Source: Limnoperna fortunei
Lineage: Eukaryota; Mollusca; Bivalvia; Mytilida; Modiolidae
Direction of reading: 5' to 3'
Assembly (NCBI GenBank): GCA_944474755.1
Contig: OX104115.1
Span: 59,896,648-59,960,647 of the forward strand
Length of the DNA: 64,000 nucleotides
Shown here: positions 1 through 64,000 of the stretch, piece by piece
How positions within the stretch are numbered: position 1 is the stretch's first letter
Layout of the letters: each line of letters opens with the position of its first letter
The notes under the pieces: generated by a model
Databases searched by the model: none
Told to the model about the DNA's origin: nothing
The model's input: only the letters and a program-made list of their open reading frames with translations
Translations under genes and position numbers: made by a program

Positions 1-572
1 TCATTTTCCGTTCTACAAGAAAAAAAAAACGGACTTGCACTTGGTCACTGGGACATAAAATGATAATTCTGTTGACAACATTCTCTAATTAAGGTAATTT
101 TCGTCTTGTGGCATGTAACAATACTTTTATGGTCTATCAACGTTACAGTTGTCAACGTTATAAACATATTCCACTAAACTCTGACAGGACCACAGAGGAT
201 TTACTCGTAAATCATTAAAATGTGGACTTTAATGACAATATACATATCTATCTTCCGTACACAAATCAATTTTACTATGTTTTGAATAGATGATTAAACG
301 TTCATGGACTACGGAGCGAACTTCGCAACAAAATACTGAAAATCAGAAGCAAATTTCAATGGTAACCCACCAACATTTGGATAGCATTTAAATCCAAAGA
401 GAATATATATGTCTAGACTTTGTCGAAATGCTTACATTATCGCATCTTACTTTAATTACAAAATTGTGCTTATGACAAATTGTTTTCGTGTACTTATTGA
501 TTTTTTTCTTTGCCAAAGGTATTAATATTAAATATATCCAATCTCAAACACATTCAGTTATGCAATATTATA

Positions 573-715
573 CAATTAATGACTTTGATATAGGTCGCTA
601 TCAGGATTTATCAGCCAGAGAAATGTAATATTCACCGAGCCGCTAGGCGAGCTGAATATACATTTTGAGGGCTGATAAATCCTGATAGGGACCGTATATC
701 AAAGTCATTAATTGT
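573..715. mobile_element. Foldback hairpin element
   Basis: Arms of ~48 bp: ACAATTAATGACTTTGATAT ... matched by ATATCAAAGTCATTAATTGT. The centre has CACCGAGCCGCTAGGCGAG. No coding. Same CACCGAGCC...GGCGAG core as the hairpin at 5099. Confidence 0.8.
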
Positions 716-1469
716 TTTATTACATGAATAACACCACCATCTCCCTTGATCAGAAAAACTGAGGATGACTATTCTATTGGAGCGCCTGCTTACATTTTGT
801 AATTGTTGTAAAGCTAGCCACCCTTAATATGTTTTATTTAATACTGCATTTTGATATCAATTTGCTGATAATCCTGAAATTCCAGTTTCAAATATTGAGA
901 AGAGTGTAATTGAATGAATATATCGCAGACCCGACGTTTCTCCCATTTGTTGTAGACACGCACGATGTATGTATAGCTGACATCATTGAATTGTGTACAA
1001 TTAATACAATCGATTTGATTGGACGACTGAATTTATTAAGACGGCTATTCTGATTGGCTAAAACATAAAAACCAGGTCGATATCGGATTCTGCTTCACTA
1101 CTATGCAGCGGAATCGTGCAGCGTACTTGTAAACATTTTATGTAATTTTAGTACTGTTGCGATTTATCGTGACCCGAAAGTTGTTTTTTGACCAATCAAA
1201 ACCACGCAAAATTCTATTCATGTAATAAATATGCTTATTACATTGTTTTTGAAACAACAGAACTTACCTTTTAAACGTGTAGTTTCTTTTTTTCTCTGTA
1301 TGCTTCTTCTTTGCGGAAATTCTCGGGAAGTACGGTTACAAATTTGCCGACACGTAGAGCAATGATGTTGAAAGTTTAAATGATTGTTTTTAAGGGACAT
1401 TACTTTTCTTTTCCTTCTGCTAAGCGCATTTGTGAGGAAACGAACTTTTGAAATTTCAAACTCAGAACA

Positions 1470-1965
1470 CATTGGCAGATGGCAGCCGTGTTGAATTTTT
1501 CAATTGTCTCGAAAAACTCAAAATAATATGATAACCATCCAACCTTCACTTCTGAATTATTTGGTTTTTGTGGAACAGTTTTTTAAGAAGATGTTTGTAT
1601 GTTTTCACATATGTTAAACTATGTCCTGCAAAGGCGGTCATCTTGGATTTTGGCTAGGCACAAAAAAACTCAATTGTAGAGGACAATCAAAGGTATATTT
1701 CTGCAATATTTCAAATCAATCTGTCAAGCGATTTTGATTAGATTTTTAAATTCAGCCATCCAGAACGCATAAATGGCCCTGGCAGCCATGTTTAATATTT
1801 GATCAGCACTAGAAACTCAAACTTTGTTAAGAACCACCCAATAAACATTCCTGCTAAGTTTATTTCCAATTGGCCAAGTGGTTTTGGAGAAGAAGATTGA
1901 AATTTATAAGGTTTATGTCAGACGACGACGACAGACACCAAGTGATGAGAATATCTTGACCTCGA
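1470..1965 (+). mobile_element. Decayed tandem-unit element with GACGACGAC tail
   Basis: Three ~150-bp units begin GGCAGCCGTGTTGAATTTTT, GGCGGTCATCTTGGATTTTG and GGCAGCCATGTTTAATATTT (near 1477, 1633 and 1780). A tail CCAAGTGGTTTTGGAGAAGA, GACGACGACGACAGACACCA, related to the family-2 tail, follows. Confidence 0.55.
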
Positions 1966-2279
1966 GTCAGGCGCGCTTAAAAGCAATGTTTAATAATTGA
2001 TTACTCTCATCCCGGGCTTTCCAATTTTAAGCCAACCAAATAATGTAATATATCTGGTGAACAATGGCACTATGTGAACAAATTTCAGCGAGTTTCATGA
2101 AATTCCATTTAGCGTAGCAGAGATGCAGATAAGAGATGGGTACCCGCCTAGGTCAAAGAATTGTAAAGGGCATTCATATAAAATGGGCCCATGAACTACA
2201 CACTATACAGCAGTCTACAACAGAACACATGGGAAGGTATTTCCCACTATCATATTAAGTCAGAAAATGGAGATGTTAT

Positions 2280-2500
2280 GGACTTTTGCGCCTGTCGCTA
2301 AGCACAAAATGTCACTTCCAGTCATAAAAATTAGTTATTTAAGCAAAGAGAGTGGTCCCAAGTAAAAAATATATGGTTGTTAATGACTTTTATGTCCCTT
2401 GCTAATGACAAAATTCCACTTCTAGTTATGAAATGCATATTTAAGTAAAGTACATCATCCTGATTCTAAAAATTTATGGTTGCTAAGGACATTTTGACCT
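2280..2500 (+). repeat. Two ~105-bp diverged tandem units
   Basis: GGACTTTTGCGCCTGTCGCT AAG... and TGACTTTTATGTCCCTTGCT AATG... start parallel units that both contain CAC TTC(C/T)AGT(C/T)ATRAAA and end TTTATGGTTG(C/T)TAAGGA. Probably a remnant of another tandem-unit element. Confidence 0.5.
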
Positions 2501-3137
2501 CGGACTCAAATTCAAGCTCTTTTCCTACAGATCACTTTAAACCAAAATGTTTATTTATTATCTTTTTTTAAGTTTTCAATTTACAAACAAGAAAAATATT
2601 AACCAAATAAGTAAAGGGCTCTAACTTGAAAACAGTTCATTGCACAGTTTTGGACCAAAAAAACAAAAGGAAGGTCACCATAATAGAAAACAAACAAGCT
2701 TCATATAAAAAGACCAAGTGCTCATCAATCTTTCTTTTTAAAAACATGTTAGAAAATTTAAATGTTTCAAGCTTGCTTATCTAATACACAAACTTCTTTT
2801 TAATAGTGGTATATATTTCATTTGTATACTAATTAATTGTATTAGCATATTTTGGGTATTTATTTATCACTTTATCATAATTAAAATGTATAATTAATTT
2901 AAATTACACTAATCATATTTCACTGTCGCAGACAAATCTAACTAAAAGTCTCAATTCATGACTAATTAAAAGAAATTGTACTAATTAATAAATTAATATA
3001 TGCGGGCGTTTGCATATATTTCTTCAATAATTAACCTTTATTTACAACAAAATTAACATAACTGTTCATATAAAATATATGAGTGCAAAGGATGTTTCTA
3101 AACAATATTCTAAAACAAGTACTTTTCAAGTATTCAC

Positions 3138-3280
3138 ATTGACAAGGATTGCCAGTTTTCCTACCGCAGGTCGGGGGGTTCTCTCCTGGTACTTCAGCTT
3201 CCTCCCCCAATAAAAACTGGACACCACGATATAGCTGAAAAATTGCTGGCATTACAACACCATTCAAACAAACAAAAACA
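3138..3280 (+). mobile_element. SINE 3' part
   Basis: ATTGACAAGGATTGCCAGTT TTCCTACCGCAGGTCGGGG to CAAACAAACAAAA, lacking the tRNA head. An antisense open frame over it is spurious. Confidence 0.75.
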
Positions 3281-3322
3281 ATCAAGTATTCAATCCAGTG
3301 ATTATTTCTTACACTTCTAATA

Positions 3323-4281
3323 AACAAGTGTGGACACAGAAAAACGTCTCGCCTGCATTCCGCATCAGTAACGAAAATAAATTTCGTCATAAGCATTACC
3401 TAAATAGCATTAAATATCAGCAGCGGCCTGTATACAAAATATTGTCACCATACCCTGCATAGTTACAGGGGAACAGCCGTAACCCAAAAACTTTAACGTA
3501 GTCACTGGACCGTGAAATTGAGGTCAAGGTCAGGTGGAACCTACCAGACAGTCATGTACTATTCATCAGCAACCTATACACCAAATATTGTCATCCTACC
3601 ATGCGTAGTTACAGAGGAACTGTCGTAACCCAAAAACTTTAACGCAGTCGCTGGACCGTGAAATTGAGGTCAAGGTCAGGTGACACCTACCAGACAGTCA
3701 TGTACTAGTCATCAGCAACCTATACACCAAATATTGTCATCCTACCATGCGTAGTTACAGAGGAACTGTCGTAACCCAAAAACTTTAACGTAGTCGCTGG
3801 ACCGTGAAATTGAGGTCAAGGTCAGTTGACACCTACCAGACAGTCATGTACTAGTCATCAGCAACCTATACACCAAATATTGTCATCCTACCATGCGTAG
3901 TTACAGAGGAACTGTCATAACCCAAAAACTTTAACGTAGTCGCTGGACCGTGAAATTGAGGTCAAGGTCAGGTGACACCTACCAGACAGTCATGTACTAG
4001 TCATCAGCAACCTATACACCAAATATTGTCATCCTACCATGCGTAGTTACAGAGGAACTGTCGTAACCCAAAAACTTTAACGTAGTCGCTGGACCGTGAA
4101 ATTGAGGTCAAGGTCAGGTGACAGGTGACTGACTGGCAAGTATCTCTGGACCAAATTTGATGGACCTAGGGCTTGGGCTTACAAAGATATGAAGCAAGAT
4201 GTCAAGTGTTTACGCCGCCGGCGCCGGATTCCCATACATATGTCTCGCCTCCAGCGACTTTCGTCGCAGGCGAGACAAAAA
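3323..4281 (+). mobile_element. Non-autonomous Helitron-like (HINE/pearl-type) element, family 1, copy a
   Basis: The left end is GTCTCGCCTGCATTCCGCAT. About five 146-bp tandem units follow (ACCTACCAGACAGTCATGTA marker). A unique tail leads to a right-end hairpin at 4242-4276 with arms GTCTCGCCT/AGGCGAGAC and inner GCGAC-TTTC-GTCGC. The left end repeats the 5' arm of that hairpin. No coding capacity. The family name is by architecture only. Confidence 0.75.
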
Positions 4282-5098
4282 GCACTTGAAATATCTTTTT
4301 ACAGGCTAGTTAAATCATGTCTTCAGACAACTTATTTGTATTAAAAGAAATGAAAACTGAACTAAAAGGTCAACAAACTATACATAAATCATAAATTATT
4401 AGCCAGTTTTACTCAGGCCCAAGTGCTTCAAGTTCTTTTTTAAAAATTTGAGTCTGAACAAAGCAATCTTTCGTTTACTCTTTACTGACATTACAGTGCA
4501 GAAAGGTTATTATTTATGAAGAGAATTTTATGCATGAAATTTACAATGCATACAAGCTGCATATTACACACACATTTTCAAATTCAAAATGGATTTCAAG
4601 AACAGGAAGTAGATTATACTTAATTTTCTACAAACTTTTTCTGCAAGGGATCACAAATAACAGGCAAGCATTTTTGCAGTATGAATGGAAAATTGTGTAA
4701 CCTCTTATAAAGACAAATCCTAATATTGTTGATGCGCATTTGCTTAAAACATTGTGGTTGTCATAATTCCCTGAAATTTCCATTTCAGTAACCTTAGGCT
4801 TTATGGATAGACTCGAAGGTCAGTTTATAAGTAAAAGAGCAACAAGAATTGGGGCAAAAGTAATCACTTTGCAATAGCAAACATACACAGAAAAAATAAC
4901 TATTGTCCTTTCAAGATTGTATTCTGTGCTACAAATCAAGAAAAGATATTGAAGTTTGTATGAAGAAAAATGTGCCCTTTTGTTCCCAGCATTTTAGGCC
5001 TTTACACATTTTTCACACACATTTTTTCCATTTGATTAGGTGACCATATACTTTTATTTCTTCAATTTGGAGAGTAAGTTATCTTCTGTGAATATTAT

Positions 5099-5251
5099 AC
5101 AATTACTGTCTTTTGATGAGGTAAATGTGTGGAGTTATTGACTTTTGAAAAAACTGTTATTCACCGAGCCCAGCGGGCGAGGTGAATAACAAAGAGTTTT
5201 TTCAAAAGTCAATAACTCCACACATTTACCGAATCAAAAGACAGTTATTGT
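5099..5251. mobile_element. Foldback hairpin element
   Basis: Near-perfect ~75-bp arms (ACTGTCTTTTGAT ... GGTAAATGTGTGGAGTTATT) around CACCGAGCCCAGCGGGCGAG. A handful of mismatches. Confidence 0.88.
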
Positions 5252-5258
5252 TTTATTC

Positions 5259-5422
5259 AATAAAAAAGGATATTCACTAAAAATAAAATGGTTATTCACC
5301 GCGGGAAAATGCATGCGATTGTTATTTAAAAAAGGGAATAACCGGGATTCTATAAATAACAATCGCATGCATTTTCCTGCAGTGAATAACCATTTTATTT
5401 TTAGTGAATATCCTTTTTTATT
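5259..5422. mobile_element. Foldback hairpin element, adjacent second palindrome
   Basis: ~70-bp arms beginning AATAAAAAAGGATATTCACT with about three mismatches; ~24-bp loop. It directly abuts the preceding palindrome. An open frame exists only because of the palindrome. Confidence 0.88.
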
Positions 5423-7759
5423 CAAATTTTTCAGTCACATTATTTTTATACAAAATGTTTTATATATTATTGAATAAATCTTTTTATTATCAAAGGTAAC
5501 TTTTTTTTAAATCTGTGATTATGTGTAATCCAAATCGAAAAAACAAATATGCTCAAAACTTATGAGTTTTTCAAATAGATTATGGCATAGTTGTTTTCTA
5601 CATGCCATGAAGCCTTTATAACAATCAAAGTTGATTCTAACAGAAAAATATGGGAAAAATACAAGTCAAATAACATGTAATCCTGGTACCTTTAAAACAT
5701 GTAATAAAGATGACGTCCTAACTTTTGAATACGGTCAATGACCACTAAATTTTTAGCTTTATTTAAAGATTTTGCAAAAAGAAAGTTGAAATAAATATTA
5801 AGAAAATATTACATGAAGATTGAATAGTAGGACGTTTCCTTAAAATGTATTTCTCAAATTGTGCATGCTTTGTTGACCGATGCACATATAAAGTTATGCA
5901 TATTTAATTATTTTTTTGTAACTAAGCAGTATATCTAATAAAGTTGTCTAAACAAATCTCAAAAGTACCTGGTGAGAAAAGGAATGTTCGTGTGTTTAAT
6001 GTTAGTCACCTTTGTTTTTGAGAAATAATAGGTCTTTCAGCTTTTCAGTAAAGCCCATTGGCTATAATTTGGTGCTGATAATCTTCCAGAGCAGGAACTT
6101 ACTTTTTATGGTCATTTTCAGACTAGAAATTGTGATATAACTTCTGTTGCAATATAAGAAAGATAACTCTACTAAAATATAAATATAACTGACACATTAT
6201 TTCTTATAGTTACCTCCCTTAATACGTTTGGTAGTATAATTTGAAAATTCCTATGTTCATAATTCTGATCTTACTTTCGTTTATGTTTATAATCATTTTT
6301 GATTTGTCAAAAGGGCTTCAAGCAATAGTTCTTAGATCCATTCATACTTTCATGAATGACTGCTGGGGAACTACTTTTTTGTTGCTAAATGTAAAATATG
6401 GATGCCATGTTTCAGGTATTCCTCAGAAAATGAACCCTCATCCGAGCATCCTATAAATGTGCTGGATGAGAATTATTCTCTGAATAAGCCATAGGCTTTA
6501 AGGGTTAATTACCCTCCCTATGTTGATGTAAAAACCCTCCCATATGGCCAACAAATCATTTATCTTTGAAGTAAGCTTGAATACAGGGTGTCTCAGGATT
6601 ATATACTTTATGGCTGAAATCACCTGTGAATGTCAGTCAGTTGTTTGTTTTTCATTTCTTTAAATAGAAAGGAACGTGGCTACCTTGTTGACAATAATTT
6701 CAGGTTTAATCTGAGAAAGCCTGGAGGCTTTATCATATAGAACAAACTTAGCCAGTACACTCTAATTTTGTCGATGAAAACACCACGAGTAATGTATTGC
6801 TAAAACTGAAGGTTATTTGGTAGAAGCACATGTATATTAATATTGAGGAATAATTTGTTAAGAGAAATATATGCATGATGTTTTAACAATACACTTTGCT
6901 TTGGACATACATTAACACTGTCTTGTTTCTATTAATTTTAATTACCAAAAGCATTTCAAATACACACAGAAATCAAAGCAGGTTTTGGTGAAAAAATCGT
7001 AAACTTTGTTAACAGGATCCGTTTACATATAACCTACCACACAGATACCCTTCAATTTCCAGTACCAGTCCCCACCCCTCTGTATATTTTCTTAACGGAT
7101 TTAACAAGCTGAAATCCGCAGAAAAATATTTCCTCAGTCACAACTTATCAATGAGATGGCATGATGCACGGCCTTGCCACAAACTTCATGTTTCAGCACT
7201 GCTCCTCCATTTTCACTGAAAAATCCATCCAACAATGACAACTTTTATTTTTCCTGCTAATGTATTTATCGGGTAGTGATGACATATTAAAAACTTACTC
7301 TAGCTAGGTTTACGTTGTATGAAAAGCTATAATGTTACAAAGAAACCGTGATACAATGAGTAACGTTAGTATACTGAATTCATATAAAAATATTGATATT
7401 CTTTCATCTTTTCTTTTCAGTACATGTAATAATCTTCTCTGTTAAAAGCTGTAAATCATCAACCAGATATAAGAAATGGATTTATAAAAATATCATTTTC
7501 ATTAAAAAAATTCAGAGCTGAAAGAAGATTGTAGCAGAAAAAGCAAACACATTTTCTTTAGCCATTTTGTAAAGAATTCTATCGATTATTTCAGCAGTCT
7601 TCCCACTTATACACAGGAAATAGCATGCCTTTAATAAGTGGAATTCAGTTTTTTCAGGATCTCCTATCATGAAGACAAATCAAAGACTTCAATTTGTTTA
7701 CCTACATAAGAAAAAGAATACAACAAATCATTATTACAATGACGTAAGGTTACATTAGT

Positions 7760-7970
7760 GAGGGTCGGTAGGACCTTTTACGGGACAGCAGGAAAGGTTG
7801 ATTTATCCACCGGGAATTCGGCATTTAACAAATTAAACAGCGGGAATTCGGGATTTTTACATAGCGGGATCTGGGAATGATTTTTTTTGTTTCAATGGGA
7901 ATACGGGATTTCTACTTAGCGGGATACGGGAAATTCATTTTATTTTATCGGGAAATTGGGAAACTCATGT
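7760..7970 (+). repeat. Degenerate GGGAATTCGGGATTT repeats
   Basis: Five to six imperfect copies of a ~35-bp motif (AGCGGGAATTCGGGATTTTT, AGCGGGATACGGGAAATTCA) directly upstream of the family-1 element at 8006. Nature unknown. Confidence 0.6.
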
Positions 7971-8005
7971 ATCTACAAACTTTCACTTTGGAAAGTCATA
8001 AACAT

Positions 8006-10733
8006 AAACAAGTGTGGACACAGAAAAACTTCTCGCCTGAATTCCGCATCAGTAATGAAAATAAATTTCGTCAAAAGCATTACGTAAATAGCATTAATTA
8101 TGAGCAGCGGCCTGTATACCAATTATTGTCACCATACTATGCATAGTTACAGAGGAACTGTCCTAATACAAAAACTTTAATGTAGTCGCTGAACCGTTAA
8201 ATTGAGGTCAAGGTCAGGTGACACCTACCAGACAATCATTTACTATTCATCAGCAACCTATATACCAAATATTGTCATCCTACCATGCTTGGTTACAGGG
8301 GAACAGCAGTAACCTAAAAACTTTAAGGTAGTCACTGGACCGTGAAATTGAGGCCAAGGTCAAATGGCACCTACCAGACAGTCATGCACTATTCATCAGC
8401 AACCTATATACCAAATATTGTCATCCTTCCATGTGTAGTTACAGAGGAACTGTCGTAACCCAAAAACTTTAATGTAGTCGCTGGACCGTGAAATTGAGGT
8501 CAAGGTCAGGTGACACCTACCAGACAGTCATGTACTAGTCATCAGCAACCTATAAACCAAATATTGTCATCCTACCATGCGTAGTTACAGAGGAACTGTC
8601 GTAACCCAAAAACTTTAACGTAGTTGCTGGACCGTGATATTGAGGTCAAGGTCAGGTGACACCTACCAGACAGTCATGTACTAGTCATCAGCAACATATA
8701 CACCAAATATTGTCATCCTACCATGCGAAGTTACAGAGGAACTGTCGTAACCCAAAAACTTTAACGTAGTCGCTGGACTTTGAAATTGATGTCAAGGTCA
8801 GGTGACACCTACCAGACAGTCATGTACTAGTCATCAGCAACCTATACACCAAATATTGTCATCCTACCATGCGTAGTTACAGAGGAACTGTCGTAACCCC
8901 AAAACTTTAACGTAGTCGCTGGACCGTGAAATTGAGGTCAAGGTCAGGTGACACCTACCAGACAGTCATGTACTAGTCATCAGCAACCTATACACCTAAT
9001 ATTGTCATCCTACCATGCGTTGTTACATAGGAACTATCGTAACCCAAAATCTTTAACGCAGTCGCTGGACTGTGAAATTGAGGTCAAGATCAGGTGACAC
9101 CTACCAGACAGTCATGTACTAGTCATCAGCAACCTATACACCAAATATTGTCATCCTACCATGCGTAGTTACAGAGGAACTGTCGTAACCCCAAAACTTT
9201 AACGTAGTCGCTGGACCGTGAAATTGAGGTCAAGGTCAGGTGACACCTACCAGACAGTCATGTACTAGTCATCAGCAACCTATACACCTAATATTGTCAT
9301 CCTACCATGCATAGTTACAGAGGAACTGTCGTAACCCCAAAACTTTAACGTAGTCGCTGGACCGTGAAATTGAGGTCAAGTTCAGGTGACACCTACCAGA
9401 CAGTCATGTACTAGTCATCAGCAACCTATATACCAAATATTGTCATCCTACCATGCGTAGTTACAGAGGAACTATCGTAACCCAAAATCTTTAACGCAGT
9501 CGCTGGACTGTGAAATTGAGGTCAAGATCAGGTGACACCTACCAGACAGTCATGTACTAGTCATCAGCAACCTATACACCAAATATTGTCATCCTACCAT
9601 GCGTAGTTACAGAGGAACTGTCGTAACCCCAAAACTTTAACGTAGTCGCTGGACCGTGAAATTGAGGTCAAGGTCAGGTGACACCTACCAGACAGTCATG
9701 TACTAGTCATCAGCAACCTATACACCTAATATTGTCATCCTACCATGCATAGTTACAGAGGAACTTTCGTAACCCCAAAACTTTAACGTAGTCGCTGGAC
9801 CGTGAAATTGAGGTCAAGTTCAGGTGACACCTACCAGACAGTCATGTACTAGTCATCAGCAACCTATATACAAAATATTGTCATCCTACCATGCGTAGTT
9901 ACAGAGGAACTATCGTAACCCAAAATCTTTAACGCAGTCGCTGGACTGTGAAATTGAGGTCAAGATCAGGTGACACCTACCAGACAGTCATGTACTAGTC
10001 ATCAGCAACCTATACACCAAATATTGTCATCCTACCATGCGTAGTTACAGAGGAACTGTCGTAACCCCAAAACTTTAACGTAGTCGCTGGACCGTGAAAT
10101 TGAGGTCAAGGTCAGGTGACACCTACCAGACAGTCATGTACTAGTCATCAGCAACCTATACACCTAATATTGTCATCCTACCATGCATAGTTACAGAGGA
10201 ACTGTCGTAACCCCAAAACTTTAACGTAGTCGCTGGACCGTGAAATTGAGGTCAAGGTCAGGTGACACCTACCAGACAGTCATGTACTAGTCATCAGCAA
10301 CCTATACACCAAATATTGTCATCCTACCATGCGTAGTTACAGAGGAACTGTCGTAACCCAAAAACTTTAACGTAGTCGCTGGACCGTGAAATTGAGGTCA
10401 AGGTCAGGTGACACCTACCAGACAGTCATGTACTCGTCATCAGCAACCTATACACCAAATATTGTCATCTTACCATGCATAGTTACAGAGGAACTGTCGT
10501 AACCCAAAAACTTTAACGTAGTCACTGGACCGTGAAATTGAGGTCAAGGTCAGGTGACAGGTGACTGACTGGCAAGTACTCATCATAAGCTACCTCTGGA
10601 CCAAATTTGATGGACCTAGGGCTTGGGCTTACAAAGATATGAAGCAAGATGTCAAGTGTTTACGCCGCCGCCGCCGCCGGATTCCCATACATATGTCTCG
10701 CCTCCAGCGACTTTCGTCGCAGGCGAGACAAAA
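8006..10733 (+). mobile_element. HINE/pearl-type element, family 1, copy b with expanded 146-bp array
   Basis: Same left end (CTTCTCGCCTGAATTCCGCA), same tail (GGCAAGTACTCATC ... GGACCAAATTTGATGGACC) and same hairpin (10695-10729) as the copy at 3323, but with about 17 tandem 146-bp units. Part of the array has a 438-bp trimeric period. The left end begins AAACAAGTGTGGACACAGAA. Confidence 0.75.
8110..10555 (+). repeat. 146-bp tandem array with 438-bp higher-order period
   Basis: About 17 units of 146 bp. Between about 8990 and 10160 the variants CAAGATCAGG/GGACTGTG, CCCCAAAACTTT and AAGTTCAGG recur every third unit (for example near 9087, 9525 and 9963), which gives a trimeric higher-order repeat. 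Confidence 0.85.
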
Positions 10734-11068
10734 ATCGTCAATAAAGGGCAATAACTCCTACAAGAAGCCAATACACAACTTCACACTTATAGCAACTATT
10801 GTAGACCTTAATGTGCTGATTAATTTGAAGTAACGGTTTTCTCTTTAGCCATTATAATTTTTTAGATAATGATCAAAAACCTGTGTTGACGCCCCATGTT
10901 CTATGTTTAGTAACAGTGGCCATATTTGTCTGTTGATCAACACCCTGGGTACAAACTTGAAACTAGGAACCCTAAGGATGATTGTGGCCAAGTTTGAAAA
11001 AATTTGCCCAGTTGACGGACCTTAAGTGATAGCAAAAGCTCACATGGACCTTCGGTCCAGGTGAGCTA
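10733..11068 (+). mobile_element. Right end of family-2 element abutting the family-1 element
   Basis: From AAATCGTCAATAAAGGGC on, it matches the right part of the element at 24529-26091 (TGTTGATCAACACCCTGGGT, CTAAGGATGATTGTGGCCAA). It ends in a strong hairpin, GCTCACATGGACC-TTCG-GGTCCAGGTGAGC (11038-11066 region). Its left part is absent. Confidence 0.75.
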
Positions 11069-11069
11069 A

Positions 11070-12170
11070 AAACAAGTCGTATTGACTAAACAAAAATTAA
11101 TTTCATATGGGAAATCAGATCAGATGTAAAAGTACCAGTATGTATCTTGGCTGGAAATCAGAATAAGATACAAAATATACTTTACAGGTAATCACACCAG
11201 TAATAATAAAAGATTTCTTTAATTTTATGCTGGGATGTGTTAAAATGACCAATTTCATGCATGATTTGAATTTATTTAGAATAATTTGTGACTTGAAATA
11301 TCCCATTTCTTAAATACCATTTAAATTATAATCTTATTTTTATTTCAGATCATGAAAGAAAAAGCATTTTTACAATGTTGCTGTTTCTCAAACAAGTTGA
11401 GGGTGCCCAGCCAGGGAAATGACAAGCTATGTTTATAATTTATATTTGTTTGATCTTACTTAGGACCTAAACTGAAGTCCAGATTATATCAAATTAAGGT
11501 TTTACTTATGTTTGTTTGTTTGAAAGAAAGTAAATCCTACCAAAAAAAAATTTTTTAGTAAAAAGTTAAGCAAATAACTTTAAACCTAATTCCCAATAAA
11601 AAAGAAAAATTAATTGAATGTTTGATAATTTCAATTTTCATACAAAATGTATTCAGAATTGTTGAACAATGTTTTTCGATAATAAGGTGACAACCATCAA
11701 TATTAAATATTACCAAAATAATTACTTTACTGCTACAAAAGTAATTTCTGGAGTCTGTAACAATATATTAAACAAGCTTCTTGGTCCTTGTCTTTCATCA
11801 AACCATATCCACTTAATACACAGTACAACTCATATCCACTAAATACACAGTACAACTCCTGAAAATATAAACTGAAAAATCCCTGGGTGTAGACCAGGCC
11901 TAATTGTAAGAGGTAAGGACTGAGCTGAAACAAAGGTTTAGATTAGTAGGCTACTATAGATGAAGTCTTGAAAAATACTTCAAGATCACGTGAAAGCTGA
12001 AATTTTGAGTGTAGAAAGCTTGGCGTTATGAGAAAAACCAACAGCTGAACCCAAATATTATATAATACTAAGAGATCTTCATCTATAGTATATTTTGAAC
12101 ATGTCTTGTCTGTAAAATACACTTAATACATAGAACATACACACATATATACCACCTGTATACTATATAC
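11070..12170. other. Intronic sequence after exon 38, nothing recognised
   Basis: Searched for the next PH-domain exon on the minus strand without success. Short open frames are uninformative. Confidence 0.6.
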
Positions 12171-12307
12171 CTTAGGATCTACTTTCTTGTTTTCTTCATT
12201 TTCCTCATCAATTTCAAAATATAGCTCAGACTTGGTAATAGCCATGGTACCTGCTATGGCTACCCCGGGTGCTATCAGCTTACAAGGGGTCGAAAGTGCT
12301 ACAGGAC
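12171..12307 (-). CDS. LRBA: LRBA-like visible exon 38, start of the PH domain (aa 1879-1924)
   Basis: Encodes [40 protein letters not shown], the first strands of the BEACH-associated PH domain. It ends in phase 0 (KKVDPK) before GTATAT. The next exon (family LHGKW...FSRRYLLQ) was looked for in 1-12170 and not found. Confidence 0.95.
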
Positions 12308-15300
12308 CTATAACAAGAAAGACATATAATTAATGCATGATTTATATAGGAATAAAAGCAATTTTGAAGGAATTCATTAGTTTATGAACAAGACCAACTT
12401 ACTAATAAATTAAAAGAAATCTGAAGTCTGTGAGTGTGTTAGAAAGTTTGCTAGACATACATTTTGATGTCATTTCCACTGATTAAAAGAACTCACATGG
12501 GATTTACATGAATTTATTTAACAGTGGAATCTCGGTACTCAACACTGTCAATATAATTACTAGTGGTATCTGTTGGTAACTGTGTAATACAATATGTGTA
12601 TCATGCTACATAAATTGAATTGTGTAATCAAACATGAGGATACTTATTGTCATATTAATAATTTTGTTGGAATGTCTTATTTGGTGTATTGTGTAACCTT
12701 AATGCTGTATTTTCTTTTTGGAATAAAGAAATAATGTCACTTCCTGCAATTTTGGAACTAAGTAATGTGTTGTTGGAAAGTTTGAGTGCCCAGAGAGACC
12801 TGCGTATTATATTATGTTGCTGGTCTAGTTAACCTTTTTAAATGTTATATTTTTTAGTATTACCTGGGAACTGCAAAGTAACTCAAATCCATTCTCTAAC
12901 CTACACATTTCAAATTCAAATTCTATGAAAAAAATATACTTCTGTATCGGACAAAGTAAGGAATGTTTCAAACAAGATATGAGGGGGAGCAAAAAGCCCT
13001 CTTTGTATGCCTATACTGTTTTTGGAATCGTTCACTTCAAGTTCTTGAAAAATTTGCTGCAATACTCATCACCTGGAGAAAATACTTACACATGCCTTCA
13101 AAGACCTCTCCCCTACTACCCAAATCACACTTTTCTGGAACATCCCTAAACATGTTTTTTAAAATGTCAAACTAAAACTTAATTCTACCCACCATTAAAC
13201 TCCTGATCCAAATCTCTCTCTTCCATCATTAGTTCTTCATCTGTGTAGTCTGGCTGCTGTTGGACTTTTTTCTGAGCTGCCAAGTGGGCATGGAATACTT
13301 CCCTAGCTTGGTTAATGGCATCTTCCTCAGCTCCTGAAATAAAGTAAAGTGTCACAAGTATGTAATATGTAATGTGTGTTTTATTAGAATGGGGTTTAAT
13401 GCCACTTTCAGCATTTTTTCAGCTATATCATGACATCCAGTTAAAGTTTGAAACATACACTTTGGAAAGTCCTATTCTGGTCTTGTGACATCTATTTGAC
13501 TTCTGTTCTAGTTTTAGAAAAAAAAAGACTGACTAACAGAATGGGCTTTAGTGCCACTTTCATTAATTTTTCAGTCAACTATATGATGGCCACCAGTTTC
13601 ATTTTCTAAGAAAGTCAGACCAGTCTTCTTTCTATTTGAGTTTGTGAATTAATGCACTGCAGTATAAATTTGCCTCCATGGTGATTAGCTGTGGTGGTGA
13701 GTTATCTCATGCATTTTTTTTTCTCGTACCAACTTTTACCACAAGTATAGTGTAAATTAAATTCCGGCTAAAAAAAACCACTTATACGGTACCTCCATCC
13801 TTTTAAGTTGAGACTTTACGACACCACTTTCTACTTACCATGCTCTATAGCTGCCTTGAGTGCAGCCTCTGGGTGTGTAGATCCATAGGGATTCCTAATC
13901 AATCTCCTCCTTCTCCTTGAGTCATCCTCCCACACATCTAATTTCCAAAAGTCTAATGGTCTAAAAATATAAATTGTATTTTATATACATCTGAGTTTCT
14001 ACAAAACATTAATAAAACAATCTAACAGAATTACTACTTGTAAAAACATATCAAACAGCTGGCATGAATTTCAAATCTACATGTCATGTTAAGACTGAAT
14101 GCCACAAGTTCAGTCTTCCTTAATTATGCCTGACCACAGTATTTGGAGTGTGTTTCACAAAATGTTGTACGTGTAAAAAACATTGTAAGTGCAGACATCA
14201 CAATGCAATTTTCTTTGATCTTATGATAGATTTTACGCTTAAGACTTTTTGTGCAAACCACTGCAGTTGTAAATTTAGCTGCAGTCAGGCAAAGTTTTAA
14301 AACTGTCTGACCAAATAACTGGCACAAAAATCTTCAAGCGTTCTTCAAATTGCATGTGGCCAGCAAAAAGTTGTTTGGACATTCAAATTCTTTATATATG
14401 CCTGACCAAATGTCAGGCAGATATTTTAAAAACTTTGGTAGGTCTGTGTGTTCTGTATATAAGACTTAGAAAATACTGTAAATTAAGAAATTTTTGCGAT
14501 GCATTTATTATTGCGAATAATGCAATCGTTCTGTGATCGCAATAATTAAACCTCACAATTATACTTTCGTTTAACAGTTGAAAAAATTAGTCAACCTAGC
14601 GTGCATACATAAACCATCTGTGAAGCCCTACCATAGCCATTTAATTTGAATATGATTATAAATTTTACACAACAAAATTGTTTTTTCTTTGATGTAAACA
14701 AATAACCGTTTTAGTACCCATGCTGAACCTCAATATGCAAAACAAATCATTTCATTATTAAAGACGCGTGACAAATGTTTCTGATCTTCAAAAGTGGTTA
14801 ATCATTTTACAAAATGAAATGTGTATTCTGTTTGGTGTAGATTATTTATTTACAGACTACAAACATTTTATCAAAAAATAACAATTGCTGAGTAATAATT
14901 ACATTTTTTGCTACCTCAGCAGATAGCAAAAATAGGAAGTCACATATTTTTAGGGGTTCCCGAATCACAATAATAAATCCACGCATTAAATTCCAAATTT
15001 ACAGTATTCATCAATTTTTTTGGGGCAAAAAATTGTTGCAGTATCTTATTTAAAGGAATAAACAGTCAAACACATCAATTACTGATCAGTATCCAAGGAT
15101 AACTTAGCTACCATTTACCAATCATATTTCTAGTTATATATATATAACTTACTTTTCACGAGGATCTCCCCAAGCTCCATGTTTATTGGTTAGTATATAT
15201 AGTATCTTGTCTTTCAGTTTAATGGCTATTTGGTGATCCCTTCTCTTGGCAGACTTGATCAGATGATCACAGAGTTTTTCTTCCTCTTTTCTGTCTAACA

Positions 15301-18300
15301 TTGTCTGTGCACAAAGTGACTACAATGTAAAGAACACTTAGTCCACCTTTTGTTTACAATACAATAATTATTTGTTATCGGTTTTCATATTTCAATACAT
15401 GATTGTTTTTTTTTAAAGGTGTTTAACACCACTTTCAGCAATTTTGCAGCTATATCATGGCATCCAGTTTTTATTAGGGAGGAAGCCAGAGTAACCACAG
15501 AAAACCCCTGACATGTGTAGGAAAACTGGCAAACCTTGTCAATTAGGATTGGAGTCGAGGGCAGCCTGCCCACAGTGAGACACAAACCAGCAACCTCAGT
15601 GTTGATAGACCACGTGATCAACAGGAGATAAACTACCTTTACAACTCAGCCACCGAGTCCCCAGCTCAGGAAGAGCTAAATACTCAATGGTCATAAAACA
15701 TCCATCAATTAATCGATATCCCACAAAGCAGAAGTATCCTATCAGTATACCTCAAACTCAGCATGTTTCTGTACATCTTCAGCTCTCATTCTATTTAATA
15801 TAAACTCGGCTTCATTGGCTACTCTTACTATGTGGTCTCTGGTAGCATGAGCTAATAATCTACAATTAAAAACAACTGCATGTGTGAAAAAAGAACATAC
15901 TATGTTGTCCCCAGTAACATGAGCTAAATAATCTACAATTAAAAACTGCATCTGTGAAAAAGAACACATACCAATAATTTAACTTTCACTGATTCATTGA
16001 AATTATTTTTACATTCCAGAAACAAATATTATGTTTTATGCTAAGGCTTTTTCACAAAAAAGTACATAGAATGGAAAGGGGGGGGGGGGGGTGGTGGTCA
16101 AAAGCCAGTGATATTTGAGGTACAATCCCCATGTTTTTGAATGGCATTATCATACACAAACTTTTTATTCCTCCGACTACAAAATAATTCCTTGTTCTGT
16201 GCAATCAAGTTCTTTTTTTCCTGGAAAAGCCCATGGTAGGATTTTTAATGAACGAATATTTTACATAGATATTAGAAATAAACACAACCCCATAAATATA
16301 TGAGCTCTTGAAAATTTTACAAACAAAAAATGTCATTTAGGATTTCTGCAGAAAGACACTAAAAAATTAGACACACCATTCTACAATACAACATTATGCC
16401 AATCCAACCTTGTATTGTTGCCAGAGCTGACATAAAAAACACCAACTAATTAAAAATTTAACTTTAGAACAATGTGTACAAGAATAATTTATTCATTTTA
16501 TTTAGGTCTGGATGTGGAACTGTGAATACAGTTGATAAATCAATTTAAAAGACTATGCTGTTTTGCATTTATGAGAATATGCATTAATCCAGTTTAAAAA
16601 ATATGAAGACTTACCTCCCTTCATTGACTAGTTCAATAAAGGCAAGCCCGGCATGTTTCTGTAGGGAATTTTGCCATTCTTGTGAACATAACAACATGAC
16701 AAGTTCAACAACTGAAGTACTCTGTTTTAATGTGACTAGACCTGAAATGAAGTATTTTCAATATTTAGTTTAATTACAATCTGAACAACGACTGCTGCAA
16801 TAACACAGATTATCCTATCAGGAACTACTAATCCTATTAAACAGGAACCCAGTCTGGCCAATGTCATTTTTCAGCAAAGTAAAAAAAATCAATTCAGATA
16901 CCCAGCCTGTCCAATGTCATTTTTCGGCACTGTCTATCTTTACCTACCATACAATACTTCTTTCCCCCCACCCCTCCCACCCCACAAAACATGTTTCTTC
17001 TTGTTTTTGTCTCTCGAAATATACAGAATTAACAACACACCTTTTAAATCTTTTTGTATGACCTATATAGAGAAGTAAAAACCTCACTGTGCAAAGGATG
17101 ATGTCGTTTTTTTTAAACTCTTATGAAAAGTCATTGCATTATCCATGCATACCTTCCAAAATTAGTTTACACTTACCTCCAATTAACAGTTCTTGTCCAT
17201 GGGAACCAATTAATGTTTTCGACAAAAATGGAGCAAAATCAACAAAAATTTCTCTTAATAAAGGAGCAACAGATCCTAAGGCCTTCTCCAGCCTCTCTGT
17301 GAGTGAACCACCTTCTCCAGGCATGGGAAGGTTTTCTACAGGTCCTGGAATCTTACTGCGACTCAGTTGTAATCTCAGACTTGGCCGGTTCCTGACTAGT
17401 TTATCATCACTGTGACTGCCTGCAGATATAGCTGAAATGGGTTGTGTGGGCGGTAAGCCTGTTCCATCCCATTCCAACTCGGGTTCCTGTTCCGCTGACG
17501 TGACTGACGTATCATTAACAGAGGTATCATGATCTTCTACACCTAGACAACAGGTAAAATCTCTTTTCACAAGACCTTTCAAAAACTAACCACACATTGG
17601 TCTTTAGAAAATTTATGAATAACACAAAACACTTAACTGTTTTACCACTGTATAAACAAATTTTAAACGACAATATTTAAAAAAACAGATAAAAATTTCA
17701 TTTAATGTTTACCAAGCCTAGAATACCCACTGAAGAGAAATTATCCATTTTAAAGATTTAACTGCATAGAACACCAATACAAGTTGTAGAAAACAAATCA
17801 GTAATTTAAAAAAAATTAAAAAGCTGGTGTAAATTTGAAAATAAACCTTTAGATGAAAAACATCTTTTTAAAAATTTTTACCCAATTATTTAAGCATTTA
17901 TTATCTTATTTACATAATTTCTTCTTGCATTGTAAAAGTATTTTATTTATTGGGTATTAATTTATCTTATTGTATGACTGTAAATAACTTAGATTTTCAT
18001 TGGTTCAAAGGGTATTTTACATATTATTGCAAAATATGATAATCACCGCGCAATTATGCATGCGAGGTGATCATTACTTGTGTAAGCTTCAACGTGTACC
18101 TAAATATGGTATCAGGTAAAATCCGTACATTTTTTGGAAATAGATGTAAGCTTCAATTGTTATTGTTAAATTGTTCACCGCGCAATTATGCACGTGAGGT
18201 GTTCATTACTTGTGTAAGCTTCAACGTGTACCTAAATATAGTATCAGGGAAAAATTGTAAATTTTTTTGAAATATGTATAAGCTTCAATTGTTATTGTTC

Positions 18301-21300
18301 AATCGTTCACCGCCCAATTATGCACGTGAGGTGTTCATTACTTGTGTAAGCTTCAACATGTACCTAAATATAGTATCAAGGAAAATCGATACATTTTTTG
18401 TAAATATGTGTAAGCTTTTGATAAAATAACTTTAAATAAAAAAAAAATGTTTTTGTTATATGTGTCATATGATAAAACAATTGATAACTTTAGATTTCAG
18501 TTAAAAGAATGATTTATCAACCCTCGAGATCTATAATCACCTCGGCCAATGGCCTCGGTAATTATTTGATTGATAAATCATGATATTAACCTCATCTAAA
18601 GTCCTTAATTGTCTAATGTTGATGAAAAATTTAATAAACGTAACAAACATAATTCCAACAAAGAATTTTACTGAAGTCTGGAAATCTCAGATTTTTAAAA
18701 AATACGTAGATGTTTAAAATTGTAAAAAAAATGTAACCTCACATTCAATACTGATTTCATCTGATCGTGTTAATTTCAGTACTATTCAATATATGTCAAT
18801 GTTTAGCTATCTTGACTGTTACAACATAATCAATTTTTAATGTTAATTACTACCATACCATTTTCTTTGACATCATTTTGATCGTCATCTGTTTGTCCTC
18901 CCTCAGCCGTGCCCATTTCCTTCTCCTCGTCATCTTGTTCCTTATCTGTAACATCTGGTGGCTCAACTGAATCATTACTTTGGTCATTACTTCTTGGAGA
19001 CTCTGTTTCATCATCTGTAAAAATAGATATGATTTTATTAAAATCTCATCTAATGATGTAAAGGTATTTTTTTGTTTCGAATGTTTCTTGAAATGTAAGC
19101 AATAATGATTTTTGAGGTAATTCTTCATAAACAGAAATTTTGGCAGTAAAATTAGGCAATTGAATAGAAAGTTTTAACACTCATACTATTTCATGAAAAT
19201 TTTTTTGTGTGTGATGTATATCTGTAATTCTCATGTTATATGGCTGTTTGTGATGTATATCTGTAATTCTCATATTATATGGCTGTTTGTGATGTATGTC
19301 TGTAATTCTCATGTTATATGGCTGTTTGTGATGTATATTTGTAATTCTCATATTATATGGCTGTTTGTGATGTATGTCTGTAATTCTCATGTTATATGGC
19401 TGTTTGTGATGTATATCTGTAATTCTCATGTTATATGGCTGTTTGTGATGTATATCTGTAATTCTCATATTATATGGCTGTTTGTGATGTATATCTGTAA
19501 TTCTCATGTTATATGGCTGTTTGTGATGTATATCTGTAATTCTCATGTTATATGGCTGTTTGTGATGTATATCTGTAATTCTCATGTTATATGGCTGTTT
19601 GTGATGTATGTCTGTAATTCCCATGTTATATGGCTGTTTGTGATGTATATCTGTAATTCTCAAGTCATATGGCTGTTTGTGATGTATATCTGTAATTCTC
19701 ATGTTATATGGCTGTTTGTGATGTATATCTGTAATTCTCATGTTATATGGCTGTTTGTGATGTATGTCTGTAATTCTCATGTTATATGGCTGTTTGTGAT
19801 GTATATCTGTAATTCTCATATTATATGGCTGTTTGTGATGTATATCTGTAATTCTCATGTTATATGGCTGTTTGTGATGTATGTCTGTAATTCTCATGTT
19901 ATATGGCTGTTTGTGATGTATGTCTGTAATTCTCATATTATATGGCTGTTTGTGATGTATATCTGTAATTCTCATGTTATATGGCTGTTTGTGATGTATC
20001 TGTAATTCTCATGTTATATGGCTGTTTGTGATGTGTCTGTAATTCTCATATTATATGGCTGTTTGTGATGTATGTCTGTAATTCTCATGTTATATGGCTG
20101 TTTGCGATGTATATCTGTAATTCTCATGTTATATGGCTGTTTGTGATGTATATCTGTAATTCTCATATTATATGGCTGTTTGTGATGTATATCTGTAATT
20201 CTCATGTTATATGGCTGTTTGTGATGTATATCTGTAATTCTCATATTATATGGCTGTTTGTGATGTATATCTGTAATTCTCATGTTATATGGCTGTTTGT
20301 GATGTATATCTGTAATTCTCATGTTATATGGCTGTTTGTGATGTATATCTGTAATTCTCATATTATATGGCTGTTTGTGATGTATATCTGTAATTCTCAT
20401 GTTATATGGCTGTTTGTGATGTATATCTGTAATTCTCATGTTATATGGCTGTTTGTGATGTATGTCTGTAATTCTCATGTTATATGGCTGTTTGTGATGT
20501 ATATCTGTAATTCTCATGTTATATGGCTGTTTGTGATGTATATCTGTAATTCTCATGTTATATGGCTGTTTGTGATGTATATCTGTAATTCTCATGTTAT
20601 ATGGCTGTTTGTGATGTATATCTCTAATTCTCATATTATATGGCTGTTTTATCATATTCCCATATGATTGTTCATGTGATATCACACACTTGAGGATGTG
20701 ATATGAAAATGTGATAAAAAATTTGCTCGTCTGATTGGATCACTGTCCATTGAGTATCACTTCTAATGCATTATGATTGGTTGGGTTGAGGTAGCTGTGA
20801 CGTTGCAAAGTTTTTCATCCATGACCACTGTTCATGTGATAAGGGAATACAAGAAAACTTTTGTGTGCGCATGCATAGTGTCAATTTACACTTTTACAGA
20901 AATTATCCTTACAGAATCATAAGAGATTGCTTTCATAACTCATTAAGAGTTTAAAATCACTTCATATCAACTCTCTTTATGTTATTTTATTGCAGCTCGC
21001 TTGTTATAATATTGAAATTACATAAAGAGAGTTGATATTTTGTACTTTTCAGCTCTCACGTATTATGAAATCTATAGTTTTGAACAGAAAAAAACTCAAC
21101 AGGTATACATTAGGAAAACAATATTTTGATAAATTTTTACAACAAACGTAAGTCAAGGTTCCAAAACAAATGTATTTGGCAAATGGTCTATTGCAGAAGT
21201 AGGTATATGGAAGTGTTGGAAGACACTTTTTTTTACACATAATGCAAACAATTTTTAATTATTATGTACTGTACTTCTGCAGGCAGTTTTTCAACACAAC

Positions 21301-24300
21301 CACTACCCATACAAAACATTTCAAGAGAGAAATCATAGCAAGCATCGCAGATGTGAGCAATATGGTTACATCATATTAAAGACTAAGTATGTGAATGAAA
21401 CACTTATTTATTTCATACCTGTGGTGGTATCATTGATATGTATATCAGCTTTTATTTTCATTTTGACATTAGTTTTTTCTTCTAAATTTGTTTCTGGTTC
21501 TGCCACAAATTGATCATGGGTTGTCTCCTCTTTATGAGCACCCTCTACTTCCTCTTCCTGTTCACTTTCTCCCTCACCTTCTTCTTCTTCCTCTTCGTCC
21601 TCATCCTCTTCCTCTTCCTCTTCATTCTCATCATCTAATGTCATAAATATTGAGTTTTTATTCAAATTTCTCATTACACATTATGAAACAGAAAACTTAC
21701 TTACTGGAACATGCTTATCATCCTTAAAATAATACATGGATAGCTTTTTCTAAAAAGCTAACCATCTCTTAGCTGCATTATCCATTTTATGGGTTTTATA
21801 AAAGTATCTGTTGTTTGTAATTTATATGTAGGATAGGTAAACAATGTACCTTTTAAGGACATTGTTTACGCTAAACTATTAACCAATGGTGCTTGAGAGA
21901 TTTAAATACCTGTCATCACTTCACACATGCTTTTAGAAAAATAATTAAACAAAAATTGACTCCCTGAACAAATGTTCAAAATGATTGAGTGGTAAAAATG
22001 TGTTGTTCTATTTGCATAAATATCAGAACGAAAATAAAGATATGAATAGAAAATATTTTTTTTTTCCCAAACAGCTTTACGTGAAATATAACATTACTAC
22101 ATAAAAATACAGATTACAATCCTGATTAAACCAAAGAATATAGTGAAATTTCAGTACACACGCTAGTGTAAACCAATGATACGACAAAAATATTTGTAGA
22201 TTTAGTGGACCACCCAATCAAGTAACAGATAGTCAACTCGGGCAACTGATCGTCATTATCCAAATTAAGTCATTTACATCCCAAGACTCTATCATATCCA
22301 AGTTTGGCATGTCTTATCTTATCAATAACATTCAAGGACTTGTAAGTAAAATTATGCATTTAGGCCATCGTTTGCAAACAGTTTGTCAGCCATTTTTAAC
22401 CTGTGTAGGTAGGACGCAAGAATTCTCAAAAGACACATTTCTTAGAAAAAACAGGCATCCTTAAATTTACATAGACATATTTTATAGAGGAAAAGGTGAA
22501 CCAACACTGTGTAAGTTGACCTTCAGTTAACACTCCTAAGACATATTTTGTAGAAGTAAAATGCTAAATTAGAAAAAAATTACAAAAAAAATCTAGAAAT
22601 TTAAAAAATATACAGGGAAATATCTGACAATATTTATACTTAAAATGTTAAAATAAGAAATAATGAATTTTTATTACCTAATAGTTTCACAACAGGTAAA
22701 GTTAGCTAAATAAAGAACACCTTAATGCAAGCATGCACAAATAAGCAACAAAAATCTCCATATATAGGTACAACAATTAACAACAGTGTTTATCTATTTT
22801 AAATAAACAAACCTTTTACTTATTGTGTTTAAAATTTACATCAAATTAACTAAATAAACGTAATTAAAACCAAAATTTAAACAAAGAAATAAAACAACCG
22901 ACACCAACATCTATCTGTATACCAAAATTTTTTTAAATGTACTGAAAGAATTAAATAAATAAATAAACAAACGCATAAAAATTAAAACTAGTTGAATCTG
23001 TGCAACAACATCAGACAACAGATTAAAACCTTGTAAATCTGTTTTATCTGAGTTTTCGTTGACACTATCAACTTCCTGTTCGGAAGCTTCCTTATCCACA
23101 GTTTCAATTGTCAAGTCACCAGCGGCCATACTGGCAAGAACACTACCGTCATCAATCAATTCAATGTTACTTTTAATGGATATACTAGATAAAGACAACG
23201 AAGCTTCCTTTGCTGGTGGGTCAAGGTCAACAGATGACCTTTTAAGGTCAGTTTTGCCAAGTAAGCCTGTTTTGGCAGTTTCTCCATTTGGTGAGTTAGT
23301 CAATAATGGTCTAATATTTTCAAGGAGTCCAGCAGCTATGAAATGTTAAGACAAAAAAAAATATTTCACTCACAACAAATTCATTTTTTAATAGAATCTG
23401 ACTTAAATTGCAGAAAAATTTAAGTCTATTACTTAACAAACCTAATATTAATTAATTCGTAAATATGTCATTTTCGAGCCATGAAACGCCTTAGTTAATA
23501 CCAACGACACATCTACCAGAGCTTTTTCAAGATAATGGTGGCGTTACATGTCTTTCAATATTGAATAATGTTTTATGTTAGTAATTTTCAACCGTTTCTC
23601 CAGAAAGTCAATTGTACCTTTCAGGACAGACTTTTGACTTAGCTTTGGAATGTCCAGCATCACTGATTAGTTTAAAAACAAAAAATTCTTTTGATTAAAT
23701 TTAGATTTAAAAGATCCAAAAAGCCAAAAAACCTCAGAACTGTACATTTTGTTTTTAAATTTAAGTTAAACTAGCATATGATGGACATTTATCAGATACA
23801 AAATTATATAAATAAGGTTTATTATCTATAACTCTTAAATGGAATTTCGGTAACTAAAATTAGCTTTAAAAGAACTCAATTATGAAGATTGTAACAGACA
23901 GGTGTCCTTGTAAATACATTTTACCTTTTTGAAACTACTGTGTACTGCAAGCACTTGCAAAGATGTGTAATTTTAATATATTAAAGTGTATGTGAAACCA
24001 GTATATAACTGTACAAAAATTATTCATGCAAACTTCGTTGTATAAGAGTAAACATGATGATTATATTTCAGTCTTTGTTTTGACATTCTGCCAATGACAA
24101 ATGAATGATGCAGATGTTAAACTGCAACAAAAAACACTGATTTTATTTATATGCAATGCCAAGACAACTAATAATATTTTACACTTTACCTGAATGTGAT
24201 GTAAATGACTGTCTGTGGGTACTAGAAGTGGGTGTGGCAGCAGGGCTGGGTGGCTCTAGAATGTCCCTGTACTTAGATACCATCAAAACTGAGGTGAAAT

Positions 24301-27300
24301 ATACAATAGCTAAGGCTAAGAATTGTGCTTGCTTTGTCTCCTCCTATAAATAAAAAATTCTGACTTGTAATAGGCTGCACAAATACTGAGCATGGATTAA
24401 ATTGACTAACATAAATATATCTTAAGTTGTGGTTTGTTAGAGCTACCTCACTTAATAACACTGGATGCTATGATGCAGCTGAAATTTGTTTAATGTGGTC
24501 TAAAACCCCATATAAAACAAAAACAAACTAGAGGCTCCCTGTAATCGCTCACCTGGAATCCAAATGACTTAAACTATATTAAAATTTTTGAAATTAACAG
24601 TTTCAGTCTAGTTGTTATAGCTTTTAAGTTACTGTGCAAAAACTAAACATTTCTTCAAAAAATTTGTTAAATACAATAACTCCTATAAGGTGCCATCGAC
24701 AATTTCTGAAAATTAAATGGTTTTTAGGCATTGTCCTTTAGGGTACTTTAGAAATTTACAGTTTTACTCTACTAATAGGTGCAATTTTGGACTAAGCAAT
24801 CATTTGTAGGGCTTCTATTGCTGATCATTTGTGCAATTTACAGTTTTAATCTAGCTACTATAGTTTTCAAGTTACAGGACAAAAATGGAAAATTTCATAA
24901 CAAAATTGTCATTTAAGGGCAATAACCCCTATAAGGAGTCATCTGACAATTTCAGACCTATTAAATGAATTGAAGGGCTTTTTTTGCTTTTCATTTTACA
25001 ATTTATTATTTCACTCTAGCTGTTATGGTTTTTAAGTTACAGGACAAAAACAGAAAATTTCATAAAAAATTGCAATTTAAGGGCAATAACTCCTATAAGG
25101 AGTCATCTGACAATTTCAGACCTAAATAGTAATTTGTAGGGCTTGTATTGCTGATCATTTTTGCTATTAACAGTTTCACTCTAGCTGTTACAGTTTTTAA
25201 GTTACAGGACAAAAACAGAAAATTTCATAAAAAATTGTCATTTATGGGCAATAACTTATTTAAGGAGTTGTCTGACAATTTCAGACCAATCAAGAGAATT
25301 GTAGGGTCTTTATTGCTGATCATTTGTGCAATTTACAGTTTCAATCTAGCTGCTATAGTTTTCAAGTTACAGGACAAAAGCGGAAAATTTCATAAAAAAT
25401 TGCCATTTAATGGCAATAACTCCTATAAGGAGTCATCTGACAATTTCAGACTAATACAGTGAATTGTAGGGCTTGTATTGTTGATCATTTTTGCTATTTA
25501 CAGTTTTACTCTAGCTGTTATAGTTTTAAAGTTACAGGACAAAAACGGAAAATTTCATAAAAAATTACCATTTAAGGGCATATAAGGAGTCATCTGACAA
25601 TTTCAGACCAATCAAGTGAATTGTAGGACTTTTATTGCTGATCATTTTTGCCATTTACAGTTTCACTCTACCTCGTATAGTTTTCAGGTTATATTGTAAA
25701 TACCAAAAATTTTGTCAAAAATCGTCAAAAAAGGGCAATAACTCCTACAAGACGCCAATACACAACTTCGCACTAATAGCAACTATTGTAGACCTTAATG
25801 TGCTGATCAATTTGAAGTAACGGTTTTCTCTATAGCTATTATAGTTTTTTAGATAATGATCAAAAACCTGTGTTGACCCCCATGTTCTATTTTTAGTAAC
25901 AGTGGTCATATTTGTCTGTTGATCAACACCCTGGGTACAAACTTGAAACTAGGAACCCTAAGGATGATTGTGGCCAAGTTTGAAAAAAATTGGCCCAGTG
26001 GTTTCAGAGGAGAAGATGTTTGAAAAAGTTTACGACGGACGACAGACGACGGACGACGGACGCCAAGTGATAGCAAAAGCTCAGGTGAGCTAAAAACTAT
26101 AATTTCTTAAATATAACACAAGTCCCTACTTTCTGTAAACAAGGAAACGTTTTCTTAATTTGTGATCACAGTATATGTGTGAAAATTACAACCAAAGGAA
26201 CAATTTTGACATGCAAACAAGATATACATGTATGTCTTTTACAAAGCTTCATTTAAAATTTTTTTTATCATACTGTCATGCACAAATGCAACCCTGCCTA
26301 ATATGATATATAATATCATGAGATAAGCAAACCATGCCCTTTCATAGGAAAACAGCACAATTTAGATTCAGGCCACAATTTTTGGTAAATGTTTATCAAT
26401 ACATGTATAATATACTATTTATAGACACATCCTTATATGTTAGAAAATGATGGCTTTTTTATATCCAGGCTTCAAATCTGTTGCAATGAAAAAGAGTAAT
26501 AAGAATGAAATCTGGGGCCTAGGTGACCTAAACAACAGAGAAGAATTCTTCCAAAGTCTAAGCTAGTTATTAGGAAAAATGTCAAAAGTAATTAATTATA
26601 ATTTTCTATGCTAGATGTACAGTCCATCTCATTATGACTCATCAATGGTGCTACAAACAAAACAGGATTTTTTTCACTCAACTGTCAAAATAATAATAAA
26701 AAATCAATCAAAGACAGAAATGGCAGGATTTTGTTAAACAGGAAGTAGGTGAAAGACGTTATGGGAGGCCATGGTGATGCTGCATACCAAATTTCAAGAG
26801 AATGTGATTAGTAGTTGCTGAGAAAACTGTTACGAAAATTTTTTCCTATTTTGATCTTTGAAACAGTCCAAGTCGGCTTGGTAAACAGGAAGTAGATAAC
26901 TGACTGACCTGGAAAGGGGAGGCACGGTACAACTCGTCATGCTAAAGCTGTGCACCAAATTTGAAATAGATCCCTTTAGTAGCAGCAGAGAAAACTGTTA
27001 CGAAAAGTTTTCCTAAAGCTGTGCACCAAATTTGAAATAGATCCCTTTAGTAGCAGCAGAGAAAACTGTTACGAAAAGTTTTCCTATTTTGACCTTTGAA
27101 ACAGTCCAAGTCGTCTTGGAAAACAGGAAGTAGATAACTTACTGACCTGGAAAGGGGAGGCACGGTACAACTCATCATGCTAAAGCTGCGCACCAAATTT
27201 GAAATCAATCCCTTTAGTAGAAGCCAAGAAAACTGTTACGAAAATTTTTCCTATTTTGACCTTTGAAACAGTCCAAGTCGGCTTGGAAAACAGGAAGTAG

Positions 27301-30300
27301 ATAACTTACTGACCTGGAAAGGGGAGGCACGGTACAACTCATCATGCTAAAGCTGTGCACCAAATTTGAAATCAATCCCTTTAGTAGAAGCCAATAAAAC
27401 TGTTACCAAAATGTTTTCCCCGCCCGCCCAACTTTCACCATACTATAACCCGGATTTTCACTCTGTGAAATCCGGCAAAAAACCCTAAAATTAAATAATA
27501 CAAGTGTAAGTACTACAGTTATGACAGAAAATGTTAAAAATTCTGGTATTCGTCAAAGTTAATTTTAAGAAGCATACTGGCATAATTTCAGCATAGAAAT
27601 ATCCTAAATCATTATTACGGTTGGTAACTATATCTATATATCCCGATTCAATTCTGTTGTTAAATTTATTGATGCCTAAGTCCTCTGACAATACTTCATT
27701 GGTAATCAAATGTAAGAGTATGTATGTCTTATTTCCACTGTATTTCAAACAATGTCAACAACTACTCACTACATCTCTATAGACAACAGCCCTCAATCTG
27801 TTGATATCCATGTCCTGTAGTAGTCTGTCATAATCTTTGATTGGAGATACATTTTCATTCAAGTTTTCAATTATATTCTGAAATAAATTTTTCAAAATTA
27901 ATTACTGCCAAAACAAATGGCTTTATTAAAAAAAATTAATTCTGAGATCATTTTATCCATTATAAAAGAAACAAGTTTGGACTGTGAGCTAATGCTCACT
28001 AGTGATACCCCCTCCTTCACAAAAAGTATTCGATAAACAGGAAGTAGTTGATCAAGGAGCATAAAATCACTATACATCATATTGTACTACAGGATAAAGC
28101 AATATGCAAAATATCAGGCAAACAGAAATATTTGTTATGGAAGGACGGACACACAGCCAGACAAGGGTAAAACAGTTTTCCCCCCCCTCTTCTTTGAAGT
28201 GGGGGTATAACAAACAATTAAAGTTTGTGGGAATTTTCCACAATCTGGGTGAGCACCAGAAATATCAGTTTTGTATTTAATTTAGTTGAGGATTTATACC
28301 TTTTATTATTATTTGGTTCATGAAGAAATAAACTCAGGGATATTATACAACTGTGCAACCCGCGAATCAGAAAACATATATGTGTTTATGACACACCTTA
28401 TTAAGAATAAACCAAATAATAACAACCAATTCTTATGATTAAATTATGAAGCATTATCTCTGTGCAAAAAAAAAAGATTTAAAACAGGAAAACAAAGTTG
28501 TATAATTATCATTTCCAATATGGTGACCCTTGCCTTGCACATGGCATAAAATAACAACTCAAGTTTGTCAATGGAGTGAACACACGATTTTTTCAAGCAA
28601 TAATAAAATGTTCTAAATATTTACATAAATTATAGCTAGCATCTATTTAAGGTCAAATTTGCAAAAATGAACAAGCAATCTACTTTCAGTAATTTTGTTG
28701 ATCATCTAACAAGACTATCAATTTTGTACCGATTTTAACAAATCTCCATCCTTCTGGAATTTTGTGTGGCAATATTATTAGTAAATTATTATTGATTATG
28801 TCTGTATTCTACTTGAATAACTTTGAATAACATACCTTTTCTGTAGGGTGTGAAGCCATGATGAGGGCCTGTATAGGGTCAACACCATTGACAGTCATAC
28901 CCCTAACTGACCCTGATCGTGGACGATCACCGGAGGCAGATGTTGGTGTCTTTGGTGACTGTCTGTGTCTACATTCTAAACAGTTTCTTACAGTTGACGT
29001 GCAAACTACAAGAAAAATGGATGTTATAAGTATATTCAAATTAAGCCGATTTACTTAAAGAAGTGATATGTGCTGAATGCATTACCCAAAGCATTTGCAT
29101 TTGTGGTGTCTTGCATTATTACTGCTGCAGGTCGGGGTTTTCTCCGGGTGATCCGGCTTCCTCCCCCAATAAAAAATGGACACCATGAAATAGCTGAAAA
29201 ATTGCTGAAACATCAAACAAACAAACAAGCATTTGTTACCAGCGAATCAACCATTATATAAGCAAGCAAACTATTTTACTTCTGAACTAAAATGATCTAA
29301 CAAATACTCCTGACAAAATTTAAGGTTTTTGCCCAATTCATTGTTAAAATTATCACATTTCAATAGTTTATCATTTCTGTTCTATATTAGCTAACACAGC
29401 TACTATTTGTATCGTTAAAAATAATATTTCCTGTGTATGTGCAACTCTTTTGTGATAACAAAATACTTCAAGAATCAAACTGTATGTAAATAAACAAAAT
29501 CTCAATGTAACCTTACCCAATCTAAGACACTGTCTCAATATTCCTCCGGTAGGCATATTTTTCTCTTGCTCTAACTCAGCAAAGTTTGTAGAGCTGGCAA
29601 ATACTAGAATGTCTGTCATATTCATAACACGGTTCAGAATAGACACAGCCTGCTCTATAGACAACCCTTGTGTAGGTTCTAAAATTTCCACCTCTCCCTT
29701 AAATTATAAAAATCTACAGTGATACCAACCAAAGCGTACAAAATACACATCGAAATACAGTGAAACTTCTCTAAACCGGCCGCCACTGGGACAGAGAAAA
29801 ATGACCGGTTTACAGAGGTGGCCGGTTTAATGAAGTTCAGTGAAATCTACCGTGATTTTCAGTTACCGCCCTATTGGGTACAGAATTGAGGTCCTTAATC
29901 AATTTTTACTATGATTAAGTTATCATAGCATGTTTCATTTGAGAGAAGTCAAAAAAAAATTCATTTGCAATGCCGCTGAGAAATGTTCACTTCTAACAAA
30001 AAAAACAATAGATCACTCGAGTTTGGTGATTCCGCTTGTACAGTAAACCAGCCCACTTTCAGTAACGTTATTTTCCGTATCTTCCAACTGAACATTACGC
30101 GTGGTCTTCGGTGTGTTAAAAGACTAAACATTTTTGAATTTCATTGCAAATTTTAGCTAAATATCAAATAATGATTATACAACTAGTATAATTGAAGAAA
30201 AATTATGTCCTGTTGTAAGAAATATTCCAAACGAAAGCAGGCACATGTCTCGATTTTTACAATCATCTCATTAATATTCATGAGCTGATTTACCGGAAGT

Positions 30301-33300
30301 AAACACACGTAGGCCACATGCTTCGTTTATTTGCGTGGTGTTTAGCGTTGTTTTTCATTAAAATGAGTTCAAAGGCATACTGAAAAATTTATATCTATTT
30401 TAAAGATTTATTAACAAATAACGAAGAAATTATGTTGATTTTACCGCGAATCGCAACATTTATGCTTAAAAGGTGGACGGATTTACCGGACGGCATCATA
30501 TATTTATTGAACAATAATATTCAATGACATTTAATTGATGTTAATCAATTTTTATTTTCAAATCATAATTTATTAGCTTGGACAAAGACCACACTAAAAT
30601 GTCATAAATTACTCTTAACTGGTATCAAATAACGTACGGATTAGTGTTTGTTTGTGTACACAACACTTAACACTAATTAAGGCCTCCACAGGTGAACTAT
30701 TACGTAATGATTTCCTGTTTCTTCAGTTATTTATGACAGGTAATTTTTATAACTGTCCGGTAAAGTGGGGTGAAATTTACTTGGTTAATTAAAGCAAAAC
30801 TTTAGAAAAGTGGCCGGTGTCCGGTTTGTAGAGGTATCCGGTTTTGTGAAGATAATTTACATAAACTTTAATGGGTAATGGCCGGGACTTTTTAAAACGG
30901 CCGATTTGAAGGGGAAACCGGTTTTCTGAGGGTCCGGTTTAGAGAAGTTTCACTGTACTATATTCATTTATTTACTTTAAATTATGTATACATTTTTATT
31001 AACAGTCAATAAAAACAAATGTTTATATTTAGTTTTCCTGTTTTGACAGATTTACTTTTTTAGATGACCTATTCTTTTTGCAGTGTAACTGTGAATATTA
31101 TTCAGTTCTGCATAAACAAATATTTTTATGTGACTGTTCGAAGCTAGAAACAAATATTTTTAAGTGACTGTTCCAAGCTAAAAACAAATATTTTAATGTG
31201 ACTGTTCGAAGCTAGAAACAAATATTTTTATGCGACTGTTCGAAGCTAGAAACAAATATTTTTATGTCACTGTTCGCAGCTAGTAGTCTATGATACTGTT
31301 GTTGTTATTTATGTTATTAGTTTTTTCTAAATATTTAGTTTTTTTTATCCTGTCTTTGACTAATTAACAACATTTATTACACTAAAAGCAACAGAATCTT
31401 ACATTGGGAGAAGTTGATGCTGCTAACAGGGGAAGTAATCCACCGCAGGACGTGATCAGATTGTCGGCTAATTGGGATATCATGTGTGTAACATTGACAA
31501 CATACACATGATTTTCACCTGCATTTACAAAATCTATCACAGTTTTTGTACTATGGCTGCAAAGAAATGTCAAATAAAATTATGATAAATCTTTCAGTAT
31601 ACAAACCATTCATTCTAGTTTTATTTTTGTTAAGCATTTGTACTGCATACTATGGATAAAACAAATGATATTGTTTTTGATTTGTTTCAACATTTCAATG
31701 TTTCTTTTGTAAAGTTTTGAATGCAGCCTGATTTCTTTGTTTGAATTGCTTTGTTTATTCAAAGAATAATCTACAGAATTGCTATCAAGACTTCGAATAT
31801 TAAAAAAAATAAAAATACAACAAGTGTGTGACAGAAATTGACATTAGATACAAGTAATTCAAATCTACAAAAAAATACTGGCTAAACCAAGAAATTAGAC
31901 ACAATTTCTTACCTTTTCCAAACTTGTAGATCAGTTTCTATAGAAAACAGTAAATCTGACAACAATTTCTGGTGTAGAACTGACCATCTGAATTCTGGAA
32001 TCCTGAATGGTGGAGCTCTAGGTCCCGGACTGAATATTCTTGTACTATCAGACCGCTGTACAGAGGCTTGCCTGCGCTCCCCATTAACATGACGATGTTC
32101 CTCCACTGCAGGACTAGGTTTCTGATTTGAATCATCAGACTGCTCATCTTGTGATAGTTTTGATTTTTTAGAATCCACCATGTCAACTACATCATCTATA
32201 ACTTCATATAAAAATTGTTCAACTTGTTGTTGAGTATTTAATTCAGTTGTCTCCCTTTCAACTTCAGCAGATTGTTCTCCTTGGCTATTATTGCTGTCAC
32301 TAGATGGCAGTTCTGTTTCCTCTACTTCCTTTACAGTTACAGTACTTCTAGGTATCTTTTTAGATAATTGTGCATCTGAGACACCGGATATTGTACTAAC
32401 TGGGTAAAGTCTACGCTCCTCTGGGTCAAGGTCATCTGTTCTCTGTTTGTCATACTCTTTATACATTCTGGACATATGTATCTTGAAGTCCTCATACGCC
32501 ACCTAGAAATAAAAAGAAAATATATAAGGTGAGGTTGCTTTCAATGCTAAGAGCTTTTTTCCATATGTATTTATAATTTAATGCCTGCCTATATTTGCCA
32601 TAATTTTCTTGTTAATGCTACATGCATAGCAGAATATCAGTGGCAAGTCTGGAAGTGTCTGTAACTTAGCACTATTTTAGGACTTGATAACATTAAATAT
32701 TTCTACCAGTATAACTTACATAGATGAGACTCTCTGATGTATGCAGGGAACCAAAAAAGCAAACACCAGGAATCCAAGCATAGCTTTAAGCCTTATCTAG
32801 CATGCTTTCATTTGAGCTTTTAAACATTACAGTTTATTTTATTTATTTCATTTAAATCTTTATCTGTATATTGCAATTTTTGCAAACATATTTCATCAGA
32901 AATCTGGTGTTTTTAACTTGCTACAATAATTCATTTCTCTTATTTTAAAAAGCATTGGTCATAATTAAGTTGTTTTGAAATTGAAGAAGAGTTTTTTTCT
33001 TAATTTATTTTCAATGCTTTTTGTTATTAATACTTAAAAATGAACAAATGACTGACTAACAATCAGTCCAAAAATTAAGACAATATTTGGTAACCAAATT
33101 CAGTACATCATTCCTTTAGATTGTAAACTTATTCCATTCCCAAATATACTGAAATACTGATGTAAACAAAATCAACCAATTTTCTAGGCCATTAGACTGA
33201 ACCTAAGCCTACCTTAGAATGAAGAATTGCAAGTGTATCAATCCAAACTCTCCAACCACCATACTCGTACTTAATGGCATGGTGTAACAACATCCTAAAT

Positions 33301-36300
33301 AATGACATCACCATTGCTGTGACCTTGGCCTCTTCCTCCTTTTCAGGGTAGATATAAGCCAAAGAAAAAAGCCAATCCTGCCAAACAGACATCTGTAATA
33401 ACGTCCTGAAATAAAACACAAATTTCAACTAATGCTTTCTATTAAAACATTCAATCAAACCTGTCTTAAGCAATCTTTGAAGGGATATTGTATTAAAGGT
33501 CACGTGAGACAGGGGGTTTTTATACACAGGTCATGTTTGTATACCAGTCAACACAGTTATGTTGTTGTCAGCTTGTTAAAAAGTTAATTGTAGACCACTA
33601 TTGTTACTTTTAATTAAGTAAATTAAGTAAAAAGTACCAAAAAAAGTTTATTTAATGTTATAAAGTACAAATGTTCAACAATCATAAGTTTTTTTAAATT
33701 TCTGACTGTATTAATGCATGTCAACTTTACTCCATGGATACTTGACAGATCAACACGAGCTGAAAGTCAAGGGCAATTACAAAAATGGACTTACTCATTG
33801 GTGTGTTTCAGGCAAAGTCAATTCCAGAAGTGCATTTTAATAATCAAACAACAAAAAGATCTGTCAATTTAATTTTGCTTCGAAGAATCATTTGTCACCT
33901 TAAATTACAATTGCATACTGACCTTCGGTTTTCTCTATTGTTATTGCACAGTATAGTTAGATCCGAAAGGAATAATCTCTTTACTTCCATTATCTCTGGG
34001 GTCTGTTTACATTGTCTGATCATTGTAGCTACTACTTTTAGAATTGCTTAAAAAAAAAGATGTTTGTTTGAAAGTTTGATTTAAACAATTTTTTTTTATA
34101 AGAGTTGAAAAACTGAAATACAAAAAGAACAGAATAATGAATGATTTATTTTACCAAATAGTCTGTTTTAATATATTTGCAAATAAAACATTCAAGGCAT
34201 AAATTCAACCCCCCCCCCCCCCCAACAAAAAAAACCAACAAACATACCTAGAATTAAACTTATATATATATACTATAAACCAAACACAAACTTCACTATT
34301 TAATTCATCACTGAAAGAACAAATTTTAAAGAAACACAAATAACGGAATGAAAAATACCAGGACAAAAATTACTCCCTTGGAAAAGTAAAAACAAAACAT
34401 TGTGTGGCCGGGTCAAAACAGTTAATGGGATCCCTGCCCCATACAGAACTCACAAAACAACACAAGTTGGCAGTATTTTGCATTTAAAAAATTTAACATT
34501 GACAGATTAGTTTCAGTTTTACTTGTATATACACAACTTACCAGAATTTTCTATTCTAAAATGAGATTCAGGCTCAACATGTTTATCATGTGTAGTCATT
34601 TCTAAGCTTATTCTCTCTGTAAGTAGCTGTAAATTACAATAGTATATTGTTTAAGACTGACTTGTGAACAATGTGTTTACTACAACATTAAATGAAAAAT
34701 GGATTGTCAGGTCAAAGGTTTTCAGCTGGTACTCTGATTTCCTCCAACAGTGAAAACTGAATGCCTTGATATAGCTGAAATTTGCTGAAAATAGTGTAAA
34801 ACACCATTCAAACAAACTTTTGATGTTATTCTAAGTGGGCTTCACTGAAACAAGATATATTTTTGCATAATATTTTTAAATACAAAACTACACATGAACC
34901 TGTCCCACAAAAAGCAACATAGTGTAAAAACAGACGTTTATATTTACTAGATAAGCTTCGGTTTGCAATCGAGCAAAAACAATTGTTTTTCTTAAAACTG
35001 CATGTACTTTTTGTGGATAATTTTCTTACAATCATATGTGAATATACTGTCCACAATATTTATTTTCCAGAAAGAAAACTAATGGTCTGCGATCTAACTT
35101 ACCTCTTACTTAGGTAGGCAATGTCTGTTATCTAAATTACCTCAAATAAGACAATGTAGGTAGGCAACGTCTAATCTCTTACTTACTTGAAAGTAGGCAA
35201 TGTCTGATATATAACTTACCTCAAATAAGACATGGTAGGTAGGCAATATCTGATCTCGAACTTACCTAAAATAAGACAATGTAGGTAGGCAACGTCTAAT
35301 CTCTTACTTACCTGAAAGTAGGCAATGTCTGATATCTAACTTACCTCAAATAAGACATTGTAGGTAGGCAATATCTGATCTCTTACTTACCTCAAAGTAG
35401 ACAATGTCTGATCTCTAACTTACCTCTAATAAGACATTGTAGGTAGGCAATGTCTAATCTCTTACTTACCTGAAAGTAGGCAATGTCTGATATCTAACTT
35501 ACCTCAAATAAGACATTGTAGGTAGGCAATATCTGATCTCGAACTTACCTCAAGTAGGCAATGTCTGATATCTAACTTACCTCTAATAAGACATTGTAGA
35601 TAGGCAATGTCTGATCTCTAACTTACCTCAAAGTAGGCAATGTCTGATATCTAACTTACCTGAAAGTAGGCAATGTCTGATATCTAACTTACCTCAAATA
35701 AGACATTGTAGGTAGGCAATGTCATTTGTTGGTCATTTAACATCAGTCGTTCACCAATCAGAGAAAACTGATTGTATGGTCCCATTCCATCCTGTTTTCT
35801 CCTTAAAGAGAGATATATTGAATTAATTCAATTACAGAAATGATCAATAAATTTACAACACTTTTATATCAAAGAGCAACCAAAGTTGTAAAATGGTATA
35901 ACTGATTCAATCTCACTAGGTGTGTCTGTTGCAGGCCTGGATTTATACACTTGCAACTTCTCCTTTTCATATATCGTGAGGCAATGGTATATTTGCAGGT
36001 TCCATTGATTCTACTTTTTAGTTTGGTTCAACAATGCCCATTAAATTTATGTGGCAGTTCCATGACACTAGTTTTTTATTTTATTTTGTGATTTTGAAGC
36101 ACTGTTTGTGTTTGGTCCGAGACCTCTGATCATACAAATTTCAAACAGACCTGGACCTGGTAATATTCTAAATAGATCACCCAATTTTTTTATTTTAAGT
36201 ATCAAGATAGAAAAAAGTCACATGTGTATATTATTAAAAAAGAAGTGGCATTTTTTTCTGGAATATAAGTCAATAAGATGTTCTGGAAAAGGTAATAATG

Positions 36301-39300
36301 GGGAAATGCAGGTACTGTGGAATCGTTTTATATGTGTAGTCTAACATTGAAACTAAATTTGTTAAAATTTATAATATGTCTGTACCTTAGTAATCCAGAA
36401 ACATTAGCAATCTACTTACAATAATATAACACCATATTTATAAAATAATGTCTTGACCCATAAGTCCATAAACAAGATCTGTAGATAGGGAATAGTATTT
36501 AATGTTTGATTGCATAAATGGTGTTTAATGCCACTTTCAGCAATATTTCAGGTATATAATGGCGTCCAGTTTTTTATTAATGAGAGGAGCTGAAGGAGTT
36601 GTTGAAAACCACCGACCTTTCGTAGGAAAGTATTCATGTATATACTTGTCATGAAACAACATAAAACAGATAGGTACTTATGTGTAGCTCGCATCAAGAA
36701 GAATCCAAGTAACTTTAATGCCTGTATTCTCAGCTTCTCTGAAGGAGATGCCAACAACTTGAAAACAGTCCTGAAAGAACAAAAATATCAAAATGAACTA
36801 CAATAATATGACTATTATAATATAAAAATATTCTACAAAGGTTTGAGTGTGAAAAACTGAACACAAATAGTCTACAAAAGGTTTAGTGAAAATAAGATGC
36901 AATATGTGTTTCCCTCGTGTTAAGTGTTTCAATGATGGCTATACTATAAAATTTTAAAAGTTTTAGAGATTTTATACAATAATCACAGAAATACTAAATT
37001 TATAATATTTATAAAGTATTCTTCCGTTCATATTTTAATGCATTTGGATATAATGGTGTGGTTTTCTATTTTGTTGTGGATAGTTTTTTTAATTAGCTTT
37101 CCAATTAGTCCGTTTTATAGTGGCCATGTTTCATGTTTTTTATGTATGTAAAACGACTGGATTATCACGAATGTATGCAACAGGATATTATTTGATCAAA
37201 ATGTTTTCAAAAATGTTTGAACCACCTACAGAAATTTTTAACATAAGCACCTCCCTGTTAAATTTTCTTACAGTTAACATCAGTTAACATTAAAGAACAG
37301 TCCTAATATTGTGTTAATCGATCAAATAAGCTAATCAATCCTGAGAACGTGCAGGGAGTTTCCAAACACGAAAAAGTAAACAATAAACTTTTACAAGTTA
37401 GGTAACATTTTCTGATATCACATGAAACCAATAATATCTAGTCATACCTAGCTATTACACTGATTTTGAGACAAATTTGTATGATCAAAATGCGCTTAGA
37501 ATGTGAACAATCACTAACTTGATTCCAGACTTGTGATCAAACGCTGGTACCATAGACATTGGATGTTCTGCCATTAATGCAGTGGTCAGCTGGAGGACAT
37601 CCATCAAATTATCATCCTGTCAAAATAATACAAATACTGGCTACGTTGTTTACCGTTACAATAATAACTGCCGCTACATGATATTTTTCTGACAAAAGCA
37701 ACAGAAAGTTGTATTACAGATCATTACATCAACAGTACTTCTAAATAACAGTAACACATGTGATATAGAGGTTTTATTACAATGTAAATGTGTGAATATT
37801 TAAAATTTAAGAACCTTAGTGAGCAAGCTCACAATACACCACGCCTTCCCATTACATCAAGGTGGTATTTGGTATTTAAATTGGTATATTAAAGTTTCAT
37901 GAAAATCCATAAAGAAATGAAAGCACTATCCAGGCGACAACATTGAATATACATGTACATAAGAGTTGACTAAGTCTCCCCCTCCTAAAAATATGGTCCC
38001 CAAAGATTCTTTAAAATCCATTAAGAAAGGAGAGCGCTATCCAGGCGAAAACAGCATGACACACTGACGGACGGGTCAAACATTATACCCCATCAACTTC
38101 ATTGCGTGGGGTATAAAAATCTTTAAACTATGCATGTGCTTCACATTGTCAGTACACAGAAATTAGTCAAGAAAACAATTATTTCTACTGTTTAATGCTA
38201 AGAATAATATTTTTAGTTGAGAACAAAATGAAAATATAGACAAATAATATTTTATACTCGTCAGAATTGTATGGTCAGAGCAGTACCAACTGTACCAATT
38301 CCTATGCCTATGCAGTACATGTAATTTTTAATTTTTTTTTATTAAACTGAAACAGGTGAAGGACAAACGTAAATGTACTAAGCATACCTCATGTAATGTA
38401 GTAAGATAGTTCAGAATACTCTGTAGCTCATCTTCTTGAATGCCCTGGTCCCTCAGGAGCAACTGTTTCACATACAGTAACATAAAAGATCGTAGTTTGA
38501 CTATTTCATCATAGGTTGGTCTTGGTCCATCTGTAATAGTCATTAACCACATATAATTACCAAGGACAGATCAATGAAGCAACAAAAAATCACTTTAACT
38601 TATTACTTGGAAGATTATGTGTCAGATTTGGACGATAAAAGGGATCTCATTTGTTTAAATGGTGTTTGTCGCCACTTTAAACTTACCCATACCCCTTGGA
38701 TTAATGCCACTCATGTCTTAAGATTGACAGTAATAAAACTTACGCACACCCATTGGATTAATACCACTCCTGTCTTTAGGGTTGACTATCCAGTAATAAA
38801 ACTTACCAACACCCCATGGATTAATGCCACTCCTGTCTTTAGGGTTGGCTACCCACTACCCAGTAATAAAACTTACCAACACCCCATGGATTAATACCAC
38901 TCCTGTCTTTAGGGTTGACTACCCAGTAATAAAACTTACCAACACCCAATGGATTAATGCCACTCCTGTCTTTAGGGTTGACTACCCAGTAATAAAACTT
39001 ACCCACACCCCTTGGATTAATGCCACTCCTGTCTTTAGGGTTGACTACCCAGTAGTAAAACTTACCGACACCCCTTGGATTAATGCTGCTCCTGTCTTTA
39101 GGGTTGACCACCCAGTAATAAAACTTACTAACACCCCTTGGATTAATGCCACTCCTGTCTTTAGGGTTGACCACCCAGTAATAAAACTTACCAACACACC
39201 ATGGATTAATGCCACTCCTGTCTTTAGGGTTGACTACCCAGTAATAAAACTTACCAACACCCCTTGGATTAATGCCACTCCTGTCTTTAGGGTTGACCAC

Positions 39301-42300
39301 CCAGTAATAAAACTTCAGTGTATGCATTGTCTGTAACACAGCACTGACTCTTCTGATGTTGTTATAGATATGGAGATTGCTTATAAAATCTGTTGCTAGG
39401 TAACAATACAGTTTGGTCTGAACCTAAAATACAGATGTTATATAAGAGTAAATATATGCACAAGTCTTTCATCTTAAACCAGTTTACCAAGTTATTTCTG
39501 CTTCTGTTCTATGGATTCAATAAATACATGCATAAGCAAGTCAACTTAAACAAAATTTAAATGAAATAAGGGGGCCTTAGTGGCCGAGTGGTTAAACACA
39601 TATTTTTGATATGACTGTACCCACATTGGTGTAGTGAGGAATTATAGGACAATCCAATGCCCAGTGTGAATACTGAGTGCTCCAGAAAGCATCAATTTAA
39701 ATGCGTTTTGGCAAAAGTCATCACATTATCAACATTCACAATGCATGACTGATTATTCTGTATATTACATTAACGAATATTTAATATGTCATAAAAAAGT
39801 TTAAGGAACTCTCTTTTGAATATTCTTGTGCATCAATGTTTGCTACAGACATCCTTAAGGCATAAATTGTGATGTCAATTCCATGGTATTTCATCCCTGT
39901 CAATATAATAATATAATGGAACTAGCTGTGAGTTTCTGACTATGATCAAGACTTTGTATCCTCTGTGCTGGGTTAAAGAGGATATGATCAGGCAACATAC
40001 CTCAAAAGAACAATGTATCCACAGTGCTGGGTTAAAGAGGATATGATCAGGAAACTTACCTCAACAGAACCATGTATCAACAGGGCTGGGTTAAAGAGGA
40101 TATTATCAGGTAACTTACCTCAACAGAACAATGTGTCCACAGTGCTGGGTTAAAGAGGATATGATCAAACAACTTACCTCAACAGAACAATGTATCCACA
40201 GTGCTGGGTTAAAGAGGATATGATCAAACAACTTACCTCAACAGAACAATGTATCCACAGTGCTGGGTTAAAGAGGATATGATCAAACAACTTACCTCAA
40301 CAGAACAATTTATCCACAGTGCTGGGTTAAAGAGGATATGATCAAACAACTTACCTCAACAGAACAATGTATCCACAGTACTGGGTTAAAGAGGATATGA
40401 TCAAACAACTTACCTCAACAGAACAATTTATCCACAGTGCTGGGTTAAAGAGGATATGATCAAACAACTTACCTCAACAGAACAATGTATCCACAGTGCT
40501 GGGTTAAAGAGGATATGATCAAACAACTTACCTCAACAGAACAATGTATCCACAGTGCTGGGTTAAAGAGGATTATGATCAAACAACTTACCTCAACAGA
40601 ACAATGTATCCACAGTGCTGGGTTAAAGAGGATATTATCAAACAACTTACCTCAACAGAACAATGTATCCACAGTGCTGGGTTAAAGAGGATATGATCAA
40701 ACAACTTACCTCAACAGAACAATGTATCCACAGTGCTGGGTTAAAGAGGATATGATCAAACAACTTACCTCAACAGAACAATGTATCCACAGTGCTGGGT
40801 TAAAGAGGATATTATCAAACAACTTACCTCAACAGAACAATGCATCCACAGTGCTGGGTTAATGAGGATATGATCAAACAACTTACCTCAACAGAACAAT
40901 GTATCCACAGTGCTGGGTTAAAGAGGATATTATCAAACAACTTACCTCAACAGAACAATTTATCCACAGTGCTGGGTTAAAGAGGATATGATCAAACAAC
41001 TTACCTCAACAGAACAATGTATCCACAGTGCTAGGTTAATGAGGATATGATCAAACAACTTACCTCAACAGAACAATGTATCCACAGTACTGGGTTAAAG
41101 AGGATATTATCAAACAACTTACCTCAACAGAACAATGTATCCACATTGCTGGGTTAAAGAGGATATGATCAAACAACTTACCTCAACAGAACAATGTATC
41201 CACAGTGCTGGGTTAAAGAGGATATGATCAAACAACTTACCTCAACAGAACAATGTATCCACAGTGCTGGGTTAAAGAGGATATGATCAAACAACTTACC
41301 TTAACAGAACAATGTATCCACAGTGCTGGGTTAAAGAGGATATGATCAAACAACTTACCTCAACAGAACAATGTATCCATAGTACTGGGTTAAAGAGGAT
41401 ATGATCAAACAACTTACCTCAACAGAACAATGTATCCACAGTGCTGGGTTAAAGAGGATTATGATCAAACAACTTACCTCAACAGAACAATGTATCCACA
41501 GTGCTGGGTTAAAGAGGATATTATCAAACAACTTACCTCAACAGAACAATGTATCCACAGTGCTGGGTTAAAGAGGATATGATCAAACAACTTACCTCAA
41601 CAGAACAATGTATCCACAGTGCTGGGTTAAAGAGGATATGATCAAACAACTGTTTGAGTAACATCCCTCCAGTGGGCAGGTTTACAAGGAACTGAGTAAG
41701 GTCTAGAAAATGTCCTAACACTTTTGGATTCACATGTTCTCTGGATGCCTGAAATTTGAAATTTTAATAAACTTATCTCTCTTAGCAACACATGGCATAT
41801 GATATATATTTTACCATATTATTTCCTGTTTTAACATAAAACTGTATGAAAGTCTTTCAAGATCCCCAATAAATTAATGAATTAATCACACAATGAGAAA
41901 CACAACAGACTTCATAGAATGTTTTTAAATAAATATTAGCAACAGAATTACAAAAATATTCTATTTATCTAATTTTAAGGGATTCCCACCTTTTCTAAGA
42001 AATATCCGATGACAAGGAAACCTTTGTTCTGTATCATCTGTTGCTGTATAGTCACTGAACTCTTCAACAGAATACACAGGATACTCATCAAACTCTCACT
42101 ACAGAAAAAAAATTGGAATGAACAACTGGGAGAGATGTTATAATGATTTCTCATTTCTCTGTAAAATAATAGTCGAGCTACAGCACTTTTTCAAACCATG
42201 ACAGTGATGTTAAACCCTGATTATTTCAGAAAAAAATCTAATTATAACAAGAAAATGTGTATCAGTTAAGAGATCTCATCATGTTGTAACTGTATCAAGT

Positions 42301-45300
42301 TTAATGAAGATGTTAAGTCATCGTCATAAAAATATCTTCACCGCAAAGGTTAACATGAGGTGGGATGAACAAATGAACTAATGGACAAAAGAACAAACAG
42401 GACATAAAAATGCATCCAATTATTAGTTTCTTTTATAGTCAATGCAGTTTATGTATGAATTCCACTATTAGTTTATAGAAAAAATTGCTAACCAGGATGT
42501 GCATGTCATAGATGACATATTTTATTTAGATAAGCTAAAATCGCAATGTACTCAAATTAAACTCAAATCAACAATAAAGCATATAATGGCAGAAGATATG
42601 TCACATTTCTTGAATAATATAACATGTATAATCTAGGTTGATGCAGAACAGTCACTGGTTTTATGGCAAATATCTAATAATTTTAAAACTTGGCTGAGAA
42701 ATGAAAATTAATTCTTAATTCTGGACATGAGCTTACAACTGTGGCAAAATAATTTGAAAATTAAATATGTAAGATATCCATTAAACTGATATCCATAGTT
42801 CTATGGTGGAATGACAATATAATGCAACATCCTTATATTGTGCAATCAGATTGAAGCCCAAGTAACATATAATCTGCTTCTGACTGTCGGAATCCTATGC
42901 CACAAGCCCAAATGTTGTCTGCATTTTTAAGACAAAGTCTGTTAGCAGATCAATCACAGTAACAATTCACACACTATACAGTTGTCATGTATATATGTAA
43001 TTGTCATGTGACCTAAAAAGAGGAAATTAGATAAACAGGAAAGTTGCCTGATTGATATGCATTTATGTAAAATGTGAAGTACAATTCCACATTTACTATG
43101 AAACAGGATATTTACCATACTGTATAATCTACATCTGTCGGTTTATCTTGACCTCTATAAACAAGGTGATCTAACTGACCAAACAGGGGGAATATCACCT
43201 GCAAATTAACAAATAACATGATAAAAAAAAACATCAGTATGGGTGTCAATTTCAACAATTTATGCCCCATTGCTTTAACCTGATACAGTCAACCCTCTTT
43301 ACAATGACCATGTTAGTTTCCTGCCAGCATTGACGTTAAACTGAATTTGCTGTTATAAGGAATTTGTGATTTTGTACTTTGATTATCTCCCTTTTTTATT
43401 TGTGTCTATTGAAAATCGTTCAAGTCTGCTCAATACCCAAGCTTAATAACAATAAATAATAAAATGCTTGTTTTCTTTTTGATATTTAATTAAAATACTT
43501 TTTTCTTTTTTTTTTTAAATTGTAAATTATGATTATTAGACCGATTTTCGGTAATTATCCTATTTCTGATGCCGATTCAGTCTTAATACACTCGTAATTA
43601 AGCCAATAATTTAAAGAAATATTTGAAGATTTAAATATTAAATAGCCTTTGACACCTTTTTAATGAAGCCATATCCCTGTCATCGATTAGTTTTGTAACG
43701 GAAATGTCAGGCACGGTCAATTACGCAATAGCAACAGGTGTTCACATGTGCAATCAACTGTTAGAAAAATCAATTCTCTGGACAAAGATAATTTTTCACA
43801 GGTTAATCTGGATAATTTGTTGTTATAATGGCTTTTTATGCTTGCTTATATTGTTACCAACTTACGCAGTCGGAGTCGGAAACCAAATATGTCCTTGTAT
43901 CGAGCATAAACAACACGTGGACACGCTTGTTAGCACTGAAATCCGGTCAGATGTCGAATATTCCGTTAAATCGAATGTCATTGTAATGAGGGTTCAGTGT
44001 ATTTTAGTGAAGAGGCCAGTGAGCAAATTGAGGGAAAGCCAACCTTGATCGAGAACCTGATAAAGATAACATTTGGTTTTGACTTGATTTTACCCACAGG
44101 TCCTGTTTGTCAGAAGGTCATGTGCATTATGACCAGTCATAATTCTCGTACAAACCTTACAAGGTGCACCTTACAAGTGATTAAAAGCTGTACGCATGTG
44201 ACACTGGGACCAGGTTACTAACTTTCAACTGTAAGTTGATAAGCTAGACTTAAGTTAACAAGAAGTCATGACTTGCGGACTAATCTACATAGTCTTCTAA
44301 TCACCTGTACAGGAAGTCATGATCAGCTGACAAATAAACATAGCCTCCTAATCATCTGTACAGGAAGTCATGATCAACTGCCAATTTACATAGCCTCCTA
44401 ATCACCTGTACAGGAAGTCATGATCAACTGCCAATTTACATAGCCTAACAAGGTTCCTGTTTGCAGCATTTTTATTGGATGACACAATGAGTACAGATGA
44501 GTGCGTGTGAGCACATCTATACAGGTTCATCTGAACCAGAAATCAATCATTAATGGATTGAAGCGCAGTGAAACGTGCAAAAAAGACTAAAACTTTTTAA
44601 TCATGAGTGAAAGATCACACAAGCTTTTACCAAAAGCACATGAAAGTACCTATTTCTTCTGTAAACCATCAACTTTCACACAGCAAAATCCTGTAGACTC
44701 TCCATTGTTTAAGAGTAAATTGTCTCGGACATCCAATCAGAAAACGAGCTTTGTTATGTATCAAGGTTCTTGTTTCAGGCACAAATGAAGCAATGAGTAC
44801 AGATGAGTGCGTGTGAGCTCATCTGTATTGTGTCATCTGTACCAGAAATCGTCCAATTACGGAAGAATTAAAATGTGGTAGTTTCTACACGAATTGTTTT
44901 AGATGTTCATCAAAGTCATCAAAATCAATTATAATGGTAAGAATTGTATAACTATTTTGAATAATACAGTAGTCCCCCTTCGCCAGCGACCACCCGCCTC
45001 AACCGGCCAAAACCCTGATGCATTAACTGTTCCTAACATAAAATTACCTCTCGCGAACGACCACCCCTCAAACGCGACCAGCGACCACGTTTTCTTGACA
45101 CAACAAAGTAAATTCCCCTCACGAACGACCATTTTCACTGACCGAATGTTTATTTTGGAATTCTCGAATGGAACGTGATTTAGTTTTATTATCGTAAACC
45201 AGTTCCGTACAGTTCAACGACCGGTAAATAAAATGTCGAAATCGCGTAAAAGAAAGATGTAAAAATATTACTTTACCTGAACACCTCCTAAGGAATGTAG

Positions 45301-46443
45301 AGTACTGTGTATGGAATGTGTAATCACTGCCTTCACATCCTAAAAATAAAATAGTAATAATCAACAGTTTTACTTATGTACTATTTTGTGAGGAAATCAA
45401 TTAAAATAAAGTCACTTTTACTAAATGTGTGCAGTTTTCCTACCGCAGGTCGGGGGTTTTCTCCGGGTACTCCAGCTTCCTCCCCCAATAAAAACTGGAA
45501 GCTTTGATATAGCTGAAAAATTGCTGAAAGTGGCATTAAACACCATCAAACAAACAAACAAACTAAATGTGCGATAGATATGATCTTACACAGGTACAAG
45601 TAGATTATCGGATTTCTCCAAAGCAAGATAGTTTTATTAAATAATTTTAAGTCCAAGCCTTGACAAGGACTTAAAATTGCATAATTTAACTATTGAGATT
45701 ATATCATATCATAATCTCCTATCAATATGCACATATAGTGTCCTTCATCCCTACCTACGCTCATAAAATTCTGACAAAGGAGTTGTGCTGACAAGAATAG
45801 GACTGACACAGGGACAAAGGAGCAGTCAAAAACATTCCAGCCTCTGCAATGTGGTTGTGTGGTGTATGATTAAATTATTACATGCAGCAGTTTAAATGTT
45901 CGTTAATCGCCATACAATGTCTATAGTCTGTTCCAGGAAATATACATGGTGACATTAAAGACACATATAGATTGTCTTGTGATGGGATGTTCAAGCTAAT
46001 TTTACATGAGATACAAGCTCTATTGTGGGGACATATAGAAAGCAAATTCAAATCACTCTTCACAACTTTTGTTTTGTACAGCATACCCTTCCCAACCTCT
46101 AAACCTTATTGTTGTGTCATTTGTGATAAAAAATAGATGAATAACTACCTTCACTACTTGACCACAATATCAGAGCTAATTTTTTTCTATTTGCTCTTGT
46201 ATCTACATTACTTTTACTATTCTGTGTGTGGATGTCTGTGTAATATTTATGCAAGCAAATCAAACTAGTTTATTAATATGTTATACTCACATTAGACATT
46301 AGGGCATGTTGGACATGAACAAAGTGGTTTGGGTTTCCCTTCGGTGAGGATTCCAGACACAGCTGGGCATCACAGGCCATTGGGTTGTACATAAATACTA
46401 TAGACTGAGTTAACTTTCCATCATACAGCAGCTGAAAGGAAAT

Positions 46444-46475
<32 letters not shown>

Positions 46476-49400
46476 CACATAGTGGAATCTCCATTTCATA
46501 TGTAAAAACGTTTGATGGAATAAAAGTGAGCGTCATTTTCAACTATTCCTCTTTGATTAAAAAGTCTGCAACCTTTTGGGGATGTTTATATACGGTAGAA
46601 TAAATTGATACCATCACATCACATAAACTTGTACCTAAAAAAATCTTCTATCGTCAGTAAGCCACAACTGAGAACATCAGGTACCTACCCAATGTCCACA
46701 CTTAAATAAAGCACACATTAAAATTTTGAATAAATACAAAAAAATCTTTCAAAGACAGAAATGGCCGGATTTCGTAAAACAGGAAGTAGATGAGCAACAC
46801 ACCTTAAATCGAATCTGCATACCAAATTTCAAGACAATGTGATTAGTAGTTGCTGAGAAAACTTACGAAAATTTTTTCCCCGCCCGTCCGACATTCACCA
46901 TATAATAACCCCGATTTTCACTCGGTGAAATCTGGCCAAAAATTTGCATTATTCTTCATATTCTACTGAGCAATTTCATTTCACACAAAAAGACACTACA
47001 ACTCTAAAGTCAGACTTTTTTTACAACATTATCATGCTACAGATAATGAGGAAATTATTATTACCATACATTGTGTTTTTGTGTGATAAGTCCTGTGTTC
47101 TTGCTCTGAATGCTGACATGAACACCTTTCTTAATGACTGTAATAATGTTTTTTATTGCCAATTTATTCAAGATCAAATTGATATGGTAAATACTTTTAC
47201 ATATTTTTTTTCTGAATAAAATTCCAGATGTATAATATTTTGGGTTTACATCTTGTATTACTTACCCTTTTATTGATTTCTTCATTACTTAGTCCACTTT
47301 CATTTTCAAATCTGAACTGACTCTATATAAAAAATCACAAAGGAAAGTTACTGATTTTAGTGAAACATTTCGAAAGATCGCATATCCATAAATAACTGGT
47401 TCTGGTGGCTCTGTGTTTTGCATGTGTAGTTTTATTGTTTAGGTGTGAAATGTTTCTGCTTACCTGTGCTGTTAGTGTGCTTCCAATGTATGTCAATAAA
47501 GTGAAACATTAGGATGCCATTAACTGATAAAACGCGATCATCTTATGTTTTATTTGACTGTTCCCAGCCAGTAGTTTAAATCTAGTTTTTGTCCCTTTCT
47601 GGTTTTTTTTTCATTCTTGTTAATTTTTTGTCATTTGTTCTGTACTTAAGAAGTTAACTGAACAGTGAAGTTTGTGTTTGGTTTATCGATACTAGAAGAT
47701 ATATACTAAAAGATCTTTTAAAAAGTTATTAGTTAATCAAAACATATCTCTATTTATTAAGTACTGTTATAGAAATTCTATATTGTGTTGATCTTTTAAC
47801 TGTTACCTTGTAGCTTGGACCCAATTGAAATATTCCATGTATCTGCTGAGGAGACAGGGCTTCACCAAACAGGTATACAGTAGATATTTGTCCACAGAAC
47901 ATGTGATCTGTCTCACCTTCCACACTGGATCCGAGAAAACACTTGTCAAATGGCTGAAATAGATAATGTTAAAGAAATTTATAGAATTTTTTGACACCTA
48001 CTCAAAAAACTCCAGATATCTGCTAAATTTTCCTTGTTTGAGTTGAACCTGTACTAAAAGCACATTTAATGATGCTATAATTTCCAATTTTATTTTACAG
48101 ATGTTAAAACATTATGTTTGTACCATCTGTTGAACAGGCTCCAGTGCCATAAACATGTTCTTTAATGAGACTTTTTTATTATCAATTTCATCCAATCAAA
48201 ACTTATATTTTCCTTTGCTGACATAGTAATTGAGAAAATTCTCATGCTGAGCAAAACATTTTTACTCACAAATTTTTATGGTTCTCGGGTCAGACTTTAT
48301 AATAATGAATATTCTACAGTACTTACATCATTTGTGTTCACTAGCCAGGACATTTCTGAATGTGATTCCAACTGTCCATCCACGTACACACGCAATTCAG
48401 ACTTGGTCCACCTGTTATATACATGGACAACTGTAACCATATGCCACTGAAAAATAAATTAACTTGAACTTTCACAAATAAACAATTATTACAGCTAGCT
48501 CTCTACATGTATTAGAATCTATTTGATAATTTCCTTCAGACTTAAAAATCACATTTCATTTAACCTGTTGGTTCTCTAAATCCAATATAGCACTTCCAAC
48601 CCAAAATATTTAGAGAAATTGGCTGTAAGATTTTACTGATGATTGAAAATGACCCTCATGTACAGCAATAATATGCAATGGTTTAACTATTTACAATGGA
48701 CAAAAAAAAAATTTGGGATAACATGTCAATAGCTGACCTGTCTTCATTACTAAATGTCTCAAACTGATAAAATGTTCATCTCTGTGCAATTTTTAATACT
48801 AAATTACGCCAGACTAAATTGATGTTACTAAACAATAATATATGACATTTTAAACTCTTTGAATGTTTGGAGAATCCTACATAGATAAACATTAATGTGT
48901 ATAATGATATCGATATATATAGAAGAATAAATGACCCTAAAACCAAAACCTAGAATACACGAACAAATACATGTATCATAGAACATCATCAATGCATATA
49001 TTGAAATCCATTAAAATCAAAACAAACATTACTGATGTTATAAAAATAACTTAATTAGAAAAGTGTTGTCACAGAAAAATGTCTTGTCTGCATTAAACAT
49101 CAGTCAAACAAAGGTAGCATTATATTATCACAACTTGTATAACAAAGTTCTGATGACGTCACTGATATAATGGTCAAGGTCAGGTAACACCTTCCAGACT
49201 GTCATGTACAGCTGATAAGCAACTTATATACCAAATTTTTTTATCAAACGATGCATGGGTACTGAGGTAATGACTGAATTTAAAAACTTTGTAAAATGGC
49301 TTTTGGACCATTTACTTGAGGAAATGACATAATGACTTCAATGTAGCCACTGGACCATGGAATTTAGGTCAAGGTCAGGTCATACATACTAGACTGTCAT

Positions 49401-52400
49401 ATACTTTTCATCAGCAACCTATATACATGTATCAAATCTGGTCATTCTATCATGCAGTTTCTGAGGAAATGACCTCATCTTATAACTGTAATTTAGCCAC
49501 TGTACCATGGAATTGAGGTCAAGGTCAGTTAAAACCTACTAAACAGTCACATACTTTTCATCAGCAACCTATAAATCAAATATTGTCATTCTACCATACA
49601 CAGTTTCTGAGGAAATGACCTAATCTTATAACTTTAAGTACATACTAGACCATAAAATGGAGGACAATGTCACGAGAGAGCTACAAGACCATCATTTAGT
49701 ATTCATCAGCAAACTATATACCAAGCATTGTCATTCTACCATGCATGAACTTAACCAAAAACAATAATGAAGTCATTAATCATTACTTAAATGTCCAGGA
49801 CATGTAACAGTCGACTGACTGACTGACAAGTACTTATCATTAGCTAATACTGGACTAAAATTGATAGTCTTATAGCATAAGCTTACAAAGATATACAACA
49901 AAATGCTAACAGCTTCTGAAACTCATTTATGTCTTTGCTTAAGCGACCAACTTCAGCACTTTAATTTTTAATAAATCCACAAATCCTGATAAAAATGCTT
50001 ATGTTCATGCATTTCAATGCAAACAATGAAAAATCTAAATTCTTGATGCATATTACACATCTGAGTTCGTGCATTTCTTAAAAAGAGTAAAGAGTACGAG
50101 TAGAGAAGATTTTCTTCTTCCAGTCCTTCAAAGACAGATCACAAAGTGAGTTAAAACAACAATTCATTCCATATATGTAACTAATTCATCCATACTGATT
50201 TAACAACTAAAACCATCATTGCTGAATACATGTAAATTAGTACTAGTTTAAAGCTTCAATATATACACCAATGATACTGGTTTAAGGTACTTATTTTAAT
50301 TCACTATTTTTGAATGATTAAGATTACATGGATACTCTGATAAGCTATAAAAAACAAGTAATATTATAACACTTGTAGATAAATGTTTCAGACAGCTGAA
50401 TGAAAATGATATATTACATCTTACATGTACACTAGGCATTTAATTTCTCATTTTAAATAATGTGTAAGTGTTCATTTAGTATACAATTTTTTTTAACACT
50501 TCTACTCGACTGTTCCTAGAAAATTGTGAAAAACACAAAAATGCAAGAATCATTAGCAAACAGAGACACAATGTAACAACAACAGAAAGGAGAGATTACG
50601 ACATCACTTACTACAGACCCATTTTCCATTTACTGGATAACAGAATAAATCAATTACAGTCAGTGCAATGTGAAAAGTTACAGATCTTTTAATCAGTCAT
50701 AATCAAAGAAAAATGTTATTTAAAGAACTGTTTTAGTTAAGAAGTTTATCCTTAGACCAACAACAGGACTGGAAATCTTTTGACCATGGTTGCCAAATAT
50801 ACAGGGAGATAACTCTATAGTTTGAAAACTGACTTCCCTTATATCAAATTATTGATATTTTTTTGTGAAAATTGGGAACTATCTTAACAACGAATTGATA
50901 ATAAAAAATATCTTGGTAATTTTACAAAAAGAAATTATGTTGTAATTCATCATCAGTTCCAATTATTTTTTGGGGTTCATTAACAGTTTTGCCAGAATTA
51001 ATAATAAATTAGAATAAGTTTACAATAAACTACCATTTTACAAGGCTATGTACAATGTAACTGATAGAATTAAAGCACTCTTAAGGCCAAGTAGATTTAA
51101 CTATTAGATTCTCATCCAGCTTTCACAAAAAATTATGAGGGGGATTTTATTTTTTATTTTTACAAGATATTTATCAATTCCTGCAATAATCATTATATTA
51201 AGTACACCATCAAATTTTGTCAACAGGAAACTATGCAGCGGTGTGCATTTGTATAACAATATTGGAAATGAACATGAAAAAATCTGAATTGTTCAATTAT
51301 CCAAAAAAAAACAATCCGGGCAGCATACATTTTTAGGGGCAGGCGGGGATGAGAATCTACCAATTCATTTAAATTATCCTATTATGATATTCCTATCAAG
51401 TGATATTCTGAATAATATCTACAACTACAACAGAATGAATTATGGGTAATTTGTGCATACAACATAATATCATTGACAAGAAACAGATGGTTCTAGGTTT
51501 TTTTGTGTGGGCATGATGCATTTAATTTCCAAATTCTCAATTAGATGCACACATTACAAAAAGGGTCCTAAACAGCAGAGCAACTACAAGTAGTCTGCAA
51601 ATGATGCCTGTTAAGCTCAAATGCTGAAATACAAATGTTAGCATAAAAGTGAATCGTATAATTGCCAGAGATGTTTGTCAACATTTTCTACATCCATTAC
51701 CAAGTGAGTATCTAACCTTTGGATGCCTTTCCTGGAAAAACAAGTGACATGATGGTGATGCAGTGTTGTAATGCATTTCTTTATTAATTACAACAGACTT
51801 TAATAATGGACTTACAAAAAATGGGGTGTGTCTAATTATTTTTCCTGTTTTACGAAATTTTAATTTACTGTGTATAGATATCCTGAATTGATTTTAGGTC
51901 AGGTCAATGCAAAGAAAATAGTTCTTTCTCAGAAAATCGTCCTGAACATGTACACAACTGATCTACCATATCTTGTTGTACAAAATAAATTAATTTTTGT
52001 TCTTTTTATTTGGTTTGTCTGTTGTATAAATGCATGACAATATAAAATGCCATGTAAGTATGATAGAAAATTTAAATGCATTTTAATTTATTATTTGCAA
52101 GTAAAATTCCATTTTTTTAATCACAATAAATGCTGTTTTATAACGTGTATGGCATTACACTCACTAGCTTCACACAAAGTTCAAACTTCATTTAGTTTGT
52201 ATACATATCCAAAGTGTTGACACATAAATTATATCTTTAAAATATTTATTTCAAAATAAAAATTTAAAAATCCCTTCGGAAATTTTAAGTCAAGAAAAAG
52301 GGTAGCAGTTAAAGACCATTAATAAGTTTACAGTTTGTAATGTTATAATGAATGAGTAAATTCAAACATAAATGTATGTGTAAATTCAAAACTAAATGTA

Positions 52401-55400
52401 TAAGCAAATTCAAACATAAATTAAGTCAGTTTGCACATAGTATATCCAAAAAGCAAGTTATAAATCTGGCAAACTTCCATAACCTACAAACTATGAACTA
52501 CAAAAGAGAAAATAAATCGATCATTACAACTTACTTTTCTGGGAAGAAATTCATATTTAACACAATGTTGGAATCCTTTTCCTTTGATCTTCATAGCAGT
52601 AATAACCAAGGAATTTCCGACAAAATGAGCAGAGTATCCAACTCCTTTGTTTGTTTTGAAACTGAAATTGAAGAAAAACTAAATTTTTCTACAGCTGTTT
52701 ATGATTTTGCAGATAACAGTTTTTATTTTTTTCTTTTCCATGAGATTTAATGTGTCCCATTACATTGCATCAACAACAGAATAGTGCAAAACTGAATTTG
52801 AAAACCAAACACAAGCAACACAAACTGTTTTTTAATTCTTCAATGAAATAAATACAATAGTTGCCTGTATAATTGTTTAACTTTATCAAAGGTCAGTGTG
52901 CAATATTTTCCTCTTTCACATTTATACACATTTAGTACCACAGTACTTTTGAATATGTGAAATGGTAAACTGTGTTCAATCTATATCGTGCATCTTTGAT
53001 GTCCACTATTTATCACACCCCTTTAGTGCACCCTTATTCTGAAATCTTGATCAATATAGTGATGTTTGGAGTTTCTCAGACAGGTTCGTGTTTACAGAAG
53101 AATTTAGAGGCCATCATGGCTATGCCAAGAGTCCTAACAGGACAGCAATAAAGGAGACAGTGATGAGCTTAGGACACATCACAACTACACATCAAGCATA
53201 TCAAAGATAATGTCCAAATTCTTAATACATACAATCCATTTGCATTAGAACATTATAACTATACACTCCTGTTGAAACATACCAGTATGATTAAGTGTAT
53301 AATAGGTATTACATGCAGCATCACCACTTGACCAATATCAGCCCTCTGGTTGATATGGGTATTTCAGGACAATACAGCATGTAATACAAATTTTGACATG
53401 CATTATTTATAGATTAGTTTGTTTAAACAAGATGTATTTTCTTGTCCCTATCTGACTGAAGGGTGACAGCCCTGAGATGAGATGACGAGAAAATGCATCA
53501 AGCTTCAAAAACGTAAATAATCTGTTTGTCGTTGTTTTGTAACATTGTTACGTCATGGTGTTAACTTAGATGTTTTGATGGCAAGATGAGATGGGCCCAT
53601 CTCAAGCTAGTAGAGTGATATAGCATAATGACGCACATAAAGATACAATAAAAATACTGAAAAGTAGCAATAATCTATATTTATTAACCAGTTGAGTAAA
53701 CTACATGTACAATTTTCCTACAATATTGACAATGGTTTAGCCAGCAAACACCACTTTCGCAATTGGCAAATTGTTTTCAGATGAAGAGTATATTTTTAAA
53801 ATAATTCACCACTTAAAACTTTGAAATTACCTAAGGTAAAAATTAATCAACCAAGCCAAACAAAGTAATTATGTAATAGACATGACACCAGACATGGTTT
53901 GACAATTAAACAGTTAATTACTGTGTATACATGGCGACACACACAGGTAACAAGAGTTGCCTTTGATAACAACTCAAAAGGAACCTTATCATGGTCCCTC
54001 TTCACTTTGTTCATCTTTTAAACTTTACATTTCGAACAAATTTAAATCATATTAAATCCTTACCAGTACAAATACGGCTGTTCTCTTTCCACAGTGACCC
54101 CTGTGACAGGGTCAAGTCTCATCCAACAACTGAATGTCCAACCATTTTTTTGTAATGGCCAAGTCTTAATAGGAGGTAAAGCTATGTACTGAAATAAATC
54201 AAAATGGGATTTGAAGATTGGATAGCTAAATGAATGACTAGTAGGCATGTGCAGTAAATAGTGGATAGGTAGTGTGGTATATTATTATAAAGTTCATTGT
54301 AACAGGGCCTCGGTGGCCATGTGTTTAAGGTAGTTTGTCTTCTATTGATCACACGTTCTGTCAACGTTGCAGGTTTGAGTCTCACTACGGGTGGGGTTTG
54401 CTCGACGCCAATCTTTAATTGACAAGGATTGCCAGTTTTCCTACTGAATTTGAGGGGCTTTCTCTAGGTACTACAGCTTCGTCCCCAATAAACACTGGAT
54501 GCCATAAAATATGTGAAAAATTGCTGAAAAGTGGCATTAAACATCATTCAAACAAACATACAAGTAATAGTAGATAGAGTTTTTTCTAAAAAATGGACCT
54601 CACTTAATTATTCTGTTATGACAGGGGGGCACAAAAAACAAATTTGGCAGAAAAATCGTTAAGATTTATTTTCATTTTCAAACTTCCCCCACTAAGACCT
54701 TAGTTCTCAACCCAATGTAGAAGGACATAAGATTCACAGCCTGATCTACTAGTTACTTGTTCAACGCGGCTTATTCCAGAACAAAATTAGGATAATTTAA
54801 ACAGTAATATAGAAAGTAAGCCATTTGTGCTCACTCATTATGACATAAGTAAAAGTATGCAGATTTTGATACAAAGTTACTGTGTTTTACAACTTTTATT
54901 ACTTCATCATACATATTTTGATTTTTGCTCAATCAGAGATTCCTGTCATGATATTCATGTTAGCTGGTTTAATTTTTGTCCAGTATTACTGATGTGGAAA
55001 ATTGTACGTAGATAATGTTTGCATAAGTTAGTTACCACATATTTGTTCCTCCTACAAAGCTTATGAATTAAACTTTTACAAATTTGTAAAAATAGAATTA
55101 AAATTTTAGGTCAAATGGGATCCTCAAACAAGTATTTCTTGTTATGAAATAGCAAGAAATAGTAATGTTCCTCATATTTAACTTACTGATCCTTTCTTCC
55201 CTGGAAAACTGAAGAACTCATCTGGACCCTCTCTCTGAGGCATCATGTTTAGCACAGATAATAACTTAACTGAATGAAGTTGCTGAAATATCAAATTAAA
55301 ACCAGATTTAAACAAAATAAGCATGATTTTCACATCCTCTTGATTGTTATGACATTGTATTATAGAGATAAATTTACAGAAAGATATATTTCCTCACTAT

Positions 55401-58400
55401 CCATTTATTTTCAAAAGCACTAAATTTGTAAATAAAACATCTTTTTTCTCCTTCACGATTTCAGTAAGAGAGTAAAAATAAAAAAGAAAGCACTCACTTA
55501 AACAAGTAATAATCTATTATATTTATTTGTATTATGGCTAAATATTCAGCATGGTAACAGACAACTATGTACTCAAATTGTACTCATACCCATTTATCAT
55601 CTTTAATTTTCAGTAAACTCATCAACTTCTTCATTTCTCTGACAGTTATACTGTAGCTGGCCAATACACCTAGCATATCTATCAGCAAGTCTGTAAAACA
55701 ATATAAAACTATACTATAGACAAATTTCATCTAGTGATCACATTACTCCCACTTTAGTGTCCATTAATGTGAAAATTTTGAACATTTTTGTGGTGACTGT
55801 GACCTTGACCTTTGACAGAAATTGATCAAAAAACTTCTTACCCACCTGATGTGTAACATTATCTTAAAGTCTTATTGAAATCAGATACAAACTTCAAATG
55901 AGAATGAATGAAATTAAATGCAAACATTTTAAGTTTTAAGTCTGAAAAATTCTTTTTTGTGAAAATGTTAAATGCTTTTTGTTGACTGTGACCATGACCT
56001 TTGACAGAATTTCTCCAGCATCAATAGGCCTCTTACCCACATTATATGAAAAATTATTCAATAGTTAATTGAGATGCAAGCTGTTTGAATTATCATCCGG
56101 AAACCAAATTTGGATGGACAGACTTGGGTATCACTATATACCTCTGACTCTTGTCAAGTGAGGGAATAAAAATAAGATTTGTACAATATTTCCAAAGAAA
56201 AGAATAAAGATATGTTAATCTATAGTCCAAGGTGTCCCAGGTAGCAGAAAGGGAAAATCCTCCGTTGAGGGGTTGTCAAGTTAGGTTATAATATGGAAAA
56301 CATGGCCAGTAACCACACTGGGTAAAGTGTTTGGAAACTGCTTCTAATGTGATAAAGACCCCTTAAGTAGATTAATGAAATGGGTAGCTCATTTTAGGCT
56401 AATTGTTACCATTAAAAGACTACATTCCCAGACGCTACCCAATACACCATACTTATCCACTGGCAGAAAAAAAAAACTTCCACCTTTTTTTATTTTTGAT
56501 GTGCTGTTTGTTGACTTGTTCAAGTTCTGAATATAGCTAAAATATTGCTTACTGGACATAAAATAAACATTAAATCAATTTATCTATAACTTAACTTTCA
56601 TCTAACATTTTTTTCAATGACTGCAGTCAGATAGGAGTCTCCTTGATAAGGAATAACACTGAAAGTACACTATGCATGAGTAATCTTAGTTTTGCTGTCA
56701 TACACTCTTGTCTATTACTTTGTCATTTCAGATGATGTGTGGCAAGTAAAATTTTGCATAAAATGTTTAAATTAAATCGTGGGTTTAGTCTGAGTATAAG
56801 CAATCTAGCAGAATCCATATATGGCTATGAACAAGTATGCAGAACTGGGTAAGGGACTGAGAATTTAGCCTTTTATATTCTAAAATTTATTGTCATTCAA
56901 TCAACATTTTAATGATTTTGAGCGTGGCACACTCCAAACTTGATACCACAGTGTGATCTATTTATCTGCAACACCTACATAACAGATGAGGTATAAAAAT
57001 ATCTACTTCTACAATCATAATTGACCAATTATGTTTAACATGATAACTTTTTCAAGCATTATCTTGCATGTGCAGCCCATATGATGATATAAAAGCACCC
57101 AGATACCATATGCCAGCATTATTTGATCTTAATGATGCACAGAACAGGCCGCATGTGCTTGCCGAGCTCTCACCACGTACATGAAATTTCATAAACCTTA
57201 CTACAGAATTATAACTTATTATCTTGGATTTACAGTTCTTTCAATTCACACAGGTCATACAATGGATGTGACGGACTCTTCTTTGCTAAAATCTCAATCC
57301 CAATTTAAATGTTGTCTTTAGAAATGCAGAAATATCTGGTGGGTGTGCATAATGTTTAGTTATGAAATAAAGGAAATATTATTTTGTATACACTGTACAT
57401 TGTATATTGATTTCATATCCTGTGATTCTGTTAATATCACAGACATCTGTCAATTTATTGCTCTTTCCCTGCTGACATTCTTGATATGTCTAGCCTAATG
57501 ATATAAACAAAATTTTGATAGGTGAATTTTTATAACAAAGGAATTTCTGTCTTTGGTGTAATCTATCTCCATCTGAGAATACACTAATTATTGGACTTGT
57601 TACATAATACTCAACAAGAATATTAAACATTATGTAATTTTAAAGCATAGCAACCAAATAAGATCACAGTATACAGCACAAATGGTATTTGTCAAACTGG
57701 TGTCACTTTCAAATGGCAGATTCAACACTTGCAGGACATCACAGCTAAAACTTTATTTTAACAATGGGAGCCATTTGAACACATTTAGCACTTCTTAAAG
57801 GCATTGTGACACTAGAGATGGAAGTTAAAAAAAAATATTTTACAAGAATATTAAATATTATGGAATTATAAAAGCAAAGCAGTCAAATAAAATAGCAGTA
57901 CCCCACAAATAGCTTATGTCACACATGTTTCTTTCAGATGGCATTTAACACTTGAAGGACATTAAATGTTCATATATGTAGCTTTAAAATTCATTTTAAG
58001 AACACATGCAATTAAGAATCCATTTCAAAGGCTTAGAAAAAAAAAGTGAAAAAAAAAGATAAAATTGTATACTAATACAAAACATTACACAATTCTGAAA
58101 GGAAATCAGCAAAATAAGATGGCAGACAACAGCACAAATGGTACATGTCAAACTGATGTCATGTTCAAATGGTAGATTAAACACTTGCAGGACATGAAAT
58201 GTTTTTGAGCTTAAAAATCCATTTGTAGAACAGGTGCCATTTATAACACATTTCAAAAGCTGAGTGACATTAGTGTAGAACTAAAAGAAGATACTGCATA
58301 AGATATATTGCAGAATTCTAAAAGTGTGGCAGTTAAATAAGTTTATACAAAAAAACAGATATATCAAGACATGAAATGATCACAGCTTACAAATTCAACA

Positions 58401-61400
58401 GAGCAGGTGGAAATTACAACACAATCACCAGATTGAATGTAGAACTGGATCATTATTGGAGATACTGTATATGTATGCATGAGATCAGGGCCCAGCGCCA
58501 TAAACATTTTCTTTGCTGAGAATTTTTTTATTCTCAATTTCATGCAATCAAATCTATTCTTTTCCTTGTTGTCATGGTTGATTAAATTCTCATGCTGAGC
58601 AAAACATTTTTACTCAAATAGGTTTTATGGCGCTGGGGCCAGGGTTTATTTAATTACAACACAATCAAAAGATTAGTCATAGAAGGTAAAACTGGATCAT
58701 GAATAGAAGTACTCTACATGTATACATGGGATCGGGGTTTATATAACTTTCAGTATTGTTTACCTGCAATAACGTCATCTGCATCATTCATTAGATTGAG
58801 AACATGTTCTATCAATCCCACCTCTGTACATGCCTGCAAGTTCCTACGACTTTTCTTCAGCATTGCAGTAAACACACTCCAAATCTCTGCCTGTAATAAA
58901 TTATGACATATAATGGTACTCGATTTGTACCTTTAAAGATATTTAGGACAAATCGGCCATTTCATGTTATTTGAACTTATCTTCATACATGTGTTTTATA
59001 ATAATGAAAGGTTGCATTTTTATGGCATCATCACATTTAGGTAAGTGTCCACAATAAGACACGTCAATAAATCTGGGACATTGTTCTGACTTTTACAAAT
59101 GATTGAAATGTTCTGAATCTTACAAGTAGCTGCGCAATACTTTTTGAAGCTGGCATTCCATAAAGAGGAAAAAAACTAATGTCTTTAATAGCCATTTGGA
59201 CATTATATCGCTATAAAACCAAAATGAAATGATCATAATACTATATTTATAGAGGGTAACACAGTTAGTTACTAATCTTTTCTGCGGCCCTCATTGAAGT
59301 TTCATGTAGATAGTTTATAGGAAAAAGTTATACTTTCATCAAACAGTAAAACTGTCATACATGTATTATAAGAACACAAATTCATTACATCATCATCATT
59401 CATTAACAACAATATCAACAATTCAGTATATTGGCATTATACTGACCAAAACTTGTATCAATCCTAAATATGTCTAAGAATGTGGTCTTTAATCTATTCT
59501 TTAAAGATGTGTACATTTTGGGCATAACCTAAAAAATTGGGTAAACTGTTCCAAACATGAGACCCTGAATAACTAATTAATTTCTTGTAAAATTCCTAAT
59601 ATGGTTTTGGAATTTGGAGATTTCATTTGCAGCAAGTCTTAATGCATATGGATATAACTAAATTTATTTACTAAATATTCTGGGGCTTCATTATTCAGGC
59701 GCTTACAAACTTGCAAAAGTTTTTGGTATCTAATTCTTTCTTCAATTTTCATTCAGCCAAGTTTTTTAAAGAGAGGTTTTGATGGTGAAAGTGGGTGTGT
59801 ATTGAGTATTAATCTTATTACAATTTTTTTGCAAATTAAGAATTCGATTTAGTCTATTTTTGCAACAACTACCTGAAACTATACAACAATAATCAAGTAT
59901 GGGGAGGATGAATCCAGAGTAAAAAGTTTTTCTGCATTCCAAATTTAAACACTTTTTTATTTTTTAGAGAAGATAAATACAAGATGAAATTAACTAGTTA
60001 CTGCATTGGACAGAAATACAGTTATATATCTGTGTGTCACACACTGTAATTGGTACTAATAAAAAATCGAGTGTTGTTTGAATGTTTTTGTTATTCATAC
60101 AGAAGATACTTTTCTTCACATTTATTTAAACTACTTTTATTGTTTCTTATAAAACTGACTCATTTGTATACACATTAGATGTGTTTTTTTTTATTCTGGA
60201 TGGAAAAAAATATAAAAATAAAAAATCAACCAAATCATAACCAGGAAGTTATTACATTTACACTACAGGAAAAGAGTCATTATCAAAGGCACTTTTATAG
60301 AAATCTGTAGATGTCAAATGGGTCTAAAATAAAGATATTATAATACCACAGAAATCTTGTCTGTTATATGGGGTACAATTAGAGGGTGCAGTTAAACGTT
60401 TTTTGTCATAATAATCTATTTGAGCATGTTATGTTAATGACATATATATTATCGTTACTGACCTCCAGGTCTAGTTTTTCTTTGTGGTTTTTTATTACAA
60501 ATATGTAAGAATATATTAAGACATTTAAAAGTATTCTTATTAGAAATATATTGTGTCTTTAAAATATCTAATAATAGAGAACAGTTCAGCATACCAACAT
60601 ATCCAGTCCTGTTCAAGTCACATGTTAACACTTTAGTAGAATACTGTACATACCCTGTAGTGCTAATGACACATGTTTTGTTAACACCATATATTAGTAG
60701 TACATGTTTGGTGAATATGTGTACATACATGTACATGTATGTGGTAATCTCATGTGTTGAATTTTGAATTCTCACAGATACCAAGTAGTACATACCTGTA
60801 GTGTTAATGGGCAATGTGTTAAGAGTCTTAACAAGTGCAGTAACATTAACAAAAATGTACATACCTGTAGTGTTAATGGGCAATGTGTTAACAGTCTTAA
60901 CATGTGTAGTCACATTGACATAAATTTACATACCTGTAGTGTTAATGGGCAATGTGTTAACAGTCTTAACATGTGTAGTCACATTGACATAAATGTACAT
61001 ATACCTGTAGTGTTAATGGGCAATGTGTTAACAGTCTTAACATGTGTAGTCACATTGACATAAATGTACATATACCTGTAGTGTTAATGGGCAATGTGTT
61101 AGCAATCTTAACATGGGTAGTCACAATAACATTAATGTACATACCTGTAGTGTTAATGGGCAATGTGTTAACAGTCTTAACATGTGTAGTCACATTGACA
61201 TAAATGTACATATACCTGTAGTGTTAATGGACAATGTGTGAACAGTCTAAACATGCGAAGTCATATTGACATAAATGTACATATACCTGTAGTGTTAATG
61301 GACAATGTGTGAACAGTCTTAACATGTGTAGTCACATCGACATAAATGTACATACCTGTAGTGTTAATGGGCAATGTGTGAACAGTCTTAACATGTGTAG

Positions 61401-62298
61401 TCACATTGACATAAATGTACATATACCTGTAGTGTTAATGGACAATGTGTGAACAGTCTTAACATGTGTAGTTACATTGACATAAATGTACATATACCTG
61501 TAGTGTTAATGGGCAATGTGTGAACAGTCTTAACATATGTAGTCACATTGACATAAATGTACATATACCTGTAGTGTTAATGGACAATGTGTGAACAGTC
61601 TTAACATGTGCAATCACATTGACATAAATGTACATACCTTTAGTGTTAATGGGCAATGTGTTAACAGTCTTAACATGTGCAGTCACATTGACATAAATGT
61701 ATATACCTGTAGTGTTAATGGACAATGTGTTAACAGTCTTAACATGTACAGTAACATTAACATAAATGTACATACCTGTAGTGTTAATGGGCAATGTGTT
61801 AACAGTCTTAACATGTGTAGTCACATTGACATAAATGTACATATACCTGTAGTGTTAATGGGTAATGTGTTAACAATCTTAACATGTGTAGTCACATTGA
61901 CATAAATGTACATATACCTGTAGTGTTAATGGGTAATGTGTTAACAGTCTTAACATGTTAAGTCACATTGACATAAATGTACATACCTGTAGTGTTAATG
62001 GGCAATGTGTTAACAGTCTTAACATGTGCAGTCACATTGACATAAATGTACATACCTGTAGTGTTAATGGGCAATGTGTTAACAGTCTTAACATGTGTAG
62101 TCACATCGACATAAATGTACATACCTGTAGTGTTAATGGGCAATGTGTTAGCAATCTTAACATGTGTAGTCACATTGACATAAATGTACATACCTGTAGT
62201 GTTAATGGGCAATGTGTTAACAGTCTTAACATATGCATGATATTCTGTTCTTCCTGTATAATAAAGTTGTTTTCGATGTCAAACTCTCCACTAACCAG
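12171..62298 (-). CDS. LRBA: Neurobeachin/LRBA-family BEACH protein, 38 internal exons (5' and 3' ends outside window)
   Basis: This is a large scaffold of the BEACH family, known in animals to act in vesicle traffic and as an A-kinase anchor. I assembled 38 exons by hand; they sum to 5,772 nt, or 1,924 codons, with every phase matching and AC...CT on the plus strand at each border. Domains by visible residue: armadillo-like N region 1-143, ConA-like lectin domain about 144-316, DUF4704-type helical region about 317-856, variable linker with a candidate RII-binding helix about 949-966, conserved block 1025-1310, acidic/serine linker 1310-1600, DUF1088-type region about 1610-1850, PH start about 1885. 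Stretches such as [27 protein letters not shown] and FESLCAQ fit LRBA better than NBEA as I remember them. PH remainder, BEACH and WD40 are not in the window. Family membership is certain; LRBA versus NBEA needs a tree. Confidence 0.95.
13193..13333 (-). CDS. LRBA: LRBA-like visible exon 37 (aa 1832-1879)
   Basis: Encodes [39 protein letters not shown]. It links the DUF1088-type region to the PH domain. The donor GTGGGT was chosen because it gives the Gly-Pro-Val junction to the next exon. Confidence 0.92.
13388..13600 (-). mobile_element. Two SINE 3' fragments, minus strand
   Basis: GGGTTTAATGCCACTTTCAG (13392) and GGGCTTTAGTGCCACTTTCA (about 13543) each start a short piece of the reverse-complemented SINE tail with ATATCATGACATCCAGTT or ATATGATGGCCACCAGTT. 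They are separated by ~100 bp and may be a local duplication. Confidence 0.65.
13839..13960 (-). CDS. LRBA: LRBA-like visible exon 36 (aa 1791-1832)
   Basis: Encodes [40 protein letters not shown], the basic WEDD.RRRRR block of the family. The donor is GTAAGT. Confidence 0.96.
15153..15319 (-). CDS. LRBA: LRBA-like visible exon 35 (aa 1736-1791)
   Basis: Encodes [38 protein letters not shown] and PREK. FESLCAQ across the junction is the LRBA-type reading. It ends two bases into Lys before GTAAGT. Confidence 0.96.
15418..15662 (-). mobile_element. tRNA-derived SINE, near full length, minus strand
   Basis: Reverse complement of the same SINE: GGGGACTCGGTGGCTGAGTT head, internal CCAGTTTTCCTACACATGTC AGGGGTTTTCTGTGGTTACT, CCATGATATAGCTGCAAAAT tail. 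It lies in the intron between exons v34 and v35. Confidence 0.8.
15751..15859 (-). CDS. LRBA: LRBA-like visible exon 34 (aa 1699-1735)
   Basis: Encodes [20 protein letters not shown] and [12 protein letters not shown]. It ends in phase 0 before GTATAC. Its first ~30 nt, acceptor and upstream intron are duplicated just upstream (15862-15965). Confidence 0.96.
15862..15965 (-). repeat. Partial duplication of exon 34's 5' end with its acceptor
   Basis: About 70 bp covering the acceptor (TTGTAG) and the first ~30 nt of exon v34 are repeated immediately upstream in transcription order. The copy has an extra T (ATTATTTAGC) and several substitutions, so it would not read in frame. It is probably a dead pseudo-acceptor. 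Confidence 0.85.
16078..16091 (+). repeat. Poly-G tract
   Basis: Run of 14 G in the intron before exon v34; likely length-variable. Confidence 0.9.
16615..16741 (-). CDS. LRBA: LRBA-like visible exon 33 (aa 1657-1699)
   Basis: Encodes [33 protein letters not shown], almost identical to LRBA/NBEA. Codons are split at both ends. Confidence 0.96.
17177..17542 (-). CDS. LRBA: LRBA-like visible exon 32, start of DUF1088-type region (aa 1535-1657)
   Basis: A 366-nt exon. The first two thirds are variable ([13 protein letters not shown]). The last third is nearly invariant: [40 protein letters not shown]. It ends one base into Gly, with a GTAAGT donor. Confidence 0.96.
18044..18415 (+). repeat. 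132-bp tandem repeat, ~2.8 copies
   Basis: Starts at CACCGCGCAATTATGCATGC (18044), 18176 and 18308. Each unit has GAGGTG(A/T)TCATTACTTGTG and TAAGCTTCAAC. The motif CACCGCGCAATTATGCACG is a self-complementary core like those of the foldback elements. Confidence 0.85.
18476..18614. mobile_element. Foldback hairpin element, imperfect
   Basis: ACAATTGATAACTTTAGAT ... GATTTATCAA is mirrored by TTGATAAATCATGATATTAA ... CTAAAGTCCTTAATTGT. Centre CACCTCGGCCAATGGCCTCG. Confidence 0.75.
18859..19014 (-). CDS. LRBA: LRBA-like visible exon 31, acidic linker (aa 1483-1535)
   Basis: A 156-nt exon encoding [20 protein letters not shown] and [15 protein letters not shown], a low-complexity Asp/Glu/Ser/Asn linker. 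Phase matches on both sides. The donor is GTATGG. Confidence 0.75.
19195..20650. repeat. 39-bp intronic minisatellite, about 37 copies
   Basis: The unit CTGTAATTCTCATGTTATAT GGCTGTTTGTGATGTATAT repeats head to tail in the intron between exons v30 and v31. Variation is concentrated at two sites (CATGTT/CATATT, TATAT/TATGT). Two shortened units lie near 20000-20040. A length divisible by three keeps frames open on both strands for over 200 codons; these are not genes. Confidence 0.97.
20964..21038. repeat. Short inverted repeat
   Basis: ATATCAACTCTCTTTATGT and ACATAAAGAGAGTTGATAT are perfect 19-bp arms around ~37 bp containing GCAGCTCGCTTG. Confidence 0.8.
21419..21634 (-). CDS. LRBA: LRBA-like visible exon 30, acidic linker (aa 1411-1483)
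   Basis: A 216-nt exon of extreme composition: about 35 Glu/Asp within its first 40 residues, then [20 protein letters not shown] and INDTTTG. Splice sites (ATTAG acceptor, GTATGA donor) and phases fit its neighbours. I see no homology to the vertebrate linkers, so this exon rests on frame, splice signals and position. Confidence 0.75.
21640..23029. other. Intron 29, AT-rich, nothing recognised
   Basis: No repeats or element ends seen apart from general A/T runs. Confidence 0.55.
23030..23335 (-). CDS. LRBA: LRBA-like visible exon 29, variable linker (aa 1309-1411)
   Basis: A 306-nt exon encoding [20 protein letters not shown], a Ser/Asp/Glu-rich stretch and [12 protein letters not shown]. 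It has no recognisable domain, as expected for the variable middle of LRBA. The 3' border was placed at CAAG|GTTTTA because it is the only nearby GT giving the right phase; this donor is weak, so the border is the least certain in the gene. Confidence 0.75.
24190..24343 (-). CDS. LRBA: LRBA-like visible exon 28 (aa 1258-1309)
   Basis: Encodes [20 protein letters not shown] and [12 protein letters not shown], a conserved hydrophobic block, then a Ser/Thr/Pro tail. It ends one base into Ala. The donor is GTAAAG. Confidence 0.96.
24529..26091 (+). mobile_element. HINE/pearl-type element, family 2, with 165-bp tandem units
   Basis: Left end GAGGCTCCCTGTAATCGCTC ACCTGG. About six units of 165 bp (starts near 24917, 25081, 25246, 25411 and 25576) marked by GGGCAATAACTCCTATAAGG. 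Then a unique tail with repeated GACGACGGACG, ending AGCTCAGGTGAGCT. The left CGCTCACCTGG matches the right-end hairpin arm seen intact at 11038-11066. Confidence 0.75.
26706..27482 (+). mobile_element. HINE/pearl-type element, family 3, with ~167-bp units
   Basis: Left end AGACAGAAATGGCAGGATTT. Three to four units marked by AAACAGGAAGTAGATAACT, one carrying an internal ~72-bp tandem duplication (26941-27082). The right end is CCGCCCGCCCAACTTTCACC followed by hairpin CCGGATTTTCACTCTGTGAAATCCGG (27450-27475). Confidence 0.7.
27770..27877 (-). CDS. LRBA: LRBA-like visible exon 27 (aa 1222-1257)
   Basis: Exactly 36 codons. It encodes [20 protein letters not shown] and LRAVVYRDV, near-identical to the family. 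The donor is GTGAGT. Confidence 0.96.
27975..28212 (+). mobile_element. Short hairpin-ended element, family 5
   Basis: Left end TGTGAGCTAATGCTCACTAG then GATACCCCCTCCTTCAC; one internal unit; right hairpin CCCCCTCTTC-TT-GAAGTGGGGG followed by TATAAC. The left end is nearly the reverse complement of the right arm. Confidence 0.6.
28836..29005 (-). CDS. LRBA: LRBA-like visible exon 26 (aa 1165-1221)
   Basis: Encodes [16 protein letters not shown], the conserved AVRNCLEC block, followed by a lineage-specific Ser/Pro/Gly-rich tail ending MASHPTEK. It ends in phase 0 before GTATGT. Confidence 0.93.
29122..29228 (+). mobile_element. SINE 3' part
   Basis: CTGCAGGTCGGGGTTTTCTC CGGGTGATCCGGCTTCCTCC ... 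CAAACAAACAAAC. Head absent. Confidence 0.75.
29517..29697 (-). CDS. LRBA: LRBA-like visible exon 25 (aa 1105-1165)
   Basis: Encodes [40 protein letters not shown] and [10 protein letters not shown]. The acceptor is ATTTAAG. It ends one base into Val before GTAAGG. A 1.2-kb TIR element starts 59 bp upstream of the acceptor. Confidence 0.96.
29756..30957. mobile_element. 1.2-kb TIR transposon flanked by TA (pogo/Tc1-like, non-autonomous)
   Basis: Perfect 24-bp terminal inverted repeats start TACAGTGAAACTTCTCTAAA and continue CCGG. They are flanked by, or begin with, TA. Multiple subterminal CCGGTTT motifs occur near each end. I see no transposase frame. CAGTG ends and a TA target fit the pogo/Tigger branch; this assignment is inference. 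It lies in the intron just upstream of exon v25. Confidence 0.88.
31113..31282 (+). repeat. 34-bp tandem repeat, 5 copies
   Basis: Unit AAACAAATATTTTTATGTGA CTGTTCGAAGCTAG, imperfect, in the intron between exons v24 and v25. Confidence 0.9.
31403..31556 (-). CDS. LRBA: LRBA-like visible exon 24 (aa 1053-1104)
   Basis: Encodes [32 protein letters not shown] and [23 protein letters not shown] resembles LRBA (KTVMDFVN). It ends in phase 0 before GTAAGA. Confidence 0.96.
31913..32502 (-). CDS. LRBA: LRBA-like visible exon 23, variable linker with AKAP-like helix (aa 857-1053)
   Basis: The largest exon at 590 nt. It opens with [17 protein letters not shown] and [10 protein letters not shown], as in NBEA, passes through a low-conservation Ser/Glu-rich linker, and returns to conserved [18 protein letters not shown] and [16 protein letters not shown]. 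Residues 949-966 ([16 protein letters not shown] region, 32173-32226) form an amphipathic helix where NBEA has its RII-binding site. It ends two bases into Ser. Confidence 0.95.
32503..33212. other. Intron 22, nothing recognised
   Basis: Plain AT-rich intron. Confidence 0.55.
33213..33405 (-). CDS. LRBA: LRBA-like visible exon 22 (aa 792-856)
   Basis: Encodes [38 protein letters not shown] and [10 protein letters not shown], nearly invariant in the family. It ends in phase 0 before a GTAGGC donor. Confidence 0.96.
33923..34046 (-). CDS. LRBA: LRBA-like visible exon 21 (aa 751-792)
   Basis: Encodes [28 protein letters not shown] and NNNRENRR, matching LKV.ATL...MEVRR.FLSDM...SRENRR. The donor is GTCAGT. 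An antisense open frame over the same bases has no independent support. Confidence 0.95.
34209..34224 (+). repeat. Poly-C tract
   Basis: Run of about 15 C in the intron between exons v20 and v21. Confidence 0.85.
34542..34626 (-). CDS. LRBA: LRBA-like visible exon 20 (aa 723-751)
   Basis: Encodes [20 protein letters not shown] and ends IENS, corresponding to ILIEQICTQVIHKQHP...IQNP. It starts in phase 0 and ends one base into Ala. The donor is GTAAGT. Confidence 0.9.
34705..34818 (+). mobile_element. SINE 3' part, diverged
   Basis: GGTACTCTGATTTCCTCCAA, GATATAGCTGAAATTTGCTG and ACACCATTCAAACAAAC mark an older SINE tail in the intron after exon v19. Confidence 0.65.
35095..35692 (-). repeat. 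46/33-bp alternating minisatellite made of exon 19's 3' end plus splice donor, about 15 units
   Basis: Long units hold GACATTGCCTACCTACAATG TCTTATTTGAG|GTAAGT and about 12 intronic bases. Short units lack 13 bp of the exon copy. They alternate as an approximately 79-bp dimer over much of the array. Nearly all donors are intact. Confidence 0.92.
35693..35801 (-). CDS. LRBA: LRBA-like visible exon 19; 3' end amplified in the adjacent intron (aa 686-722)
   Basis: Encodes [20 protein letters not shown] and NVLFE, then GTAAGT. The final ~30 nt plus the donor recur about 15 times in 35095-35692 as alternating 46-bp and 33-bp units. Confidence 0.93.
36519..36632 (-). mobile_element. SINE 3' part, minus strand
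   Basis: GGTGTTTAATGCCACTTTCA GCAATATTTC ... AATGGCGTCCAGTTTTTTAT TAA, the reverse complement of the SINE tail; diverged further right. Confidence 0.7.
36678..36770 (-). CDS. LRBA: LRBA-like visible exon 18 (aa 655-686)
   Basis: Encodes [20 protein letters not shown] and [11 protein letters not shown], matching IYKLLASKSE.IRVQALK. Split Lys codons lie at both ends. The donor is GTACCT, non-consensus at +3 to +5. Confidence 0.93.
37519..37616 (-). CDS. LRBA: LRBA-like visible exon 17 (aa 623-655)
   Basis: Encodes [19 protein letters not shown] and [13 protein letters not shown]. It starts in phase 0 and ends two bases into Lys. [10 protein letters not shown] is the LRBA-type reading of this block. 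Confidence 0.95.
37819..38118 (+). mobile_element. Short hairpin-ended element, family 4
   Basis: Left end GTGAGCAAGCTCACAATACACC. Two internal units of ~120 bp (CATTAAGAAAGGAGAGCGCT ATCCAGGCGA). Right-end hairpin ATACCCCA ... TGGGGTAT (38092-38116). Confidence 0.6.
38388..38530 (-). CDS. LRBA: LRBA-like visible exon 16 (aa 575-622)
   Basis: Encodes [33 protein letters not shown] and TTLHE, one of the best-conserved family segments. It ends in phase 0 before GTATGC. Confidence 0.96.
38690..39254 (-). repeat. 63-bp minisatellite made of exon 15's 3' end plus splice donor, about 9-10 copies, in frame
   Basis: Each unit encodes 21 residues ([16 protein letters not shown] plus R/W/L-G-V-G-K) in the exon frame and ends GTTG|GTAAGT. 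Seven units next to the exon read through without a stop. The three distal units contain indels and substitutions. All retain GTAAG. Unit variation includes WCVG and RGVS at the donor-proximal residues. Confidence 0.94.
39255..39423 (-). CDS. LRBA: LRBA-like visible exon 15; 3' end amplified in frame in the adjacent intron (aa 519-575)
   Basis: Encodes [33 protein letters not shown] and [13 protein letters not shown], ending one base into the Asp codon that exon 16 completes (GVDGPRP). A second AG six bases downstream (39417) could remove two residues (VQ). The last 61 nt and the donor recur as 63-bp units to about 38690. Confidence 0.94.
39572..39720 (+). mobile_element. tRNA-headed SINE fragment of a different body
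   Basis: GGGGGCCTTAGTGGCCGAGT GGTTAAACAC head with a different downstream sequence (AATCCAATGCCCAGTGTGAA). Not a functional tRNA: no anticodon arm or acceptor pairing is apparent. Confidence 0.55.
39945..41595 (-). repeat. 59-bp minisatellite made of exon 14's 3' end plus splice donor, about 28 copies
   Basis: On the minus strand each unit is GTAAGTTGTTTGATCATATC ... TGTTCTGTTGAG, that is, the donor followed by a copy of the last ~55 exon bases. Units are nearly identical. A few have 60 bp (GATTATGATC), and the outermost have diverged (CAGGCAACATAC). Because 59 is not a multiple of three, distal donors shift the frame unless three units are included. Confidence 0.94.
41596..41748 (-). CDS. 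LRBA: LRBA-like visible exon 14; 3' end amplified in the adjacent intron (aa 468-518)
   Basis: Exactly 51 codons, phase 0 to 0. It encodes [18 protein letters not shown] and [18 protein letters not shown], ending CSVE before GTAAGT. The 3'-most ~55 nt and the donor recur about 28 times as 59-bp units at 39945-41595. The coordinates given use the donor nearest to the exon body; which donor is used in RNA cannot be told from sequence. Confidence 0.93.
41990..42098 (-). CDS. LRBA: LRBA-like visible exon 13 (aa 431-467)
   Basis: Encodes [17 protein letters not shown] and [13 protein letters not shown], the conserved KGFLVIGY block. It ends in phase 0 before a GTGGGA donor, which is non-optimal at +3 and +6. 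Confidence 0.94.
42099..43115. other. Intron 12, nothing recognised
   Basis: AT-rich; a GCAAAGGTTAACATGAGGTG-type tail of an old element may be present near 42340 but could not be delimited. Confidence 0.5.
43116..43198 (-). CDS. LRBA: LRBA-like visible exon 12 (aa 404-431)
   Basis: Encodes [16 protein letters not shown] and ends in DYTVC, whose Cys codon is split with the next exon. It corresponds to VLFPLFAQLD of the vertebrate proteins. Confidence 0.93.
43284..44001. mobile_element. ~720-bp TIR transposon flanked by TA
   Basis: Left TACAGTCAACCCTCTTTACA ATGAC and right (reverse complement) TACACTGAACCCTCATTACA ATGAC form imperfect ~25-bp inverted repeats. No recognisable transposase; an open frame from 43704 inside it has no known motif. 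Confidence 0.8.
44279..44452 (+). repeat. ~50-bp tandem repeat, 3 copies
   Basis: CTAATCACCTGTACAGGAAG TCATGATCAACTGCCAATTT ACATAGCCTC three times, the first diverged. Confidence 0.88.
44455..44855 (+). repeat. Dispersed duplicate pair with ATGAGTACAGATGAGTGCGT
   Basis: GGTTCCTGTTTGCAGC...ACAATGAGTACAGATGAGTG (44455-44550) recurs as GGTTCTTGTTTCAGGC...GCAATGAGTACAGATGAGTG (44763-44855), both ending ACCAGAAATC. About 215 bp of unrelated sequence lies between. Confidence 0.7.
44965..45262 (+). mobile_element. Truncated 5' end of a TIR transposon
   Basis: TACAGTAGTCCCCCTTCGCC begins a GC-richer block with three CGACCACCCG/CGACCATTTT-type subterminal repeats. It ends with a short frame, MSKSRKRKM then stop (45233-45262), which could be a transposase start. 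No matching right end was found. Confidence 0.55.
45277..45339 (-). CDS. LRBA: LRBA-like visible exon 11 (aa 383-403)
   Basis: Exactly 21 codons encoding [19 protein letters not shown], a family hallmark. A truncated TA-flanked transposon end (44965-45262) lies only about 14 bp beyond its donor-side border. Confidence 0.95.
45432..45566 (+). mobile_element. SINE 3' part
   Basis: CAGTTTTCCTACCGCAGGTC GGGGGTTTTCTCCGGGTACT ... AAGTGGCATTAAACACCATC then CAAACAAACAAAC. Among the best-preserved tails in the window. Confidence 0.8.
46291..46431 (-). CDS. LRBA: LRBA-like visible exon 10 (aa 336-382)
   Basis: Exactly 47 codons. It encodes [22 protein letters not shown] and FVHVQHALM, matching the family LYDGKL...[11 protein letters not shown] block. 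The donor is GTGAGT. Confidence 0.95.
46444..46472 (+). repeat. (ATCA)n microsatellite
   Basis: About seven ATCA units directly upstream of exon v10's acceptor. Confidence 0.9.
46751..46938 (+). mobile_element. Single-unit copy of family-3 element
   Basis: Has the same two ends as the element at 26706 (AGACAGAAATGGCCGGATTT at left, GATTTTCACTCGGTGAAATC at right) but only one internal unit. This defines the minimal element. GGCCGGATTT at left is complementary to the right hairpin arm. Confidence 0.75.
47266..47322 (-). CDS. LRBA: LRBA-like visible exon 9 (aa 317-335)
   Basis: A micro-exon of 19 codons, phase 0 to 0, encoding [18 protein letters not shown], aligned with the FKFK.ESD segment of the family. 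The acceptor is in TATATAGAG; using the first AG keeps the frame. The donor is GTAAGT. It is less conserved than its neighbours, but phase and position fit. Confidence 0.87.
47807..47953 (-). CDS. LRBA: LRBA-like visible exon 8, end of ConA-like domain (aa 268-316)
   Basis: Exactly 49 codons. It encodes [28 protein letters not shown] and FQLGPSYK, the closing strands of the ConA-like domain. A GTAACA donor follows. Confidence 0.96.
48137..48292. mobile_element. MITE with GCCATAAA inverted ends, copy 2 (diverged)
   Basis: Shares CATGCTGAGCAAAACATTTT TACTCA and the left end CTCCAGTGCCATAAACATG with the copy at 58488. The right end is degraded (TTTTTATGGTTCTCGGGTC). Confidence 0.75.
48327..48446 (-). 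CDS. LRBA: LRBA-like visible exon 7, ConA-like domain (aa 228-267)
   Basis: Exactly 40 codons, phase 0 to 0. It encodes [20 protein letters not shown] and a VDGQL turn, ending VNTND. The family-typical strands WYM.TIVHIYNRW and YVNG.L are recognisable. Confidence 0.96.
49064..49925 (+). mobile_element. HINE/pearl-type element, family 1, old diverged copy c
   Basis: Begins TGTCACAGAAAAATGTCTTG TCTGCATT, holds four to five degenerate units (GAGGTCAAGGTCAG, CTTTTCATCAGCAACCTATA) and ends with the family-1 tail (CTGACTGACTGACAAGTACT). The terminal hairpin is eroded. It lies in the intron after exon v6. Confidence 0.65.
49926..52534. other. Intron 6, distal part, nothing recognised
   Basis: About 2.6 kb of AT-rich intron with no element ends or conserved frames that I could support. 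Confidence 0.55.
52535..52661 (-). CDS. LRBA: LRBA-like visible exon 6, ConA-like domain (aa 185-227)
   Basis: Encodes [17 protein letters not shown] and [13 protein letters not shown], near-identical to family members. One base completes the Cys codon from exon 5. It ends in phase 0 at a GTAAGT donor. A long intron of about 4 kb follows. Confidence 0.96.
52662..54063. other. Intron 5, nothing recognised
   Basis: AT-rich; the GATGAGATG-type words near 53470 and 53590 suggest an old duplication, too diverged to define. Confidence 0.5.
54064..54188 (-). CDS. LRBA: LRBA-like visible exon 5, start of ConA-like lectin domain (aa 144-185)
   Basis: Encodes [21 protein letters not shown] and EREQPYLYC, the first beta strands of the concanavalin A-like domain of NBEA/LRBA. 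It starts in phase 0 and ends two bases into the Cys codon. Confidence 0.96.
54304..54561 (+). mobile_element. tRNA-derived SINE, near full length
   Basis: The head GGGCCTCGGTGGCCATGTGT TTAAGG resembles a tRNA with A box, and GGTTTGAGTCTC a B box. The body has GACAAGGATTGCCAGTTTTC and CCCCAATAAACACTGGATGC; the tail ATTGCTGAAAAGTGGCATTA AAC ends in CAAACAAACA. From memory this resembles molluscan V-SINE/RUDI-type SINEs; not verified. Confidence 0.8.
55187..55282 (-). CDS. LRBA: LRBA-like visible exon 4 (aa 112-143)
   Basis: Exactly 32 codons, phase 0 to 0. It encodes [20 protein letters not shown], the conserved link into the lectin-like domain. The donor is GTAAGT. Confidence 0.95.
55590..55690 (-). 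CDS. LRBA: LRBA-like visible exon 3 (aa 78-111)
   Basis: Encodes [20 protein letters not shown], nearly identical to the vertebrate family consensus. It completes the GAC codon begun by exon 2 and ends in phase 0 (KDDKW) before a GTATGA donor. Confidence 0.95.
55738..56168 (+). mobile_element. Decayed hairpin-ended element with two ~220-bp units
   Basis: Two copies of GTGACCTTGACCTTTGACAG (one with CATGACC) lie about 200 bp apart. Left ATTACTCCCACTT and right AAGTGAGGGAATA are approximately complementary. It resembles the other hairpin-ended elements but is eroded. Confidence 0.45.
56170..57600. other. Intron 2, central part, nothing recognised
   Basis: No exon or element boundary recognised. 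Confidence 0.5.
57600..58420 (+). repeat. ~225-bp degenerate tandem repeat, 3-4 units
   Basis: Units recur with landmarks AGCAACCAAATAAGAT (57647), AGCAGTCAAATAAAAT, ATCAGCAAAATAAGAT and GGCAGTTAAATAAG, each followed by AACACTTGCAGGACAT. Highly diverged. Confidence 0.65.
58488..58640. mobile_element. MITE with GCCATAAA inverted ends, copy 1
   Basis: Left GGGCCCAGCGCCATAAAC and right TTTATGGCGCTGGGGCC are inverted repeats around an AT-rich core with CATGCTGAGCAAAACATTTT. It sits between two flanking direct repeats of ~80 bp (58411-58487 and 58653-58742). Confidence 0.8.
58764..58890 (-). CDS. LRBA: LRBA-like visible exon 2 (aa 36-78)
   Basis: Starts in phase 0, ends with one extra base (GCA G). 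It encodes [14 protein letters not shown] and [13 protein letters not shown], a strongly conserved part of the armadillo-like N region. The donor is GTAAAC, a slightly weak site. Confidence 0.94.
59480..59960 (-). pseudogene. Fossil LINE reverse-transcriptase C-terminal fragment (CR1/L2/Jockey-like)
   Basis: Minus-strand translation gives [16 protein letters not shown], then NRILNLQKN, and after frame breaks [16 protein letters not shown] and NNEAPEYLV. This is the usual order of the LINE RT thumb region (ILP.LDYC, then L.W.P.E.RI.YK, then LN..AP.YL). Stops and shifts make it non-functional. The exact clade cannot be set from this piece. Confidence 0.8.
60790..62193 (-). repeat. 69-71 bp minisatellite made of exon 1's 3' end plus splice donor, about 21 copies
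   Basis: Each unit, read on the minus strand, holds the exon end (AAGACTGTTAACACATTGCC ... ACACTACAG), the donor GTATGT and about 30 intronic bases. The array is continuous with exon v1. Units of 69 bp alternate irregularly with 71-bp units that carry an extra AT. The exon frame meets a TGA shortly after the donor, so use of distal donors would normally truncate. Open frames here are by-products. Confidence 0.93.
62194..62298 (-). CDS. LRBA: LRBA-like visible exon 1 (aa 1-35)
   Basis: Phase 0 to 0. It encodes [15 protein letters not shown] and ends THCPLTLQ, matching the family N-terminal block just after the conserved MKFAVL...VGEVSNRD segment, which is not found up to 64000. The donor is GTATGT. 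The last ~40 nt plus the donor are repeated about 21 times downstream in the intron (60790-62193). Confidence 0.93.
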
Positions 62299-62618
62299 CT
62301 GAAAGAGAACAAACAGAATTGACAAAAGAAATTTTTTTTTATTATATTATTATATGACTGTAGAAATTCTTTCATTTGATTGAAGTGCCTCAAGAAGTAA
62401 TGATTTTGCACAAGAACAACCTTAAATGCTCTTAAAATAGCTCAAGCTCTCAAGCCAAGTCTGTTGGAAAGTTTCAAGTCACCTTGGAATATATTCCAGA
62501 ATGGTAGTGTCTAAAAATAACTATGTATGATGCTGTTGTCTGAATTAACTTTGACCTGGATATCATAACTTTCATATTGAATTTATTTATATAATTGAAC
62601 ATTTATGGGTGGACATAA

Positions 62619-62698
62619 ATTTTTATCAACCGTCATCAAATATATTTACCTCATGTAACGGCTTGGTAAATATAATTTTCTTCTGGTTGATAAAAATA
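62619..62698. mobile_element. Foldback hairpin element
   Basis: ATTTTTATCAACC ... AAATATATTTACC is mirrored by GGTAAATATAATTTTC ... GGTTGATAAAAAT. Small hairpin in the first visible intron. Confidence 0.75.
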
Positions 62699-62804
62699 GA
62701 TGTTTACCAATGTCAAAGTCAATAACTGTAAATGATTAGTACACTACTGACTAGGTACGGCTTAGGTGGATTTTGTCTTTCCACCCATCCACAATGAAAG
62801 TCGA

Positions 62805-62955
62805 CACAGCTTGTATTAGCCATTCTTTGGAATGGTCATAGGTTAGACACAAATTCTAGTTTGTCTTGGCCATCCTTTGTAGGGGTCATAGGTTAGACAC
62901 AAATTCTAGCTTGTAGCCATCCTTTGGAGTTGTCAAAGACTTGCCACAAGTTCCT
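62805..62955 (+). repeat. ~63-bp tandem repeat, 2.5 copies
   Basis: GCCATCCTTTGTAGGGGTCA TAGGTTAGACACAAATTCTA G repeats with drift in the upstream intron. Confidence 0.8.
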
Positions 62956-62959
62956 TTGA

Positions 62960-63822
62960 ATTTGTTTTGCTGGCAGAACTATTAACATTTCCTATACTAT
63001 CCACACAAGTGCACCTTTGTATCAATTCTTTTATAAATATATATCTATTACAGAAAAATTTGTTGGAACACAAATAAATGTTTAATAAACATTGCAAAAT
63101 TAGTCAGTCATTTTATTCAAAATTTGAATTTACTTTTGATGTTGTTTCCTACATATGGTTGTATACAGGTAAACACAAGTTTTTAACTTGACACATAAAT
63201 GTTTCAGTTGAACCTAAATATAGTAGTAAAAAATATAACTCCCTTTGATTGGTACAGGTATCATGCCTTATGCTGACACAATTTAACAGACTAAACAAAC
63301 AAAAGTAACTATAATATCTGATGATGTATACAACAAATAAGATAAATTGTTTCTTGTTCAAGGCATCCATATGACACATTTATTCATATTTTAACAAAAA
63401 CAAGTGTCATTTTTCTAAAATTCATAAATCTAACAACCTTTACTTGTAAATAAAACAGGAAAATGTGTATGAGCAACACAGATGTCCTGTTTTGGAAAAC
63501 ATACCCCTTTTTTTCAAGTTCACTGAAGGGTGAAGTATTGAGTGCTATCCTACAGATTTTTGAGATCTCATCATGAAGGCCAAATTTTACTGACATTTTT
63601 ATCTGAATTTAGTTTTGTGATTTTTCGGATCGCCAAAAAAAACAAAAAAACCAAACAAAAAAACGGAATTGTGTACCAAATTTTATGAATTCATAAAAAA
63701 AAGCTTCAAAGCCAAGGTAAACCTGAGGTGTGACAGACATATATGAAAGGGCCGAAAATCTACATTGCTGCCAACTTCAGAGAGCAGCTAATAAAAACTA
63801 TGTGGTGACTTCATTGTTCTTA
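62960..63822. other. Upstream intron, nothing recognised
   Basis: No candidate for the missing N-terminal exon (MKFAVL block). A 70-codon frame at 63384-63596 has no family resemblance. Confidence 0.55.
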
Positions 63823-64000
63823 AAGGGGCCTCTGTGGCCGAGTGGTTAAAGAAGTAGTCATTTATTATTGATCATGTGGACTGTCAACAATGAGGTTGTG
63901 GGTTTGAGTCTTACTGTGGACAGGATGTCCTAGACTCAGTGGTGTTCTCAAAATAAACAGGCAGGTCATTTCTCCTTGTATTTGAGTCATCATCCACACA
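63823..64000 (+). mobile_element. tRNA-derived SINE, cut by window end
   Basis: GGGGCCTCTGTGGCCGAGTG GTTAAAG head and GTGGGTTTGAGTCTTACTGT B-box region; the body runs to the last base. Confidence 0.75.

Follow-up and report, generated by a model that had tools for sequence, protein, structure and literature searches.

Tandem repeats that cross the boundary between an exon and the following intron have been described at single loci. The human CBS gene carries a 31-bp VNTR, c.1444_1467+7(16_21), that spans an exon/intron donor (PMC2630376). Its unit resembles those described here in consisting of an exon tail, the donor, and a short piece of intron (the name implies 24 exonic plus 7 intronic bases), but it is one locus in one gene, whereas in the bivalve Limnoperna fortunei a single gene has four such arrays and further genes show the same arrangement. 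A second human CBS variant, 844_845ins68, is a tandem duplication of an intron/exon junction at which one site is strongly favored; it differs from the donor arrays in lying at the intron 7/exon 8 junction and in having two copies. Intron gain through tandem duplication of AGGT-containing segments has been reviewed (the Rogers model, ATP2A1, and the fission yeast 24-bp repeats; PMC4974935) and shares with the present arrays tandem copies carrying AG/GT (a slash marks the splice boundary), but it places a new intron within an exon, whereas here the intron carries on past each array. Ordinary intronic minisatellites have the same unit length, head-to-tail growth, and graded divergence, but differ in position, the first copy here being the end of a coding exon. 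To our knowledge, the splice donor is not a known minisatellite seed. The original prediction that such repeats belong to no known class has to be narrowed: the kind is known singly, from human CBS, whereas a thin literature search (subscription papers were mostly outside its reach) did not find donor-spanning minisatellites described as a genome-wide class. On this thin evidence, what is new is their recurrence across a genome.

The four arrays lie in a stretch of 64,000 nucleotides, here called the window (C5:59,896,648-59,960,647), of a genome of which 1,335,373,924 bases in 285 contigs were searched. Joined exon peptides of a minus-strand gene in the window matched the Pfam families PF15787 (E 3.2e-103) and PF20425 (3.4e-6), and further exons of the same gene matched PF06469 (2.2e-19) and, slightly below the Pfam cut-off, PF14844 (1.6e-5). 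By these matches of its predicted peptides, the gene is a member of the neurobeachin family. A PDB search with the joined neurobeachin exons and an Rfam search at the gathering threshold each gave no match. Reading frames near -97 to -99 kb, which by their motifs look BEACH-like and part of the same gene, indicate that it extends well past the window. We modeled 25 exons, within the window only, from reading frame and splice consensus. Boundaries that depart from the consensus in this model are three donors (36664, 22944, and 12172) and one acceptor (21650); in the list of exon ends the acceptor of v14 is misplaced by one base, and short exons are absent. Four of the minus-strand exons are central here: v1 (62194..62298), which has a consensus acceptor and donor and a peptide inside the PF20425 match; v14 (41596..41748), with a peptide inside the PF15787 match; v15 (39255..39423), called from the exon model and the Pfam search of exon peptides; and v19 (35693..35801), called from the splice-consensus model.

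A tandem array is present at each of these exons, and in all four (4/4) its unit is the exon 3' tail plus the splice donor, as in the CBS VNTR. When the arrays are cut at their donors, copy 1 is the exon's own 3' end and the donor is kept in nearly all copies. Donor-spanning arrays with retained donors had been predicted at exactly these exons and in this orientation, and both points are borne out. The v1 array (60788..62193, minus strand) begins at the donor 62194/62193, and its 69- and 71-bp units, each with ~28-30 intronic bases, run to about 60788. Its 21 donors comprise that of the exon and 20 intronic ones (10 GTATGT and 10 GTATAT); GT is intact in 21/21, and CAG precedes every donor except one, which follows AAG. 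The v14 array (39955..41595, minus; donor 41596/41595) is built of 59-bp units made up of 54 exon and 5 intron bases (GTAAG), with 25 units of 59 bp and 2 of 60 bp; its donors are GTAAGT in 27/28 copies and GTATGT in 1/28. The v15 array (38679..39254, minus; donor 39255/39254) has in-frame 63-bp units (7 of 63, 1 of 70, and 1 of 57 bp) and GTAAGT in 10/10 copies. In the v19 array (35103..35692, minus; donor 35693/35692), 46-bp units are accompanied by 33-bp derivatives without 13 of the bases (7 of 46, 6 of 33, and 1 of 32 bp), each unit having ~15-17 intronic bases; the donors are GTAAGT in 14/15 copies and GTAATT in 1/15, and an extra GTAAGT lies immediately past the array at 35102. The expectation that units contain only a few intronic bases thus fits v14 and v15, but not v1 or v19. 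Exons v14 and v15 are consecutive, and from the coordinates their arrays fill ~76% and ~80%, respectively, of the introns that follow.

The copies diverge by ~2% at v14 and by ~5% or more at v15 and v19, according to our own ratios, and the arrays are therefore of different ages. To compare loci, one unit was taken from each of 15 arrays and the donor and last three bases were removed; only 2/105 pairs beat 200 shuffles, each by one point. Unrelated units and differing divergence together show that the four amplification events were independent, as had been proposed. The absence of sequence shared between loci also leads us to reject an introner-like or other mobile element. Intron gain by AGGT duplication, in which an exonic segment is copied and an intron forms between the copies, does not describe these arrays either: ~5-30 bases of each unit are intronic, and the intron goes on past the array. 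In having head-to-tail units of ~10-100 bp, the arrays are minisatellites. That they were created by the assembly is scarcely credible, given that the contigs are long (115 Mb for C1) relative to arrays of ~0.6-1.7 kb, that divergence among the copies is graded, and that the flanks are clean at several genes.

When the 25 exons were scanned at both ends, the four donors and one acceptor showed strong local duplication. The acceptor case is a two-copy 72-bp duplication (15826..15966, minus strand) that takes in the pyrimidine tract, the AG, and the first part of the exon (score 78 versus a shuffle maximum of 25) at the exon 15751..15859 (minus), which was called from a DUF1088 match and the exon-end scan. 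It was not part of the original prediction and is a mirror image of the donor arrays without amplification; among the known systems it resembles CBS 844_845ins68. Such a duplication in the same gene, together with the numerous other arrays in 264 kb of sequence and in a random 50 kb, is what would be expected if arrays arose at one rate everywhere in a minisatellite-rich genome and those at donors survived because the first donor works, in which case donors would not be special. The window itself points the other way, with arrays at 4/25 donors versus 0/25 acceptors (Fisher p = 0.055). The window holds nine arrays with periods of 20-100 (v1 entered by its 69-bp period), and four of them are at donors; the corresponding p = 2.5e-4 assumes a donor target of 25 x 100 bases and is a post hoc figure. 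The genome-wide motif comparison described below is a better test of more-than-chance occurrence than these window p values.

For the arrays at 31114-31283, 44282-44446, 19206-20649, -83070, -40441, and -37368 (window coordinates), inspection by eye found no exon boundary in the unit; two further arrays of the window are at 21550 and 52347. The array at 19206-20649 has 37 copies of a 39-bp unit and long open frames on both strands. A 146-bp tandem repeat occurs in the window at 3437-4123 and 8111-10559 and again at L023:3385-4133, and by eye a similar sequence is present in L046. At a two-copy repeat in L025 whose consensus contains GTAAGT, no exon was seen by eye.

A genome-wide count of donor-spanning versus acceptor-spanning arrays had been suggested as a check, and we approached it by searching for a motif three times in tandem at minisatellite spacing, with the same pattern read backwards as control. 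The donor motif AGGTAAGT, its copies 37-67 bp apart, gave 3567 + 2502 = 6069 matches in the whole genome versus 839 + 1647 = 2486 for its reverse, a total excess of 2.4-fold only; matches overlap inside arrays and pile up in large arrays, for donor and control alike. Counted as distinct arrays among the matches listed, the donor motif gave 11 in C1:0-10.23 Mb and the reversed motif 14 in 354.4 Mb, an array rate ratio of 25-27, the lower value being obtained when a telomere-like array (C1:328,578) is set aside. C1:0-10 Mb appears denser than the genome average. By rough inference the genome would hold ~670 such arrays (6069 matches at ~9 per array) or ~1,400 (at the C1 density). The 10-base donor motif CAGGTAAGTT gave 242 + 241 = 483 matches versus 10 + 15 = 25 reversed, in the whole genome; both figures count matches. 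This match ratio of 19 overstates the array ratio because the arrays at C4:59.66 Mb and C7:15.60 Mb supply most of the listed places. Among the matches listed there were 13 distinct CAGGTAAGTT arrays in ~660 Mb (C1 to C7:15.6 Mb). The background frequencies of the two 8-mers are similar: with the four arrays set aside, 264 kb contain 8 donor and 10 reversed occurrences.

No such excess was seen for the acceptor 8-mer TTTTACAG, with 1342 + 1418 = 2760 triples versus 1053 + 1753 = 2806 reversed. This is a weak test because the 8-mer is generally common (22 in 264 kb) and its listed places all fall in one array near C1:1.55 Mb; as a weak marker of true acceptors, it gives counts that are compatible with a moderate acceptor excess. 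Note that arrays whose copied donors are intact are easier to find and that exons beside AGGTAAGT arrays are partly expected, because the search motif is itself the donor consensus. The comparison with the control is free of this ascertainment, but it shows only that donor-type sequence is commoner in arrays than its mirror image. Among the 14 control arrays, flanks were read for open frames at 5; where the flank extended past the array, open-frame runs of 11-64 residues were found, and flank open-frame length gave no clean separation of these five arrays from exons. One control array, found with the TGAATGGA motif at G000:C1:88954515-88955373, contains GGATG/GTAAGT and is possibly another donor array. 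Since tandem triples are more numerous for the donor motif than for its reverse although the two motifs are about equally frequent, we consider a uniform array rate with survival at donors rather unlikely as the whole explanation.

The same anatomy recurs at other genes. Of the 11 listed C1 arrays, all but the telomere-like one were examined in their 5' flanks, and in 9/10 an apparent coding exon has its 3' end where the array starts or no more than one unit away. Pfam or PDB supports the flank exon at 6/10: IFT172 at L028 (PDB 8bd7, 4.6e-12), DUF547 at L031 (7.2e-10), DMAP1 at L032 (7.7e-8), where the exon's own donor is GTTAGT and the first GTAAGT lies 39 bases further on, otoferlin at L035 (9.1e-5), a Pkinase match at L037 (1.9e-15), and STK11 as the top match of L036 joined with L037 (9.8e-35). 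At L029, L030, and L034 the exon was called from reading frame and acceptor alone, with no convincing database match, and the 5' flank of L033 gave no exon. The exons at L036 and L037 correspond to different parts of a single protein and are separated by 6-7 kb on the same strand, which indicates an STK11-like gene with two donor arrays. These two arrays are at C1:6.84 Mb, and the intron after L036 also holds an unrelated minisatellite (L045). The 3' flank of L029 (L039) contains an apparent next exon with a second donor array, A/GTAAGTT, of seven full 52-bp copies. Several donor arrays per gene are therefore not unique to the neurobeachin gene.

At v14 and v15 the breakpoint had been placed at a short match between donor and exon. 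At v15 the match is exact, since AAGTTT occurs at exon -61 and at intron +3, 63 bp apart, which is the array period. By eye the match is weak at v14 (3 bp, AGT), is 3 bp (GAC) at v19, and is ~0-1 bp at L037/L046 and L034/L043. Given the last two, both on C1, we reject microhomology as the general cause and retain it as a contributor only.

We propose that a tandem duplication of ~30-70 bp spanning the exon 3' end and the 5' splice site would be followed by growth into the intron through slippage or unequal exchange. The true exon, donor included, would be undisturbed by the duplication, and a spare exon tail and donor would end up in the intron. If the most upstream donor, the one that ends the true exon, is normally used, the mRNA would be unchanged and the duplication tolerated. 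Tolerance alone leaves the excess over anonymous sequence unexplained, and we therefore infer a donor-linked bias in birth or retention. Donors may be hot spots for the first duplication, either because the donor supplies one side of a microhomology or because breaks are tied to splicing and transcription; alternatively, extra copies may be retained because spare U1 sites are harmless or aid exon definition. We give a probability of about 0.58 to the reading that donor-side minisatellites reflect tolerated duplication plus a donor-linked birth bias.

Reading beyond the first donor bears on donor usage. Stops are met at 62172 (v1), 41535 (v14), and 35686 (v19), in the first or second copy, so that the protein would be truncated in three of four cases if later donors were used. 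The suggestion of regulated exon length is therefore rejected for v1, v14, and v19 but may hold for v15, where read-through is open to 38841 and spans six further in-phase donors, that is, six in-frame 21-residue copies. The resulting 194-codon open frame (38841-39423) comprises exon v15 and the first six copies, and 21-residue in-frame repeats could be made if later donors were used.

Could the extra donors have been selected as places for U1 to dock, making exon definition stronger or shielding long introns, with GTAAGT arrays retained for that reason? In v14, v15, and v19 combined, donor-core changes number 2/265 cells versus 92/~2460-2554 elsewhere (p = 0.004-0.005, from hand-entered counts), a deficit that is consistent with such selection. 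By variable sites, however, the figures are 2/15 versus 49/153 (p = 0.11), array copies are not independent, and v1 has two donor types in equal number. A site-level p = 0.004 was discarded because cutting units at GTAAG favors intact donors, and strong purifying selection on the copied donors is not established. Selected redundancy therefore strikes us as improbable. A recursive-splicing ladder is a far fainter prospect. There the AG/GT junctions would be zero-length-exon sites, the units would be removed stepwise, and the mRNA would be unchanged. The units of v1, v14, and v19 start with GT and mostly end in AG, and some v19 copies carry CTACTTTCAG/GTAAGT, but duplication of any AG/GT donor automatically yields GT...AG, the v15 units mostly end in TTG or similar, and at 33-71 nt the units would make very short introns.

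Tolerated duplication with a donor-linked bias thus remains our preferred reading, and the data suggest that splice donors are preferred places for such repeats to arise or persist. A wider proposition, which we put forward tentatively and at somewhat less than even odds, is that donors are systematic sites of array birth or retention, and that hundreds of them carry arrays that lengthen introns, homogenize with the exon end, and offer spare U1 sites, through an evolutionary process linked to donors rather than acceptors. How minisatellites originate has long been asked; a class of them linked to donors would connect the birth of arrays with splicing or transcription and would give an exon-anchored route to intron lengthening. 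The arrays are also natural multi-donor constructs for the choice of the spliceosome among identical 5' splice sites, and for annotation they carry a warning that exon ends may recur many times within the next intron.
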